64,000 nucleotides of DNA from Comamonas terrae (GTDB lineage Bacteria; Pseudomonadota; Gammaproteobacteria; Burkholderiales; Burkholderiaceae_C): NCBI RefSeq assembly GCF_001544075.1, contig NZ_BCNT01000007.1, forward strand, positions 1 through 64,000. Direction: 5' to 3'. Of this stretch, positions 1 through 64,000 are shown piece after piece. The notes beneath the pieces were generated by a model. It ran no database searches. It was not told where the DNA came from and saw only the letters and a list, made by a program, of their open reading frames with translations. Position 1 is the first letter of the stretch; every line of letters starts with the position of its first letter. The position numbers and the translations under genes are program-made.

Positions 1-198
1 GGCAGCCTTCTTGGCAGCGGTCTTGGTTGCTGCGGCCTTGGGGGCTGCAGCCTTCTTGGCGGAGGCCTTGGGAGCAGCAGCTGAAGCCTTGGCGGTTGCC
101 GTCTTCTTCACGGCTTCAGCCTTGGGCGCGGCCGCCTTTTTTGTCGCTGCCTTTTTCTCGGTAGTGGCCTTGGCGGCCGTCTTCTTCGCAGTTGCCAT
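1..198 (-). CDS. Histone H1-like DNA-binding protein (partial, C-terminus beyond window)
   Basis: The minus strand encodes a run of Ala, Lys, Pro and Thr with repeated KKAA and AAPK units, starting MATAKKTAAKA. This is the composition of bacterial histone H1-like proteins (HctA/BpH1 type), which bind DNA non-specifically through lysine-rich tails and help compact the nucleoid. Two ATG codons are adjacent (201-199 and 198-196). The second lies at better distance from the GGAG motif upstream, so I chose it. The reading frame is open to position 1, giving at least 66 residues, and the gene continues outside the window. The opposite strand is also open here, but it reads only as an Ala/Val/Phe complement of this gene. 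Confidence 0.85.
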   Translation of the reverse strand, partial: MATAKKTAAKATTEKKAATKKAAAPKAEAVKKTATAKASAAAPKASAKKAAAPKAAATKTAAKKAA

Positions 199-376
199 CA
201 TTTTCTCCTTCGTTGATTTGCTTAAAACGCTTGGCAGTTTTTAGCTGCAAAGCGATTCAATGCGATGTGGAGTGACGCATCGCAATGAACACGAATTTGC
301 TCCACGACCCCAACGCATTTTTTGTAGCGAGGAAGTGAAGCAAGTCATGACTCGCATTGTGCCTGCTAAGAAGCAA

Positions 377-1468
377 TTAATCCCAAGAAAGTGCGCCTCC
401 GGTCTGATACTCGATCACTCGTGTCTCAAAGAAGTTACGTTCTTTCTTCAAATCGATCATTTCGCTCATCCAGGGGAAGGGATTTTCCTCGTTGGGGAAG
501 AGCGCTTCGAGGCCGATCTGCGTGGCGCGGCGGTTCGCGATGTAGCGCAGGTAGCCCTTGAACATCGAGGCGTTCATGCCGAGCACGCCGCGCGGCATGG
601 TGTCTTCGGCGTAGCGGTATTCGAGCTCGACGGCCTTGAGGAACAGCTCGGTGATCTCCTGCTTGAACTCGGCGGTCCACAGGTGCGGATTCTCGAGCTT
701 GAGCTGGTTGATCAGGTCGATGCCGAAATTGCAGTGCATGGACTCGTCGCGCAGGATGTACTGGTACTGCTCGGCAGCGCCGGTCATCTTGTTCTGGCGG
801 CCCAGGGCCAGGATCTGCGTGAAGCCCACATAGAAGAACAGGCCCTCCATCAGGCAGGCGAAGACGATCAGCGACTTGAGCAGCTTCTGGTCGTTCTCGG
901 GCGTGCCGGTCTTGAAGTCGGGGTCCATGATCGCCTCGATGAAGGGGATCAGGAATTCGTCCTTGTCGCGGATGGATTGGACTTCGTTGTAGGCGTTGAA
1001 GATCTCGCCTTCATCCAGGCCCAGCGACTCCACGATGTACTGGTAGGCGTGGGTGTGGATGGCTTCCTCGAATGCCTGGCGCAGCAGGAACTGGCGGCAC
1101 TCGGGCGCCGTGATGTGGCGGTAGGTGCCCAGCACGATGTTGTTGGCGGCCAGCGAGTCGGCCGTCACGAAGAAGCCCAGGTTGCGCTTGACGATGCGGC
1201 GCTCGTCCTCGGTCAGGCCGTTGGGGTCCTTCCACAGCGCGATGTCGCGGTTCATGTTCACTTCCTGCGGCATCCAGTGGTTGGCGCAGGTGGCCAGGTA
1301 CTTTTCCCAGGCCCACTTGTACTTGAACGGAACCAGCTGGTTCACGTCGGTCTTGGCATTGATGATGCGCTTGTCCGCGGCATTGACGCGGCGCTGGGTG
1401 CTGGAGGACGTGGCGGCTTCGCTGCTGGAAGCGGCTGGCGCAAAAGTATCGTCGTCGAAAGTCAGCAT
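377..1468 (-). CDS. nrdB: Ribonucleoside-diphosphate reductase, class I beta subunit (R2)
   Basis: A 363-residue R2 subunit that holds the dimetal cofactor and tyrosyl radical used by NrdA to reduce ribonucleotides. Metal-ligand candidates line up as D104, E135, H138, E208, E242 and H245, the last two in the RDESMH motif. The radical tyrosine is Y142 in the segment EEAIHTHAY. The segment around these residues resembles the Chlamydia-type R2c sequence more than E. coli NrdB, but it keeps Asp as first ligand and Tyr at the radical site, so a conventional tyrosyl radical is expected. The start ATG at 1468 is preceded by AAGGA at 8 nt. A 75-nt in-frame extension upstream has no such signal. It lies downstream of nrdA on the same strand, 167 nt away. 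Confidence 0.97.
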
Positions 1469-1506
1469 GTGATGTTCCTTTGAATTCAAGAAGTCAGGCG
1501 CGCCCT

Positions 1507-1631
1507 CAAAACCGACGCGCCCCAGGCCAGGGCTACCGCGCAAGGGCCTAGGCGGCCCCGCCGCCCCGCCGCGCTGGTGGCGTCCCCCTCCCGAAGAGAG
1601 AGGGGGAAGGCGCGTAGCGCCTCAGGGGGTG
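1507..1631. repeat. Dispersed intergenic repeat, copy A
   Basis: This stretch between nrdA and nrdB matches a second stretch at 22218-22330 over its whole length. Both begin CAAAAC, share CCAGGC-AGGG, then CAAGGGCCT-GGC-GCCCCGCCGCCCCGC, then an inner C-run/G-run hairpin, and end CAGGGGGT. Copy A has a longer hairpin (CCCCCTC...GAGGGGG). It ends 5 nt short of the nrdA stop codon. No coding frame is shared between the copies. Elements of this look are scattered through Comamonadaceae genomes, as far as I recall; the two-copy match itself is seen here. Confidence 0.75.
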
Positions 1632-1635
1632 CTGT

Positions 1636-4569
1636 TTACTGGCAAGCCTCGCAGCCCGGATCGTCGATCGCGCAGAACTTGATGTCCGTGGCCGGGGCCT
1701 GGGCGCGTGCTGCCGCGGCAGCGGCTTCCAGCGTACTCATGGCGGGCTGTGCGGCGGGCGCAGCAGGTGCGGTGGGCACGGCGTTGAGCACGCGGCTCTG
1801 GACGGTGGACTTCTCGATGTTCGTGGCGCTGGTGGTGCGCAGGTAGTACGTGGTCTTGAGGCCGCGCACCCAGGCCAGCATGTAGGTGTCGTGCAGCTTC
1901 TTGCCCGAGGCGCCGGCCATGTAGATGTTCAGGCTCTGGGCCTGGTCGATCCACTTCTGGCGGCGCGAGGCGGCTTCCACCAGCCACTGGGGCTCGACCT
2001 CGAACGCGGTGGCGTAGAGGTTCTTGATCTCCTGGGGCACGCGGTCGATGGCGCGCAGCGAGCCGTCGAAGTGCTTGAGGTCCATGACCATCACGTCGTC
2101 CCACAGGCCCAGGCGCTTGAGGTCGCGCACCAGGTACTGGTTGATGACGGTGAACTCGCCCGACAGGTTGGATTTGACCGACAGGTTGCCGAACGAGGGC
2201 TCGATCGAGGCATCCACGCCCACGATGTTGGAGATGGTGGCGGTGGGCGCGATGGCCACGCAGTTGGAGTTGCGCATGCCGTCCCTGGCGATCTTGGCGC
2301 GCAGCGCATCCCAGTCCAGCTGGGCCGAGCGGTCCACTTCCACATAGCCGCCGCGGGCCTTTTCCAGCAGCTTCAGGGTGTCGGGAGGCAGGATGCCCTG
2401 GTCCCACAGCGAGCCCTTGAAGCTGGAGTAGGTGCCGCGCTCCTTGGCCAGCTCGGTCGATGCCCAGTAGGCGTAGTAGCAGATGGCTTCCATGGACTGG
2501 TCGGCGAACTCCACGGCGCCCTGGCTGGCGTAGGCCGTGCGCATTTCATACAGCGCATCCTGGAAGCCCATCAGGCCCAGGCCCACGGGGCGGTGGCGCA
2601 GGTTGGAGTCGCGCGCCTTGTTCACGGCGTAGTAGTTGATGTCGATCACGTTGTCCAGCATGCGCATGGCCGTGTTCACGGTCTTGCGCAGCTTGTCGTG
2701 GTCCAGCATCTTGACGGCGACGCCGTTGGCATCCACGCCTTCCTTGATGTGGCGCGACAGGTTGACCGAGCCCAGGTTGCAGACCGCGGTTTCGGTGTCG
2801 CTGGTGTTGAGCGTGATCTCGGTGCACAGGTTGGACGAGTGCACCACGCCCACGTGCTGCTGGGGCGAGCGGATGTTGCAGGGGTCCTTGAACGTGATCC
2901 AGGGGTGGCCGGTCTCGAACAGCATCGAGAGCATCTTGCGCCACATGTCCACGGCCGGCACGCGCTTGAACAGCTTGAGCTCGCCGCTTTCGGTCTTGGC
3001 TTCGTAGGCGGTGTAGGCCTTCTCGAAGGCTTCGCCATAGAGGTCGTGCAGGTCGGGGCAGTCCGCGGGCGAGAACAGGGTCCACTGGCCCTTTTCCATC
3101 ACGCGCTTCATGAACAGGTCGGGAATCCAGTTGGCCGTGTTCATGTCGTGCGTGCGGCGGCGGTCGTCGCCGGTGTTCTTGCGCAGCTCGAGGAATTCCT
3201 CGATGTCCAGGTGCCAGGTTTCCAGGTATGTGCAGACCGCGCCCTTGCGCTTGCCGCCCTGGTTCACGGCCACGGCCGTGTCGTTGACCACCTTGAGGAA
3301 AGGCACCACGCCCTGCGATTCGCCGTTCGTGCCCTTGATGCGCGAGCCCAGTGCGCGCACGCGCGTCCAGTCGTTGCCCAGGCCGCCCGCGAACTTGGAC
3401 AGCAGCGCGTTTTCCTTGATCGATTCGTAGATGCCGTCCAGGTCGTCGGGCACGGTGGTCAGGTAGCAGGACGACAGCTGCGAGCGCAGCGTGCCGCTGT
3501 TGAACAGCGTGGGCGTGGACGACATGAAGTCGAACGAGGACAGCAGTTCGTAGAACTCGATGGCGCGCGCGTTGCGGTCGTCCTCATTGAGCGCCAGGCC
3601 CATGGCCACGCGCATGAAGAAGGACTGGGGCAGCTCGATGCGCGTCTTCTTGACGTGCAGGAAGTAGCGGTCGTACAGCGTCTGCAGGCCCAGGTAGTCG
3701 AACTGCTGGTCGCGTTCGGCCTTGAGTGCCGCGCCCAGGCGGGGCAGGTCGAAGTTCAGCAGTTCGGGGTTGAGCAGCTCGTTGTCCACGCCCTTGCGGA
3801 TGAAGCCGGGAAAGTATTCGGCATAGGCGGCCTGCATCTCGGCGGGCTGCACGTCGCGCTGCAGCACTTCGCGCACGATGGTGTGCAGCAGCAGGCGGGC
3901 CGTGACGTAGGTGTAGTCTGGATCCTTCTCGATCAGCGTGCGGGCGGCCAGGATGGCAGCCTTGTAGACCTCGGCCAGGGGCACGCCGTCGTACAGGTTG
4001 CGCAGCGTCTCGGCCACGATGGGGGCGGACTGGATGTCGGCATTGAGGTTGAGACAGGCCGATTCGATCAGCGCCTGCAGGCGCTGCTGGTCCAGCGGCA
4101 CGCGCTGGCCGTTGTCGGTCACATGCAGCGTGGGCGCGGGCTTGGCCGTGGCCGCGGCGGCAGCGGCCTCGGCGGACTTCTTCTGCTCGGCGCGCTCCTG
4201 GTTGCGGCGGTCGCGGTACAGCACATAGGCGCGGGCCACATCGTGGTGGCCGCCGCGCATCAGGCCCAGTTCCACCTGGTCCTGGATGTCCTCGATGTGG
4301 AATGTGCCGCCTTCGGGGCGCGAGCGCAGCAGGGCGCGCACCACGCCCTCGGTCAGCTCGTTGACCATGTCGCGCACGCTGGCGGAAGCCGCGCCCTGGG
4401 CGCCGCGCACGGCCAGGAAAGCCTTGGTCAGCGCCACGGCAATCTTCTGGGGGGCAAAGGAGACCACGTCGCCGCTGCGGCGGATGACCTGGTAGTTGTC
4501 GGTCTGGGAGGAAGGGGTGGCTGCGCCGGATTGCGCGGCAGAAGACAGGGAATTCAGCGCTTCTTGCAT
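1636..4569 (-). CDS. nrdA: Ribonucleoside-diphosphate reductase, class I alpha subunit (R1)
   Basis: The 977-residue catalytic subunit. An ATP-cone occupies roughly residues 26-120, and a second, degenerate cone-like segment covers about 148-240, the two-cone arrangement known from Pseudomonas NrdA. The active-site motif N580-x-C582-x-E584 carries the radical cysteine. C368 and C597 are the redox pair that reduces the substrate. The C-terminus ends GCEACQ, so C973 and C976 form the swinging dithiol re-reduced by thioredoxin or glutaredoxin. The start ATG at 4569 follows GAGGAAACTT; a 16-codon in-frame extension lacks a ribosome site. It is transcribed first, with nrdB behind it. Two NrdR boxes and a DnaA box lie upstream, so repression by NrdR and coupling to replication initiation are likely. 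Confidence 0.97.
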   Translation of the reverse strand: MQEALNSLSSAAQSGAATPSSQTDNYQVIRRSGDVVSFAPQKIAVALTKAFLAVRGAQGAASASVRDMVNELTEGVVRALLRSRPEGGTFHIEDIQDQVELGLMRGGHHDVARAYVLYRDRRNQERAEQKKSAEAAAAAATAKPAPTLHVTDNGQRVPLDQQRLQALIESACLNLNADIQSAPIVAETLRNLYDGVPLAEVYKAAILAARTLIEKDPDYTYVTARLLLHTIVREVLQRDVQPAEMQAAYAEYFPGFIRKGVDNELLNPELLNFDLPRLGAALKAERDQQFDYLGLQTLYDRYFLHVKKTRIELPQSFFMRVAMGLALNEDDRNARAIEFYELLSSFDFMSSTPTLFNSGTLRSQLSSCYLTTVPDDLDGIYESIKENALLSKFAGGLGNDWTRVRALGSRIKGTNGESQGVVPFLKVVNDTAVAVNQGGKRKGAVCTYLETWHLDIEEFLELRKNTGDDRRRTHDMNTANWIPDLFMKRVMEKGQWTLFSPADCPDLHDLYGEAFEKAYTAYEAKTESGELKLFKRVPAVDMWRKMLSMLFETGHPWITFKDPCNIRSPQQHVGVVHSSNLCTEITLNTSDTETAVCNLGSVNLSRHIKEGVDANGVAVKMLDHDKLRKTVNTAMRMLDNVIDINYYAVNKARDSNLRHRPVGLGLMGFQDALYEMRTAYASQGAVEFADQSMEAICYYAYWASTELAKERGTYSSFKGSLWDQGILPPDTLKLLEKARGGYVEVDRSAQLDWDALRAKIARDGMRNSNCVAIAPTATISNIVGVDASIEPSFGNLSVKSNLSGEFTVINQYLVRDLKRLGLWDDVMVMDLKHFDGSLRAIDRVPQEIKNLYATAFEVEPQWLVEAASRRQKWIDQAQSLNIYMAGASGKKLHDTYMLAWVRGLKTTYYLRTTSATNIEKSTVQSRVLNAVPTAPAAPAAQPAMSTLEAAAAAARAQAPATDIKFCAIDDPGCEACQ

Positions 4570-4589
4570 AAGTTTCCTCTTCGGTCGGA

Positions 4590-4598
4590 TGTGGATAA
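4590..4598 (-). promoter_or_regulatory. Perfect DnaA box upstream of nrdA
   Basis: The minus strand reads TTATCCACA, the exact consensus DnaA box, 21 nt ahead of the nrdA start codon. A near match (TAATCCACA) lies at 5060-5068. DnaA boxes regulate nrdAB in E. coli. Function here is inferred from position. A 9-mer can occur by chance, but its placement in the nrdA leader is suggestive. Confidence 0.55.
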
Positions 4599-4693
4599 GG
4601 CAGACAGGGGCCTGCACAGGCGGCAGGCATCGAACAAACGGAATCGGCGCTCCGGTCTACACATGGTTTGCACAGGGTGTGCACAACTTGTAA

Positions 4694-4740
4694 ACACTAG
4701 ATGTAGCGTTTCGGGCGCTTTGGAACACTACCGGTAGTGT
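4694..4740. promoter_or_regulatory. Tandem NrdR boxes of the nrdAB promoter
   Basis: Positions 4725-4740 are a perfect 16-bp palindrome, ACACTACCGGTAGTGT. Positions 4694-4709 are a second copy, ACACTAGATGTAGCGT, matching at the outer arms. The two copies are offset by 31 bp, about three helical turns. That is the arrangement known for NrdR boxes (ACACTA-N4-TAGTGT type) at ribonucleotide reductase promoters. They lie 125-171 nt upstream of the nrdA start codon. NrdR itself is not encoded in this window. Confidence 0.85.
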
Positions 4741-5180
4741 ATCGCCGTTGAATCCGCGTAACCTGCTGAAACTACCAAACCGCTGTTTCGGACAGCTTCT
4801 TGACAGCCGGAACGGGCACCGCGCAGCGGCGCGCAAAATGCCGCAAACGACGTGCTGGCGCGCTTTGCCGCCCCGGCCCCGAAGCCTGGAACAGTTTGTA
4901 AAAAATCTGCGGGTGTGGCGAAGAACACAACGGCAGGCCGGCCGGCATTGACAGTGGCAAGCCAAAGGCCTTTCTGCCGAGCGGGGACCGAAAGCACCCA
5001 GGGCGCGCCGGCCGCGCGCAGTCGTGCATTCAAATCAGGAGCAGTCCGCGCCGGTTGTCTGTGGATTACAGGTCCAAACCATTTGGGAATCATGGCTGGG
5101 CGGGCGCTGCCAGCTCCTGGTATGGGAGCGTCCGGCTGCCGCACGGCTTGCGTCGCCCCAGGAACTCAAGGCGCAGTCCT
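4741..5180. other. Gene-free stretch between nrdA promoter region and ampD
   Basis: About 440 nt without a convincing gene. Open frames here have no recognisable protein or ribosome site and run into the antisense of ampD. The only marked feature is the near-consensus DnaA box at 5060-5068. Part of the nrdAB promoter may extend into this stretch. Confidence 0.5.
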
Positions 5181-5780
5181 TCAGTCCTGCCGCGGGGGAA
5201 GCTGCCAGCCGGCCGTTGTTGCATCGGCGGCCAGCTGCGCGTGCAGGTTCTGCCAGTCGAAGCCCGGCCCCGGGTCCTGCTTGCGGCCCGGCGCGATATG
5301 TTCGTGGCCGGCGATGTAGCGCACCGGGTACCGCCGGCCTATGGCCCGGCACAGCTCGGCCAGGGCCGCGTATTGCGGCGCGTCGAACTGCAGGCCTTCG
5401 AGGCCTTCGAGCTCGATGCCGATGGAGTCGTCGTTGCAGCGCTCGCGTCCGCGCCACTGCGAGACGCCGGCATGCCAGGCGCGGTCGTCGCAGCTCACGA
5501 ACTGCCAGACCTCGCCTGCGCGCGTGATGAAGAAGTGCGAGGACACCTCCAGCCCGCGTATCCCCTGGTAATAGGGGTGCGCGTCCCAGTCGAGCCGGTT
5601 GGTGAACAGCTGCTGCACGGCGCCCGTGCCGTACTCGCCGGGCGGCAGGCTGATGGAATGCACGACCACCAGATCGATGAGCGCGCCATCGGGCCGCGGG
5701 CCGAAATTGGGCGAGGGCAGGTGCCTGGCCGTGTTCAGCCAGCCCTGCTGCCAGAGGTCGGGGTATGGAGAGGCGGCCAT
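5181..5780 (-). CDS. ampD: 1,6-anhydro-N-acetylmuramyl-L-alanine amidase
   Basis: A 199-residue cytoplasmic zinc amidase (amidase_2/PGRP fold) that removes the stem peptide from anhydro-muropeptides during cell-wall recycling and so limits AmpR-dependent beta-lactamase induction. The zinc ligands of known AmpD correspond to H41, H159 and D169. E123 in GIELEG and K167 in APGRKQDPG match the catalytic residues. Length and absence of a signal peptide fit cytoplasmic AmpD rather than periplasmic AmiD. It follows pilR with 1 nt between stop and start regions, an order common in Comamonadaceae. Confidence 0.95.
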   Translation of the reverse strand: MAASPYPDLWQQGWLNTARHLPSPNFGPRPDGALIDLVVVHSISLPPGEYGTGAVQQLFTNRLDWDAHPYYQGIRGLEVSSHFFITRAGEVWQFVSCDDRAWHAGVSQWRGRERCNDDSIGIELEGLEGLQFDAPQYAALAELCRAIGRRYPVRYIAGHEHIAPGRKQDPGPGFDWQNLHAQLAADATTAGWQLPPRQD

Positions 5781-5781
5781 C

Positions 5782-7305
<1,524 letters not shown>

Positions 7306-7309
7306 GGGT

Positions 7310-9091
7310 CTACACCACAATCGAATCAAACAGGGAGGCGGCGGCCGGTGCGCCCGCGCTGCTGCGGAATATCACCGTGAACGCATTGCCCTCCACCATG
7401 CCGCGCGCCGTCGGGCGCGCCAGGCGCTGGTAGCCGATGCTGGCGCCGTAGCGCTCGCACAGCTCGCGGCATATGTACAGGCCCAGGCCGCTGGAGCGGC
7501 TCTGGGAGGAGAAAAAGGGCTCGAACAGGTGGCGCTGGACGCTGGACTCCAGCGGTGCACCGTCGCTCCAGACCTGCAACCAGGGCTGGTTGCCGGTCAT
7601 GGCCGAGCCCTGGCTGGTGATCACCTGCAGGCTGGCGGCATCCTGCGTGCCGCTGCGGTGGCGCTGGGCATTGTCCAGCAGATTGACGAGGATGCGGCGC
7701 AGGTGCTCCTCGTCGAAGACAATGGTGTGCCGCGCGGCGTCCAGATGCAGCTGCAGGCCGCGCAGCGGGGCGGCCTGGGCCTGCCATTCGCCGCAGCACA
7801 GCGCCGTGTGGTGGTCCAGCGCCAGGGCCTGGCCCATGGCCTGGGGCCCGTCCTGCTGCACGCGCGCGATGTTGAGGATTTCCTCGGCGATGCGCGCCAG
7901 GCGGTCCGCGTTCTGGCCCACGATGCGGCACAGCTGCTGCTGGCCCGGGTGCTGGTTCAGGTCTTCGGACAGCAGGGCATTGGCCTGGGCAATGGCGGCC
8001 AGCGGATTGCGGATCTCATGCGCCACTGCGGCCGACATGCGGCCCATGGCGGCCAGCTTCTCGGTACGCAGCCGGGCCTCCATCTCGCGCAGATCGTGCA
8101 GAAACATCACGCACAGCGAATACGGTGCGCCCGGCGTCTGCCGGGAATCCGTGTCGGGCGCGGAAACCTCGGTGATGCGCGTGCGCAGATGCAGGCCCGT
8201 GGGTCCCTGCGGCCCGTCCACCGGCAGATGGAGGGTGGTGGACAGCGGCTTGACATGGGTGAAGCTGGCGACCACCGCCTCCTTGAGCGGTTCCCAGGCG
8301 GGCCGGGACGCCAGCGAGAAGCTCTGTGCATGATCGGGCGGCAGGCCCAGCAGCTGCAGCGCCGCCGGGTTGACCTGCTGCACCTGCAGGCTGGGGTCGA
8401 CCACCAGCACGCCGTCGGACAGGCTGTCGATCACCAGCGTGTTGACCTGCTCCTGCGTCTGGGTGCGCAGGCGGTTGTACAGGGCCAGCGCGCGCTCGCG
8501 CCGCACGCGGCGGGCCAGCTCGTGGGTCAGGTAGGCCACGCCGAAATAGCCGGCGCAGGCAAAGGCCGTCTGGTAATAGGCCTGGGCGCCGCCGCCGGCG
8601 GCCGTCGTGTTCTGCCAGGACACCAGGATCAGCATCAATATGGTGACGCTGGCCGTGGTGCCGAAGGCCAGCGCCAGGCTGCCCAGCGCCGCCGAGATCA
8701 GGATGGGAATGGCCAGCAGCGCCGTGTAGTTCAGCGAGCCGGCCTGCAGCACCTGCAGCAGAAAGATGGCCGCGATGTCCACGCCGATGACGGGCAGCCA
8801 TTGCAATCCGGCGCGCGGCGCCGGCAGATGCCGGCCCGCCGTCCAGCGCAGCACCAGGGTCAGTGCCAGATAGCCCAGGCACACGGCCCAGACCAGCGGC
8901 GTGACCGTGGCCTGCAGCCGTATGCCCGAGACCTGCAGCAGCACCAGCGCTGCGGCCAGCAGCACGCGCCCCGTCAGAAATGCCTGCCACAGCCGCACGA
9001 ACGGCGCGTTCAGCGTGGCATTGGCCTGGCGCGAGATCGTGACATCCAGCGGTATCACGGTCTGCGACCAGGAGGGCAGGGAGTCCTTCAT
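7310..9091 (-). CDS. pilS: Sensor histidine kinase PilS
   Basis: A membrane sensor kinase of 593 residues. About six hydrophobic segments fill the first 200 residues. A PAS-like segment follows, then a HisKA domain with the phospho-acceptor His in AHEIRNPLAAI, and a C-terminal HATPase domain with GLGLYICRELCERYG. It phosphorylates PilR to control type IV pilin expression. The start ATG at 9091 lies 4 nt downstream of the upstream gene's stop, which argues against a 27-codon upstream extension. Order and overlap with pilR mark a single operon. Confidence 0.93.
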   Translation of the reverse strand: MKDSLPSWSQTVIPLDVTISRQANATLNAPFVRLWQAFLTGRVLLAAALVLLQVSGIRLQATVTPLVWAVCLGYLALTLVLRWTAGRHLPAPRAGLQWLPVIGVDIAAIFLLQVLQAGSLNYTALLAIPILISAALGSLALAFGTTASVTILMLILVSWQNTTAAGGGAQAYYQTAFACAGYFGVAYLTHELARRVRRERALALYNRLRTQTQEQVNTLVIDSLSDGVLVVDPSLQVQQVNPAALQLLGLPPDHAQSFSLASRPAWEPLKEAVVASFTHVKPLSTTLHLPVDGPQGPTGLHLRTRITEVSAPDTDSRQTPGAPYSLCVMFLHDLREMEARLRTEKLAAMGRMSAAVAHEIRNPLAAIAQANALLSEDLNQHPGQQQLCRIVGQNADRLARIAEEILNIARVQQDGPQAMGQALALDHHTALCCGEWQAQAAPLRGLQLHLDAARHTIVFDEEHLRRILVNLLDNAQRHRSGTQDAASLQVITSQGSAMTGNQPWLQVWSDGAPLESSVQRHLFEPFFSSQSRSSGLGLYICRELCERYGASIGYQRLARPTARGMVEGNAFTVIFRSSAGAPAAASLFDSIVV

Positions 9092-9095
9092 GGCA

Positions 9096-9347
9096 TCAGC
9101 GCGGCGCAAATGCGTCGCGGTGCTCGGCGCAGCAGAAGTATTGGCCGCGGGCGGCCGGCGAGGCCAGCGCATCGGCGCGCGGCAGGTGCAGGCCGCAGGT
9201 GGCGCAGGCCACCATGTCCTGCGGCGGTGCGATGGTGCGGCCGGGGCGGCCGTCGCCTTGCGCGCGCGCGGCCATCCGCGCGCGGCGGTTGCGGCGCCAG
9301 ATATGGATGGCCACGGCGACCACCAGCAGAACCAGCAGGTATTTCAT
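9096..9347 (-). CDS. PP0621-family small zinc-ribbon-like membrane protein
   Basis: An 83-residue protein starting MKYLLVLLVVAVAIHIW, a single N-terminal membrane anchor, then a basic linker and a Cys-rich tail with CATCG and FCCAEH, which could bind one zinc. It matches the family annotated as PP0621, which in Comamonadaceae regularly precedes pilS. Function is unknown. ATG at 9347 was chosen over GTG four codons upstream because it begins the hydrophobic anchor. The stop is 4 nt before pilS, so the two are probably translated together. Confidence 0.8.
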   Translation of the reverse strand: MKYLLVLLVVAVAIHIWRRNRRARMAARAQGDGRPGRTIAPPQDMVACATCGLHLPRADALASPAARGQYFCCAEHRDAFAPR

Positions 9348-9429
9348 TGGAGCTGACACAAACAGGAAGGCAGAAAAAGCATGTCCGCAGGGGAAATGCC
9401 TTGCCGGGGCGGCACCGGTGCAAGCTCCG

Positions 9430-10242
9430 TCATGCGGCCCGCCCCAGCAGCACTTCCATCACGAAGCGCGAGCCCGCGTAGGCCAGCAGCAACAGGATGG
9501 CGCCCGCATACAGCACGCGCACGGCGCTCTGGCCGCGCCAGCCGAAGCGTTCGCGCCCGACCAGGAGCACGGCAAAGGTGAGCCAGGACAGCAGCGAGAA
9601 CACCGATTTGTGGTTCCATACCCAGGCCTTGCCGTAGAGCTGCTCACCGAACAGCCAGCCGGCGGCCAGCGTGGCGGTCAGCAGAGCGAAGCCGGCGCCC
9701 ACGAAGCGAAAGGTCAGCCGCTCCAGCGTCAGCAGCGGCAGGCCGCCGTCCTGGCTGCCGCCATGGCGCATCTGGCGCTCGGCGCGGTTCATGAGCGCCG
9801 CGTGAACCACCGCCGCGGCAAACAGGCCGTAGGAGGCGATGCCCAGGGCCAGGTGCAGCGGCAGCCACGGGGAGGCATCAACATGCAGCGGCGTGCCCGG
9901 GAACAGCGCGGCCAGCAGCACGGCCATGCTGCCCAGGGCGGCCAGCAGCAGGCGCGAGCGCAGCTGGGGATACAGCTGCTGCTCCACGGCATACACCGTG
10001 AGCACCAGCCAGGCGGTGATGGACAGCGCCGGCGCAAAGCCGAAGCGCGGCATCTCGCCCAGCCAGGCCCAGGCCAGCGTCAGCGCGTGCAGCGCCCAGG
10101 CCAGGCGCAGGCAGATCCGGGCGCCGGCCTCCTGCATGCGGCGCGCGGCCAGTGCGGGAATGGCATAGGCAATGGCTGCCGCAATGGTCAGGGCCCAACC
10201 CACGGGGCTGGTACCGGCAGCGGAAAAAGGCAGGGAGAGCAT
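9430..10242 (-). CDS. CcsA/HemX (YpjD)-type cytochrome c assembly family membrane protein
   Basis: A 270-residue integral membrane protein with about eight hydrophobic helices and conserved-looking histidines in the segments PLHVDASPWLPLHLALG and WVWNHKSVFS. This fits the cytochrome c assembly protein family (Pfam CcsA type; YpjD/HemX subgroup). It is shorter than a true CcsA and lacks an obvious WWD haem motif, so the exact role, haem handling or otherwise, is open. It is divergent from ffh, a placement shared by many beta- and gammaproteobacteria. Confidence 0.85.
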   Translation of the reverse strand: MLSLPFSAAGTSPVGWALTIAAAIAYAIPALAARRMQEAGARICLRLAWALHALTLAWAWLGEMPRFGFAPALSITAWLVLTVYAVEQQLYPQLRSRLLLAALGSMAVLLAALFPGTPLHVDASPWLPLHLALGIASYGLFAAAVVHAALMNRAERQMRHGGSQDGGLPLLTLERLTFRFVGAGFALLTATLAAGWLFGEQLYGKAWVWNHKSVFSLLSWLTFAVLLVGRERFGWRGQSAVRVLYAGAILLLLAYAGSRFVMEVLLGRAA

Positions 10243-10386
10243 GTTCTCTATGATAAGTCCCCGCCTTCGGGGCTAACTGCGGAGATGCCGGCTTTTGCCC
10301 CGGCTTTGCGGGCGCTGCCGGCATGCTGCAAGCCGCAGGCGGGCCTGCATGCGGACCGCCATCCCTGCAGGGCGGGAATGGGTGCA

Positions 10387-10403
10387 GCGGGTAAAATACC
10401 CGC
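10387..10403 (+). promoter_or_regulatory. Possible ffh promoter element
   Basis: The segment is a perfect short dyad, GCGGGTA-AAA-TACCCGC, containing TAAAAT (10392-10397), which would make a good -10 hexamer for ffh. No clear -35 is seen. It lies in the 293-nt gap between the divergent ccsA-like gene and ffh. Otherwise the gap shows nothing recognisable. Confidence 0.3.
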
Positions 10404-10535
10404 TTTCAGGCCGGATGCCTGGCGCGGCCATGATCCGCGCCGGTCCGGCCCCGCACCCGGTGCGGCGGCTGCCGCCGGCGCCGGCCGGGCAGGCGGCTGC
10501 GCCTGCGCATATACAACCCTTCAACGTTCCCGCTT

Positions 10536-11924
10536 ATGGCCTCCGCTCTGACCGAAAAACTCTCGCGCCTCGTCAAGGAGATGCGCGGCCAGGCCCGCAT
10601 CACCGAATCCAACGTGCAGGACATGCTGCGCGAGGTGCGCATGGCCCTGCTCGAGGCCGACGTGGCCCTGCCCGTGGTGCGCGACTTCATCGCCCGCGTC
10701 AAGGAAAAGGCGCTGGGCCAGGAAGTGCTGGGCTCGCTGCAGCCCGGCCAGGTGCTGGTGTCCATCGTCAACAAGGAACTCGCCGCCACCATGGGCGAGG
10801 GCGTGGCCGACATCAACCTCAATGCCCAGCCGCCGGCCGTCATCCTGATGGCCGGCCTGCAGGGCGCGGGCAAGACCACGACCACGGCCAAGCTGGCCAA
10901 GCACCTGGTCGAGAAGCGCAAGAAGAAGGTGCTCACGGTCTCGGGCGACGTGTACCGCCCCGCGGCCATCGAGCAGCTCAAGACCGTGACGGCCCAGGCC
11001 GGCGCCGAGTGGTTCCCGTCCACGCCCGACCAGAAGCCCCACGACATCGCCGTGGCGGCAATCGACTACGCGAAGAAGCACTTCTTCGACGTGCTGCTGG
11101 TGGACACGGCCGGCCGCCTGGCCATCGACGAGCTGCTGATGGCCGAAATCAAGGACCTGCACGCCACGCTCAAGCCCGTCGAAACCCTGTTCGTGGTCGA
11201 TGCCATGCAGGGCCAGGACGCGGTCAACACGGCCAAGGCCTTCAAGGAAGCGCTGCCGCTGACCGGCATTGTCCTGACCAAGCTCGACGGCGACTCGCGC
11301 GGCGGCGCCGCGCTGTCGGTACGCCAGATCACGGGTGCGCCCATCAAGTTCGCGGGCGTTTCGGAAAAGATCGACGGCCTGGAGGTCTTCGACGCCAATC
11401 GCCATGCGCAGCGCGTGCTGGGCATGGGCGACATCGTGGCCCTGGTCGAACAGGTCACCAAGGGCGTGGACATGGAAGCCGCGCAGAAGATGGCCGAGAA
11501 GCTCAAGAGCGGCGACGGCTTCGACCTCAACGACTTCCTGGCCCAGCTGCAGCAGATGAAGCAGATGGGCGGCCTTTCGACGCTGATGGACAAGTTGCCC
11601 GCCGAACTCGCGGGCAAGGCCGGCCAGGTGGACATGGACAAGGCCGAGCGCGAGATCAAGCGCAAGGAAGGCATCATCTGCTCGATGACGCTCAAGGAAC
11701 GCAAGAACCCCGCCATCATCAAGGCCACGCGCAAGAAGCGCATCGCCGACGGCGCCGGCGTGCAGGTGCAGGAAGTCAACCGCCTGCTCAAGGAGTTCGA
11801 GCAGATGCAGGGCATGATGAAGAAGTTCAAAGGCGGCGGCCTGATGAAGATGATGAAGAAGATGGGCGGCATGAAAGCCATGAAGGGCATGATGGGCGGC
11901 GGCATGCCCAAGCTGCCGTTCTGA
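10536..11924 (+). CDS. ffh: Signal recognition particle protein Ffh (SRP54)
   Basis: The 462-residue SRP GTPase that binds 4.5S RNA and signal sequences of membrane proteins and delivers ribosomes to FtsY. It has an N-terminal helical N domain, then a G domain with P-loop GLQGAGKTTT (about residues 105-114), DTAGR and TKLDGDSRGG. The C-terminal M domain is methionine-rich and ends in repeated MMKK/GGM units. Full length for the family. It stands alone and is followed by a strong intrinsic terminator. Confidence 0.98.
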   Translation: MASALTEKLSRLVKEMRGQARITESNVQDMLREVRMALLEADVALPVVRDFIARVKEKALGQEVLGSLQPGQVLVSIVNKELAATMGEGVADINLNAQPPAVILMAGLQGAGKTTTTAKLAKHLVEKRKKKVLTVSGDVYRPAAIEQLKTVTAQAGAEWFPSTPDQKPHDIAVAAIDYAKKHFFDVLLVDTAGRLAIDELLMAEIKDLHATLKPVETLFVVDAMQGQDAVNTAKAFKEALPLTGIVLTKLDGDSRGGAALSVRQITGAPIKFAGVSEKIDGLEVFDANRHAQRVLGMGDIVALVEQVTKGVDMEAAQKMAEKLKSGDGFDLNDFLAQLQQMKQMGGLSTLMDKLPAELAGKAGQVDMDKAEREIKRKEGIICSMTLKERKNPAIIKATRKKRIADGAGVQVQEVNRLLKEFEQMQGMMKKFKGGGLMKMMKKMGGMKAMKGMMGGGMPKLPF

Positions 11925-11953
11925 TCGGCCCCGGGCCTTTGCGGCTCCCATCC

Positions 11954-11979
11954 AGCGCTCTCTTGCAGAGCGCTTTTTT
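11954..11979 (+). terminator. Rho-independent terminator of ffh
   Basis: A perfect 8-bp stem AGCGCTCT/AGAGCGCT with a 5-nt loop CTTGC is followed directly by six T. It begins 29 nt after the ffh stop codon. Confidence 0.92.
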
Positions 11980-12146
11980 CATGCCGGTGCTATCTGAAAA
12001 GTGAGCGGATGGCGCTGGCAGGCATTGGCTTTTGCAGCGATTTCACCGCAGATGCGACGGTTGCGTGGCGCGGGCAGCTCACTTTTTTGTAAAGATCGGC
12101 CGCGAAGACTGGAGCCGGGCGCCGGTTTCTGAGAACATCCATCCCC

Positions 12147-12719
12147 ATGAAAGTACAAGCCTGGACTTCCATGGACGGCGCGGCCCGGCCCGCGGACCGA
12201 AGCCGGCGCCATTGCGCGCTGATGCTGGCCGGATCGCTGGTGGCGGCGCTGGCCGGCTGCTCCTCCGCGCCCAGAAGCCGTCCGGGGCCGGGCGCCCCGG
12301 GCGGCTCCGTCCGCCCGGTGGCCGCCCTGAACCTGACCGAGGACCTGCGCGAGGCGCTGCTGGCACGCACCATGCTGGTGGTCAACACGCCCTATACCTA
12401 TGGCGGCAATTCGCCCGAGGGAGGCTTCGACTGCAGCGGCCTGATCCAGTGGGCCGTGGGCGGCATCACCGCGGCACGCCTGCCGCGCACCACTTCCCAA
12501 TGGGCGCAGGTCAGCAATCCCGTCGACGGCCGGGACCTGCAGCGCGGCGACTTCGTGTTCTTCAACACCCTGGGCGGGCGCTATTCGCACATGGGCATTT
12601 TTGTCGGCAACGGCCAGTTCGTGCACGCGCCGTCCAGCGGCGGCACGGTGCAACGCGTGCGCATGGACAACGTCTATTTCGCCAGGCGATTTACCGAGGC
12701 GCGCAGCATCTTTGCCTGA
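12147..12719 (+). CDS. NlpC/P60 family lipoprotein, probable cell-wall endopeptidase
   Basis: A 190-residue protein with a lipoprotein signal: a basic stretch RSRR, a hydrophobic core and lipobox LAGC with C38 as the lipidated residue. The C-terminal NlpC/P60 domain carries C96 (FDCSGL), H148 (SHMG) and H160 (FVHAP), the usual Cys-His-His catalytic set of gamma-D-glutamyl-diaminopimelate endopeptidases such as Spr/MepS. It is probably an outer-membrane-anchored murein hydrolase. The first ATG gives a long n-region; the ATG 8 codons later (12171) would also serve. It has no operon partners. Confidence 0.88.
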   Translation: MKVQAWTSMDGAARPADRSRRHCALMLAGSLVAALAGCSSAPRSRPGPGAPGGSVRPVAALNLTEDLREALLARTMLVVNTPYTYGGNSPEGGFDCSGLIQWAVGGITAARLPRTTSQWAQVSNPVDGRDLQRGDFVFFNTLGGRYSHMGIFVGNGQFVHAPSSGGTVQRVRMDNVYFARRFTEARSIFA

Positions 12720-12964
12720 TACGGTGCAGGCAAAACAATCAGGGGACTGCTTGCCGTCCCTTGGTTTTTGATAGCGGCTTACGCTTCCGGTGCCATGGGG
12801 GCCAGGGCATGCCTGTGCAGTGGGTAGAGGTCATGCCGGCGGCGCCGGGACTCGCCCCGGCTGGCGGCCCACTCTTCTTGCTGCGCGGCAAGAAGGGAAT
12901 TCGGCGGCCGGGCGGAGCCCCCGCCTCTGCTGCTAGCCTCTGTTGCTAGCTGCATAGCACTAAG

Positions 12965-13744
12965 CTAGGTTGCAGCCGCGTGGGCAGGAAGGGCCTGCGC
13001 CGGTGCATCCGACGTATCCAGCACCAGGCGCCAGTCCATGGCATGCCAGGGATGCCGGGGATCGGCCACCCATTGCGCCACTTCCTCCTCGCCGACGGCC
13101 TTGCCCAGCACATCGGCGCGGCCCTGGGCGATCCATTGCCGGCGGCCCCGGGCATAGGCGGTGCCGAACTCCAGCCAGCTGCCAAAGCATTGCTGGGCGC
13201 GGCGGGCGTTGAGCAGCAGCACCTGCTTGTGCAGGTCCTCCTGCAGCCAGCCGAGCAGAAAGGCGCAGCGCACATAGAAGGCCGCACGCGCGCAGGCAAA
13301 GGCCATGGCGGCGCGTGGATCGTCGCCGGGGTGGAGCTTCTGCAGGTCCTGCATGAACCAGCGCTGGCGCAGCAGATCGGGCAGCTGCCTGGCGATGCTG
13401 GCATCGTCCAGGTCGGTGCGCATGCCCAGGTGGTGCAGCACCATGGGACGCAGCTGGGCCGCGAGGGTCTCGTCGGCGCCCGAGAGATGGCTGTCCGCAA
13501 AGCCGCCCTGGATGCTGTGGAAGGCCATGGGGTGGGCCAGGGCCAGCGCCCAGTTCAGGGCATCGTTGCCTGTGCTGTAGCTGGAGACATCGCCACGGTG
13601 CCGGGCTTCCTTGACCCTGCGCCAGCTCCTGCGCACGATCCAGAACAGGCCCAGCAGGGCCAGCAAGCCGAGCAGCCAGTGGATGCGTCCCAGCACATAG
13701 ACCAGCGCCCAGGGCAGTGCCAGGAAGAAGAGCTTGCGGATCAT
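12965..13744 (-). CDS. DUF1266-like membrane-anchored protein of unknown function
   Basis: 259 residues, beginning MIRKLFFLALPW with one or two hydrophobic segments (about residues 4-38) and a basic stretch after them. The rest is helical and rich in Trp, Arg and Gln; a segment with AFACARAAFYVRCAFLLGWL and a following WLEFGTAYARGRRQW block resembles the DUF1266 fold. I recognise that family only tentatively. The start ATG overlaps the stop of the upstream gene as ATGA, so translation is coupled. It is the last gene of a three-gene operon with no close functional label. Confidence 0.7.
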   Translation of the reverse strand: MIRKLFFLALPWALVYVLGRIHWLLGLLALLGLFWIVRRSWRRVKEARHRGDVSSYSTGNDALNWALALAHPMAFHSIQGGFADSHLSGADETLAAQLRPMVLHHLGMRTDLDDASIARQLPDLLRQRWFMQDLQKLHPGDDPRAAMAFACARAAFYVRCAFLLGWLQEDLHKQVLLLNARRAQQCFGSWLEFGTAYARGRRQWIAQGRADVLGKAVGEEEVAQWVADPRHPWHAMDWRLVLDTSDAPAQALPAHAAAT

Positions 13745-14964
13745 GGTGCGGCTGTCCTCGCGCGGCGTCTGGCCAGGTCCAGCGCCTGATGCAGCGCAGC
13801 GCTCTTGGGCATGCGGTCGATGACGGCAGCTTCCACGCTGTCCTTGCGCGCCGCCACCATCCATTGCATGAAGGGCGAGCACAGGTCCAGCTGCGGCAGC
13901 AGCTGCGGATGCTGCGTCAGCAGCCACAGCTGCTCGGCCTCGGTGCGCATCTCGGCCACGGCGCACCAGGGGGCCGTTTCCCGGCCGGCCAGCAGGTGGT
14001 CGGGACGGCGCACAATGCCCATGGCCAGCGCGTCGGGCGGCACTTCGCTGTTGAGCGGCAGGTGATTGAGCAGGGCCACCACGTCGGGCACGTAGCGCGC
14101 GATCGGCGGCCGGTTCTGCTTGCCCTTGATCTGCTCGACCTGCAGGCTGCCGTCCTTTTGCACAAAGGCATTGACGGTGATGCGCGGCTGGGCCTGCCCC
14201 GTGCGGTAGCTGAACAGCCGCATGCGGCCTGCTTCGCAGGCCTCGGCGTAGTGCTCGCCGTAGCCGCCGGAAAGGCTTCTGGCGTCGGCAAACTGGCCCA
14301 CGCAGTGGCCCATCATCCGGCTTTCATAGGCCATTTCCTGGCGCAGCCGGGGGCTCTTGCCGTCGAACTCCACGAAAGTGCCCAGCTGGCCGCGCAGCAG
14401 GCCGTGCACGGCGTCCGGCGCATGCTCGACCCAGCCGCTGGCGCGCTTTTTCTCGAAGGCCAGATGCTCCAGCGTCCAGCGCGCCAGGGCCTGGGGGCAG
14501 TTCACGCGCTGCAGCTTGCCTTCCAGCGATGTGCCCTTGCGCGTGGACAGGAATTCGACCAGCCGTGCTTCCAGCGCCAGCACCGCCGGCGCGTCGGGCT
14601 CCACCCACCAGAGCTCGGGCAGGTCGAAGCCGCGGGACTTCTTTTCCAGGCGCTCCAGCGCCCAGGCCGGTGCGGGCTCGCGGCCCAGCAGGGCCTGCAG
14701 TGCCGCTGCATCGGCAATGCGCTGCACGGTGGGCGTGGCGGCATCCGCGTCGGCCTGCACATTGCCGACCACATGGCGGTAGAAATGGTTGCCCAGCCAG
14801 GCCGCAATTTCGGGCGCGTCGCCGCGCTGCTCGCTGCGTTCGCGGATGCGCGCCTTGATCCGGGGCGCATTGACCACGTCGCGTGCCTTGTAGGCATTGG
14901 CCGCGGCCGGCGGGCCGGCACGCGGGGCCTGCCGCGCTTCGGTACCGGAAAGTATCTGGCTCAC
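13741..14964 (-). CDS. PcfJ-like protein of unknown function
   Basis: 407 residues, no signal peptide or membrane segment. The central part has SRMMGHCVGQF, then a region with SGGYG, YRTGQAQPRITVNAF and VEQIKGKQNRPP. Conserved Cys-Val after Met, followed by a beta hairpin and QxxGKxN, is the look of PcfJ-domain proteins, found in conjugative plasmids and many chromosomes and of unknown biochemical function. GTG at 14964 overlaps the upstream TGA as GTGA and is preferred; GTG at 14976 is also possible. Coupled on both sides, it probably works with the TPR-like and DUF1266-like partners. Confidence 0.7.
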   Translation of the reverse strand: MSQILSGTEARQAPRAGPPAAANAYKARDVVNAPRIKARIRERSEQRGDAPEIAAWLGNHFYRHVVGNVQADADAATPTVQRIADAAALQALLGREPAPAWALERLEKKSRGFDLPELWWVEPDAPAVLALEARLVEFLSTRKGTSLEGKLQRVNCPQALARWTLEHLAFEKKRASGWVEHAPDAVHGLLRGQLGTFVEFDGKSPRLRQEMAYESRMMGHCVGQFADARSLSGGYGEHYAEACEAGRMRLFSYRTGQAQPRITVNAFVQKDGSLQVEQIKGKQNRPPIARYVPDVVALLNHLPLNSEVPPDALAMGIVRRPDHLLAGRETAPWCAVAEMRTEAEQLWLLTQHPQLLPQLDLCSPFMQWMVAARKDSVEAAVIDRMPKSAALHQALDLARRRARTAAP

Positions 14965-17333
14965 CAGAATTTCCACCAGGGTTTGTCGCCCGATGCCGCC
15001 TGTTGCGGCTGCAGGCCCTGTGCCTCGGCCAGCTTGCGCTCGGCCTTTTCCAGGCCGTCCTGCGACATGCGGGCTTCGGCCTCGTTGTCGTTGCCCAGCG
15101 CGAAACTGCGCTTGGCGTTGCGGCCAAGGTAGGTCGCGGACTCGCGGTGCAGGGCCACGGCTTCTTCGAGGTGCTCTGGGTAGGCCTCGAGCGCGCCGGC
15201 CAGGCGTCGCAGCGGATAGCTGTCCTGCAGGGCGCGCACTTCATCCTGGTGGGCGCGCAAGCGCGGCAGCACCAGCTCGGGCCGGAAGACCGAGAAGAAG
15301 TCCAGCAGCGACATCATGGTGGCCAGATAGTCGCGGCGCTCCTGGCGCTGCTCGTCTTCATCGAGTTCGTCATACCACTCGTCCAGGCGCTCGAGCCAGA
15401 TGCTGATCTCGTCGCCGCGGTCGAGCTTGTACAGCGACAGCGCGACGGTAGGGAAGTAGCGCGGCGGCTCATGGCGGCTGTAGCCGTGCTCCCGTGCGAA
15501 GTGCCACAGCTGCTCGGCTTCGGCAATGATGCCGGCGTCGTCGTCGCGGCCGTTCGCGCACCACCACAGGCCGTCATGGTGTTCGGCGAACGGGCTGCTG
15601 GCCAGGCCCTTGCGGTGCAGGGCCTCGGCCTCGTCCCAGCGCTCGGCGTTGCGGTACTTGATGGCCAGGTTGTTGCACAGCATGGAATACACATGCAGGT
15701 CGGCATCCTTGTAGCGGCCCTGGCCCGTGGCCCAGAAGTGCTCGAAGCGCGCCAGGCCTTCCTCGTAGTAGCGCACGACCAGCGGCTCGCGCACCTCGTC
15801 GGACGGCACCTTCTTTTTGCCGCCCATCAGGGGCGCCAGGTCATCCGCATCGTCCAGCACCACGCCGGCCGCATAGCACCAGTGGCCGCCATGGGCTTCG
15901 GGGAAGGGACGGGCCAGGGCCTCCTCCAGCGGCAAGGCCGCAAAGCGCGCGGCCCAGAGGGTGGGCAGCTTGTCGCTGTCGGCCCACTCGGGATGGCGAC
16001 CCACCGATTGCTCCAGCAGCGGCAGGGCCTGCGCCATCTGGCGCTTGGCAGCCAGGCGCATGCCTTCGATCAGCGCCAGCACGGAGTGGTCGGGAGTGCT
16101 GGCGCGCACGCGCTCCAGATAGTGCTCGGCCGGCTGCGGCGGCATGTCCTCCTGCGCCAGCAGCTGGCGCATGTCTTCGTCGATCTGCGCCCAGGCGAGG
16201 ATCAGCGCCCAGGTGTCGGCATGGGCCGCGTCCTGGTCCACCAGCTCCAGCGCCAGCCGGTAGCCGGCCTCGGCCGAGCCGGGGCGCGAGTGGATCACGC
16301 TTTCGAGAGCGATGGCCGCGGCCTCGTCCAGGCGGCCGGCCTCGCGCAGCCAGTACATCACGCGCGCGGAGAACGGGTCGCCGGAGTCGTCGGTCAGGCC
16401 GAAGCGTCCCTGAGGGGCAAGCTGCAGCGCGGCCTCGCGCTGGCCCATCTGGTCGCAGGCCAGCGCCTGCAGGCGCGCGATCTTGACCTTCCGGTGGGCT
16501 TGGACCGCCTGCGACGGTGCCGGATTCTCGGTGCGCGCCAGGTACTGCTCGCAGGCCATGAACAGCGCAGGAATGCTCTGCGGCGCCAGCTCCAGGATGC
16601 GGTAGCCCAGGTAGAGCCAGCGCTCGAAGTCGGCGGACTGGTCGGCGCCGGCATCGCGCAGCGTGTTGATAGCGGCCTGGACATGGCGCACGGCCGCGTT
16701 CGATGCCTCGGCAGGATCGCGCTTGCATGCAATCTCGGCCCGGCGCACGCAGGCCATGGCATCGCCGAACGCATGCTCTGCGGCCTGTTCGGGATCGGCT
16801 TTCTCGTGGGCGCGGCGCAGGTCCAAGCCCTGCTCGGCGATATCCCAGGCCTGGGCGCCGTCGGCCAGCGATTCCCAGCCCATCCAGTACATTTCGGCGT
16901 CCACATGCTCGGGCAGTTGGGCGATCTGCCGGGCCGCGGGCAGCAGCAGTTGCTGCGCGCCTGCGCGGTCGAAGCGCAGGCGGCTCTGGATGTCGCTGAG
17001 CGCCAGGCGCACGGCGCTTTCGGCACGGTTTTCGGCATCCTCGGCCTGCAGCGCTGCCTCGGCATGGGCCTGCAGCAGCGCATTGGCCTGTTCGGGGCGG
17101 TTCAGCATGAACCAGAAATCGTGCAGGCGCTCCAGCTCCGCCACGCTGGCCGGGGCAAAGCTTTGCTGTTCCATCAGTTCGATGGCGGCCGCAGCGCGGT
17201 CCTGCTGGTTGATGGTGCTGCGGCCGTCGCCAGCCGGCTGTTCATCGTCGCCGTGGAGCAGTTCCTGAACCTGGTCTAGAAAAGCATGCAGGGCATCGCC
17301 CTGCAGCGCTGCGGCGTCGCGTGTTGAATTCAT
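14961..17333 (-). CDS. Large helical-repeat (TPR-like) protein of unknown function
   Basis: 790 residues, cytoplasmic by appearance, acidic and almost entirely helical, with repeated Ala/Leu-rich pairs of helices such as LDEAAAIALESVIHSRPG, WDEAEALHRKGLASSPF and LEEAVALHRESATYLGR, typical of TPR/Sel1-like scaffolds. It ends WWKFW directly at the overlap with the next gene. No catalytic motif is visible. It is the first gene of the operon. The start codon at 17333 has only a weak ribosome site. It could be a scaffold for the two downstream proteins; that is inference. Confidence 0.75.
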   Translation of the reverse strand: MNSTRDAAALQGDALHAFLDQVQELLHGDDEQPAGDGRSTINQQDRAAAAIELMEQQSFAPASVAELERLHDFWFMLNRPEQANALLQAHAEAALQAEDAENRAESAVRLALSDIQSRLRFDRAGAQQLLLPAARQIAQLPEHVDAEMYWMGWESLADGAQAWDIAEQGLDLRRAHEKADPEQAAEHAFGDAMACVRRAEIACKRDPAEASNAAVRHVQAAINTLRDAGADQSADFERWLYLGYRILELAPQSIPALFMACEQYLARTENPAPSQAVQAHRKVKIARLQALACDQMGQREAALQLAPQGRFGLTDDSGDPFSARVMYWLREAGRLDEAAAIALESVIHSRPGSAEAGYRLALELVDQDAAHADTWALILAWAQIDEDMRQLLAQEDMPPQPAEHYLERVRASTPDHSVLALIEGMRLAAKRQMAQALPLLEQSVGRHPEWADSDKLPTLWAARFAALPLEEALARPFPEAHGGHWCYAAGVVLDDADDLAPLMGGKKKVPSDEVREPLVVRYYEEGLARFEHFWATGQGRYKDADLHVYSMLCNNLAIKYRNAERWDEAEALHRKGLASSPFAEHHDGLWWCANGRDDDAGIIAEAEQLWHFAREHGYSRHEPPRYFPTVALSLYKLDRGDEISIWLERLDEWYDELDEDEQRQERRDYLATMMSLLDFFSVFRPELVLPRLRAHQDEVRALQDSYPLRRLAGALEAYPEHLEEAVALHRESATYLGRNAKRSFALGNDNEAEARMSQDGLEKAERKLAEAQGLQPQQAASGDKPWWKFW

Positions 17334-17462
17334 GGATCCTCGACAGAAAGCGGGCCTGGGCCCCGAAAAGTTTCAGATCCTAGCCGCAGCGCATGACGGT
17401 GCTTGACAGACAGCTGCGCTTTTTGCGCCGGGCCGACGTGGCTTCGCGGGGCCGAAACGGGC

Positions 17463-17990
17463 TCAGGCCGCGAGCGCGCGGCGGTTCCACGGCATTTTCA
17501 TGAGCAGGCGCGCCAGGCCGCAAAAGCCGGTCACGCCCGCAAACACCAGGCCGCAGCCCACGAAGCCCGGCAGCAGATAGAACCAGGGCGAGACCGCGGT
17601 GCCCAGTGCCGTGCCGACGGCCACGAGGGCGCCCGCGGCAATCTGCACCTGGCGCTGCAGCTCCAGCGGGCGCGAGGCATCGCGCCGCACGGGCAGGCCG
17701 GCCTGCTTCCAGCCGTCGAGCCCGCCTTCGAGCACATAGGCCTGGCCGCTGGTGCAGGCGGCCAGTGCCCGGGCATTGAGCCGGGTGCGCTGGCCCGAGC
17801 GGCAGTGGAAGATCAGGTCCTGGCCCTGCAGCGCGGGCGCGGCCGAAGGCAGCTGGTCCATGGGAATGCTGCGCGCGGCGGCGATGTGCTCGCGTGCATG
17901 CTCGTCGGCCGGGCGGATGTCGACCAGCAGGGCGCTGCCTTGGTTCATCAGGGCCTGGGCGGCCTGGGGGGAAAGGGATTTGATCGTCAT
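17463..17990 (-). CDS. Rhodanese-DUF2892 membrane fusion protein (YgaP-like)
   Basis: 175 residues. Residues 1-95 form a rhodanese domain with active-site loop C63-RSGQRT, which carries persulfide sulfur to acceptors. The C-terminal third has two hydrophobic helices (AAGALVAVGTALG and FVGCGLVFAGVTGFCGLA), the DUF2892/YgaP membrane part. E. coli YgaP has the same arrangement. The ATG at 17990 is 14 nt after the stop of the ArsR-type regulator, so it is transcribed with it. The context is sulfide/persulfide detoxification. Confidence 0.9.
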   Translation of the reverse strand: MTIKSLSPQAAQALMNQGSALLVDIRPADEHAREHIAAARSIPMDQLPSAAPALQGQDLIFHCRSGQRTRLNARALAACTSGQAYVLEGGLDGWKQAGLPVRRDASRPLELQRQVQIAAGALVAVGTALGTAVSPWFYLLPGFVGCGLVFAGVTGFCGLARLLMKMPWNRRALAA

Positions 17991-18004
17991 GGCGTTCCTG
18001 TCTT

Positions 18005-18334
18005 TCAGGGGCAGAAGATGTCCTTGAGCGTGGCAATCAGCCTGGCCACGTCGGGGTTGGCAATGCGGTAGTACAGGGTCTGGGCCTCGCGCCGGTAGGC
18101 CACCAGCCCTTCGTCGCGCATGCGCGCCAGATGCTGGGACAGGGCCGAGGGACTCAGCGCCACCTGCTCCAGCAGCGCGCCCACGGTCATTTCTTCGCGG
18201 GCCAGCAGCAGGCACAGCACCAGCAGACGGTGCTCGTTGCCCACGGCGCGCAGCAGGGCGGCGGCCTGGGCCGCGCCTTCCAGCATGAATCTTTGCTGAG
18301 CTTCTCGGTCTTGCGGAGTCTGGTGTTGGGACAT
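18005..18334 (-). CDS. BigR/SqrR-type ArsR-family persulfide-responsive repressor
   Basis: 109 residues with a winged helix-turn-helix (LSPSALSQHLARMRDEGLV). Only two cysteines are present, C41 in LVLCLLL and C108 in DIFCP. Those positions match the redox pair C42/C108 of Xylella BigR, which forms a disulfide or tetrasulfide in the presence of sulfide and releases DNA. A metal site is not visible. It heads an operon with the rhodanese fusion and is divergent from the persulfide dioxygenase, exactly the BigR/Blh layout. Its ATG sits 6 nt from an operator half site, so the transcript leader must be very short or absent. Confidence 0.88.
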   Translation of the reverse strand: MSQHQTPQDREAQQRFMLEGAAQAAALLRAVGNEHRLLVLCLLLAREEMTVGALLEQVALSPSALSQHLARMRDEGLVAYRREAQTLYYRIANPDVARLIATLKDIFCP

Positions 18335-18339
18335 GGTTA

Positions 18340-18372
18340 ATTTAGAAAAATCTAATTTAGTGTATTCTAAAT
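18340..18372. promoter_or_regulatory. Double BigR-type operator between repressor and dioxygenase genes
   Basis: The AT-rich gap contains ATTTAG-N6-CTAAAT as a perfect dyad at 18355-18372 and ATTTAG-N6-CTAATT (one mismatch) at 18340-18357. The two overlap with a 15-bp offset. The gap between the divergent genes is only 78 bp, so binding here would cover both promoters. AT-rich dyads of this type are the known BigR boxes. Confidence 0.75.
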
Positions 18373-18412
18373 AAACAAAGCCATCCCGGCATTGCCGATA
18401 TGAATTGCCGAC

Positions 18413-19315
18413 ATGACCGACACCGCTTCCGCTTCTTCATCGCCGCGCATCCAGGCCTTCTTCGACGAGGCCACGTTCACGGTCACATACCTGGTGTCCG
18501 ACCCGGGCAGCGGCGAGGCCGCCGTCATCGACCCCGTGCTGGACTACGACCACCGCAGCGGCCGGGTTTCCACGGCCTCGGCCGACCGCGTGCTGCAGGC
18601 CATTGCTGAACAGGGGCTGGCGCTGCGCTGGATCCTGGAGACCCACGCCCATGCCGACCACCTGAGCGCCGCGCCCTATCTCAAGGCGCGCACGGGGGCG
18701 CCGGTGGCCATCGGCGAACATATCCGCGAGGTGCAGGCCATCTTCGCGCCCGTGTTCCATGCCCTGGACGTGGCGGGCGACGGTCGCGAGTTCGACCGCC
18801 TGCTGCGCGACGGCGAGGCGCTGGCGCTGGGCGCGCTGCAGATCCAGGTGCTGCACACGCCAGGCCATACGCCGGCCTGCGTGTCCTACCGCGTGGGCGA
18901 TGCGGTGTTCGTGGGCGACACGCTGTTCATGCCCGACTACGGCACGGCGCGGGCGGATTTTCCGGGCGGCAGCGCGCGCCAGCTCTACCGCTCCATACGG
19001 CGGCTGCTGGCGCTGCCCCCGGCAACGCGGCTGTTCCTGTGCCACGACTACCTGGCGCCGGGGCGCGAGGCCTATGCCTGGGAAACCACGGTGGCCGCGC
19101 AGCGCGCGCACAATGTGCATGTGCACGAGGGCGTGGACGAGGACGCCTTCGTCGCGCTGCGCGAAAAGCGCGACGCCACGCTGGCCGCGCCCGCGCTGCT
19201 GCTGCCCTCGGTGCAGGTCAACATGCGCGCGGGACGGCTGCCGCCCGCAGAGGCCGACGGCGTGTCCTATCTGAGGATTCCGGTGCGCCTTCCCCCGGGC
19301 ATGGTGAAAATCTAG
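18413..19315 (+). CDS. Persulfide dioxygenase, ETHE1/Blh-type metallo-beta-lactamase fold
   Basis: A 300-residue MBL-fold protein. The metal motif T-H78-A-H80-A-D82-H83 is followed by PGHTPA, VGDTLF and LCHDY, giving the mononuclear iron ligands of ETHE1-type sulfur dioxygenases. Such enzymes oxidise glutathione persulfide to sulfite. It is longer than human ETHE1 by the C-terminal part (after about residue 235) and matches the Blh group regulated by BigR. Divergent from the repressor with the double operator between them. The sulfite produced could feed sulfur metabolism or be exported. Confidence 0.9.
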   Translation: MTDTASASSSPRIQAFFDEATFTVTYLVSDPGSGEAAVIDPVLDYDHRSGRVSTASADRVLQAIAEQGLALRWILETHAHADHLSAAPYLKARTGAPVAIGEHIREVQAIFAPVFHALDVAGDGREFDRLLRDGEALALGALQIQVLHTPGHTPACVSYRVGDAVFVGDTLFMPDYGTARADFPGGSARQLYRSIRRLLALPPATRLFLCHDYLAPGREAYAWETTVAAQRAHNVHVHEGVDEDAFVALREKRDATLAAPALLLPSVQVNMRAGRLPPAEADGVSYLRIPVRLPPGMVKI

Positions 19316-19337
19316 AAGGCTGCGGCCCCGGGGAACT

Positions 19338-20666
19338 TCAGCCCCGGGTCACGACCTCGCCGCGCAGCGTATAGGCCATGGCCTCGGTGATCTTCACGTC
19401 GACGAGCTGGCCGATGAGCCGCTCGTTGCCGGGGAAGTTGACCACGCGGTTGCACTCGGTGCGGCCCATCAGCTCGCCGTTGCCGCGTTTGGAATGGCCT
19501 TCCACCAGCAGGCGCTGCACCGTGCCCACGCGCTCCTCGCTGATCTCCTTGATGTTGTGGTTGATCACGGCCTGCAGCTCCTGCAGGCGGCGCAGCTTGA
19601 CCTCGTGCGGCGTGTCGTCGTGCAGATTGGCAGCTGGCGTGCCGGGGCGCGGGCTGAAGATGAAGCTGAAGCTGTTGTCGAAGCGCACGTCTGCAATGAG
19701 CTTCATCATCTTCTGGAAGTCTTCCTCGGTCTCGCCGGGAAAGCCCACGATGAAGTCGCTGCTCATGGCCAGCTCGGGCCGGATGGCGCGCAGCTTGCGG
19801 ATGGTGCTCTTGTACTCCATGGCCGTGTAGCCGCGCTTCATGGCCATCAGGATCTTGTCCGAGCCGTGCTGCACGGGCAGGTGCAGGTGGCTGACCAGCT
19901 TGGGGATCTTCGCGTAGGCCTCGATCAGGCGCGGCGTGAACTCGTTGGGGTGGCTGGTGGTGTAGCGGATGCGCTCGATGCCGGGGATCTCGGCCACGTA
20001 CTCGAGCAGCAGCGCGAAGTCGGCCAGCTCGGCGGTGTCGCCCATCCTGCCCAGGTAGGCGTTCACGTTCTGGCCCAGCAGCGTGACTTCCTTCACGCCC
20101 TGGTCGGCCAGGCCGGCGACCTCGACCAGCACGTCCTCGAACGGGCGGCTGACTTCCTCGCCGCGCGTATAGGGCACGACGCAGTAGCTGCAGTACTTGG
20201 AGCAGCCTTCCATGATGGAAACGAAGGCCGAGGCGCCTTCCACGCGCGCAGGCGGCAGGTGGTCGAACTTCTCGATCTCGGGGAAGCTGATGTCCACCTG
20301 CGGCCTGGCCTTGGCGGCGCGGGCATTGAGCAGGTCGGGCAGGCGATGCAGGGTCTGCGGGCCGAAGACCACGTCCACGTAGGGCGCGCGCTTGATGATT
20401 TCCTCGCCCTCCTGGCTGGCCACGCAGCCGCCCACGCCGATGAGCACGCCTTTTTCCTTCAGGTGCTTGAAGCGGCCGAGGTCGGAGAACACCTTCTCCT
20501 GTGCCTTCTCGCGCACCGAGCAGGTGTTGAACAGGATGAGGTCGGCCTGCTCCGGATCGTCGGTGGACTCGTAGCCCTGGGCCGCGCCCAGCACGTCGGC
20601 CATCTTGTCCGAGTCGTACTCGTTCATCTGGCAGCCGAAGGTTTTGATGAAGACTTTCTTGCTCAT
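19338..20666 (-). CDS. miaB: tRNA-2-methylthio-N6-dimethylallyladenosine synthase
   Basis: A 442-residue radical-SAM methylthiotransferase that adds the methylthio group to i6A37 of tRNAs reading U-starting codons. The N-terminal domain has three cluster cysteines in [19 protein letters not shown] and VGGCVAS. The radical-SAM cluster is [10 protein letters not shown]-terminal TRAM domain starts near [10 protein letters not shown]. The ATG at 20666 is chosen because the protein then begins [12 protein letters not shown]; a GTG three codons upstream is possible. It is convergent with the dioxygenase gene, with only 22 nt between stops. Confidence 0.97.
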
Positions 20667-20710
20667 GGGGAACACTCGTTCTGTGACGGGCCCGCCGCGG
20701 CGGCAGGCTC

Positions 20711-20800
20711 AAAAGCCATAGCTGTTGGCGCAAGCATGGCCTTGGGTTGATGGGTGAATGACAGCTAGATGCTTGCGATGCAAGCGCTGGCAGCTTTGAA
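20711..20800. repeat. Intergenic hairpin repeat with CGCAAGCAT arms
   Basis: Between miaB and the next gene, CGCAAGCAT (20729-20737) is the exact complement of ATGCTTGCG (20769-20777). It is flanked by AAAAGCCATAGCTG on one side and GGCAGCTTTGAAAT on the other. The AGCTG...GCGCAAGC vocabulary recurs in hairpins at 34787-34880 and loosely at about 24290-24375. It probably belongs to a dispersed intergenic family of Comamonadaceae. Confidence 0.55.
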
Positions 20801-20833
20801 ATCGGTAGCGCCGAACGGGCCGGCCGGCAGCGT

Positions 20834-21244
20834 TCAGGAGCCGAACAGGCCGCGCAGCAGGCCGGGCTTGGTGCTCGCGGGCTTGTACTTCTCGATTTCG
20901 GCGGGCGTCAGGATCCAGGCCGTGTGCAGCCACTGGGTCTGCGGCTCGACCACATAGCCCACGGCCAGTTTCTGGCCCTGGTAGTTGCTGGCGAAGACCA
21001 GCGTTCGCTCGGGGCTGAACAGGCGAAAGCCCGGCGTGGTGCGGATGGTCTCGCCATTGAGCGTGACTTCGGGGAAGTTGCTGACGACCAGTTCGCCGAA
21101 CTGGGCGTTGGGCGGGAAGTTGCGCGTCTCGTCCGACGGCAGTCCCTGGGCCAGCACGGTGCCGGCGGCGGCAGCCGTGGCGGCCAGCAGCGCGGCAGCG
21201 CACAGGCGGCGGCCTGCGGACAATGGGGTTTTGCAGCGGTTCAT
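20834..21244 (-). CDS. Conserved hypothetical secreted protein
   Basis: 136 residues with a clear signal peptide (basic start MNRCKTPLSAGRR, Ala-rich core, cleavage after VLAQ). The mature part has NFPPNAQFGELVVSNFPEVTLNG, TIRTTPGFRLF and WLHTAWILTPAEIEKY. I do not recognise a named family. It has no catalytic motif and no cysteine after the signal, so it is probably a small periplasmic protein. Neighbours miaB and fdhD give no clue to its job. Confidence 0.75.
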   Translation of the reverse strand: MNRCKTPLSAGRRLCAAALLAATAAAAGTVLAQGLPSDETRNFPPNAQFGELVVSNFPEVTLNGETIRTTPGFRLFSPERTLVFASNYQGQKLAVGYVVEPQTQWLHTAWILTPAEIEKYKPASTKPGLLRGLFGS

Positions 21245-21314
21245 GGTGTATATCCAGAGGCTGGTGGCGGAAAGGCTGCGATTTTACGGGCCCGGTCGCG
21301 GGGCAGGACGGCAC

Positions 21315-22181
21315 TCAGGCATTGCGGCCCGGCGCATAGAGCACGGCGCGGGGGCTGCGGCACAGGCCCCAGAAGCGCAGGCCCGTGAGTTCGGCCATGC
21401 GCACGCCCATGGACGTGGGGGCGGAAATCGTGGCCAGGGCCGCGATGCCGACCTTGGCGCATTTGCGCACCAGCTCGTGGCTGCCGCGGCTGGACAGCAG
21501 CACGAAGCCCGGCTGGTGGAGGCGCCCGGTGCGTGCCAGCCGTCCCACAAGCTTGTCCAGCGCATTGTGGCGGCCCACGTCCTCGAGCACGTCGGTGACC
21601 TCGCCATCCAGCGTGGCCCAGCCGGCCGCATGGACGGCGCCGGCTTCGGCGTTGAGGAGCTGGCGCGGCGGCAGCGTGTCCATGGCCTTGAGCACGGTGG
21701 CAGCATCGACCTGATCCAGCCAGCCGTGCGCGGGCAGGGGATCGAACGACAGGTCCAGCGCTGCGAAGCTTTCGACGCCGCAGACGCCGCAGCCCGTGCG
21801 CCCCGTCATGCTGCGGCGCCGGTCCTTGAGGCGGGCAAAGCAGCGCGAGGCGATCTCGATCTGCACTTCCAGCCCGTCCATGCCTTCGGGCAGGCCGGCG
21901 GCCGCCGCGGCCACGGGCGCGACCTCGATGCCGTAGCAGTCGGCTGGCCGGTCGATGATGCCTTCGGTCAGCGCAAAGCCCAGCGCGAAATCGGCCGCGT
22001 CGGTGGGCGAGCCCATCATCACCGCATGCGAGATGCCGTTGAAGACCAGCGCGACCGGCACCTCGCTGGCCAGCGTGCGATCCTGGGCCTGCACCTGGCC
22101 GGCGTCGTGGAACTCCACGGCATGGCGCTGCAGGGGCTGCAGCGATTGCAGGTGAGGCAGGGGGCAGGTCGGCGCGGTCAT
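21315..22181 (-). CDS. fdhD: Formate dehydrogenase accessory sulfurtransferase FdhD
   Basis: 288 residues. FdhD carries sulfur from the IscS desulfurase to the molybdenum cofactor of formate dehydrogenase. The sulfur-carrying motif C131-GV-C134 corresponds to C121/C124 of E. coli FdhD. DVGRHNALDK and KCAKVGIAALATISAPTSMGV are typical. The ATG at 22181 starts MTAPTCPLP; a 16-codon extension upstream has no support. It sits next to the modABC molybdate genes, in keeping with cofactor maturation. Confidence 0.95.
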   Translation of the reverse strand: MTAPTCPLPHLQSLQPLQRHAVEFHDAGQVQAQDRTLASEVPVALVFNGISHAVMMGSPTDAADFALGFALTEGIIDRPADCYGIEVAPVAAAAAGLPEGMDGLEVQIEIASRCFARLKDRRRSMTGRTGCGVCGVESFAALDLSFDPLPAHGWLDQVDAATVLKAMDTLPPRQLLNAEAGAVHAAGWATLDGEVTDVLEDVGRHNALDKLVGRLARTGRLHQPGFVLLSSRGSHELVRKCAKVGIAALATISAPTSMGVRMAELTGLRFWGLCRSPRAVLYAPGRNA

Positions 22182-22217
22182 GGGGGGATGATAGTGATGC
22201 CAGAGACCAAGCCCGGC

Positions 22218-22330
22218 CAAAACTGGCATTCACCAGGCGAGGGACAGCGAGCAAGGGCCTGGGCAGCCCCGCCGCCCCGCAGCGAAGCTGTCGCCCCCCT
22301 TCCAGGGGGAAGCGCGAACCGCCCAGGGGG
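22218..22330. repeat. Dispersed intergenic repeat, copy B
   Basis: Matches copy A at 1507-1631 along its length with a shorter inner hairpin (CCCCCCTTCCAGGGGG). It fills the space between the fdhD start region and the modC stop codon, which begins at the very next base. Like copy A, it is oriented so that its CAGGGGGT end abuts a stop codon of a minus-strand gene. Confidence 0.75.
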
Positions 22331-23428
22331 TCAATCCAATAACGCCATGCCCTTGATCTGCGCGAACACCTGCATGCCCACCTGCAGCTCCAGGGCCTGG
22401 GCCGAATGCCGGCTCAGGCGCGCCAGCAGCCGCGTGCCGCCTTGCGCGGCGGAGTGCGCAGGGCGGCCGGCCTGCAGAGAGACCATGACCTGGCCCGGAC
22501 CGTCCTCGCGCATGCCCAGGATGGAAACCGGCAGGATGTTGAGAATGCTGGTGCCCTCGGGGCGGGACAGGCTCAGGCTCACGTCGCGCGCCTGCACGCG
22601 CAGCTGCACCAGGGTACCCACGGCACGCGGCCGGTTCATGACCAGCAGCAGCTTGCCGCCGTCGAATTCCAGCGTGCTCAGGCAGTCGCCGGTGTCATGC
22701 GACTGCACCCGGGCCTGGACCACGGCGGCGGCCAGGTCGCCCTGTGCCAGCGGCAGGTCCAGACTGGACAGCAGCTCGGTCACCGCCCCCTGGGCCACCA
22801 CCTGGCCCGCGCGCAGCAGCACCATGTGCTGGGCCAGGCGTGCGACCTCGTCCATGGAGTGGCTCACATAGACGATGGGAATCAGCAGGCTGCGCTGCAG
22901 CTGCTCCAGATACGGCAGCACCTCGGCCTTGCGCTGGGCATCCAGCGCGGCCAGCGGCTCGTCCATCAGCAGCACTTCGGGGCTGGTGGCCAGCGCCCGC
23001 GCAATGGCCACGCGCTGGCGCTCGCCGCCCGACAACGTGGACGGCATGCGCTCCAGCAGATGGCCTATGCCCAGCAGCTCCACGGCGTGCTCGTGCGGGA
23101 CCTTGCGGCGCTCCGCGGGCGTGCGCCGCAGCCCGTAGGCGATGTTCCCCTGCACCGACAGATGGGCGAACAGGCTGGCCTCCTGGAATACATAGCCCAG
23201 CGCGCGGCGGTGCGTGGGCAGCCACTGCTTTTGCGCATCGTCCTGCCACACCGTCTGGTTGACGGCCACGCGGCCGCGGGCGCGCTCCAGGCCGGCCAGG
23301 CTGCGCAGGCAGGTGGTCTTGCCGCAGCCCGAAGGGCCGAACAGCGCGGTCACGCCGCGGCCGGGCAATTGCAGGTCCACGTCCAGCGCGAAGTCGGTGC
23401 GCGTGAGTTGGAGGCGCGCTTCAATCAT
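22331..23428 (-). CDS. modC: Molybdate ABC transporter ATP-binding protein
   Basis: 365 residues. The ABC domain has Walker A GPSGCGKTT, Q-loop region YVFQEASLF, signature LSGGERQR and Walker B LLMDEPLAALD. The C-terminal part, about residues 290-365, is a molybdate-binding (mop/TOBE) domain beginning near TSILNILPVSIL, which senses substrate. It powers molybdate uptake with ModB and ModA. It follows modB by 93 nt on the same strand. Confidence 0.96.
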   Translation of the reverse strand: MIEARLQLTRTDFALDVDLQLPGRGVTALFGPSGCGKTTCLRSLAGLERARGRVAVNQTVWQDDAQKQWLPTHRRALGYVFQEASLFAHLSVQGNIAYGLRRTPAERRKVPHEHAVELLGIGHLLERMPSTLSGGERQRVAIARALATSPEVLLMDEPLAALDAQRKAEVLPYLEQLQRSLLIPIVYVSHSMDEVARLAQHMVLLRAGQVVAQGAVTELLSSLDLPLAQGDLAAAVVQARVQSHDTGDCLSTLEFDGGKLLLVMNRPRAVGTLVQLRVQARDVSLSLSRPEGTSILNILPVSILGMREDGPGQVMVSLQAGRPAHSAAQGGTRLLARLSRHSAQALELQVGMQVFAQIKGMALLD

Positions 23429-23521
23429 GGGTCGAGGATTTTTTGCCGCCGTACCGCCCCGGGGCCCAAAGAGGCCCCCTCGGGGCGCCGCGGCTGCACG
23501 TCGGTAGAGCGAGCGTGAGGG

Positions 23522-24190
23522 TCATTTTTTGGGCTGGAGCCAGTTGAGCGCCAGCAATACCAGGAACGAGAAGGCCACCATGCCCGCGGCCAGCAGGTGG
23601 GCGTGGCCGTACTCCATGGCTTCCACATGGTCGTAGATCTGCACCGAGACCACGCGCGTGACGCCGGGAATGTTGCCGCCCAGCATGAGCACCACGCCGA
23701 ACTCGCCCACGGTGTGGGCAAAGGTCAGCACGGCGGCCGCGATGAAGCCGGGCCGGGCCAGCGGCAGGGCCACGGTGAAGAAGCGGTCCAGCGGGCTGGC
23801 GCCCAGGCTGGCCGCGGCTTCCAGCGGGCGCGGGCCCTGGGCCTCGAAGGCGCGCTGCAGCGGCTGCACCGTAAACGGCATGGAATAGATCAGAGAGCCC
23901 AGGACCAGGCCCGCAAACGTGAAAGGCAGCTGGCCCAGGCCCAGCGCCTGCGTGAGCTGGCCTATGGGGCCGTTGGGCCCCAGGGTGACCAGCAGGTAAA
24001 AGCCGATCACCGTGGGCGGCAGCACCAGTGGCAGGGCCACCACGGCGCCGATGGGGCCGGACCAGCGCGAGCGCGTATGCGCGAGCCACCAGGCCAGCGG
24101 CGTGCACAGCACCATGAGCAGCAGGGTGGTCACGCCCGCGAGCTTGAGCGTGAGCCAGATGGCGGCGTAGTCTTCGGCGTTCAGTTCCAT
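23522..24190 (-). CDS. modB: Molybdate ABC transporter permease
   Basis: 222 residues with five or six membrane helices and the ABC-permease EAA-type loop EAAASLGASPLDRFFTVALPLARPG. It forms the membrane channel of the ModABC importer. The start ATG at 24190 (MELNAEDYAAIW) gives the usual ModB length; the longer frame upstream lacks family similarity. Between modA and modB lie 190 nt with a partial hairpin repeat, so the operon has an internal spacer. Confidence 0.95.
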   Translation of the reverse strand: MELNAEDYAAIWLTLKLAGVTTLLLMVLCTPLAWWLAHTRSRWSGPIGAVVALPLVLPPTVIGFYLLVTLGPNGPIGQLTQALGLGQLPFTFAGLVLGSLIYSMPFTVQPLQRAFEAQGPRPLEAAASLGASPLDRFFTVALPLARPGFIAAAVLTFAHTVGEFGVVLMLGGNIPGVTRVVSVQIYDHVEAMEYGHAHLLAAGMVAFSFLVLLALNWLQPKK

Positions 24191-24380
24191 GGCGCGAAAA
24201 AAAGAGGGCCTGCGCCGGCACCCCGGGCAGGGCGCCGGCGCAGGTTCTCCCACAGTGGGCCGTGCCAGCATATACGGCACGGCCGGAAAAAACAGCAAAG
24301 CTATGCTTTCGGTAGCGGCTGGCGCCTGCTGCATCCTCAATAGAACGATGCAGAAGGCGTAAATGCTTGCAGGACAGGCG

Positions 24381-26216
<1,836 letters not shown>

Positions 26217-26311
26217 GGTTCCGGCCCTCGAGGCGGGCATGAGCCAGGGCCGGGACGGCGAGCCGGGGCCTGCGCCGGCCGCGCCGTCCTGCCGCGAAGC
26301 GGCATGGGCGC

Positions 26312-27304
26312 TCAGTCCACCTTCAGGCCGATTTCCTTGATCAGCGGCGCGAAGCGCGCGCGCTCCTTGGCGTGGTGGTCCACGAAGTCCTGGCGGCTCA
26401 TGCGCGGCTCGGGCGTGGCGCCCAGGCCCTGGATCACATCGACCACGTTCTTTTGCTCCAGCGCCTTGAGCACGCTGGCGCGCACGGCTTCCACCACGGG
26501 TGCGGGCGTGCCCGCCGGCGCGTAGACGCCGAACAGGGTGTCGGCATCGAAGCCCGGCAGGCCGCTTTCGGCCAGCGTGGGCACCTTGGGGTACAGCGGC
26601 GAGCGGTGCGGGCTGCCGATGGCCAGCAGCTTGAGCTTGCCGGCCTCGACCTGCTTGAGGCCCGGGCCCGGATCGAACCAGTACTGCAGCTGGCCGCTGA
26701 GCACGTCGGTCAGCGCCGGGCCGGCGCCCTTGTACGGCACGTGGATGGCATCGACCTTGGCCGCGCGCTTGAACATCTCGCCGGCCAGGTGGGGCGAGCT
26801 GCCCGGGCCCGGCGAGCCGTAGGACAGCTTGCCCGGATGGGCCTGCAGGTATTTGACGAAATCCTGCACATTGCTCACGGGCAGGCTGGGGCTGGTTTCC
26901 AGGAACACGTGCACGCGCGCCACGGCGGCCACGGGGATCAGGTCCTTTTCCGGGTTGAACGGCAGCTTGCCGTAGATCAGCGGATTGATGCTGATGCCCC
27001 CGCCGCTGCTCAGCAGCAGCGTGTAGCCGTCCTTGGGTGCGCGCACGGTCTCGCCGATGCCGATGTTGCCGTTGGCGCCGGGCTTGTTGTCCACCACCAC
27101 GGACTGGCCCAGCACCTGGCTCATGGTGGGCGAGATGGCGCGGCCCATCACGTCGGCCGCGCCGCCGGGGGCGAAGTTGACGATCAGGCGGATCGGGCGG
27201 TCCGGCCATTTGTCGTTGGCCAGGGCCGGTGCGGCAAGCGTGCTGCCGAGCAGGGCCAGCAGGCCGAGGCGGCGCCAGCGGTTGATGGCGGTGGTGGTTG
27301 CCAT
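26312..27304 (-). CDS. Bug/TctC-type periplasmic substrate-binding protein
   Basis: 330 residues with a signal peptide (cleavage after APALA) and the tripartite tricarboxylate receptor pattern: WPDRPIRLIVNFAPGGAADV, VVVDNKPGANGNIG and VPYKGAGPALTDVLSGQL. These receptors, hugely expanded in Bordetella, Comamonas and relatives, bind carboxylates. No TctA/TctB membrane partners are nearby, as is common for such orphans. An AGGAG motif precedes ATG 27304. It is 56 nt downstream of the decarboxylase gene, so an aromatic 2-oxoacid is a reasonable ligand guess. Confidence 0.92.
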   Translation of the reverse strand: MATTTAINRWRRLGLLALLGSTLAAPALANDKWPDRPIRLIVNFAPGGAADVMGRAISPTMSQVLGQSVVVDNKPGANGNIGIGETVRAPKDGYTLLLSSGGGISINPLIYGKLPFNPEKDLIPVAAVARVHVFLETSPSLPVSNVQDFVKYLQAHPGKLSYGSPGPGSSPHLAGEMFKRAAKVDAIHVPYKGAGPALTDVLSGQLQYWFDPGPGLKQVEAGKLKLLAIGSPHRSPLYPKVPTLAESGLPGFDADTLFGVYAPAGTPAPVVEAVRASVLKALEQKNVVDVIQGLGATPEPRMSRQDFVDHHAKERARFAPLIKEIGLKVD

Positions 27305-27360
27305 GGGTCGTGTCTCCTTGGGTTTGTTTTTTCTGAATGAATGGCTGACGGGGAAAGGCT

Positions 27361-28989
27361 TCAGGCCACCTCCACCTCCACCACGATGGGACGGGGGTGG
27401 GCTATGGCATCCCGCAGCGCCTGTGCCAGCTGCGCGGCATCCTGCACATGCACGCCGTCGCAGCCATGGCCCCTGGCCAGGGCCACGAAATCGATGTCGG
27501 GCAGCTCCGTGCCCTCGACCTTCTCGCCCTCGCGGTAGCCGAAGACCCTGGAGAAGTCCTGCAGGGCCGCGTAGCGGCGGTTCTTGAGGATCACGAAGGT
27601 GATGGGCAGGCGCATGTTGGCGGCGCTCCACAGCGCCTGGATCGCATACATCGCCGAGCCGTCGCCGATCACGGCGATGACCTTGCTGTCCGGCCTGGCC
27701 AGGGCCACGCCCACGGCCGCGGGCATGCTGTGGCCCAGGCCGCCGCTGCACATGGTGAAGAAGGTGGCGCTGTGGAAGATGGGCAGGTAGGTCTGGATCA
27801 CGGGGCGCGAGCTGGGCGCCTCCTCCACGATTATGCTGTGCGGGTCGCGCACGCAGGCCAGCGTGTGCATGGCGAAGGCCACCGACATGCGCTCTCCGGC
27901 GCCCGGCGCGGCGGGCACGGGCGGCGCCGGCTTGCGCTCGGGCGCCGGGCGCTGCACCGCCTGCGGGCGCAGCAGCAGCTCCTCCACCCCCATGCGGATA
28001 TTGCCCACGGCCGCCGTGCCCACGGGCGCCCAGGCGGCGATGGCCGGGTCCTCGATCAGCTGGTACAGCTGCGTGCCTTCGGGGACGAACGGGCCCTCGC
28101 CTTCCACGTGGTAGGTGAAGGCCGCGGCGCCCACGGCGAACACCACGTCGTGGCCGCCCAGCAGCTGCACGATGCGCTCGCGCATGGCAGGCAGGAAGCC
28201 CGCAAACAGCGGGTGGTCCTCGGGGAAGCTGCAGCGCCCGCTCATGGGCGCCACGAAGACACGGGCCTGGTGGCGCTCGGCCAGCGCCACCACGGCATCC
28301 CAGGCCTGGCCGCGGTCCACGGCCGCGCCGACCACGAAAGCGGGACGCTGGGCCGCATCCAGCGCTTCGCCGACCAGGGCCAGCGTGCGCGGATCGGGCC
28401 GGGTCTCGAAGCCCACGTGGCGCAGCACGATCGGATCGCAGGGCTTGTCCCAGTCATCGGCGGGAATGGACACGAAGACCGGGCCGCGCGGCTCCTGCAT
28501 GGCGATGTAGTAGGCACGCGCCAGGGCCTGGGGAACATCCTCGGCGCGTGCGGGCTCGCAGCTCCACTTCACATAGGGCTTGGGCAGGTCCGTGGCGTCT
28601 CGCGAATGCAGGAAGGGGTCGAACTGCAGCAGCGAGCGGGCCTGCTGGCCGGCCGTGATGACCATGGGCGTGCGGTTCTTGAAGGCCGTGAAGATGTTGG
28701 CCATGGCGTGGCCCACGCCGGCGGCCGAATGCAGGTTCACGAAGCTGGCATTGCGCGTGGCCTGGGCATAGCCGTCGGCCATGCCCACGACCACGGCTTC
28801 CTGCAGGCCGAGCTCGTACGAGAAGTCTTCGGGATAGTCGCGAAACAGCGGCAGCTCGGTGGAGCCGGGGTTGCCGAAAATGCGCGTCATGCCCAGCTCG
28901 CGCAGCATGGCGATCACGGCATGGCGCACGGTATGGACGGTCTGGGGGAGGGCGGCGGGGGTGGCCTGGGCGCTGGATGTCGCTTGCAA
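27361..28989 (-). CDS. mdlC: Benzoylformate decarboxylase-like thiamine diphosphate enzyme
   Basis: 542 residues, colinear with Pseudomonas putida benzoylformate decarboxylase. The active-site residues of that enzyme correspond to S43 (GNPGSTE), E64 (LQEA), H87 (NLHSAAG) and H294 (TYHVEG). The C-terminal ThDP motif begins GDGSAMY. Such enzymes turn benzoylformate into benzaldehyde and CO2 in mandelate degradation. Other mandelate genes are absent, so a substituted phenylglyoxylate or other 2-oxoacid is possible. It is the first gene of a unit with the Bug receptor, divergent from a LysR regulator. Confidence 0.88.
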   Translation of the reverse strand: MQATSSAQATPAALPQTVHTVRHAVIAMLRELGMTRIFGNPGSTELPLFRDYPEDFSYELGLQEAVVVGMADGYAQATRNASFVNLHSAAGVGHAMANIFTAFKNRTPMVITAGQQARSLLQFDPFLHSRDATDLPKPYVKWSCEPARAEDVPQALARAYYIAMQEPRGPVFVSIPADDWDKPCDPIVLRHVGFETRPDPRTLALVGEALDAAQRPAFVVGAAVDRGQAWDAVVALAERHQARVFVAPMSGRCSFPEDHPLFAGFLPAMRERIVQLLGGHDVVFAVGAAAFTYHVEGEGPFVPEGTQLYQLIEDPAIAAWAPVGTAAVGNIRMGVEELLLRPQAVQRPAPERKPAPPVPAAPGAGERMSVAFAMHTLACVRDPHSIIVEEAPSSRPVIQTYLPIFHSATFFTMCSGGLGHSMPAAVGVALARPDSKVIAVIGDGSAMYAIQALWSAANMRLPITFVILKNRRYAALQDFSRVFGYREGEKVEGTELPDIDFVALARGHGCDGVHVQDAAQLAQALRDAIAHPRPIVVEVEVA

Positions 28990-29122
28990 AACATGTCTCC
29001 TGGGACTGGGGCCGCCGTTCTTTGCGCGAGGCAGGCGCGAGGGGCGATCCGTTCAGGCAGCTATCTTGCGTTGCGCCATAATTTCCAGCAATTGAATAAA
29101 TCATCTAAGAGATATTCGTTTC

Positions 29123-30025
29123 ATGGATATATCAGGCCTGGACCTCAATCTGCTGCGTGTCTTCGATGCCGTGTTCCGACACGGCAGCGTGAGCCGCGCG
29201 GCGCAGGAGCTGGGTCTGTCGCAGCCGGCGGCCAGCCAGGCGATCACACGGCTGCGGCAGCTGCTCGGCGATCCGCTGTTCGAGCGCATGCACGGCGGCG
29301 TGCGGCCCACGCCGCGGGCCGAGCACCTGGCGCAGGCGGTGCGCACCGCCCTGGCCACGCTGGAGGTGGCGCTGGCCGAGGCGCATGCGTTCGAGCCGCT
29401 GCAGGCCCGCAAGCGCTTTCGGCTGCACCTGAGCGACATCGGCGAGGCCCGTTTCCTGCCGCCGCTGATGCAGGCGCTGCGCCGGCGCGCGCCCCATGTG
29501 CTGCTGGAGACGCTGCCCATGCCCATGGCGGAGATCGCCGACGCCCTGGACCGCGGCTCGCTGGACCTGGCCATAGGCTTTCTGCCGGGCGTGAGCGGCA
29601 CGCAGCAGCAGGTGCTGCTGTCGGACCACTATGCGCTGTTGCTGCGCAAGGGCCATCCGCTGCTGCAGGGCCGCCATGCCCCGCGCATGGACCTCGAAAG
29701 CCTGAAGGCGCTGGAATACGTGGCCGTGCGCTCGCACTCGGAGACGCTGAGAATTCTCCAGGCCCTGGACCTGGGGCCGCGCGTGCGCCTGTCGGCCGCG
29801 CACTTCATGGCCGTGCCCTCCATCGTGCGGCAGACCGACCTGGCCGTCATCATGCCCGCGGAGATCGCGGCCCGGTTCGAGGGCGAGGGCGACTATGTGG
29901 TGGTCGATGCAGCCCTGCCCGACAGCCGCTTCGATGTGTCGCTGCACTGGAGCTGGCGCTTTGCGCGCGAGCCGGCCAACCAGTGGATGCGCCAGCTGGT
30001 GAAGGAGGTTTTCCAGCAGGAGTGA
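29123..30025 (+). CDS. LysR-family transcriptional regulator of the decarboxylase locus
   Basis: 300 residues: N-terminal helix-turn-helix (SVSRAAQELGLSQPAASQAITRLRQLLGDPLFER) and a periplasmic-binding-protein-like effector domain. It resembles NodD/NahR-type regulators with LDLNLLRVFDAVF. Divergent placement, 133 bp from the benzoylformate-decarboxylase-like gene, makes that gene the probable target. The effector is unknown, perhaps an aromatic acid. Confidence 0.92.
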   Translation: MDISGLDLNLLRVFDAVFRHGSVSRAAQELGLSQPAASQAITRLRQLLGDPLFERMHGGVRPTPRAEHLAQAVRTALATLEVALAEAHAFEPLQARKRFRLHLSDIGEARFLPPLMQALRRRAPHVLLETLPMPMAEIADALDRGSLDLAIGFLPGVSGTQQQVLLSDHYALLLRKGHPLLQGRHAPRMDLESLKALEYVAVRSHSETLRILQALDLGPRVRLSAAHFMAVPSIVRQTDLAVIMPAEIAARFEGEGDYVVVDAALPDSRFDVSLHWSWRFAREPANQWMRQLVKEVFQQE

Positions 30026-30090
30026 AACAGGGCGCCCACGCTCTGCGCTGCGCGTGGTTGCTGCCCCGCATGACGGGGCCCGCCAATGAA

Positions 30091-30119
30091 AAACGCCCGG
30101 GCCGGATGGCGCAGGCGTT
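30091..30119 (-). terminator. Possible terminator of the MFS gene
   Basis: Read on the minus strand, AACGCC and GGGCGTT pair around a GC-rich loop and are followed by a short T run. It lies 31 nt past the MFS stop codon. A second GC hairpin (GCCCCGC/GCGGGGC region at 30062-30080) lies nearby for the converging LysR transcript. Confidence 0.4.
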
Positions 30120-30149
30120 GGAGGGGGCGGGGCGAAAGCGAAGCGGCGC

Positions 30150-31409
30150 TTACTGCAGTTCGCGGCCCTTGAGTTCGGGGATCAGGAACAGAGTGGCCAG
30201 GATGTCCAGCACATAGAGCGCGGCCAGCAGGGCGATGGCGATCTGGAACGAATAGTTCATGGCCAGCGCGCCCACCACGACCGGGCCCATGCCGCCCACG
30301 GCGCGGCCGATGTTGAACAGCACGTTCTGCGCGGTGGCGCGGGCCTCGGTGGGATAGGCCTCGCTGATGACGGTGCCGTAGCCGCCCATCATGCCGTTGA
30401 CGAACAGGCCCATGAGCGCGCCCGCCCAGAGCATGGCCGTCGGGTCGGACAGCTGGGAGTACAGCAGCACCAGGACGACCGAGCCGACCTGGAAGATCAG
30501 GAAGCTGGGCTTGCGGCCTATGCGGTCGGCCAGCTGGCCGAAGACCCAGATGCCGATCATCATGCCGACCACGGTGGCCGCGGTCCACAGCGAGGACTTG
30601 GTCAGGTTGAAGCCCATCTGCTTGGACAGGAAGCTGGGCATCCAGATCATGATGCCGTAGTAGCCGAAGTTCTGCACCGAGGTCAGCACGATCACGCCCA
30701 GGCTGACCCGGGCCGTGGCCTTGTCCTTCATCAGCAGCTTCAGGCATTGCAGGGCTGAAGGGCTTTGCGCCCTGGACTTGCGCACGAAGACCTCGGGCTC
30801 GTGCAGCTGGTTGCGGATCACCCAGGCCACGGCGGCCGGAATCACGCCGATCAGGAACATGCCGCGCCAGCCGATATGGGGCAGCAGCAGGGGCGTGAGC
30901 ATGGCCGCGCCGAGCACGCCCACCTGCCAGCCCAGCGCCACATAGGAGGAGACGCGGGCGCGGTGGCGTGCGGGCCAGGCTTCGGCGGCCAGGGCCATGC
31001 CGATGCCGAACTCGCCACCCAGGCCGATGCCGGCAATCGTGCGGTAGATCAGCAGGTCCCAGTAGCCCTGCGCGAAGGCGCACAGCCCGGTGAAGACCGC
31101 GAACAGCATGATGGTCCAGGTCAGCACGCGGATGCGGCCGTAGCGGTCGCTGAGCATGCCGAAGACGATGCCGCCGAACACGGCGCCGATCAGCGTCCAG
31201 GTCACCAGCGAGCCGGCCTGGCCTGGGCTCAGGCCCAGGTCGCTGGAGATGGCGGCCAGCAGAAAGCCCAGGATGAGCAGGTCGAAGCCGTCCATGGCGT
31301 AGCCGACGGCCGAGCCCATGAGGGCTTTCCAGCTGTAGCCGCTGACATGTGTCGGAGCGCTGCTGTCGGCCGAAGCCGCAGCCATGGCGCTGGTGGTGTA
31401 TTGGGTCAC
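30150..31409 (-). CDS. MFS transporter, aromatic acid:H+ symporter (AAHS) type
   Basis: 419 residues with 12 membrane helices. The signature loop GMLSDRYGRIRVLTW and its repeat GQLADRIGRKPSFLIF are the MFS motif A copies. The GYAMDGFDLLILGFLLAAIS opening is typical of PcaK/BenK/MhpT-type aromatic acid carriers. A GTG start at 31409 with AAGGA 8 nt upstream is preferred over the longer frame and over an ATG eight codons later. It converges with the LysR gene. Substrate unknown; an aromatic carboxylate handled by the neighbouring decarboxylase is a plausible guess. Confidence 0.9.
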   Translation of the reverse strand: MTQYTTSAMAAASADSSAPTHVSGYSWKALMGSAVGYAMDGFDLLILGFLLAAISSDLGLSPGQAGSLVTWTLIGAVFGGIVFGMLSDRYGRIRVLTWTIMLFAVFTGLCAFAQGYWDLLIYRTIAGIGLGGEFGIGMALAAEAWPARHRARVSSYVALGWQVGVLGAAMLTPLLLPHIGWRGMFLIGVIPAAVAWVIRNQLHEPEVFVRKSRAQSPSALQCLKLLMKDKATARVSLGVIVLTSVQNFGYYGIMIWMPSFLSKQMGFNLTKSSLWTAATVVGMMIGIWVFGQLADRIGRKPSFLIFQVGSVVLVLLYSQLSDPTAMLWAGALMGLFVNGMMGGYGTVISEAYPTEARATAQNVLFNIGRAVGGMGPVVVGALAMNYSFQIAIALLAALYVLDILATLFLIPELKGRELQ

Positions 31410-31660
31410 GGAAGAGTCCTTGAGCGAAGGCGGACTGTCTGGCGTGCCTGGCGCGGGTGGCGGCCCGTGGGGAAAGCGCGGCCGCCACTGGTGCGATGGC
31501 CAGTGCGCGGGCACGCGGCGTGCGTGCGGCATCCATGGGGTGCAACGGGCACGAGAAAGTCCTTGAGGAGATGTAAGGGGGCAGGAGCATCGCGCCGCGG
31601 GCTGCTCTGACCTTTCGGGCATCCTCAAGGGGGCAGCGGGACGAAATGTCGCCTCTGCTA

Positions 31661-31695
31661 AAAGCAAAACCCCAAATGCCGCAGGCATTTGGGGT
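31661..31695 (-). terminator. Terminator after first tRNA gene
   Basis: A perfect 12-bp stem (ACCCCAAATGCC/GGCATTTGGGGT) with a 3-nt loop is followed on the minus strand by TTTGCTTT. It sits 7 nt beyond the CCA end of the tRNA at 31703-31779. Confidence 0.9.
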
Positions 31696-31702
31696 CGGGA
31701 TC

Positions 31703-31779
31703 TGGTGGTCGTAGAGGGACTTGAACCTTCGACATCAGCATTATGAATGCTGCGCTCTAACCAACTGAGCTATACGACC
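31703..31779 (-). tRNA. tRNA with CAT anticodon, probably elongator tRNA-Met (copy 1)
   Basis: The minus strand folds as a full cloverleaf: acceptor GGTCGTA pairing with TACGACC, D arm AGCTCAGTTGGTTAGAGC, anticodon stem CAGCA/TGCTG with loop TTCATAA, and T arm with GGTTCAAGTCC. The CCA end is encoded. A CAT anticodon could also be tRNA-Ile2 (lysidine-modified); the overall look favours elongator Met. The sequence is identical to the copy at 31912-31988. Confidence 0.93.
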
Positions 31780-31874
31780 GATAGCCCGTGATTATATGCC
31801 GAAAAACGCCGGGTTGTGCAAAATCGAGGCTGCGCAACGCGTGCCCTGGCGGGTCGGTGAGCATCGAGCCAAAG

Positions 31875-31905
31875 AAAAACCCGCAGTGCTTGCGCGCTGC
31901 GGGTT
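31875..31905 (-). terminator. Terminator after second tRNA gene
   Basis: The stem AACCCGCAG/CTGCGGGTT is followed on the minus strand by a T run and lies 7 nt past the tRNA at 31912-31988. It separates the two tRNA copies into independently ended transcripts. Confidence 0.88.
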
Positions 31906-31911
31906 CGTGTT

Positions 31912-31988
31912 TGGTGGTCGTAGAGGGACTTGAACCTTCGACATCAGCATTATGAATGCTGCGCTCTAACCAACTGAGCTATACGACC
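31912..31988 (-). tRNA. tRNA with CAT anticodon, probably elongator tRNA-Met (copy 2)
   Basis: Identical over all 77 nt, CCA included, to the copy at 31703-31779, while the sequences between and around the copies differ. This points to a true tandem duplication in the genome. It starts 25 nt from the stop codon of the enoyl-CoA hydratase gene, on the same strand. Confidence 0.93.
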
Positions 31989-32013
31989 GACAGACCGAAA
32001 TTATATACCAGTT

Positions 32014-32793
32014 TTATTGGTGAGAGAATTTTGCGGGCCGCTTGTTCATGAAGGCATCCATGCCTTCCTTCTGGTCCTGGGTGGCGAACAGCGCGTGGAA
32101 CAGGCGGCGCTCGAACATCACGCCGTCGCTCAGCGAACCTTCAAAGGCCCGGTTCACGGACTCCTTGGCGGCCATCACGGCCAGCTGCGAGAAGCCGCTG
32201 ATGATGAGGGCAGCGCCCAGCGCTTCCTCCATCATCTTCTCGTAGGGAACGACGCGGCTGACCAGCCCGGCGCGCTCGGCCTCGGTGGCGTCCATCATGC
32301 GCGCGGTCAGCGCCATGTCCATGGCCTTGGACTTGCCCACCGCGCGTGGCAGCCGCTGGGTGCCGCCGGCGCCGGGAATCACGCCCAGCTTGATCTCGGG
32401 CTGGCCGAACCTGGCGTTGTCGGCAGCGATGATGAAGTCGCACATCATCGCCAGCTCGCAGCCGCCGCCCAGGGCGAAGCCGCTGACGGCGGCAATCACG
32501 GGCTTGCGGATGCCGCGTATGGTTTCCCAGTTGCGCGTGATGTAGTCGCCGCCGTAGGCATCGGCAAAGCTGTACTTGGCCATGGCGCCGATGTCGGCGC
32601 CGGCGGCAAAGGCCTTCTCGCTGCCGGTGATGATCATGCAGCCGATGCTTTTGTCGGCATCGAAGGCCTTGAGCGCAGCGCCCAGTTCGTCCATGAGCTG
32701 GTCGTTGAGGGCGTTGAGCTGCTTGGGGCGGTTCAGGGTGATGATGCCGACCTTGTCCGCTTCCACGCGGACTTCGATGGTTTCGTAAGCCAA
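32014..32793 (-). CDS. Enoyl-CoA hydratase (crotonase family)
   Basis: 259 residues, full length for a crotonase-fold hydratase. The oxyanion-hole segments are [10 protein letters not shown] and [13 protein letters not shown]. The two catalytic glutamates are the E in GGGCEL and the one in [19 protein letters not shown]. It hydrates trans-2-enoyl-CoA in beta-oxidation, and resembles PaaF/EchA paralogues; the precise acyl chain cannot be told. No other fatty-acid genes adjoin it. An upstream AGGAG-type site (CAGGAGACTCACTTGGC) supports the ATG at 32793. Confidence 0.94.
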
Positions 32794-32884
32794 GTGAGTC
32801 TCCTGCTGAAGTTGTCGTAGCAGGCTGCAAGAATAACCGCAGCCATGGGTGAGGGCGCGGCCAACCCTGCGTGCCCGTGCGGGC

Positions 32885-34756
32885 TCAGTGCGCCGCTGTT
32901 GCGGCGGCCGAGCCGCCCAGCCAGCGCTCCACGGCCTGTTTGTCCGTGATCTCCAGGCCCAGGTTGCTCACGGCGGCGGGCACCGCATTGGCGCCATCTG
33001 CACCCTCGCTGGCCGGTTTGGCCGCAGCCGGCAGTGCCTGGTCCAGCTCCAGTTCCAGTGCCAGTAGCTGCCGGTCGCGCGCCACCCAGGCCGTCACGCG
33101 GCTGGCGCCGCCCGCATACAGCGGCAGATCGTCCAGGCGCGCCAGGCGCCAGCGCTGCACGAGCTCGGCGGGGTCCTTGCCGGGTACTTCGATGGCCAGC
33201 CATTCGTCGCCGGCCATCATGCCGGCCTGCTCGGCCGGGCCGCCGCGCAGCACGGTCTTGATCTGGATGCTGTGGTTTTCCTGCACGCGCAGGCCCAGCT
33301 TCTGCGCGAGCTGGGCCGGCTCGGCCTGGGCCTTGATGCCGTGGCCGGCCAGCAGCTCCGCCAGCGGCAGGTCCTCCGTGCCGTGCACCCATTGCGACAG
33401 TTGATCGGCCAGGGCCGGCGTGGCCTGTTCGCCGACCACGGCCAGGATGTCGGCCTCGGTGACGGGGCCGCCCTGGCTGCGCTGCCAGAGGCCGCGCATC
33501 ACGTCGTCCAGCGTGGCCTGGCCCTGGGTGCGCAGCGCCAGGTCCAGGCACAGTGCCACCAGCGAGCCCTTGGTGTAATAGCTGACCGTGTGGTTGGCGG
33601 TGTTCTCGTCCTGGCGGTAGTACTTGATCCAGGCATCGAAGCTGGCCTGGGCCACGGACTGCACCTGGCGGCCCGGCGTCTGCAGCACCTGGTTGATGGT
33701 GCGCGTGATGAGCTTGAGGTACTGGGCGTTGTCGATCAGCTCGGCGCGGCGCAGCAGCAGATCGTCGTAGTAGCTGGTGAAGCCTTCGAAGAACCACAGC
33801 AGCTCGGTGTAGTTCTCCTGTTCGTAGTCGTAGCGCGCGAACTCAAAGGGGCGCAGGCGCTTGACGTTCCAGGTGTGGAAGTATTCGTGGCTGATCAGGC
33901 CCAGCAGCGTGGTGTAGCCTTCGCCGGCCTTTTTCTCGCCCAGGCGCGGCAGGTCGCGGCGGCCGCAGATCAGGGCCGTGGAGTTGCGGTGCTCCAGGCC
34001 TCCGTAGCCGTCGTCCACCACGTTGAGCATGAACACGTAGCGCTCCATGGGCGGGCGGCTGCCGTCGGCATGCCAGAAGGCGATCTCGGCCTCGCAGATC
34101 CGGCGCGCATCGGCCAGCAGGCGCTCGCCGTCCAGGCTGGGCGCGGCGCCGGCCACCACGAACTCGTGGGGCACGCCGGCCGCCGTGAAATGGCCGCGCC
34201 AGAAGCGGCCCATTTCCACGGGACAGTCCACCAGCTCGTCGTAGCCGGCGGCGGCATAGCGGCCCCAGCCCTGCGCGTCGGTGGCCACGGCGCTCAGCCC
34301 CGTGGCGATGCTCCACTCGCGCGTGGCCGGGCTGGGCAGCAGCTCCAGGCCGTGGCAGGCGTCTTCCTGGCCGTGCACGCGCAGGCACAGGCTGGTGCCG
34401 TTGAAGAAGCCGCGGCGGCGGTCCAGCCAGGCGGTGCGCACCGAGGTGTCGTAGGCGCAGACCTGGTAGCTGATGGCGACGGCCGCGCCGGCGCGGCAGC
34501 CGATTTCCCATTGGTTCTTGGCCAGCTGCTCCACGGCAACGGGTTCGCTGCCTTGCGTGGCTCTCAGGCACTGCAGGTTCTTGGCGAACTCGCGCACCAG
34601 ATAGCTGCCCGGAATCCATACCGGCAGCGACACCCGCTGCCCGGCCGCCGGCCGGTCTATGTGCAGCGTGACATCGAACAGATGCACATCCACCGCTTGG
34701 GCCTGCACGCTGTAGCGCACGGCAGCAAGAGAGGAGGTCGGGGCAGTGGCGGTCAT
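32885..34756 (-). CDS. M61-family glycyl aminopeptidase-like metalloprotease with PDZ domain
   Basis: 623 residues. The zinc site is H290-E291-x-x-H294 in [11 protein letters not shown] with E324 of FFEGFTSYY as third ligand, and GLEHRNST just before it, all typical of family M61. The N-terminal half is a beta-rich domain and the C-terminal about 120 residues include a PDZ segment ([33 protein letters not shown]). No signal peptide is seen, so it is probably cytoplasmic. Family members cleave N-terminal glycine or alanine. A strong hairpin separates it from dsbC upstream. Confidence 0.93.
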
Positions 34757-34786
34757 GGCGGCTCCAGAACAGGGGATGGAAGATAA

Positions 34787-34880
34787 AAAAACAGGAGCTG
34801 CTTGCGCCTGGTTCTACTTGTCTTCAGAAGGTTTTTCTCCTGAAAGCATCGTATACCAAGCGCAAGCAGCTCCTGTTTTT
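34787..34880. repeat. Long inverted repeat, probable bidirectional terminator
   Basis: The 21-nt arm starting AAAAACAGGAGCTGCTTGCG (34787-34807) is exactly complementary to 34860-34880. The 52-nt loop itself holds an imperfect inner hairpin (TTCAGAAGG/CTCCTGAA). A-run on one side and T-run on the other make it a terminator in both directions, here for dsbC. The arm vocabulary matches other hairpins in this window and a dispersed family in the Comamonadaceae. Confidence 0.85.
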
Positions 34881-34901
34881 GATTGTTTATGGGCTTGCGG
34901 C

Positions 34902-35606
34902 CTATTTGGCTGCCAGGTGCTTTTCCACTTCCTGGGCGCTGATGGCGCCCGGCACGCGCACGTTGTTGGCAAAGATGATGGTGGGCGTGCCCGTGATCTT
35001 GTACTTGCGGCCGAAAGCCAGGTTGCGCTGCAGCGCCGAGGGATCGCACTGGGCCGCGGGCGCGTGCTTGTCGCGCAGCATGTGGTCCTGCCAGGCCTTG
35101 GCCTGGTCCTTGGAGCACCAGATGTTGCGCGACTTGTCGGCCGAGTCCGGGCTCAGGATGGGGTAGAGGAACAGGTAGACCGTGACGTTGTCCACGTTCT
35201 GCAGATCCTTCTCGAAGCGCTTGCAGTAGCCGCAGTTGGGGTCTTCGAACACGGCCATCTTGCGCTCGCCCTTGCCGTGCACGATGGTGATGGCGTCCTT
35301 GAGCGGCAGCTGCTTGAAGTCCACGGCCGTGAGCTGGTTCATGCGGTCTTCGGTCAGGTTGCGCCGGGCCTGGGTGTCGATGAGCTCGCCCTGGATCAGG
35401 TAGTTGCCCTTGGCATCGGTATAGAACACGTCGGTGCCCACGCGCACCTCGTACAGGCCCGGCATGGGGGTGGAGCGCACTTCGTCGATCTTTTCGAGCT
35501 GGGGAATGCGCTCGGTCAGCGTCTTCTTGAGATTGGCGTCCTGGGCATGGGCGCCCAGGCTCAGGGTCAGGCTGGCGGCGGCCAGCAGGCTTGCAACAAG
35601 TTTCAT
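34902..35606 (-). CDS. dsbC: Thiol:disulfide interchange protein DsbC
   Basis: 234 residues with a signal peptide (cleavage after AHAQ). Residues 22-90 form the DsbC dimerisation domain; the thioredoxin-like domain has active site C125-GY-C128 in EDPNCGYCKRFEKDL, a second cysteine pair (NIWCSK and AAQCDPS) and cis-Pro in TGTPTIIF. It is a periplasmic disulfide isomerase kept reduced by DsbD. The ATG at 35606 begins the signal peptide; the 40-codon extension upstream has no support. Confidence 0.95.
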   Translation of the reverse strand: MKLVASLLAAASLTLSLGAHAQDANLKKTLTERIPQLEKIDEVRSTPMPGLYEVRVGTDVFYTDAKGNYLIQGELIDTQARRNLTEDRMNQLTAVDFKQLPLKDAITIVHGKGERKMAVFEDPNCGYCKRFEKDLQNVDNVTVYLFLYPILSPDSADKSRNIWCSKDQAKAWQDHMLRDKHAPAAQCDPSALQRNLAFGRKYKITGTPTIIFANNVRVPGAISAQEVEKHLAAK

Positions 35607-35746
35607 GGAGATCCCGCCGCGGCTTGCACGGCCCAATAGATTCATCGATTTCGGAAAGCTGCCGCGGACCTGCGCAAGGCCGGGCGCAGGCAGCAGCGCA
35701 GGGGAGTTGGAGTGCCGGAGCGCCAAAGGGTTCCCTGCCCCGGCAA

Positions 35747-36883
35747 TTACAGCAGACCCATGGCCTGGCGCGCCATCCAGGATTTGAGCGGGCCGCTGCG
35801 CTCGAAGCCCTTCATGCCCCAGTTGCGCAGCATCTGCACCGGCACCTCGGGGCGGGCGAACAGCTGCTGCAGCCCGTCCATGGCCAGGCCCATCGGGGCC
35901 AGGGCCGCCTTGCGCTCGCGCTCGTACTGGCGCAGCAGCCGGGTGTCGCCCGTGCTGCGCCAGGGGTCGCGCTCCTGCAGGATGCGCGCCAGCGCCTGCA
36001 CGTCGGCCAGGCCCAGGTTCAGGCCCTGGCCGGCCAGCGGATGCACGTTGTGGGCCGCGTCGCCGGCCAGCACCCAGCTATGCCAGCTATGGCCGGATTC
36101 ATGGGCCATGGCGCCGCACCAGCGGTCGGCCACGGCCTGCTGCAGGGGCCAGGAGGCGCGCTCGGCTATCAGCTCCAGCCGGCCCAGCGTGTCCTGGCTG
36201 ATGGCCTGCAGGCGGGTGGTGAAGCTTTCCTCGTCGCTGCGCAGCCACTCGGGCACCAGCGCCTGCTCCAGCGACCAGACCACGGCCACCTCATGGCCGT
36301 CGGGGCCGGCCAGCGGCAGAAAGGCCAGGATGCCTTCGGGCGTGAACCACTGGCGCGCAATGCCCGCGTGGGGCCGCTCGCAGCGCAGGCGCGTGGCAAT
36401 GGCGCTCTGGGAATAGGGCGTGACGGAAAACGCCACGCCGAACTCTGCGCGCGTGCTGCTGGCGCGGCCCTCGCAGACGGCGGTCAGCGGTGCCTCCACC
36501 GGCTCGCGCACCACTTCCACCAGCGGCTGGTAGCGCACGGCTTCGGCCAGGCGCTGCTCCAGCGCCGGCACGTCGACGATCCAGGCCAGGGCGTCCACGC
36601 CCTGGCTGGCGGCGTCGAACTGCACGCGCCCGTCGAGATCGCCGAACACGTCCATGCCGGTCACCGGCGTGGCATGCTCGTCATCGGGCCAGCAGCGCAG
36701 CGATTCCAGAAGGGCCCGGGAGCCGAGGTTGAGCGCATAGGCCCTCACATCCCTGGCAGCGCCCTGGCTGCGCTGCGGCGGGGCGACCAGGGCCACGCGC
36801 ATGCGTTCCCGAGCCAGCAAAAGGGCCAAGGTCCGGCCCACGATGCCGGCTCCGCGTATACATACATCAAAGGTTTGCGCCAT
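35747..36883 (-). CDS. UbiH/UbiF/VisC-family FAD-dependent monooxygenase
   Basis: 378 residues. An N-terminal FAD-binding motif GAGIVGRTLALLLARERMRVAL and the second FAD motif WVLAGDAAHNVHPLAGQGLNLGLADVQAL are diagnostic of the ubiquinone-hydroxylase family. It probably hydroxylates a ring position of a ubiquinone precursor. Which of UbiH, UbiF or UbiI it replaces cannot be settled from one sequence. Starts at 36883 and 36892 are both possible. It lies head-to-tail ahead of dsbC (140 nt), an arrangement seen in other betaproteobacteria. Confidence 0.88.
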   Translation of the reverse strand: MAQTFDVCIRGAGIVGRTLALLLARERMRVALVAPPQRSQGAARDVRAYALNLGSRALLESLRCWPDDEHATPVTGMDVFGDLDGRVQFDAASQGVDALAWIVDVPALEQRLAEAVRYQPLVEVVREPVEAPLTAVCEGRASSTRAEFGVAFSVTPYSQSAIATRLRCERPHAGIARQWFTPEGILAFLPLAGPDGHEVAVVWSLEQALVPEWLRSDEESFTTRLQAISQDTLGRLELIAERASWPLQQAVADRWCGAMAHESGHSWHSWVLAGDAAHNVHPLAGQGLNLGLADVQALARILQERDPWRSTGDTRLLRQYERERKAALAPMGLAMDGLQQLFARPEVPVQMLRNWGMKGFERSGPLKSWMARQAMGLL

Positions 36884-37072
36884 GGCCGGCATTGTAGGAG
36901 GCGCCGGCAAGGCCTGTCCGCCTGGCGGGTACGGCCCACGCAGGGAGCATGGCCTGCATCAACTATGCTTTTGCCAGTTGCCGACGCAGGCCCTGGCGCC
37001 TGCAACCGCCTGCAAACGCAAATCAATGAATATCCGCTTCTTTTCCATCCGTTTCACCCGCAAGACAACACC

Positions 37073-37960
37073 ATGACCGAGACCGCTTTCGATGTGCAGG
37101 GGCAGATCGCCCAGCTGTGGATCTACCCCGTCAAATCCTGTGCCGGCATTGCCGTGCAGCAGGCGGTGCTGACGCGCCACGGCCTGCAGTGGGACCGGCA
37201 CTGGATGGTGGTCGACCCGCAGGGGGAGTTCCTGACCCAGCGCAGCCATCCGCGCATGGCGCTGATCCGGCCCGAGATCGCCGAAGAGCATCTGCTGCTG
37301 CATTTCCCCGGCCAGGAGCCGCTGCAGGTTCCGCTGCGGGCCGGCGGCGGCCTGCGCCGCGCCCGGGTCTGGAAGGACACGGTGCAGGCCTGGGACCTGG
37401 GCGAGTGGAGCGAGGCCGCGCGCCAATGGCTGAGCCGCGCGCTGCAGACCGACTGCGCGCTGGTGCGCTTCGACCCTGCCCAGGCACGCCAGGCCAATGA
37501 GCACTGGGCCGGCGACGACGATGCGCCCGTGCACTTTGCCGACGGCTATCCGCTGCTGGTGCTCAGCGACGCGGCCGTGGAGGACCTCAACCAGCGTCTC
37601 GTCCAGGCCGGCGAGGCGGTCGTCGATGTGCGGCGCTTCCGGCCCAACATCGTGATCGCCGGCGTGCAGGCCCATGACGAGGATCTGGTCGAGCAGCTGC
37701 AGGTGCAGGAGCTGCCCGGCGTGCGCCTGCGGCCCTGCAAGCCCTGCACGCGCTGCCCCATTCCCGACATCGACCCCGAGACCGGCGTGCCCGGTACGGC
37801 CGTCGGCGACGCCATGCGCGCCTACCGCCAGGACCCGCGCATGGACGGCGCCATCACCTTCGGCATGAATGCCGTCGTCCTCGGCGTGGACGCCGAGGAC
37901 GGCCGTGCGCCCGTACTGGCCGTGGGCCAGACCCTGGCCGGCGACCTGCAGTTCGCCTGA
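37073..37960 (+). CDS. MOSC domain protein (YcbX/mARC-like)
   Basis: 295 residues: an N-terminal MOSC beta-barrel domain (LWIYPVKSCAGIAV...WDRHWMVVD) and a C-terminal MOSC domain with RFRPNIVI, RPCKPCTRCPIPDIDP and a terminal beta segment. Cysteines of the KPCTRC motif include the probable molybdenum ligand of mARC/YcbX enzymes, which reduce N-hydroxylated bases. E. coli YcbX carries an extra ferredoxin domain that is missing here, so an external electron donor would be needed. It has no operon partners. Confidence 0.88.
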   Translation: MTETAFDVQGQIAQLWIYPVKSCAGIAVQQAVLTRHGLQWDRHWMVVDPQGEFLTQRSHPRMALIRPEIAEEHLLLHFPGQEPLQVPLRAGGGLRRARVWKDTVQAWDLGEWSEAARQWLSRALQTDCALVRFDPAQARQANEHWAGDDDAPVHFADGYPLLVLSDAAVEDLNQRLVQAGEAVVDVRRFRPNIVIAGVQAHDEDLVEQLQVQELPGVRLRPCKPCTRCPIPDIDPETGVPGTAVGDAMRAYRQDPRMDGAITFGMNAVVLGVDAEDGRAPVLAVGQTLAGDLQFA

Positions 37961-38168
37961 ACAGGCTCCGGCAGGTCGCGATTGCGCCGGCGCAACCGCC
38001 TGGAGCTGCCGGCTTGCGCCGTGATGGCCGCCACCTCCCGGACGGCTGCCATCCCGGGCCGGCCGACTATGCCGGGCGCTGCACGGCATGGCATGGGGCC
38101 ACCACGAGAAAGTCTTTTCACGCATCCTGCTTCATCCGGGTACAGCTTTTCGAGAGAGCGGTCCGTCC

Positions 38169-39074
38169 ATGAAAAAATCGAACAGGGCCACGCTGATCGG
38201 CATGGTCGCCGTTGTGCTGTGGAGTTCCATCGTCGGCCTGATACGCAGCGTCAGTGACCATCTCGGCCCCACGGGCGGCGCGGCCATGATGTACAGCGTG
38301 GCCTCGGTGTTCCTGCTGCTGTCCGCGGGCTGGGTCAGGCTGGGCGAATTTCCGCGGCGCTACCTGGTCTGGGGCAGCCTGCTGTTCGTCAGCTACGAGC
38401 TGTGCCTGGCGCTGTCCATCGGCTACGCCAACACGGCGCGCCAGGCCATCGAGGTGGGCATGGTCAACTACCTGTGGCCCACCTTCACCATTGTTGCGGC
38501 CATCCTGTTCAACCGGCAAAGAACCAATCTCCTGATCGTGCCGGGATTTCTGCTGTCCATCGTCGGCATCTGCTGGGTACTGGGCGGCGAGCAGGGCTTC
38601 GATCCGGTCGGCATGCTGCACAACGTGCGCGACAACCCGCCGAGCTACGGCCTGGCCTTTGCCGGTGCGTTGATATGGGCTGCCTATTGCACGGTGACGG
38701 CGCGGATGGCGGGCGGCAAGAACGGCGTGACCCTGTTCTTCATGCTGGTGTCCGTGACCTTGTGGATCAAGTACCTGCTCGGGGGCGGCGGCGCCATGGA
38801 CTTCAGCGGGGAGGCCGTGGCCTACCTGTTGCTGGCCGCTGCCGCCATGGGCTTTGGCTACGGTGCCTGGAACGTGGGAATCCTGCACGGCAACGTGACG
38901 ATTCTGGCCGGTGCCTCGTATTTCATCCCGGTGCTTTCCGCTGCGTTCTCGACGCTGCTGCTGCGTGCGGCTCTGCCGCTGGCCTTCTGGCAGGGCGCGG
39001 CCATGGTGTGCGGCGGCGCCATCCTCTGCTGGCTTGCGACGCGAGCAAGGCGCGCGCCACCCGTTCGTGACTGA
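38169..39074 (+). CDS. EamA/DMT-family exporter, YddG-like (aromatic amino acids)
   Basis: 301 residues with ten membrane helices in two EamA repeats. The pattern GMVAVVLWSSIVGLIRSVSDHLGPTGGAAMMYS and GYANTARQAIEVGMVNYLWPTFTI is close to YddG, which exports aromatic amino acids and related compounds. ATG 38169 follows a GAGAGAGCGG stretch; a 27-codon extension upstream is not membrane-like. Single gene, convergent with the acetyltransferase. Confidence 0.88.
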   Translation: MKKSNRATLIGMVAVVLWSSIVGLIRSVSDHLGPTGGAAMMYSVASVFLLLSAGWVRLGEFPRRYLVWGSLLFVSYELCLALSIGYANTARQAIEVGMVNYLWPTFTIVAAILFNRQRTNLLIVPGFLLSIVGICWVLGGEQGFDPVGMLHNVRDNPPSYGLAFAGALIWAAYCTVTARMAGGKNGVTLFFMLVSVTLWIKYLLGGGGAMDFSGEAVAYLLLAAAAMGFGYGAWNVGILHGNVTILAGASYFIPVLSAAFSTLLLRAALPLAFWQGAAMVCGGAILCWLATRARRAPPVRD

Positions 39075-39157
39075 GGCCAGGCCTCCGGTCCGCTGCCCGC
39101 CGGGTGGGACGGACCGCTGAGCGCGATTCCGCCGCCGGCGCCTGCAACACCGCGGCC

Positions 39158-40057
39158 TTACATGAAGCCCGGATTGCGGGGCAGATAGCTTGCCCAGTCC
39201 CCGTGGCGGTGCGAGGACATCAGCACCATGGGAAGGGCAAAGCGCATGCCCTGGCTGGCCGCAAGGGTCAGCGCTGAACTGGTTCCCGGAACGAAGGCGG
39301 AAACCTGCCTGGAATCTCCGGCAGCTGCCATGGCCAATGCTGTTGCGAAGGCTGCGGGCATGGCATGCGCATGCATGACGGCCAGAGGGCCTATGTGGCC
39401 TGTTGCCGCGATGTAGGCGTAGCCGATGCGCTCGCCTGCATCCTCCAGAAAAATGCCTTGGACCGCGGGATCGCCGAGCAGATACCGGTGGTGCTTCTCG
39501 CGTGAAATCCCCAGTGCCGCCATGTCGAGCCTTCGCAGCGTCTCCAGGTCGGCTGCTGTCGCGTGGATCGGCGCTACACCGAGCGCTGGCCGGGGCGCGT
39601 GAAGCGCCAGCAATTCGCGCTCGATGCAGCACAAATGGATGGGCAGGCGCGGCAGCAGGCCGTGGCGTACATACAGCCCTTGCGAAACGGTATTGAAGGC
39701 GAAGGTGATCAGGCTTTTGTCGGTTGCTCCCGCCTGGTTCGCATGCTCCAGCGTGCGGCCCAGCAGGCGGTTGCCGATTCCCTGGCCCTGCCGGCCCGGG
39801 GCCACGAAAAGCTCTGCAAGAAACCAGAGGCGGCCACAGACCCAGCTCAGGGCAAAGCCCGCCAGCCCTTGCTCATCCTCGGCCAGCCATGCGCCGCGTG
39901 GGTCGTCCCGAAGACACAACGCCTGAAAGTCCGGTGCCCGCGAAGTGGCAATGGCACCGAAGCCGTGGCGCACGGTCAGATCGTTGATGCTGCGCGCCAC
40001 CAGTTCTTCGGCATGCGCCAGTTCCTGCAGGCTTGCAGGTCGGACAACGAGGGACAT
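39158..40057 (-). CDS. GNAT-family N-acetyltransferase
   Basis: 299 residues with an N-terminal GNAT domain: acetyl-CoA loop VAPGRQGQGIGNRLLGRTLEHA preceded by LWFLAELF. The C-terminal half is a second, weaker GNAT-like segment (ETLRRLDMAALGISREKHHRYLL...GYAYIAATGHIGPLAV), so it is a two-domain protein. An AGGAGG sequence 5 nt before ATG 40057 fixes the start. The substrate is unknown. Confidence 0.85.
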   Translation of the reverse strand: MSLVVRPASLQELAHAEELVARSINDLTVRHGFGAIATSRAPDFQALCLRDDPRGAWLAEDEQGLAGFALSWVCGRLWFLAELFVAPGRQGQGIGNRLLGRTLEHANQAGATDKSLITFAFNTVSQGLYVRHGLLPRLPIHLCCIERELLALHAPRPALGVAPIHATAADLETLRRLDMAALGISREKHHRYLLGDPAVQGIFLEDAGERIGYAYIAATGHIGPLAVMHAHAMPAAFATALAMAAAGDSRQVSAFVPGTSSALTLAASQGMRFALPMVLMSSHRHGDWASYLPRNPGFM

Positions 40058-40243
40058 GGGACCTCCTCTGTGGCGATGCCTGGATCCACAGCATAAGCCT
40101 GCGCAAGATGCTCGCCAAGTACCGATTCCGGACAAGCGCCTTCGGCCCAAGGTCGGCCCCCCGTTCAGGCAGATTGCCCCTGAACGGGACAGGGCACGGG
40201 GCGATTCACCGTCTTCAAGCGGCGTTGCACCTGGCCCCTGGCT

Positions 40244-42013
40244 TCAGAAGACTGCCCAGTCTTCTTCCTCGGCCTTGGCGCGATCCTGTGCCTTGAGCAG
40301 GGCAGGGGCTGCTGCGGGGCCAGAGGCCCCCGCTTTACCTGCCTGGGCTGGCGCATGCCCGGGCACCAGCGATGCGCGAGGTGTTCGGGCTGGTGCCTTG
40401 GCCGGCGTCGGCATTGCGCGGGGCGCACCGGCCTGGCCGGCGTCCGAGAGCTTGAATACCGCAACGGCGTCCACCAGTTGCTGTGCCTGGCTCTTCAGGT
40501 TGGCAGCCGCGGCGGCACTTTCTTCCACCAGCGCAGCGTTCTGTTGCGTCACTTGGTCCATCTGGGTGACGGCGTCGCCCACCTGCGAGATACCCGCGCT
40601 TTGTTCGATGCTCGCGGAAGTGATTTCCGCCACGATGTCGCTGACGCGCTGTATGGAGCCCACGATCTCACCCATGGTCCTGCCCGCCTGGCCGACCAGC
40701 GCCGAGCCTTGGTCGACCTGCTCCACGCTGCGTTCGATCAATGCCTTGATCTCCTTGGCCGCCTCTGCGCTGCGCTGGGCCAGCGTGCGCACTTCGCCGG
40801 CCACTACCGCAAAGCCCCGGCCTTGCTCGCCGGCGCGGGCCGCTTCCACCGCAGCGTTGAGCGCGAGGATGTTGGTCTGGAAAGCGATGCCGTCAATGAC
40901 GCCGATGATGTCCCCGATCTTGCGGCTGCTGTCGCTGATGTCCTGCATGGTGCTGACCACCTTGCCGACCACTTCACCGCCTCGGGCAGCCACGGCCGAA
41001 GCACCCTGGGCCAGCTGATTGGCCTGTTTGGCGCTGTCGGTGTTGTGGCGCACGGTGGTGTTGAGCTGCTCCATGGTGGCGGCTGTCTGCTGCAGGGCGC
41101 TGGCCTGCTCCTCGGTGCGCTGACTGAGGTCCTGATTGCTTTGCGCGATCTGGGTGCTGGCCGAGGCCACGCTCTCGGAGTTCGCCCGTACATTGGCGAC
41201 CACATCGGTCAGGCTGGCCTGCATGCGGTGCAGCGCCGCCATCAGGCTGTGCCGGTCGCCCGGAGCAATCGCGATGCGGCCGGACAGGTCGCCTTCGGCA
41301 ACGCGGCTGACCGCACGGGCCGCCACTGCAGGGTCGCCGCCGATGGAGCGCTGCACGCCCCGCATGATCAGCACGGCCAGCACGACGCCCAGCGCCATGG
41401 CCAGGCCGACCAGCAGCAGCGACTGCGCACGCGCGCTGGCAAAGCTGGCCGCTGCCTGGCGCTTGGAATCCTCGGACCCCCTTGCGTTCAGTTCGGTGCT
41501 TTTCACGATCGCGTCGAGATAGGCGGTGAAGGCCTTGCGCGAAGGCCCTCGGTAGTACGTGGTGGTTTCCTGGAGGGCCGCCTCGCCCTGGCGCGACAGG
41601 GACTGCAGCTTTTCCTGCGTGAGAAGGTAGGCTGCCTTCTGCTTTTGCACATCGTTCCAGAGAGCCTGTTCCCCGGGCGAACTGATCAGCGGCACATAGC
41701 GACGCTCAAAATCGGCCAGCTTGTTGTGCAGGTCGTGGATGCGCTTGTCCACCTCGTCCATCTCCGCCTGGTCGGCCGACAGGATGTGGTCGGATTCGGC
41801 GCGGCGCAACTGGTTGGCGTAGGCGCGGATCTCAGCCAGCGTTTCCACGCTGGGCAGCCAGTTTTCGGCGATTTCCACGGTGGCGGCGTTGATGCGGCTC
41901 ATCTGCCATAGCCCCAGTGCGCCGAGCAGCAGGCACAGCAGCAGCAGGGTCCCGAAGGACGCACTCAGCTTGCGGGCCAGGGTCCAGCCATTCATCTCGT
42001 GATCGGTTTTCAT
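40244..42013 (-). CDS. Methyl-accepting chemotaxis protein
   Basis: 589 residues. The layout is a membrane helix at about residues 15-40, a four-helix-type periplasmic sensor (about 40-200), a second helix ([23 protein letters not shown]), a HAMP domain and a cytoplasmic signalling coiled coil with hairpin tip [35 protein letters not shown] proline/alanine-rich linker leads to the C-terminus EEEDWAVF, a W-x-x-F pentapeptide of the type that tethers CheR and CheB. ATG 42013 has GGAA at good distance. The ligand is unknown. Confidence 0.94.
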
Positions 42014-42035
42014 CTTGTTTTCCGAAGGCTGGCGT

Positions 42036-42332
42036 TCATCCGATTGCAAACTGCGTGCGGTCCCTGTCCCTGATCCAGGCGGGCGGCTTGCCGCGGCCGG
42101 TCCAGGTACTGCCTGTGGCCGGATCGCGGTACTTGGGCGCTACCGACGCGGTCCTGCGCTGGCGCGTTGCCGGAGGGAACACATCCCGCGGGGTGAGGCC
42201 GAACGCCTCGACCAGGGTCCGGATGCTTTGCAAGGCCTCGGCCACCTCGGCTTGCCGGGCGCTGGCAATCTGCTGTTCCAAAGCTGCGCGTTGTGCGAGC
42301 AGTTCCTGATAGGAGGCAGTGTGTGTCTTCAT
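42036..42332 (-). CDS. H-NS family nucleoid protein (short, HvrA/BpH3-type)
   Basis: 98 residues: an N-terminal coiled coil (residues 5-45) for dimerisation and a C-terminal DNA-binding segment [20 protein letters not shown], the H-NS AT-hook-like motif in its betaproteobacterial form. It binds curved AT-rich DNA and silences genes. An AAGGA site precedes ATG 42332. It is 22 nt upstream of the chemoreceptor gene on the same strand, so they may be co-transcribed. Its own upstream DNA is AT-rich, consistent with autoregulation. Confidence 0.93.
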
Positions 42333-42978
42333 CTTGATTCCTTCTTTGAATCCTCTGAACGGGCTGATGGAATGCGCGGCGCAATCGGTGCCTTGCCCCC
42401 GGTCGCAGCCCGCGTCGATAACCAGCAGTCGCTTCGAAGACGCTTGCGAACGGACGCTGCCGGCCTGCCGCAAGGCGCTGGCGCGCATTTCGTGGAAGAC
42501 ATCTTCAGACTGAAATCTTAAACATTTTTTAACAAAAATATACAAATTGAAACAATTGCACCTCGGCAAGTGATCGGCCGTCGGGTGCGGGGGCCTTGCA
42601 TTGCAAGCCTCTGACTGGCAGCGGGGTCCGGATGCCTTCCTGGGAGGCCGGATGGCAGCGCCGGGGCTGCGTGGCTGGCGGGTGTGCGGCTCGGCCTGTT
42701 GAAAGCTGGCCTCAGGGGGGGATGCGCCAGTCCGCTGGCCGCACCTGTGAATAACGATCAGGCATGGCAGCCGCGGGAGAACCTGCGCGCCAGCAGAGAT
42801 TCGCCGCTCATTACAATCGGCGGAGATTCCAGTGGCCGAACCAGCACAAATCCCTGCAAAAACAGGGCATTTCTGGGCCACCTCCATCTTCCAGACAACA
42901 TTTCTACGCAATGCGATCCGGACTCCGCACCAAGCCGGTGCTGGGTGCGCCAGCGCGTTGCTTTTTTAAGGAATATTC
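42333..42978. promoter_or_regulatory. Divergent regulatory gap between the H-NS gene and ychF
   Basis: About 646 nt without a convincing gene. At 42515-42560 a sharply AT-rich island contains, on the minus strand, TTGTTT and TTAAAA 17 nt apart, a possible promoter for the H-NS gene and a good H-NS binding target. At 42812-42817 TACAAT could be a -10 element for ychF. Open frames across the gap are antisense or GC-driven and unlike known proteins. Confidence 0.45.
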
Positions 42979-44073
42979 ATGAGCCTCAAATGTGGCATCG
43001 TGGGTCTGCCCAATGTGGGCAAGTCCACTCTCTTCAACGCGCTGACCAAGGCCGGCATTGCGGCCGAGAACTATCCCTTCTGCACCATCGAGCCGAACAC
43101 CGGCGTGGTGGAAGTGCCCGATCCCCGTCTGAACCAGTTGGCCGAGATCATCTCGCCCGAGCGCATCGTGCCCGCCATCGTCGAGTTCGTGGACATCGCC
43201 GGCCTGGTGGCCGGCGCCTCCAAGGGCGAGGGCCTGGGCAACCAGTTCCTGGCGCATATCCGCGAGACCGACGCCATCGTCAACGTGGTGCGCTGCTTCG
43301 AGGATCCGAACGTGATCCACGTGGCCGGCCGGGTCGATCCGATCTCCGACATCGAAGTCATCCAGACCGAGCTGTGCCTCGCCGACCTGGCCACGGTGGA
43401 GAAGGCATTGCAGCGCTACAGCAAGGCCGCCAAGTCGGGCAATGACAAGGAAGCTGCCAAGCTGGTGTCGCTGCTCACGCCCATCCAGGCGGCCCTGAAC
43501 GAAGGCAAGCCTGCGCGCACCGTGCCGGTGAGCAAGGAAGATGCGCCGCTGCTCAAGCAGTTCTGCCTGATCACGGCCAAGCCCGCCATGTTCGTGGGCA
43601 ATGTGTCCGAGGACGGTTTCGAGAACAACCCGCTGCTGGACAAGCTCAAGGAATACGCGGCCGCCCAGGGCGCGCCCGTGGTCGCCATCTGCGCCAAGAT
43701 CGAGGCCGAAATGGCCGAGATGGAGGACGAGGACCGCGACATGTTCCTGCAGGAGCTGGGCCTGGAGGAGCCGGGCCTGAACCGCCTGATCCGCGCCGGC
43801 TTCAAGCTGCTGGGCCTGCAGACCTATTTCACCGCCGGCGTGAAGGAAGTGCGCGCCTGGACCATCAAGGTCGGCGACACCGCGCCGCAGGCGGCCGGCG
43901 TCATCCATGGCGACTTCGAGCGTGGCTTCATCCGTGCCCAGACCATTGCCTTCGAGGATTTCATCGCCTACAAGGGCGAGCAGGGCGCCAAGGATGCCGG
44001 CAAGATGCGCGCCGAAGGCAAGGAATACGTGGTCAAGGACGGCGACGTGATGAACTTCCTGTTCAACGTCTGA
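42979..44073 (+). CDS. ychF: Redox-regulated ATPase/GTPase YchF (OLA1)
   Basis: 364 residues of the OBG-related YchF family. P-loop [14 protein letters not shown] at the N-terminus, switch motif [17 protein letters not shown], and the nucleotide-specificity motif is NVSE in place of NKxD, which is why YchF prefers ATP. The C-terminal TGS domain begins near [17 protein letters not shown]. It associates with ribosomes and affects oxidative stress response. ATG follows AAGGAATATTC. Commonly next to pth in other genomes; pth is not here. Confidence 0.97.
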
Positions 44074-44115
44074 GTTGCATCGTGGGCTGGCGCTTCGCGC
44101 GCCGCCTGGAACGGT

Positions 44116-44153
44116 AAAGCACCAGGGCGGTTAGTGCCCCTGGTGCTTTTTTT
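44116..44153 (+). terminator. Terminator between ychF and the dioxygenase gene
   Basis: AAAGCACCAGGG (44116-44127) pairs exactly with CCCTGGTGCTTT (44138-44149) around a 10-nt loop, with the T run extending to 44153. The leading A run also allows use from the minus strand, so it may end both converging transcripts. Confidence 0.93.
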
Positions 44154-44172
44154 CTGCGCAAAGTCGGGGTGA

Positions 44173-45246
44173 CTATCGCCTCGGAGCCAGGTCCGGGTAG
44201 TAGCGCTGCGCCACGTCCAGATGGGAGCGCAGCCTTCCCTTCAGCGCATTGGTGCCGATGTGCGTGAACAGCGGATTGTGGGGATCGCTTTCGGGGCCGC
44301 GCGCCAGCCGGGCCAGGTGCGGGGGCAGGTCCAGCAGGGGGACTTCCTGCGCATGCAGGCTGGGCGAGAAGAAATAGGCGATGGAGTAGCGGCTGGCTCC
44401 CGAGCGCGGCGAGACCACCCGGTGCTCGTTGGCGCGCAGATAGCCGTTGGTGGCCAGCTCCAGCATCTCCCCGATGTTCACGACAAAGGCATTCTCGCGG
44501 GGTGGCACGTCCAGCCAGCCCTGCGGGGTCAGCACCTGCAGTCCGCCCACCTTGTCCTGCAGCAGCAGGGTCAGCAGGCCGCCGTCCTTGTGGGCGCCCA
44601 CGCCCTGGTCGGGGCGCCCATGCTCCTGGCTGGGATAGCGGATGATCTTCAGGCGGTTGTTGTGCGGCGGTGCAACCAGGGCATCCAGTGCCGTGGCCGG
44701 CTGCTCCAGCGCCACCAGAAAGGCTTGCAGCAGGCGCTTGGCCACCTGGCGCGCAGCTTCCTGCCAGGCCAGGATTTCGCGCTGCAGCTCGGGAAGCTCC
44801 CCGGGCCACTGGTTGGGGCCTTGCAGCCCCCACCAGGCCGGTGTATCGGGGCTCTCGTCGATGGCAGGCAGTTCCTCGCCGAAGTCGATCTGCTCGCGCA
44901 GGTCGGGCCTCAGGCGGGTGATTTCCCCGCCCACGCCGGTATAGCCGCGGAAATGCCGGGAATTGCGGATGGCGATGCGCTCTTTGGCCTGCGGCGGCAG
45001 CTCGAAGAAGCGGCGGGAGATGGCCTGCAGCCGCTCGATCTGCGCGGTGTCTATGCCGTGCCCTTCCAGGTAGAAAAAGCCGATGTCGCGCGCGATGTGG
45101 GCCAGTCGCGCATGAAGCGGGGTGTGGCGCGTGGCGTCGCCCAGTGCCGCAAGGTCGATGACCGGCAGCGCGTCTCGCAGTGCGCTGGACGGCGCTGCAT
45201 GCCCGATGGGAGGCGCAGGGAAAATGGCGTGTGCGGCGGTGCTCAT
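44173..45246 (-). CDS. 2-oxoglutarate/Fe(II)-type dioxygenase, isopenicillin N synthase family
   Basis: 357 residues. The double-stranded beta-helix has iron ligands H219 and D221 in AHKDGG and H275 in ANEHRV, with R286 in RYSIAYFF binding the co-substrate carboxylate. The N-terminal DIN-type domain (LPVIDLAALGD...GFFYLEGHGI) is typical. In context, the enzyme could oxidise a sulfur compound to release a thiol, sulfide or sulfite for the metY-type partner. That is inference. ATG 45246 overlaps the metY stop as ATGA, so the two are translated together. Confidence 0.88.
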   Translation of the reverse strand: MSTAAHAIFPAPPIGHAAPSSALRDALPVIDLAALGDATRHTPLHARLAHIARDIGFFYLEGHGIDTAQIERLQAISRRFFELPPQAKERIAIRNSRHFRGYTGVGGEITRLRPDLREQIDFGEELPAIDESPDTPAWWGLQGPNQWPGELPELQREILAWQEAARQVAKRLLQAFLVALEQPATALDALVAPPHNNRLKIIRYPSQEHGRPDQGVGAHKDGGLLTLLLQDKVGGLQVLTPQGWLDVPPRENAFVVNIGEMLELATNGYLRANEHRVVSPRSGASRYSIAYFFSPSLHAQEVPLLDLPPHLARLARGPESDPHNPLFTHIGTNALKGRLRSHLDVAQRYYPDLAPRR

Positions 45247-46604
45247 GCAGGCTCCTGAAGTCCGTCGGCAGGGGAGGGGGATGGGCTGCTGGCGGCGGCA
45301 TGCTCCAGGGCTTGCCGCAGGTCGGCCAGCAGGTCGTCGGGATGCTCTATGCCGATGGACAGGCGCACCAGGCCCGGCGCAATGCCCACGCGCGCCAGCT
45401 CCGCATCGCTGAGCAGGTGGTGGGTGGTTTCGGCCGGTATGGCCGCCAGCGATTTGCTGTCCCCGATGTTGACCAGGCGCTGGAACAGCTGCAGCGCGTC
45501 GTAAAACTGCCGGGCCGCAGTCCTTCCGCCACGCAGTTCGAAGGACAGCAGGCCGGGGACCAGCCCGCCGCGCAGGTAGCGGCGGGCCAGTTCGCGGCCT
45601 GCCTGCCCGGCAGAGGTTGCATGGAAAACGCGTGCCACCTGGGGCTGCGCCTGCAGGAAATCCAGCACGGCCCGGGTGTTGCTGCTGATGCGCTCCATGC
45701 GCAGCGCCAGCGTCTCCAGCCCCTGCAGCAGCAAAAAGGCCGAGTGGGCAGCCAGCGTGGCGCCCGCATTGCGCAGCATGACGGTGCGCGCGCGTGCCAG
45801 CAGCGCCGCCTCGGGGTAGCGTTCGGTGAACACCACATGGTGGAAGGCCGGGTCCGGGCGCGTGAGTTGCGGGTAGCGCCGGGCCTGCGCATTCCAGTCG
45901 AAGTGGCCGCCGTCCACGATCAGTCCGCCGATGACGCAGCCATGTCCGCCTATGTATTTGGTCGCCGAGTGCACCACCACGTCGGCGCCGTGCTCCAGGG
46001 GGCGGACGAGCAGAGGCGTGGCGCTGGTATTGTCCACCACCACCGCGATGCCGTGGGCATGGGCCAGCGCGGCAACCGCGGCAATGTCCGCCACCTCCCC
46101 CGAGGGATTGGCGACGGTCTCCAGGAACACGGCCTTGGTGCGCTCTGTGATGGCCGTGTGCAGGGCATCGCTGTCGCCGCGCGCCACCACGGTGCTGGCA
46201 ATGCCGCGGCCTTGCAGCACGTGCACCACCAGGTTGTGGGTACCGCCATACAGGGCCGAGGCCAGGATCACATGGTCGCCCGACTGGGCCAGCGTGGCCA
46301 GCGTGATGTCGATGGCTGCCATGCCGGACGCCACGGCCAGCGCGGCAGCGCCGCCTTCCAGCTGGGCGATGCGTTGCTCCAGCACGGCCTGCGTGGGGTT
46401 GCCCGTGCGTGCGTACACCGGCCCTTCCTGCACCAGGTCGAACAGCTCCGCGCCGTGCTGGGCATCCTCGAACAGGAAGGATGTGGTCTGGTAGATGGGA
46501 ATCGCAGCGCTGCGCTGGTGCTGCAAGCCGTCGTAGCCCGCGTGGAGCACGATGGTGTCGGGCCGCCATGCGGCATTGCGGCCGAATGCGGGTGCCTGGC
46601 TCAT
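45243..46604 (-). CDS. O-acetylhomoserine sulfhydrylase-like PLP enzyme (Cys/Met metabolism family)
   Basis: 453 residues of the Cys/Met gamma-family. The PLP lysine is K216 in VHSATKYIGGHG, the PLP-pairing aspartate D191 in VVDNTSATP, and phosphate contacts lie in YARTGNPT and ASGMAA. Closest in layout to MetY, which makes homocysteine from O-acetylhomoserine and sulfide; a gamma-lyase cannot be excluded. It is coupled by ATGA overlaps both to the osmC gene before it and the dioxygenase after it, suggesting that sulfide is delivered and used within one pathway. Confidence 0.88.
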   Translation of the reverse strand: MSQAPAFGRNAAWRPDTIVLHAGYDGLQHQRSAAIPIYQTTSFLFEDAQHGAELFDLVQEGPVYARTGNPTQAVLEQRIAQLEGGAAALAVASGMAAIDITLATLAQSGDHVILASALYGGTHNLVVHVLQGRGIASTVVARGDSDALHTAITERTKAVFLETVANPSGEVADIAAVAALAHAHGIAVVVDNTSATPLLVRPLEHGADVVVHSATKYIGGHGCVIGGLIVDGGHFDWNAQARRYPQLTRPDPAFHHVVFTERYPEAALLARARTVMLRNAGATLAAHSAFLLLQGLETLALRMERISSNTRAVLDFLQAQPQVARVFHATSAGQAGRELARRYLRGGLVPGLLSFELRGGRTAARQFYDALQLFQRLVNIGDSKSLAAIPAETTHHLLSDAELARVGIAPGLVRLSIGIEHPDDLLADLRQALEHAAASSPSPSPADGLQEPA

Positions 46605-47176
46605 GCGGCAAGCGCTTGCCTGGGTTCGGCAGCGGCGGCCTTCGCCGGAGCTGCCGGCGTGGCGCGCACCAGGGTGCCGACGATGTGCTGCGGGTTGCGC
46701 AGCAGGTTCAGGATGGGGCAGTTCTTTTCCACGGCGGCGAACAGCTCTTCGAGCTGCGCATCCGATGCGCTGGACGCGACCCGTACTTCGTAGCGGATGT
46801 CATGCGGCCAGATGGGCGTGGACTCGTGGCCGGGATGGCCGCCGCGCGGGTCTATGGTGCCGCGCACGTCGACTTCCACGCTGTCCAGAGGTACCTGCAG
46901 CAGTGCCGCCTGGATCTCGAAGATGTGGGTGACGCAGGTGCCCAGCACGCCCAGCTGCAGCTCGGGCGAGGAGGGGCCCAGGTTGAAGCCGGCGAAGTCG
47001 TAGGGACTGTCGCTGATCGCCTGGTGCTCGCGGATGCGCAGGCGGCGGATGCCGCTGCGCCCCTCGGCGGTGACATGGGCGTGCAGCGAGGCGGCCTCGG
47101 CACGGCCTTCGGCAATGCGTTGCTGGCGCCCCAGGACGGCGTGGCGCTTGTGGTGCAGGTAGTCGTTCAGGCTCAT
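46601..47176 (-). CDS. OsmC-family protein
   Basis: 191 residues with the OsmC/Ohr fold. The redox cysteines are C81 (LGTCVTHI) and C153 (KNCPILNLL). Family members reduce organic hydroperoxides or, in the case of sulfur clusters, are thought to protect or handle reactive sulfur. A CGGAG motif lies upstream of ATG 47176. First gene of the osmC-metY-dioxygenase operon and divergent from the ABC transporter genes. The C-terminal 25 residues are Ala-rich and probably disordered. Confidence 0.85.
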   Translation of the reverse strand: MSLNDYLHHKRHAVLGRQQRIAEGRAEAASLHAHVTAEGRSGIRRLRIREHQAISDSPYDFAGFNLGPSSPELQLGVLGTCVTHIFEIQAALLQVPLDSVEVDVRGTIDPRGGHPGHESTPIWPHDIRYEVRVASSASDAQLEELFAAVEKNCPILNLLRNPQHIVGTLVRATPAAPAKAAAAEPRQALAA

Positions 47177-47249
47177 GGTGTTTCTCCGGTGGGAATGGCG
47201 CCATGGTCGGCCAAGCCCGCGGTGCCGGCTACGAAGCTTTTCGAGCTTG

Positions 47250-47275
47250 CATATGCGCTTTTCATATGCGTTTTT
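47250..47275. promoter_or_regulatory. Tandem direct repeat in the osmC/ABC divergent promoter region
   Basis: Two 13-bp copies, CATATGCGCTTTT and CATATGCGTTTTT, stand head to tail (47250-47262 and 47263-47275). They lie in the 225-nt gap between the divergent osmC and binding-protein genes. A related CTTATGCGTTTTG lies at 56756-56768 before the other ABC transporter operon. This could be a site for the CysB-like regulator; that is a guess from position. Confidence 0.45.
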
Positions 47276-47401
47276 CGCAGGCGACAGCCTCCGGGACCGG
47301 TTGCCCGATTTCTGCATATCGATACACGGATTCCTTCGTTGGCAAAGTGCGGACCGCGGACCTATGGTGCAGGCACTTTCACTGACTTCCGGAGGGACGA
47401 C

Positions 47402-48427
47402 ATGGATGAGTTTTTGCCCATTGCGCAGCGTGCGCCCTGGACGCGGCGCCATTTCCTGGGGGCCGCGACGGCGGCGGGTTCCGTGGGCGCGGCAGGCCTG
47501 CTGCCGCTGGCCGTGCGCTCGCAGCCGCGCAAGATCACCCTGGCCTGGAGCCAGGCCAGCTTCTGCCAGGTGCCCGTGCCGATTGCGCTGGAGCGCGGCT
47601 TCTTCGAGAAGAACGGCCTGCAGGTGGAGGTGCTGAACTGGGGCGGCTCCGCCGACCAGCTGCTGGAGGCGCTGGCCACCGGCAAGGCCGAGGTCGGCGT
47701 GGGGCTGATCCACCGCTGGGTCAAGCCGCTGGAGGCGGGGCTGGATGTGAAGATCGTGGGCAGCGTGCACGGCGGCTGCCTGCGCCTGGTGGGGGTCAAC
47801 GCCGCCGGCGTGACGCAGGACGTGAGGACGCTCAAGGGCAAGGTGATCGGCGTGTCCGACCTGAACAGCCCGGCCAAGCAGTTCTACGGCATCCACCTGG
47901 CCAGAAAGGGCCTGAACATCGACAAGGATGTGGAGTGGCGCGTCTATCCGGCGGATCTGCTGGATGTGGCGGTGAAGAAGGGCGAGATCCACGCCATTGC
48001 CGACGGCGACCCCAACCTCTATCTGATCGAAAAGCGCAACCCCGGCGTGTTCACCGAACTGGGCAACAGCGCCACGGGCGAATATGCCGAGAAGATCTGC
48101 TGCGTGCTGGGAGCCAGCGCCAAGTTCGTGCGCGACGACCGCAAGAGCGCGGCGGGCGTGGTGCGCGCGCTGGCTCAGGCCTCGGACTATGTGGCCGAGA
48201 ACCCGAACGAGGCGGCCCGGATCTTTGCCCGCTACACGCCCAAGTTCGAAGTGCCGGACCTGCAGCGCCTGATCGCCGAGCTCACCTACAAGCACCATCC
48301 GCACGGCGGCCGCCTGCATGACGAGGTGCGCGACTTCGTCAGCGACTTCCGCTCTGCGGGCATTCTGAAAAAGAGCACCGACCCGGCACGCTTTGCGCGC
48401 CACATCACGCAGGATGTGCTGTCATGA
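47402..48427 (+). CDS. Tat-exported ABC substrate-binding protein (NMT1/SsuA/TauA type)
   Basis: 341 residues. A twin-arginine signal R15-R16-H-F-L precedes the hydrophobic segment. The mature protein matches NMT1/aliphatic-sulfonate binding proteins: ITLAWSQASFCQVPVPIALERGFFEKNGLQVEVLNWGGSADQLLEALATGKAEVGVG. GGAGG precedes the ATG. Genes for permease, ATPase and a cytochrome follow with overlaps. An organosulfur ligand is likely from neighbours. Tat export implies folding, or cofactor or ligand loading, before secretion. Confidence 0.9.
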   Translation: MDEFLPIAQRAPWTRRHFLGAATAAGSVGAAGLLPLAVRSQPRKITLAWSQASFCQVPVPIALERGFFEKNGLQVEVLNWGGSADQLLEALATGKAEVGVGLIHRWVKPLEAGLDVKIVGSVHGGCLRLVGVNAAGVTQDVRTLKGKVIGVSDLNSPAKQFYGIHLARKGLNIDKDVEWRVYPADLLDVAVKKGEIHAIADGDPNLYLIEKRNPGVFTELGNSATGEYAEKICCVLGASAKFVRDDRKSAAGVVRALAQASDYVAENPNEAARIFARYTPKFEVPDLQRLIAELTYKHHPHGGRLHDEVRDFVSDFRSAGILKKSTDPARFARHITQDVLS

Positions 48428-49467
48428 GCAGCATACAAGCCATGGCGGAGCGGGGGGCGGCCCCGGCCCTTGCCCAGGCGCGTGTGCAGCCGCCTGCCGC
48501 GTCGGTTCGCACAGGCCCGTGGCGCCAGGGCCTGGCCGCGGCGCTGGCCTGGCTGCTGCTGGGCGTGCTGACCTGGCTGTGGCCGAACAAGGAAATCGGC
48601 TTCAGCGACTGGGCCTACACCACGGAATTTGCCGCGCTCACGGCCGCCGTCGCGGTGCTGCTGGCGGCGTTGGCCCTGGCGGGAGGGCGGGCCGGGCGGG
48701 TTTTGCGCTGGCTGCGTCCGGCAGGCGCCTGGCTGATCGCGGCGCCCGTGCTGCTGGCCGTGTGGGAGGTGGCAACGGCCAAGCTGGGCCTGCTGCCCCC
48801 GCCGTTCTTCGCACCGCCGCAAAGCCTGCTGGAGGTCTACCTGGACGACACGGCCCGGCTCGGCATTTCGGTGGCCTACTCGCTGCGCCTGCTGCTGCAG
48901 GGCATCGTGATCGGCAGCGCGGTGGGTTTTGTCACCGGCGTATGGGTGGGCTGGTCGCGCGTGGCCGGCTACTGGGTGCATCCGCTGCTGCGCTTTCTGG
49001 GGCCGGTGCCGGCATCGGCGCTGCTGCCGCTGGCCTTCTTCTTTGCGCCCAGCAGCCATAGCGCGGCCGTGTTCCTGATCGCGCTGGCCACCTTCTTCCC
49101 GGTGGCCGTGCTGACCTGGTCCGGCGTGGCCAACGTCAGCAAGAGCTATTACGACGTGGCCCGCACCCTCGGGGCGTCGGAATGGTTTCTGGTGCTGCGC
49201 GTGGCCATTCCTGCCGCGCTGCCCCAGGTCTTCGTGGGCCTGTTCATGGGGCTGGGCGCTTCGTTCTCCGTGCTGATCACGGCCGAGATGATGGGCGTGA
49301 AGGCGGGATTGGGCTGGTATCTGCAATGGGCCCAGGGCTGGGCCGCCTACGCCAACATGTATGGCGCCCTGCTGGTGATGGCGGTGCTGTGCTCGGGCCT
49401 GATCACCCTGCTGTTCGCCGTGCGCGACCGGCTGCTGGGCTGGCAGAAAGGAACCGTGAAATGGTGA
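48424..49467 (+). CDS. ABC transporter permease (SsuC/TauC type)
   Basis: 347 residues, longer than the usual 260 because of an N-terminal extension with two extra membrane helices (about residues 35-85). The core has six helices and the EAA loop DVARTLGASEWFLVLRVAIPAALPQVFVGL. It is the membrane channel for the sulfonate-type importer. Its ATG overlaps the binding-protein stop as ATGA. Confidence 0.9.
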   Translation: MSSIQAMAERGAAPALAQARVQPPAASVRTGPWRQGLAAALAWLLLGVLTWLWPNKEIGFSDWAYTTEFAALTAAVAVLLAALALAGGRAGRVLRWLRPAGAWLIAAPVLLAVWEVATAKLGLLPPPFFAPPQSLLEVYLDDTARLGISVAYSLRLLLQGIVIGSAVGFVTGVWVGWSRVAGYWVHPLLRFLGPVPASALLPLAFFFAPSSHSAAVFLIALATFFPVAVLTWSGVANVSKSYYDVARTLGASEWFLVLRVAIPAALPQVFVGLFMGLGASFSVLITAEMMGVKAGLGWYLQWAQGWAAYANMYGALLVMAVLCSGLITLLFAVRDRLLGWQKGTVKW

Positions 49468-50270
49468 GCGCTGCAAACGAGCTTCGGCGGCCTGCACAGG
49501 CCGGCGGCACTGCCGGCGCGCGCATCGACATTGCCGATGTGTCGCACGATTTTGCCCAGCCCGGCGGGGCCAGCCTGCCGGTGCTGGACCATGTCGGCCT
49601 GCAGGTGAGGCCCGGCGAGTTCGTGGCGCTGCTGGGGCCCAGCGGCTGCGGCAAGTCCACGCTGCTGCGCCTGGTGGCGGGGCTGGAGCCGCCGGCCAGC
49701 GGCCGGGTCACGCAGGACGGCCGGCCCATCGAGCGGCCCGATCCCTCGCGCATCGTGGTCTTCCAGGACCCGACCCTGTTCCCCTGGCGCACGGTGCGCG
49801 ACAACGTGGCCCTGGGCCTGCAGGCCCGCAAGGTGCCCAGGGACCAGCATGCGCGCATCGACGAAGCGCTGGCGCTGGTGGGGCTGTCCGAATTCGCGGC
49901 CAGCTATCCGCACCAGCTCTCGGGCGGCATGGCCCAGCGCGTGGCCCTGGCGCGCGCGCTGGTCAACGAGCCGCAGCTGCTGATACTGGACGAACCGCTG
50001 GGCAAGCTCGATTCGCTGACCCGGCTGTCCATGCAGGGCGAGCTGCTCAGGCTGTGGCAGCGCACCGGCTTCTCGGTGCTGCTGGTCACGCACGATGTGG
50101 AAGAGGCGCTGTTCCTGGCCGACCGCGTGGTGGTGTTCTCGCAGCGTCCGGCGCGCACGGTGGCGGAGCTGGCCGTGGACCTGCCCCATCCGCGCCATCG
50201 CACGCAGCCGCGCTTTGTCGAGCTGCGCCAGCAGGCGCTGCACCATCTCGGACTGGATGACGTGGCCTGA
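49461..50270 (+). CDS. ABC transporter ATP-binding protein (SsuB/TauB type)
   Basis: 269 residues: Walker A GPSGCGKST, Q-loop VVFQDPTLFPW, signature LSGGMAQR and Walker B LLILDEPLGKLD, followed by the H-loop THDVEEALFLADRV. Closest to the nitrate/sulfonate/taurine ATPase group. The ATG at 49461 overlaps the permease end by 7 nt; GTG at 49464 is an alternative. The stop shares a base with the cytochrome start. Confidence 0.92.
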   Translation: MVSAANELRRPAQAGGTAGARIDIADVSHDFAQPGGASLPVLDHVGLQVRPGEFVALLGPSGCGKSTLLRLVAGLEPPASGRVTQDGRPIERPDPSRIVVFQDPTLFPWRTVRDNVALGLQARKVPRDQHARIDEALALVGLSEFAASYPHQLSGGMAQRVALARALVNEPQLLILDEPLGKLDSLTRLSMQGELLRLWQRTGFSVLLVTHDVEEALFLADRVVVFSQRPARTVAELAVDLPHPRHRTQPRFVELRQQALHHLGLDDVA

Positions 50271-51466
50271 TGCCCGAGCGCGTAGCGGATGCCCCCTGGC
50301 TGATCTGGCTGCTGGAAGCAATCCATCGCGGGCAGGTGGGCCTGCTGCAGCTGCTGTACGGCCTGGGCTGGACGGGCGAAGTCGATGGGCAGCCGGCCTG
50401 GCCGTGGACGCAGCGCCTGGCCGGCGAATACCTGCTGGTGGACCAGGCCCAGGCGCGCCAGCTGGCCTGGAGCCTGGGTGCCATCGCTGCGGCGCTGGTC
50501 CTGCTGGCTCTCGCAATGCTGTGGCGGCGCAGGCGCCGCCGGAGCCTGTGCCTGCTGGGGATGGCGCTGGCCGCCGTCGTGCTGGCACCCTGGCCTTCAC
50601 GCCAGGTGGTGCTGGTGCAGGCCGTGCCTTCGAGTTTTCACCGCAATCCCTTGCCGTTCACCGACGCGGCCATCGTCCGCGGTGCTGCGCAATACCGCCG
50701 CCTGTGCCTGCAGTGCCATGGTGCGGCGGGTGACGGCCAGGGGCCGGAGGCGTCGGCCCAGCCCGTGTGGCCGCCCAGCTTCATCGGCCCGCTGCTCTGG
50801 CGCCGTGCGGACGGCGAGCTGCTGCAGGCGGTGCGCTATGGCGTGCGGGACGGCCAGGGGCGCCCGACCATGGCCGGCTTTGCCGGTCAGCTGTCGGTGG
50901 CGCAGAGCTGGGAGCTGCTGCATTTTCTGCGTGCCCAGGCCGCGGGCCGGCTGCTGAATGCCACCGGCAACTGGGCCCAGCCGGTTGCCCTGCCGGACAT
51001 GCCGCTGCGCTGCCACCGCCCCGACAAGACGCGGGTACGGGACTGGCGGGGGCAGCGCCTGCGGCTGGTCAGTCTGGCCGATGCCCGTCAGCTGCCGCCC
51101 GATCCGCGCATGGTGACGCTGTGGCTGCCGCCTGCCGGACCGCTGCCGGCCCTTCCCGAACAAGTGGATTGCATCGTCGTCTCGGGCGTGGTGGCGCAGC
51201 AGGCCCTGGGCCTGGTGAACGGCGATGCCGCGATGCGCGATGTGCAGCTGCTGGCCGACAAGGACGGCTGGCTGAGGGCGCGCAACAGCCGGGCCGTGGG
51301 CAACTGGAATGACGAAGACCTGCTGTGCCGCAGCACCCAAGACACACAAGCGCCGGCTACCCCTGCGGCGCCGGTGGCCGAGGACGGCCTGACCCGCATC
51401 CTGCGGCGCATGGACCTGGAGCCGGTGCGCTATGTCAAGGGCGGGCGGGTACATGGCCTGCGCTGA
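50270..51466 (+). CDS. Membrane-anchored c-type cytochrome in the ABC operon
   Basis: 398 residues. Two membrane segments (about 65-84 and 94-108) precede a periplasmic domain with one haem site, C146-LQ-C149-H150, and likely axial Met in GRPTMAGF. The remainder after residue 230 has no motif I recognise and contains several more cysteines. TGATG overlap with the ATPase gene means it is translated with the transporter. Transporter operons do not normally include a cytochrome; it may take electrons from periplasmic oxidation of the transported compound. That role is inference. Confidence 0.8.
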   Translation: MPERVADAPWLIWLLEAIHRGQVGLLQLLYGLGWTGEVDGQPAWPWTQRLAGEYLLVDQAQARQLAWSLGAIAAALVLLALAMLWRRRRRRSLCLLGMALAAVVLAPWPSRQVVLVQAVPSSFHRNPLPFTDAAIVRGAAQYRRLCLQCHGAAGDGQGPEASAQPVWPPSFIGPLLWRRADGELLQAVRYGVRDGQGRPTMAGFAGQLSVAQSWELLHFLRAQAAGRLLNATGNWAQPVALPDMPLRCHRPDKTRVRDWRGQRLRLVSLADARQLPPDPRMVTLWLPPAGPLPALPEQVDCIVVSGVVAQQALGLVNGDAAMRDVQLLADKDGWLRARNSRAVGNWNDEDLLCRSTQDTQAPATPAAPVAEDGLTRILRRMDLEPVRYVKGGRVHGLR

Positions 51467-51498
51467 TGCCCTGCGGCGCGCGGTCCCGGTACACGGCT

Positions 51499-52434
51499 TC
51501 AGCCTTCGCGGCCTTCGTTGAGCTTCTGGCGTACCACTTCCGGTGTCAGCGTCGGGACGAAGCTCTCGATGAAGTGGCAGGCGTAGTCGCGCAGCCAGAT
51601 GCCGCGGCGCACGGCAATGCGCGTGAGATTGATCTCGAACAGGTGGCGCGCGTCGATGGCGCGCAGCAGGCGGTCGCGTTCGGCGTCGAAGGCGATGGAG
51701 GCCACGATGCCTATGCCCATGCCCAGCTCCACATAGGTCTTGATCACGTCCGCATCCATGGCCGTCAGAACGATTTCGGGAGCCAGGCCTTCGCGTGCAA
51801 AGGCTTCGTCGATATGCGCGCGGCCTGTGAATCCATGCTCGTAGGTGATGATGGGATGGCCGGCCAGGTCTTCCAGGGAAATGGGCCTTGCCTGCAGCAG
51901 CAGCGGATGCCCGGGAGGCACGATCACGCTGTGCGACCAGCGGTAGCCGGGCAGGGTCAGCAGCTGCTCGTAGTTGGCCAGGGCCTCGGTCGCCACGCCG
52001 ATGTCGGCTTCCCCGGCCAGCAGCATCTCGGCAATCTGCTGCGGCGAGCCCTGGCGCAGATGCAACGTCACGCCCGGGTAGACCTTGCGGAAGTCCCGCA
52101 CCACGGCAGGCAGTGCGTAGCGGGCCTGGGAATGCGTGGCCGCCACGTAGAAGACGCCCGTGTCCTTTTCCTTGAAGTCCTTGCCCGCGTTCTTGAGGTT
52201 GCCGGCCTCCAGCAGCAGCCGGTCGATGATGGGCAGCAGCGTCTTGCCGGGCGGCGTCAGCCCGGTGAGACGTTTGCCCGCGCGCGTGAAAATCTCCACG
52301 CCGAGCTCTTCCTCCAGTTCACGGATCTGGCGGCTGATGGCGGGCTGGGAGGTGAAGAGAACGGCGGCAACCTCGGTCAGGTTGTAGTTGTTGCGCGCGG
52401 CTTCGCGGATGGAGCGCAGTTGCTGGAAGTTCAT
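51499..52434 (-). CDS. CysB/Cbl-family LysR regulator
   Basis: 311 residues, closely following CysB: MNFQQLRSIREAARNNYNLTEVA, LFTSQPAISRQIRELEEELG and the effector-site segment VAATHSQARYALP with T100 in the place of the CysB sulfate-binding threonine. CysB-type regulators turn on sulfate and organosulfur genes when sulfur is short, with sulfate, adenosine phosphosulfate or acetylserine as signal. ATGA overlap with the VOC gene upstream. It probably governs the surrounding sulfur genes. Confidence 0.92.
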   Translation of the reverse strand: MNFQQLRSIREAARNNYNLTEVAAVLFTSQPAISRQIRELEEELGVEIFTRAGKRLTGLTPPGKTLLPIIDRLLLEAGNLKNAGKDFKEKDTGVFYVAATHSQARYALPAVVRDFRKVYPGVTLHLRQGSPQQIAEMLLAGEADIGVATEALANYEQLLTLPGYRWSHSVIVPPGHPLLLQARPISLEDLAGHPIITYEHGFTGRAHIDEAFAREGLAPEIVLTAMDADVIKTYVELGMGIGIVASIAFDAERDRLLRAIDARHLFEINLTRIAVRRGIWLRDYACHFIESFVPTLTPEVVRQKLNEGREG

Positions 52435-52835
52435 GGCCGGGCTCCGTCGCCCGCTGCCGCGTCGGCCTGCGGCCGGCCTTGCCGCTCCAGGAACTCCAGC
52501 TGATTGCCTGCCGGGTCCTTGATGTAGATCTGCTGCGCCTGCGCAGCCTCGGGGTGGCTCTCGATGAAGCTCAGATCGAAGGCGGCCAGGCGGTTCCTGA
52601 GGTCGCCGATGCCTTCGATGTTGAAGGCCACATGCTGGGTGGGACCGCGCCCGTGCGGGCCGGCATCCGGCGTGAAGCACAGCAGCTGGTGGCCCATCTC
52701 GAACTGCAGCAGCTGTTTTTTCTCCGGTGCATGCCGCTCATGGGCCCCGAGCACGGTGGCGTAGAAGAAGCGGATTTCCTCCCGTGACCGGGGATGGAAA
52801 TTGAAATGGATATGGTGGACGGAGGTGATGTTCAT
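52431..52835 (-). CDS. VOC-family protein (glyoxalase/bleomycin resistance fold)
   Basis: 134 residues. MNITSVHHIHFNF, RFFYATVLG, TQHVAFNI and a terminal YIKDPAGNQLEFLE give the two beta-alpha-beta-beta-beta units and the His/His/Glu metal site of the vicinal-oxygen-chelate family. Such proteins include glyoxalases, dioxygenases and thiol transferases; this one is not assignable. It is coupled to the CysB-like regulator and probably shares its promoter. Confidence 0.85.
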   Translation of the reverse strand: MNITSVHHIHFNFHPRSREEIRFFYATVLGAHERHAPEKKQLLQFEMGHQLLCFTPDAGPHGRGPTQHVAFNIEGIGDLRNRLAAFDLSFIESHPEAAQAQQIYIKDPAGNQLEFLERQGRPQADAAAGDGARP

Positions 52836-53153
52836 GGGACTGCATGCCTGTTGCGGCAGGAAAGCGCATGCCCTGCCGTATCTGTGGCCGGGGGGCGGAA
52901 GGCCTGGGGCGGCGGCTTCAGCCTGCTCCTGCGGGAGCGCAGGGCTGGGCCGCAGGCCGCGAAGGTTTCACGGCCGGGGACAGTGCAGTCCGGTGCGTGG
53001 GTGCAGGGGCGGGCGGGTGGCACTCATCAGGCATTGCCTTGGAAGGTTCTATTGGCAGCCACTATAGAAAAGCCTGTTTATAAAAACAATTAATGTTTTT
53101 TCACTTCAAAATTACTTAAACATATTTGGAGGGCGGCACCTTGCTTTTGCTAT
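52836..53153. promoter_or_regulatory. Upstream region of VOC-cysB-like operon with candidate promoter
   Basis: The gap has no convincing gene. On the minus strand TTGTTT (53084-53089) and TATAGT (53061-53066) are separated by 17 nt, a good sigma-70 candidate within an AT-rich block (53060-53130). The leader would be about 220 nt. The rest of the gap is GC-rich without recognisable elements. Confidence 0.4.
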
Positions 53154-53200
53154 GAAAAAAAGAGCTTTCTTCGCTTGCCCGCCAAGCGAAGAAAGCTCTT
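53154..53200 (-). terminator. Terminator of the VOC-metQ-metN-metI operon
   Basis: An exact 18-bp stem, AAGAGCTTTCTTCGCTTG (53160-53177) with its complement at 53183-53200, has a 5-nt loop. On the minus strand it is followed by a run of seven or eight T. It begins 47 nt past the metI stop codon. The arms echo the dispersed AGCT...GCTTG hairpin family of this genome. Confidence 0.93.
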
Positions 53201-53246
53201 CTGGATGTTATTGGCCGGCGTGCGCCCGTCGGCCTGGGGCCGGGTT

Positions 53247-53900
53247 TCAGCGCCGGTGATCGGCCTTGCGCGCCAGCGACTCGCCGGCGAACTGGACCAC
53301 GGACACCAGCGCCACGAGGATCACGATGACCTCGAACATCACCCGGGTCTCGTAGCGTTCGTAGCCGTAGCGTATGGCCAGGTCGCCCAGGCCGCCCGCG
53401 CCCACGGCGCCGGCCATGGCAGAGGCATTGACCATGGCGATCACGCTGACCGTCATGCCGCCGATGATGCCGGGCAGGGCCTCGGGCAGCAGCACGTGCC
53501 GCACGATGTGCCAGCGCTTGCAGCCCATGGCGCGCGCGGCTTCCACCAGCCCGGAATCCACCTCGTTGAGGCTGACCTGGGCGATGCGGGCATAGAACGG
53601 GATCAGGTTGGCCGACAGCGGCACCACTGCGGCCCAGGTGCCCAGCGTGGTGCCGACGATGCCGCGCGTGACCGGCAGCAGGGCCACGAGCAGGATGATG
53701 AAGGGGATGGCACGGAAGACGTTCACCGCGACCGACAGCCCCTTGTGGAAACGCGGCAGCGCATACAGGCCGCGCGGCCCGGTGACGGTGAGCACGATGG
53801 CCAGCGCCAGCCCGAGGCCGATGGCGATCACCGAGGAAGAGGCGACCATCAGCAGGGTCTCGGCCAAGGCCTGGAGGTATTTGTCAATCGGCGCGGACAT
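53247..53900 (-). CDS. metI: Methionine-type ABC transporter permease
   Basis: 217 residues with five membrane helices and the loop [57 protein letters not shown], diagnostic of MetI. With MetN and MetQ it imports methionine or related sulfur compounds. ATG 53900 overlaps the metN stop by 17 nt, so translation is coupled. It ends the operon. Confidence 0.93.
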
Positions 53901-54957
53901 AGCCCAGCAGCTCCAGTTGGTCGGCGCCGGTAGACTGGCGCAATGCATCGAGTGAAGGCAGTCCGGCGGCGGGCGCCGCGACCAGCAGCTGCCCCAGCGA
54001 GTGGCCATGCAGCCGATCCAGGCCGCCGTGCAGCAGCGTCGCCTGCGGGCCCAGGGCCGCCAGGGCCTGCAGCGGCAGGCCCTGGGGCCGCCGGCTGCCG
54101 GCAAAGCGCAGGCCGAGCACGGCGCGGTCCGCCGCGCAGGCCGGCGTGGGCTGCAGCCGTTGTGCCAGGTCGGGCGGCAGGCCCTGCTGCAGGGGCTGCA
54201 GCAGGGCCTGGGTGGCTGCGGCCTGCGGAGCGCCGAAGACGCGCCAGACCTCCCCCACCTCCTGCACCTGCCCCTGGTCCAGCACCAGCACGCGGTCGCA
54301 GATGGCGCGGATCACCGCCATGTCGTGGGTGATCAGCACCACGGTCAGCCGGAGCTGGCGGTTGATGTCGCGCAGCAAGGCCAGGATGGACTCGGTGGTC
54401 TCGGGATCCAGGGCGCTGGTGGCTTCGTCGCACAGCAGCACCTCGGGGCCATGCACCAGCGCACGCGCAATGCCCACGCGCTGTTTCTGTCCGCCCGACA
54501 GCTGGGCCGGATAGGCGCCGCCCTTGTCGGCCAGGCCGACCAGCGCCAGCAGCTCGTCCACGCGGGCCTTGATGACGGCCGGACGCTCGCCGGCCACGCG
54601 CAGCGGCAGGGCCACGTTCTCATGCACGGTCTTGGCCGACAGCAGGTTGAAGTGCTGGAAGATCATGCCGATGCGCCGGCGCAGCGCGACCAGGCCATCC
54701 TCGTCCAGCCGTGCGGGATCCACGTCGTGGATCCGTACCCGGCCTTCGGACGGGGTTTCCAGCGCATTGATGGTGCGCAGCAGCGTGGACTTGCCGGCGC
54801 CGCTGCGGCCGATGATGCCGAACACCTCGCCATGGCGGATGTCGAAATCGACGGCCGACAGGGCCTGCACCGGTCCGCCGGGGCCGGCATAGGCCTTGCC
54901 CACGCCGTCGAACACGATATGCGGTGCGAGCTGCACCGCGGGAGGAAGCGTGGTCAT
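53884..54957 (-). CDS. metN: Methionine-type ABC transporter ATP-binding protein
   Basis: 357 residues. The ABC domain has Walker [10 protein letters not shown], signature LSGGQKQR and Walker [14 protein letters not shown]-terminal NIL/ACT-like domain (about residues 270-357) is the regulatory site by which methionine inhibits transport in Met[13 protein letters not shown] is typical of the methionine group. The start is 9 nt downstream of metQ. No clear ribosome site. Confidence 0.93.
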
Positions 54958-54965
54958 GCCGCAGC

Positions 54966-55784
54966 TCAGAACGCGGGGATCACCGAGCCCTGGTACTTTT
55001 GCTGGATGAACTGGCGCACCGGCTCGGACTGGTAGGCAGCGACCAGTTGCCGGGCCCACGGCGCATCCTTGTCCCTGGAGCGTATGGCAATGATGTTGAC
55101 GTAGGGATTGCGCTCGCGCTTTTCCACGGCGATGCCGTCGCGCGTGGCGATCAGTCCCGCCTGGTAGGCAAAGCTGTTGACGATGGCGGCGGCCGCCAGG
55201 TCGTCCAGCGAACGGGCCAGCACCACCGAGGCCACTTCCACCAGTTCCACCTTCTGGCGCAGTGCCGTCACGTCGGCCAGCGATGCCGTGCCGGTGAAGG
55301 GATCGAAGCCGGGCTTGAGATCCAGCACGCCCTGGTCGCGCAGCACCACCAGGGCGCGGGTCTGGTTGCTGGGATCGTTGGGTATGCCCACGCGCGCACC
55401 GGCCGGCAGATCGGCAAGGCGCTTGAACTTCCGGGAATAGAAGGCGATGGGCGAGATGTAGGTATCGCCCGCGGAGACCAGCTGGTAGCCACGCTGCTGG
55501 TTCTGGTCGCGCAGGAAGGGGGTGTGCTGGAAGGAGTTGGCCTCGAGGTCGCCGTTGTGCACGCCCTCGTTGGGGCTGACGGAGCCGCTGAGCACCACGG
55601 GCTTGACGCTGAGGCCGCGCTCCCGGGCCACCTTGGTGACCACTTCCCAGATCTCTTCGTCCACGCCGCCGCGCACTCCCACGCGGATCAGCGAAGGTGC
55701 CGCGGCCGATGCAGGCCCGCTTGCGGTGCCCGCCGCGGGAAGCAGGAAGGCGGCGGAGGTTCGGAGAAAGTCGCGCTTGTTCAT
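54966..55784 (-). CDS. metQ: MetQ/NlpA-family substrate-binding protein
   Basis: 272 residues. Family motifs are [58 protein letters not shown] and [15 protein letters not shown]. The N-terminus [19 protein letters not shown] is a secretion signal without a lipobox cysteine, so the protein is soluble periplasmic, unlike the usual lipoprotein MetQ. With the VOC gene upstream and a non-lipidated binder, the ligand may differ from methionine. Confidence 0.9.
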
Positions 55785-55861
55785 GGTGGAAATCCGGTCT
55801 TCTGTTGTGGGATGCCGCAGTATCGGAAGCCAGGGCGGGGCGTGGCAACGAAACTTTGCGG

Positions 55862-56680
55862 CTAAGCAAATACGCTTTGGGTATGAGTGGCCTGCGGGGT
55901 GGCATCACCCTGCGGCAGCAGCGCGATGGAGGCGCCGTGCGTGTCGCCCTGCGTGATGGCGCCCAGCGGGCCGGCCTGCGTGGTGTACAGGCCGATGGCG
56001 AACGGGCCCTCGCCCTGCTGCGCCAGGCGGGCGGCGGCGGCGCGGCTGGCGCTGGCACTCTCCAGCTTCAGCCAGGTGCTGCCCAGCGGCAGGCTGGCGC
56101 TGGCGCTGCCGTTGCCGGCAACCGCGTCATCCTGCAGGTCCAGCAGCGCGCGGTAGCGCTCAAGCGTCGCGGCGACATCGTGCACGGCAATGCGCAGATG
56201 GGCCACGCCCTGCACGCCATTGGCATGTTCGCGCACGCGGCCCTCGGGCACGCGCAGGGCGCGCGGCGTCACGTCGCCGCACAGAAAGGGCAGGTCCGGC
56301 GTGGCGGGCCGTGCGTTCTGCCATCGCAGTTCCACGCCGTCGGGGCGCAGCCGGCCGCCGTCGACGGGCGGCTGGTAGGCCAGGCCGCGCGACAGTGCCT
56401 GCGCCACGACCTGGGGGGTGGAGGAAGGCAGCAGCGCGAAATCCACGATGCCCGGGCCGAAACGGGCCAGCTTGGACCACCAGGGGTGGACTTCTTCGGG
56501 GGCTTTCCAGGCGATCAGCTCGAAGTAGGAGCCGTCCTGGAACACCACCAGCGCATTGTGGGTGGCCCGCCCCGGATGGTCTCCGCCGGGCGTCACCGTG
56601 AAGCCCAGGCTGCGGTAGTCGGCGATGGCTTGCTGCAGGTCGTGCACGGCGATCACGATGTGGTCCAGAGGCAATGGCAT
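55862..56680 (-). CDS. Glyoxalase-like (VOC superfamily) protein upstream of metQ
   Basis: 272 residues with two VOC-like halves. [33 protein letters not shown] opens the first (glyoxalase-like domain type) and [23 protein letters not shown] the second. AGGAG lies 8 nt before ATG 56680; earlier starts are less supported. It is 77 nt upstream of metQ on the same strand and probably begins that operon. Chemistry unknown. Confidence 0.83.
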
Positions 56681-56755
56681 GAGGCTTTCTCCTGTGTGTG
56701 AAAGCGCCATGCTGGTGCCGCGGCCTGCGCAGGGCAAATGCCGGATGCGGCTTTG

Positions 56756-56768
56756 CTTATGCGTTTTG
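56756..56768 (+). promoter_or_regulatory. Copy of the ATGCGTTTT motif before the peptide-type ABC operon
   Basis: CTTATGCGTTTTG resembles the tandem repeat at 47250-47275 (CATATGCGTTTTT). It lies in the 249-nt gap between the divergent VOC and binding-protein genes. Evidence is only the shared word and the comparable position. Confidence 0.3.
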
Positions 56769-56929
56769 TGCCGGATGCGCCAGGGGTGGGCATATCTGCT
56801 GGCTGCATATCCAAGTGCGAAAACAGCAGTTCGGGAAAGAGGGTGGCCTTCCTAGCATGCAAGCCATCCGGAGAGCTTTTCCGGTTCCTGCGTTACAGCG
56901 CCTCGACGGCATGAAGGGTGGATGATCTA

Positions 56930-58594
56930 GTGCAAAAACAAAGCAGAAGAAACAACGGCTGGCGGTGGCTGGCCGCAATGGCCGCGGGTGTCTGGCTGGC
57001 GGGCTGCTCGCCGCAGGGCGCGGGCAAGGCCGGCACGCAGCAGGCAGGGGTGGCGCAGGGGGGAGAGCTGGTGTACCTGGAGCAGCAGGCGCATACCAGC
57101 CTGTATCCGCCCGCCGGAGGCTTCTATCCCAATGGCGGCGTGCTCAACCAGATCACGGACAAGCTGACCTACCAGGATCCGCAGACGCTGGAAATCCAGC
57201 CCTGGATCGCCGAGTCCTGGAGCATCAACGGCAATGCCACGGAATTCACCTTCAAGCTGCGTCCCGGGGTCAGCTTCTCGGACGGCACGCCGCTGGACGC
57301 CACCGCCGTGGCCCGCAATTTCGATACCTACGGCCTGGGCAACAAGGCCTTGAAGCTGCCGGTCTCGGAGGTCATCAACAACTATGAGCGCAGCGAAGTC
57401 CTGGACCCGCTGACGGTGAAGTTCTACTTCAGCAAGCCGTCGCCGGGCTTTCTGCAGGGCACGTCGGTCATCGGCTCGGGACTGGTGTCGCTGGCCACGC
57501 TGGCCCGGCCGTTCGAGGAACTGGGCGACGCCACGCGCATCATCGGCTCCGGCCCGTTTGTGGTAGCCAGCGAAACCCTGGGCAAGGAGCTGCTGCTCAA
57601 GGCCCGCGCCGACTACAACTGGGGCCCGGCCAGGCATGCGCACCAGGGCCGGGCGCGGCTGGACAGCATCCGCTTCGTGGTCACGCCCGAAGACAGCGTG
57701 CGCATCGGCGCCCTGCTGGCGGGCCAGGCCGGCCTGATCCGCCAGGTCCAGGCCTATGACGAAAAGCGCGTGCAGGACCAGGGCTTGCGGATCTACGCGC
57801 CGTCCACGCGCGGCGTGAACAACAGCATCGCTTTCCGCCCCGACAATCCGCTCGTGGCCGATCTGCGCGTGCGCAAGGCGCTGCTGCACGGCACGAACGC
57901 GGCCGAGGTGGTGCAGACCCTGTTCTCGGCCCACTATCCGCAGGCGACATCGGTGGTGGCCCGGTCGGCGGCCGGCTATGTGGACCTGTCGTCCGAGCTC
58001 AAATTCGATCCCGAGCTGTCCCGCCGCCTGCTGGACGAGGCCGGCTGGACCCTGGGGGCCGGCGGATTGCGCCAGAAGGACGGCCAGGAGCTGGTGCTGA
58101 CGGCCTACGAATCCCTGCCGCAGCCGCAGAACAAGGAAACGCTGCAGCTGGTGGCCCAGCAGTGGAGCAGGCTGGGCGTCAAGCTCAATGTGCTGGCCGG
58201 CGATGCGGGCAGCAGAACGCTGGACAGCCTGGATCCCGCCCGGACGCCGGTGGCGCCGAACATGGTGGGCCGCGCCGACCCGGACGTGATCAAGAGCAAC
58301 TACTACCCCACCAACCGCAATGTGCTGCTGCAAAAGGGCGGCGTCAGCCAGAAGGTCAACAGCTTCGTGGATGCCAGGCTCAACGGCCTGCTGGATGCGA
58401 TTGCCGCCGAGACCGACGCGGCCAGGCGCTTGCAGCTCACGGGGGACGTGCAGCGCTACCTGATCGAGCAGGCCTACGTGATTCCGATCTTCGAGGAGCC
58501 GCAGGCCTTCGCGGGCGCCCCCTGGGTCAGGGATGTGGGCTTCGAGGCCGTGGGCCGGCCCAGCTTCTACGCCACCTGGCTGGCCAAGCGATGA
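56930..58594 (+). CDS. Peptide-type ABC substrate-binding lipoprotein (KPN_01854-like)
   Basis: About 554 residues. A lipoprotein signal ends in VWLAGC. The body has the SBP_bac_5 pattern: NGGVLNQITDKLTYQDPQTLEIQPWIAESWSINGNATEFTFKLRPGVSFSDGTPLDATAV and LRVRKALLHGTNAAEVVQTLF. The layout of the following genes matches the cluster typified by KPN_01853-01858 of Klebsiella. There is no ATG; GTG at 56930 has GGGTGG at good distance and is preferred over GTG 56918. Ligand unknown, possibly a peptide-like organosulfur compound. Confidence 0.88.
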   Translation: MQKQSRRNNGWRWLAAMAAGVWLAGCSPQGAGKAGTQQAGVAQGGELVYLEQQAHTSLYPPAGGFYPNGGVLNQITDKLTYQDPQTLEIQPWIAESWSINGNATEFTFKLRPGVSFSDGTPLDATAVARNFDTYGLGNKALKLPVSEVINNYERSEVLDPLTVKFYFSKPSPGFLQGTSVIGSGLVSLATLARPFEELGDATRIIGSGPFVVASETLGKELLLKARADYNWGPARHAHQGRARLDSIRFVVTPEDSVRIGALLAGQAGLIRQVQAYDEKRVQDQGLRIYAPSTRGVNNSIAFRPDNPLVADLRVRKALLHGTNAAEVVQTLFSAHYPQATSVVARSAAGYVDLSSELKFDPELSRRLLDEAGWTLGAGGLRQKDGQELVLTAYESLPQPQNKETLQLVAQQWSRLGVKLNVLAGDAGSRTLDSLDPARTPVAPNMVGRADPDVIKSNYYPTNRNVLLQKGGVSQKVNSFVDARLNGLLDAIAAETDAARRLQLTGDVQRYLIEQAYVIPIFEEPQAFAGAPWVRDVGFEAVGRPSFYATWLAKR

Positions 58595-59529
58595 CTGCCT
58601 ATCTGTTGCGGCGCACCGGCCAGGCCCTGCTGGTGCTGTGGGCGGCCTTCTCGGCATCGTTCGTGCTGCTGCAGCTCATGCCCGGCGATGCGGTGCTGAT
58701 CAAGTTCCTCAACCCCGACCTGGGCCTGGGGCCGGAGCAGATCGCCGAGATCCAGGCGGCCTACGGCGCCGACCAGCCGGTCTGGCGCCAGTACCTGCAC
58801 ACGCTGGGGCAGTTCCTGTCCGGGCATTTCGGCTACTCGCTGCAGGCCGGCGTGCCGGTCAGCCAGGGCCTGGCCACCAATCTTCCGCCCACGCTGCGCC
58901 TGGCATCGATGGGGCTGGCGGCCGCGCTGCTGCTGGCCGTGGGGCTGGCGCTGCTGGCCAGCCTGGTGCGGTGGCGGCCCGTGCGCGCGCTGCTGCAGTC
59001 GCTGCCCCCGCTTTTCGCCTCGATTCCGGTGTTCTGGCTGGGCATCATGCTGATCCAGTGGGTGTCCTTTCGCCTGGGCTGGGTGCCGGTCATCAATCCG
59101 GGACCCTGGCAGGGGCTGATCCTGCCGACGCTGACGCTGGCCGTACCCATCTCCGCGCCGCTGGCGCAGATCCTGATGCGCAACCTGGACGCCGCGCTGG
59201 CCCAGCCCTATGTGGCCGTGGCGCGGGCCAAGGGCGCGTCGCAGCTGCACGTGCTGCTGCGGCATGCGGCGCGCAACGCGGTCCTGCCCGTGCTGACCAT
59301 GGGCGGGATGCTGTTCGGCGAGCTGCTGGCCGGCGCCGTGGTGACCGAGGCGGTCTTCGGCCTCAACGGCCTGGGCAGCCTGACCCAGCAGGCCGTGGGC
59401 AACCAGGATACGGCCGTGCTGCAGGCGGTGGTGATGGTGTCCGCCACGGCTTTTGTGACCATCAACCTGATCGTGGACCTGCTCTATCCCTGGCTGGATC
59501 CGCGGCTTGCCCATGCGGCGGGAAGCTGA
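58591..59529 (+). CDS. ABC transporter permease 1 (DppB type)
   Basis: 312 residues, six membrane helices, with the DppB/OppB N-terminus LLRRTGQALLVLWAAFSASFVLLQLMPGD and EAA-type loop YVAVARAKGASQLHVLLRHAARNAVLPVLTMGG. Start overlaps the binding-protein stop (ATGA). Confidence 0.92.
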   Translation: MTAYLLRRTGQALLVLWAAFSASFVLLQLMPGDAVLIKFLNPDLGLGPEQIAEIQAAYGADQPVWRQYLHTLGQFLSGHFGYSLQAGVPVSQGLATNLPPTLRLASMGLAAALLLAVGLALLASLVRWRPVRALLQSLPPLFASIPVFWLGIMLIQWVSFRLGWVPVINPGPWQGLILPTLTLAVPISAPLAQILMRNLDAALAQPYVAVARAKGASQLHVLLRHAARNAVLPVLTMGGMLFGELLAGAVVTEAVFGLNGLGSLTQQAVGNQDTAVLQAVVMVSATAFVTINLIVDLLYPWLDPRLAHAAGS

Positions 59530-59533
59530 AACC

Positions 59534-60472
59534 ATGAATGCACTGACGCAAAAGAAAGGGCTGGCGCTGCAGCTGCCGCCAGCCACCCCGTTGCCGCGGG
59601 CCGGGGTGCAGCCGCTTGCTGCGGCCCCGCAGGTTTGCAAAAAACCATGGCGGCTGCCATCCGTTCTGCGGCGTGTTGTTCGCATGCCGCCGGGGCTGTG
59701 GCTGGCCTGGGGCGTGCTGGTCCTGGTGCTGCTGTGGGCGCTGGTGCCGGGCTGGTTTGCCGGCCAGGATCCGCTGGCGGGCCTGGCCGGCCAGCAGCTG
59801 CGCGCCCCCGGCGCAGGCCATTGGCTGGGCACCGATGCGCTGGGCCGCGATGTCTGGGCCCGCGTGGTCCATGGCGCGGTGCACTCGTTGTCCGGGGCCC
59901 TGGTCGCCGTGGGCGTGGGCCTGTTCGGCGGCACCGCGCTGGGTCTGCTCGCAGGCGCGGCCGGAGGCCGCCTCGACGATGCGCTGATGCGCCTGGTGGA
60001 CGTGCTGCTGGCCGTACCTGCGCTGCTGCTGTCGCTGACCATCATCATCGTGCTGGGCTTCGGCACGGTGAACGCGGCCATTGCCGTGGGCGTGGCATCG
60101 GTGGCCGGCTTTGCCAGGCTGGTGCGTTCCGAAGTCGTGCGTGTGCGCCGCACGGAGTACGTGGAAGCGGCCTTCGGCAGCGGCGGGCGCTTCGGCGCCG
60201 TGCTGTGGCGCCATGTGCTGCCCAATTCGCTGACATCGGTGGTGGCGCTGGCGGCGCTGCAGTTCGGCACGGCCATCCTGGCCATTGCCACGCTGGGCTT
60301 CCTCGGCTACGGCGCACCGCCGCCCACTCCGGAATGGGGGCTGCTGATCGCGGAAGGGCGCAACTACCTGGCCACCGCCTGGTGGCTGACCACGGTGCCC
60401 GGGCTGGTGGTGGTGGCCGTGGTGCTGGCGGCCAACCGTATCGGCGTGGCGCTGACGGGGGCACCGTCATGA
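59534..60472 (+). CDS. ABC transporter permease 2 (DppC type)
   Basis: 312 residues. An unusual proline-rich 45-residue N-terminal tail precedes the DppC core GAGHWLGTDALGRDVWARVVHGAVHSL and EAA loop YVEAAFGSGGRFGAVLWRHVLPNSLTSVVALAAL. It pairs with permease 1. GGAA precedes ATG 59534; the upstream frame is a remnant of the permease 1 end. Confidence 0.92.
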   Translation: MNALTQKKGLALQLPPATPLPRAGVQPLAAAPQVCKKPWRLPSVLRRVVRMPPGLWLAWGVLVLVLLWALVPGWFAGQDPLAGLAGQQLRAPGAGHWLGTDALGRDVWARVVHGAVHSLSGALVAVGVGLFGGTALGLLAGAAGGRLDDALMRLVDVLLAVPALLLSLTIIIVLGFGTVNAAIAVGVASVAGFARLVRSEVVRVRRTEYVEAAFGSGGRFGAVLWRHVLPNSLTSVVALAALQFGTAILAIATLGFLGYGAPPPTPEWGLLIAEGRNYLATAWWLTTVPGLVVVAVVLAANRIGVALTGAPS

Positions 60473-62220
60473 GCGCCTGGCAGCAATGGCGGCAGCGCCT
60501 GCTGCGCGCGGCAGGGGCGGGTCCGGCTGCGTGCGCGTCCGCAGCGCCTGCGGGCGGCGCGGTGCTGGAGATCGACGATCTGCAGATCGCCTACCGCGAA
60601 GACGGCCGGCTGCGCCGCGTGGTGCACGGCGTCTCGCTGGCGGTGCATCCCGGCGAGGTGGTGGCTCTGGTGGGGGAATCGGGCTCCGGCAAATCGACCA
60701 CTTCGCAGGCGGCCATCGGCCTGCTGCCGGCCAACGGTCAGGTGGTGGGGGGCCGCATACGCCTGCTGGGCGAGGATGTGACCCATGCCGGCGAGTCGCA
60801 ATGGCGCGGCCTGCGCGGCCGCGTGGTGAGCCTGGTGCCGCAGGATCCGACGGCATCGCTGAACCCGGTGCGCACCATCGGCGCCCAGGTGGCCGAGGTG
60901 CTGCAGCTGCATGGCTGCAGGGACCGCGCAGCCATCGAGCGTCAGGTGGTGGAGCTGCTGCGCAAGGTGGGGCTGACGCGGCCCGAGCTGCGCGTGCGCC
61001 AGTATCCGCACGAGCTGTCGGGCGGCATGAAGCAGCGCGTGCTGATCGCCATGGCCGTGGCGCTGCGGCCGGCACTGATCATTGCCGACGAGCCCACGAG
61101 CGCGCTGGACGTGACGGTGCAGCGCCGCATCCTGGATCTGATCGACACGCTGCGGCGCGAGACCGGCACCGCCGTGCTGCTGGTCACGCACGACCTGGGC
61201 GTGGCCGCCGATCGGGCCCATCGCATCGTGGTGCTGCGCCAGGGGCAGGTACAGGAAGCCGGGGACACGCTGGAGGTGTTGCGCCAGCCGCAAAGCGCCT
61301 ATGCGCGCCAGCTGCTGGCCGATGCGCCGGCGCTGTCGGCGGCCCTGCCGCGGCCATTGCCGCAGGAGGCGGGAGAGCCCGACTGGGCCGTGCAGGTCCA
61401 GGGGCTGTGCCAGGAGTTCGTCGTGCCGGGCCAGCGGGCACCGTTCAAGGCCGTGGACGGCGTGGGCTTTCGGGTGCGGCGCGGCAGCACGCATGCCATC
61501 GTCGGCGAATCGGGCTCGGGCAAGACCACGACCATCCGGGCGCTGGCCGGCCTGCTGCGGCCCACGGGCGGCCGGATCCGCATCGCGGGCGAGGACGTGA
61601 CCGCGCTGCGTGGCGAGGCGCTGCGCCGGTTCCGCCGCAAGGTTCAGCTGGTCTATCAGAACCCCTTTGCCTCGCTGGACCCGCGCCAGACGGTCTTCGC
61701 GATTGTCGAGGAGCCGCTGCGCAACTTCGGTGCATTGCCGGCGGCCGAGCGCCGCCGGCGGGTGGAAGAGACCCTGGCCCGCGTGGGCCTGGCGCCCGAG
61801 CTGCAGCAACGCCGCCCGCATGCGCTGTCCGGCGGCCAGCGCCAGCGCGTGGCCATTGCGCGCGCCCTGGTGCTGCAGCCCGAGGTGCTGGTGCTGGACG
61901 AAGCCGTCTCGGCGCTGGACGTGACGGTGCAGGCCCAGATCCTGCGCCTGCTGGAAGAGCTGCAGCAGCAGCTGCGGCTGACCTATGTTTTCGTGACGCA
62001 CGACCTGTCGGTGGTGCGCCAGATCGCCCACACCGTCTCCGTGCTGCAGCACGGCCAGGTGGTGGAGGCGGGCACGGTGGAGCAGGTCTTCACCCAGCCC
62101 GAAAGCCATTACACCCGTGAACTGATTGCCGCCATCCCCGGCACAAGGAGTCTTGATTTTGTCCATCCCCCCAATTCCCCGGAAAAAACGCCTGGGCTTC
62201 TTCAGCCGCTTGCTGGATGA
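60469..62220 (+). CDS. Fused double ABC ATPase (DppD-DppF type)
   Basis: 583 residues with two complete ABC modules in one chain. The first has Walker A GESGSGKST, LSGGMKQR and ADEPTSALD; the second GESGSGKTT, LSGGQRQR and LDEAVSALD. In most Dpp/Opp systems these are two proteins. Each module ends with the oligopeptide-type C-terminal tail. ATGA overlap with permease 2. The last 62 nt overlap the next gene in another frame. Confidence 0.92.
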   Translation: MSAWQQWRQRLLRAAGAGPAACASAAPAGGAVLEIDDLQIAYREDGRLRRVVHGVSLAVHPGEVVALVGESGSGKSTTSQAAIGLLPANGQVVGGRIRLLGEDVTHAGESQWRGLRGRVVSLVPQDPTASLNPVRTIGAQVAEVLQLHGCRDRAAIERQVVELLRKVGLTRPELRVRQYPHELSGGMKQRVLIAMAVALRPALIIADEPTSALDVTVQRRILDLIDTLRRETGTAVLLVTHDLGVAADRAHRIVVLRQGQVQEAGDTLEVLRQPQSAYARQLLADAPALSAALPRPLPQEAGEPDWAVQVQGLCQEFVVPGQRAPFKAVDGVGFRVRRGSTHAIVGESGSGKTTTIRALAGLLRPTGGRIRIAGEDVTALRGEALRRFRRKVQLVYQNPFASLDPRQTVFAIVEEPLRNFGALPAAERRRRVEETLARVGLAPELQQRRPHALSGGQRQRVAIARALVLQPEVLVLDEAVSALDVTVQAQILRLLEELQQQLRLTYVFVTHDLSVVRQIAHTVSVLQHGQVVEAGTVEQVFTQPESHYTRELIAAIPGTRSLDFVHPPNSPEKTPGLLQPLAG

Positions 62221-63256
62221 TGCGCCTGCCGGCGAGCGCTATCGCCTGGTGACCGAACAGATCGCCCATGCCGAAGCCCTGGGCTTCGATTCCGCCTGGG
62301 TGGCGCAGCACCATTTCCACGAAAACGAGGGCGGCCTGCCGTCGCCCCTGGTGTTCCTGGCCCATGTGGCGCAGCGCACGCAGCGCATACGCCTGGGCAC
62401 CGGCGTGGTGACGCTGACCATGGAAAACGCCATCCGCGTGGCCGAGGACGCCGCCGTGCTCGACCTGCTGTCGGGCGGGCGGCTGGAAGTGGGGCTGGGC
62501 ACCGGCGGCACGGCGGAATCCTTCGAGGCCTTCGGCGTGGATGGCGGCGAGCGCGGCGCCGTATTCGGGCGCAATCTGCAGCGGCTGCGCGCGGCCTGGC
62601 GCGGCGAGGTGCTGCCGGGCGGCGTGCGCGTCTATCCCCAGGCGCCGCAGCTGCTGCAACGCCTGTGGCAGGCCACGTTCTCGGTGGAAGGGGCCAGGCG
62701 CGCCGGTGCGGCCGGCGAGGGGCTGATGCTCTCGCGCACGCAGCCGCGGCCGGACCAGGCGCCGGGACTTTCCCTTTCCGGGATCCAGAACCCCATCATC
62801 GACGCCTACCTGGCCGCGCTGCCGCTGGGCGCTGCGCCGCGCATCCTGGGGTCGCGTACGCTGTTCGTGGCCGACCGCCGCGAGGAAGCACTGCACTGGG
62901 CCGAAATCGGGCTGCGCCGCCTGGCCCTGCGCCACGCCGGCGCCTTGGCCGGCCCGTCCTCCGCGGGCCTGTTCGCGCGCGTCGATCCGCAGGCGCCGCT
63001 GGAGCAGCTGATCGCCGCCTATGACGTGCACCTGGGCACGCCCGGCGACGTGATCGCCTCGCTGCAGGCCGATACGGCACTGGCGCGCGCCACGGACCTG
63101 GTCTTTCAGGTGCATTCCATCGATCCGCCGCACCAGGCCATCCTGCGCTCGCTGGAGCTGACCGCCTCCGTGGTGGCGCCGGCCCTGGGCTGGGCCGGCC
63201 CGCCGGGCACCGCTTGCGCATCCACAGCCGCCGAACCCGCGCTGCACGCAGCCTGA
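62159..63256 (+). CDS. FMN-dependent luciferase-like monooxygenase (KPN_01858-like)
   Basis: 365 residues of the bacterial-luciferase-like fold: LGFFSRLLDDAPAGERYRLVTEQIAHAEALGFDSAWVAQHHF, TQRIRLGTGVVTL and DLLSGGRLEVGLGTG. Such enzymes oxidise carbon-sulfur or other bonds with reduced FMN from a partner reductase, which is not seen in the window. The start is a TTG at 62159, with AAGGAG 8 nt before it, inside the upstream gene. Earlier TTG codons lack this. It probably breaks down the imported compound. Confidence 0.87.
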   Translation: MSIPPIPRKKRLGFFSRLLDDAPAGERYRLVTEQIAHAEALGFDSAWVAQHHFHENEGGLPSPLVFLAHVAQRTQRIRLGTGVVTLTMENAIRVAEDAAVLDLLSGGRLEVGLGTGGTAESFEAFGVDGGERGAVFGRNLQRLRAAWRGEVLPGGVRVYPQAPQLLQRLWQATFSVEGARRAGAAGEGLMLSRTQPRPDQAPGLSLSGIQNPIIDAYLAALPLGAAPRILGSRTLFVADRREEALHWAEIGLRRLALRHAGALAGPSSAGLFARVDPQAPLEQLIAAYDVHLGTPGDVIASLQADTALARATDLVFQVHSIDPPHQAILRSLELTASVVAPALGWAGPPGTACASTAAEPALHAA

Positions 63257-63270
63257 GAAAAGGACACCCT

Positions 63271-64000
63271 ATGACCGAATTGCTGCAAGAGCCCCAGGCG
63301 CCTGCTGTATCCGGGCAGCCTGCCGATGTGATCGACCAGCTGGCCGGCATTGCCGCAGGCAGCTGGCTGGACGGCCTGCGCCGGGCGCGCCCTGAAACCC
63401 GTGCCCAGGCCCAGAAAACCCATCAAGCCCTGTTCTCGCCCGCGGCGCCGGCGGCCGGCCAGGTGGCGCCGGCCGAGCGCCATGCGGTGGCGGCCTTTGT
63501 GTCCGGCCTGCACCGGCAGCCGCATGCGGCGGACTTCCACCTGCGTGCGCTGCAGGCGCTGGCGCCGCAGTGGGCCGGGGCCGTGGCGCAGGCGGCAGAT
63601 GCCGGCCGGACCCGGGGCCCTTACGGCCGCTATCCCGCAGGCCCGCTGGCGATTGAAGACCAGGTGGGCCCCGAGTTCGCGCTGCCCGAGGCCCTGCAGG
63701 CCGTGCTGGGCACCCGCTTGGTAGCCGGCTTGCGGCATGCGCATTTCCTGGTCTTTCATCCGCGCGATGCGCAGCCCGGGCGGTTGCGCGCGCTGGAGGC
63801 TGCGGGCTGGACGGCCGACGATATCGTCGTGCTCTCTCAGCTGGTGGCTTTTCTGAGCTTCCAGCTGCGCGTGGTGGCCGGCCTGCAGGTGCTGGAGGCC
63901 GGCTGGGACAGCGATGCACCCGTGCCGCAGCGCAGCGCCTGCGCAAAGGCGGCGCCGGCGCAGGAGACCGCGGCGCCGGGCGCCGAGCCCGTGGTCTTCA
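63271..64000 (+). CDS. CMD-domain protein, Avi_7170-like (partial, runs past window end)
   Basis: At least 243 residues, open to the end. ATG follows AAGGACACCCT. Residues 15-55 (ADVIDQLAGIAAGSWLDGLR) and the region GAIEDQVG-like to SQLVAFLSFQLRVVAGLQVL match the carboxymuconolactone-decarboxylase/AhpD-like group found beside KPN_01858-type monooxygenases. The usual CxxC redox pair is absent in the visible part; the only cysteine is C224 in an Ala/Pro-rich linker. That linker suggests a second, perhaps peroxidase, domain follows. Confidence 0.75.
   Translation, partial: MTELLQEPQAPAVSGQPADVIDQLAGIAAGSWLDGLRRARPETRAQAQKTHQALFSPAAPAAGQVAPAERHAVAAFVSGLHRQPHAADFHLRALQALAPQWAGAVAQAADAGRTRGPYGRYPAGPLAIEDQVGPEFALPEALQAVLGTRLVAGLRHAHFLVFHPRDAQPGRLRALEAAGWTADDIVVLSQLVAFLSFQLRVVAGLQVLEAGWDSDAPVPQRSACAKAAPAQETAAPGAEPVVF

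Follow-up and report, generated by a model that had tools for sequence, protein, structure and literature searches.

What function unites the tightly packed importer and enzyme genes at one end of a 64,000-nucleotide stretch of Comamonas terrae DNA (contig NZ_BCNT01000007.1; this whole stretch is referred to as the window)? The island, which starts at position 44173 and runs on for 581 bases beyond the window, comprises 19 genes in five tight units; a CysB-family regulator lies in its middle. Neighboring genes within these units overlap by 1-62 bp or are separated by less than 80 bp, and each unit is presumably transcribed as an operon. An earlier note, made from the sequence alone, had described five tightly overlapped operons around one CysB-type regulator and proposed that they form a single programme for using organic sulfur when sulfate is scarce. 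The gene coordinates bear out this layout, and Pfam or NCBIfam profile matches were obtained for all of the gene families that it named. We consider it probable, at roughly 0.85, that the island serves to scavenge organic sulfur during sulfur starvation. It is very likely an organosulfur-scavenging system whose combination of modules, some of them already named, is new.

Gene content of the five operons

Operon 1 lies on the reverse strand and begins with a gene for an OsmC-family protein (46601..47176; PF02566, 48.8 bits against a cut-off of 27.5). C81 and C153 of this protein, which we take to be the catalytic cysteine pair, are invariant across five aligned sequences. The next gene (45243..46604) overlaps each neighbor by 4 bp and encodes a MetY-type O-acetylhomoserine/O-acetylserine sulfhydrylase that passes the TIGR01326 cut-off (525.3 bits against 495.1). 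The third gene (44173..45246) encodes a 2OG-Fe(II) oxygenase with no cysteine and one methionine in 356 residues, excluding the start residue. DIOX_N (PF14226, 106.5 bits) and 2OG-FeII_Oxy (PF03171, 95.1 bits) were its only Pfam matches at E values up to 1e-5; the TauD-type domain of TauD/AtsK dioxygenases was absent at this threshold.

Operon 2, on the forward strand, encodes an NMT1/SsuA-like substrate-binding protein (47402..48427; PF09084 above cut-off) with a Tat-type signal (TIGR01409, 22.2 bits against 16.7), an ABC permease (48424..49467; PF00528), an ABC ATPase of the nitrate/sulfonate/taurine type (49461..50270; PF00005; TIGR01184, 245 bits against a cut-off of 291.8) and, as its last gene, a membrane-anchored mono-haem cytochrome c with a C-terminal thioredoxin-like domain (50270..51466), which was missing from the earlier gene list. 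The label "sulfonate-type" holds at the Pfam level, but the binding protein falls below the curated SsuA-family cut-off (TIGR01728, 63 bits against 163.5). The importer resembles that of ssuEADCB, with which the island also shares a sulfur-sparing composition and a CysB-family regulator that may be related to the ssu-linked one. It differs from ssuEADCB in its SsuA-family score, in carrying a cytochrome c, in lacking SsuD and SsuE, and in having a luciferase-like monooxygenase (LLM) from a different family. The identical four-gene set is found in ABC importer-cytochrome c operons that lie beside rhodanese or cysteine-dioxygenase-like genes, whereas in the island the partner operon is OsmC-MetY-2OG oxygenase. 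We know of no name for this operon type and, to our knowledge, no role has been put forward for a cytochrome c that carries a thioredoxin-like domain and is linked to an ABC importer.

Operon 3 (reverse strand) encodes a VOC/glyoxalase-superfamily protein (52431..52835; PF00903 above cut-off) followed by the LysR regulator (51499..52434), one of two CysB-family proteins in the genome. The regulator passes the family model NF009327 (448.3 bits against 402) and falls below the equivalog cut-offs for both CysB (NF009326, 379.7 against 436) and Cbl (NF009324, 378.6 against 491). Among 12 genomic contexts of its relatives, four were at or near an ssu operon (L145 adjacent; L140, L150 and L151 within 5 kb) and eight were away from any SsuD gene. 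The ssu-linked regulator, which the island protein may resemble, is known as SsuR. A VOC protein (28% identical) likewise precedes the regulator in Delftia.

Operon 4, also on the reverse strand, begins with a Glyoxalase_3 protein (55862..56737; PF13468, 137.7 bits) and continues with a MetQ/NlpA-family binding protein (54966..55784; PF03180, 230.8 bits), a MetN-type ATPase (53884..54957; PF00005) and a MetI-type permease (53247..53900; PF00528). This is the three-gene set of the MetNIQ methionine importer with its NlpA-family binding protein, and the label "methionine-type" is sound at the Pfam level. All three proteins nevertheless score under the curated cut-offs (MetQ, TIGR00363, 204.2 bits against 228.85; MetN, TIGR02314, 310.1 against 499.7; MetI, PRK10782, 199.4 against 212), and the MetQ-type protein contains no cysteine or methionine in the 271 residues past its predicted start and hence no lipobox cysteine. 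A hairpin followed by a U-run (53160..53200, reverse strand; 18-bp arms at 53160 and 53183) lies 3' of metI. Judging from its predicted fold (-32.8 kcal/mol, z -6.8), it is likely the intrinsic terminator of operon 4; it was absent from the list produced by a consensus terminator scan.

Operon 5 (forward strand) encodes a KPN_01854-type substrate-binding protein (56918..58594; TIGR04028, 859.4 bits against 468.5), two peptide/nickel-type permeases, B (58591..59529; best NCBIfam model Opp2B, 253.5 bits against a cut-off of 350) and C (59507..60472; PF00528; best NCBIfam model Opp2C, 226.6 against 300), a fused double ATPase of the DppD-DppF type (60469..62220; two matching stretches for most of the 25 models listed) and the LLM (62159..63256; TIGR04027, 532.9 bits against 412.9, scored on the ORF starting at 62126). 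The last gene (63271..64000 in the window), previously described as a CMD protein, does contain that domain; it is a fusion of CMD and AhpD-like halves that extends 581 bases past the window end and passes both cut-offs (TIGR04029, 185.3 bits against 100.75; TIGR04030, 272.5 against 233.15). Operon 5 therefore passes all four cut-offs of the NCBIfam cassette TIGR04028/04027/04029/04030 (the KPN_01854, KPN_01858, Avi_7170 and Avi_7169 families), whose models are typed as hypothetical equivalogs and carry function-free names. Its gene order is that of cassettes on Sinorhizobium, Roseateles and Agrobacterium plasmids. In contrast to the named cassette, the CMD and AhpD halves are fused here, as they apparently are in Pantoea and Erwinia, Glyoxalase_3 is divergent, and OsmC lies in a separate operon.

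Island proteins are poor in cysteine and methionine

The composition of the encoded proteins provides evidence that is independent of annotation. Cysteine plus methionine averages 1.35% in the 19 island proteins, whereas a sample of 297 proteins from this genome averages 3.24% (Mann-Whitney p 9e-9). When sampled genes were taken 19 in a row, none of the 278 such sets was as poor, and 15 of the 19 island proteins fall below the 10th background percentile. The cytochrome c (3.27%) and MetI (3.24%) are not sulfur-poor. A published study describes a low content of these residues in proteins of sulfur-starvation regulons (PMC7661421).

Both halves of the island are depleted, which supports the proposal of a single organosulfur programme. 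Further support comes from the same depletion in the ssu operon of the genome (SsuA 0.28%, SsuE 1.02%, Mop protein 0%) and in relatives from other classes. Relatives of SBP5 (0.43%, n=28), LLM (0.53%, n=33), Glyoxalase_3 (0.43%, n=49), the branched-chain-type binding protein (0.39%, n=30) and the cysteine-dioxygenase-like protein (0.64%, n=9) were all poor in these residues, and the system proteins were poorer than their neighbors at 69 of 74 loci. Branched-chain-type ATPases as a group were not sulfur-poor (2.60%), and cassettes on five plasmids from other classes were mostly sulfur-poor, with some exceptions.

The modules recur around OsmC in other genomes

We examined the genomic stretches of 80 OsmC relatives. 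One of three importers was near OsmC at 74 of these loci, and the recurring partners were Glyoxalase_3 (a relative in 49 of the 80 stretches), LLM, CMD/AhpD or the regulator. Among 30 branched-chain-type OsmC loci, 16 had a relative of the regulator within the stretch. Relatives of the LLM (E values up to 1e-60) were present on 123 plasmid records, and the cassette was found in alpha-, beta- and gammaproteobacteria and in actinobacteria. Ssu-cytochrome operons of other genera had rhodanese, cysteine-dioxygenase-like, LLM, acyl-CoA-dehydrogenase-like, OsmC or MetY neighbors at seven of eight loci.

Comamonas avium, Diaphorobacter and Delftia each have extensive portions of the island. Delftia tsuruhatensis carries ssu-cytC, MetY, 2OG oxygenase, metQNI, VOC and the regulator in a single run. 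Because the same genes occur together across genera, and because the cysteine plus methionine content is unlike that of the 13 flanking genes counted, their grouping goes beyond chance. The earlier statement that no described system has this combination holds for the full combination only, since the right operon already falls within TIGR04027-04030 and large parts recur in those three genera.

A common promoter element was also found. ATATGC or its complement GCATAT occurs in both divergent promoter regions of the island, P1 (47177..47401; at 47249, 47251, 47264 and 47314, the first two being halves of a single palindrome) and P2 (56738..56917; at 56790 and 56805). Upstream of OsmC no other 6-mer was as enriched: 33 of 38 regions contain it, with 78 copies in 13.2 kb compared with 44 in 136 kb. 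Shared descent of the compared promoter regions inflates this enrichment. The element is not specific: one unrelated LysR promoter in the same genome also has the paired form, a reversed control pattern occurs once, and at branched-chain-type loci the motif is nearly missing (any copy in 6 of 30 regions upstream of the binding protein).

A proposed route for organic sulfur and its alternatives

From these data, we propose that the CysB-family paralogue, which is SsuR/Cbl-like, would turn the operons on at low sulfate or cysteine, possibly by binding the ATATGC element. The sulfonate-type, MetNIQ-type and peptide-type importers would take up different organosulfur compounds. In the cell, the LLM and the 2OG-Fe(II) oxygenase may break C-S bonds oxidatively; no flavin reductase is encoded within the island, and reduced flavin could be supplied by SsuE from the separate ssu operon. 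The routes would share a thiol, persulfide or peroxide intermediate that is handled by OsmC and the AhpD-like CxxC protein, and the freed sulfide or thiol would be transferred by MetY to an O-acetylated acceptor. That three unrelated importers appear pluggable into the same OsmC-centred core points to one common intermediate, for example a thiol or persulfide, on which different sulfur sources converge, although we put a single intermediate for all routes at somewhat under even odds.

It may instead be that two or three sulfur-starvation modules under a shared regulator are neighbors by chance, with the TIGR04028 cassette and the ssu-cytochrome/MetY cluster treating different compounds and no intermediate in common. 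In most relatives the halves are indeed found separately: one of the 80 OsmC stretches (L058) contains both an SBP5-type and an ssu-type importer, and in Delftia the counterparts of the two halves are at two separate places. However, the same OsmC subfamily (58-82% identical segments outside one locus, L057) accompanies either half, and in Agrobacterium vitis, a plasmid carries a 46% identical relative of the 2OG oxygenase downstream of the TIGR04028 cassette. Comamonas avium unites the ssu-cytochrome genes, OsmC-MetY-2OG oxygenase and the cassette in one stretch, where metNIQ, Glyoxalase_3 and the regulator are lacking. We regard separate modules as unlikely, though the strongest of the alternatives; the halves are linked through OsmC, the CysB-like regulator, Glyoxalase_3 and the 2OG oxygenase, which favors the single-programme reading.

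OsmC, AhpD-like and glyoxalase-superfamily proteins are typically part of defences against peroxides and electrophiles, and the island encodes the first two and two members of the third. A defence against oxidant or thiol stress, with importers secondary and low cysteine and methionine shielding proteins from oxidation, is nonetheless improbable: some of the strongest depletion is in importer proteins (SBP5, MetQ), the ssu operon shows it to the same degree, and the regulator belongs to the CysB family.

Only slightly less probable is a carbon or polymer role for the right operon, such as oxidation of poly(acrylic acid). The LLM is 60% identical, at the level of an orthologue, to the Klebsiella sp. 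PCX monooxygenase PCX02514 (PDB 8k74), for which a structure and in vitro cleavage of poly(acrylic acid) with NADPH are published (PMC11354265). This comes near to a growth role with a sulfur-free compound, which the earlier note had named as evidence against its proposal, though the reaction is slow, with a reported kcat of 0.00214 per s. In addition, the aligned 324 residues of PCX02514 contain no cysteine and two methionines, as fits a sulfur-starvation protein, and the cassette encodes an importer for solutes and is found together with OsmC and, in Variovorax, also with a CysB-like regulator. For the island LLM, genomic context and composition point to sulfur.

Uptake of a nickel-metallophore or opine by the peptide-type importer under metal limitation is the least probable alternative. 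In its favor, a NikA protein is the best solved relative of the TIGR04028 binding protein, and KPN_01858 was raised in iron-limited K. pneumoniae. Against it, the binding protein scores 132.8 bits on the NikA model, whose cut-off is 393, the composition is sulfur-sparing, and the list with KPN_01858 also contains TauC, a sulfur-starvation importer.

Within the organosulfur reading, we tentatively suggest, a little short of an even chance, that the TIGR04027-04030 cassette together with OsmC, Glyoxalase_3 and the 2OG oxygenase forms an undescribed organosulfur desulfurisation pathway of alpha-, beta- and gammaproteobacteria and actinobacteria, an OsmC-centred core into which three unrelated ABC importers can be plugged, and that poly(acrylic acid) is cleaved as a side activity. 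This would give the named cassette, so far without a function, one that can be tested, and it puts the physiological reading of PCX02514 in doubt. It also draws attention to the cytochrome c with a thioredoxin-like domain linked to an ABC importer. More broadly, operons of obscure function can be tentatively linked to a nutrient through the elemental composition of their proteins.

Gene organization of the island

The window spans bases 1 to 64,000 of a 261,734-base contig in a 4.72-Mb genome. Using family scans and our own codon-usage gene caller, we assigned 19 genes in five units to the island, which runs from 44173 to 581 bases past the window end. Operon 1 (- strand) encodes OsmC, MetY and a 2OG oxygenase; operon 2 (+) a binding protein, permease, ATPase and cytochrome c; operon 3 (-) a VOC protein and the CysB-like regulator; operon 4 (-) Glyoxalase_3, MetQ, MetN and MetI; and operon 5 (+) a TIGR04028 binding protein (SBP5), two permeases, a fused ATPase, a luciferase-like monooxygenase (LLM, TIGR04027) and a CMD/AhpD fusion. 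Genes overlap by 1 to 62 bp throughout operons 1, 2 and 3 and most of operon 5, and a hairpin with a U-run follows metI. A YchF-type GTPase gene (family scan) flanks the island on the left; NrtR- and NadC-like genes, labels that come from reading translations by eye only, flank it on the right. The nearest named relative of OsmC is from a Comamonas MAG (97%), which makes a Comamonas-like host likely.

Two assignments were rejected: the 2OG oxygenase as TauD, because a domain search gave DIOX_N and 2OG-FeII_Oxy only, and SBP5 as NikA, because its score fell below the NikA model cut-off. NlpA-family proteins are usually lipoproteins; unlike these, the MetQ/NlpA-family protein at 54966-55784 has no cysteine and is therefore presumably not a lipoprotein. 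Cysteine-free MetQ relatives were also called in Diaphorobacter caeni (L060), in locus L115 and on an Agrobacterium vitis plasmid (L178).

Rfam at gathering thresholds returned two tRNAs only from the whole window and no riboswitch for metY or the met genes. Consensus promoter (2 hits against a shuffled expectation of 1.2) and terminator (10 against 7.9) scans were near chance. A tandem pair of tRNA-Met (CAT) genes lies at 31703-31988.

Cysteine and methionine content in the genome

Sulfur-acquisition proteins tend to be without Cys and Met, according to PMC7661421. Counted after the start residue, Cys+Met averaged 1.35% in the 19 island proteins versus 3.24% in a background of 297 proteins called in 18 genome stretches and in the window's first 43 kb; the contrast is conservative because this sample took in the genome's own ssu operon. 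No series of 19 successive genes in the sample, out of 278, was as low (minimum 1.76%). Fifteen of the 19 island proteins fell below the background 10th percentile; the exceptions were two permeases, SsuC-like (18th) and DppB-like (24th), together with MetI (49th) and cytochrome c (50th). Neither Cys nor Met occurs among the 271 residues of MetQ, whose counterparts in this count are a single such residue among 356 for the 2OG oxygenase and three among 557 for SBP5. Content in the flanking genes was 2.2-5.0% for eight on the left and 2.4-8.2% for five on the right.

The ssu operon, which we located via SsuD, is equally poor (SsuA 0.28%, a second SsuA-like protein 0%, SsuD 1.02%, SsuE 1.02%, SsuB 0.98%, SsuC 1.75%, Mop protein 0%). 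The main CysB of the genome contains 2.88%, and its two other MetY-type proteins contain 1.17% (nearly as poor) and 2.32% (not poor). Beside the ssu operon (contig C1, 478000-496000), ORFs of 288 and 348 aa contain neither Cys nor Met past the start residue and are possibly further sulfur-starvation genes.

Recurrence of the modules and their composition

A profile search of genome contigs, started from an OsmC alignment, gave 107 confirmed relatives. We examined the best 80 of the 107, which are not independent loci, as the set leans towards the closest relatives and includes many congeners; each gene cluster new in these loci takes its name from a single member that was scanned. Among these best 80, an SBP5-type (peptide-type) importer was found in 26 stretches, an ssu-type (sulfonate-type) in 19 and a branched-chain-type in 30. 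At least one of the three was present in 74 of 80, with the SBP5 and ssu types together in one (Comamonas avium), and none in six (L057, a 4-kb contig, and L115, L118, L119, L129 and L132). Loci of the branched-chain type have OsmC placed between the permease and ATPase genes, with Glyoxalase_3 next in 25/30, the same LLM in the stretch in 7/30 and the CysB-like regulator in 16/30. Nonomuraea endophytica has the order SBP5-B-C-DF-LLM-CMD-AhpD-Glyoxalase_3-OsmC. Cysteine-dioxygenase-like genes occur in nine of the 80 stretches, each an ssu-type locus of Herbaspirillum; rhodanese genes occur in 11, of which ten are ssu-type.

Within a family draw of 120 genomes, own included, OsmC of the island type was found in five other genomes (G003, G016, G018, G022, G085) and a binding protein above the TIGR04028 cut-off in four (G003, G016, G022, G085). 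TIGR04027 is rare: in a phylum-wide draw of 299 genomes, which included the own genome, 8 have it. In G022, the TIGR04028 binding-protein genes are duplicated in tandem before one permease set. Relatives of the LLM lie on 123 PLSDB plasmid records, 64 of them Pantoea; among six that we opened, five carry an annotated importer-LLM-CMD/AhpD set and Paracoccus has LLM-CMD-AhpD only.

Across the 80 loci, mean Cys+Met was 0.43% for SBP5 (n=28), 0.53% for LLM (33), 0.43% for Glyoxalase_3 (49), 0.48% for the fused ATPase (25), 0.75% (26) and 0.83% (28) for the permeases and 1.09% for OsmC (80), compared with 2.66% for the 875 remaining ORFs there. In 69 of the 74 loci with enough genes, system proteins contained less Cys+Met than the genes around them encode. 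Not poorer in the 80 loci were cytochrome c (3.35%, n=16), MetI (4.38%, n=2) and the branched-chain-type ATPases (2.60%, n=49).

Composition was also counted in five plasmid stretches. Cassette genes (TIGR04027-04030) had 0-1.5% on those of A. vitis, Sinorhizobium americanum, Erwinia sp. and Paracoccus denitrificans, as they did in Pantoea agglomerans, but with one permease at 2.56%. The SBP5 of Pantoea (544 aa) and that of Erwinia (542 aa) contain neither Cys nor Met beyond the start residue, and the same is true of unfused CMD in 3/3 plasmid cases. Some neighbouring proteins are also poor: in Erwinia, a sugar-binding protein that is unrelated has 0.57%, and the MetQ-type and amino-acid-binding proteins adjoining the A. 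vitis cassette have 0% each, which fits the sulfur reading. Against class-matched paralogues (13 SBP5-like, mean 2.38%; 14 permeases, mean 2.96%), five cassette SBP5 had 0.19-0.54% and four cassette permeases 0.33-2.56%, the highest being the window's own; two binding-protein paralogues (0 and 0.56%) were as low as cassette members.

Cytochrome c operons and links between the halves

The island's cytochrome c (50270-51466) carries a thioredoxin-like domain at its C terminus and is not sulfur-poor. A cytochrome of this kind ends ssu-type ABC operons in eight family-draw genomes, own included, and in Herbaspirillum. In the seven other genomes of the draw it occupies eight loci (two in G018), with importer genes ahead of it in seven and the binding protein alone in the eighth. 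Neighbours of sulfur type (rhodanese, cysteine-dioxygenase-like, LLM, acyl-CoA-dehydrogenase-like, OsmC or MetY) occur at seven of the eight; the G016 locus has none. The acyl-CoA-dehydrogenase-like genes may be of the SfnB/DszC kind.

The earlier note had treated the modules as one programme. Gene-order comparison supports this, in that modules recur and the ssu-cytochrome/MetY and cassette halves are joined in some genomes. Most relatives have one half only. G018 and Diaphorobacter caeni hold metQNI, ssu-cytochrome and OsmC-MetY-2OG oxygenase together. A single run in Delftia tsuruhatensis combines cytochrome-ssu, MetY and 2OG oxygenase with metQNI, a VOC protein and the regulator (70%); its OsmC lies elsewhere, in an SBP5 locus. 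In A. vitis, a 2OG oxygenase (46% identical) directly follows AhpD of the TIGR04028 cassette, and a MetQ/NlpA-type protein (34% identical) lies upstream.

Regulator and promoter regions

The island regulator (51499-52434, - strand) is one of two CysB-family proteins in the genome. At E up to 1e-60, 16 of 17 further genomes have at least two relatives of it, the closer one 57-75% identical, and the actinobacterium among the 17 has none. Orthology is uncertain in G125, G126 and G127, because the closer and second copies differ little (57-58 vs 54-55%). In 12 genomes (L140-L151), we looked at the genes around the closer copy. It adjoins ssuB in Comamonas testosteroni (L145) and lies at most 5 kb from ssuB in L140, L150 and L151; SsuD of all four passes TIGR03565, and the SsuE and SsuA tests cover L145 only. 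In Delftia and Variovorax paradoxus, the relative lies within clusters of island-type modules, and in the remaining six contexts no SsuD-type gene was found. In the own genome, the regulator is inside the island and the ssu operon elsewhere. SsuR has a role in Burkholderia.

We compared promoter regions from the 36 of 80 OsmC loci with a divergent neighbour (gap 60-600 bases), plus the island's two divergent regions, P1 (47177-47401) and P2 (56738-56917). ATATGC was the most enriched 6-mer, with 78 copies in 33/38 regions versus 44 copies in 595 other intergenic regions, an enrichment inflated by shared descent. It is present in 18/20 SBP5-type and 13/16 ssu-type regions, and several regions have one copy at a distance of about 50 bp from a GCATATGC palindrome. 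P1 and P2 hold six of the 14 copies in the window, two being halves of one palindrome. A genome-wide CysB box was rejected, as the paired element occurs at two places only, P1 and an unrelated LysR promoter, and a reversed control pattern at one. That LysR promoter, on contig C3 (L137, 7762-7804), separates its LysR gene from one for a transporter; we did not take it to be sulfur-related, as its neighbours look, by eye, like purine catabolism.

Published evidence and probable function of the island

The Klebsiella LLM orthologue (PCX02514) has been assigned to poly(acrylic acid), with NADPH-dependent activity (kcat 0.00214 per s) and no reaction with FMNH2 (PMC11354265); the inactivity with FMNH2 is a direct result against a reduced-flavin LLM, for that enzyme and substrate. 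Two other papers list KPN_01858 and TauC among proteins raised under iron limitation (PMC7194016) and describe MsuD (PMC8234197). Among the open-licence papers that our searches returned, we saw none tying the TIGR04027-04030 cassette to sulfur.

We infer the detailed chemistry of the island. That the island serves sulfur starvation is a strong reading, to which we assign a probability of about 85%.
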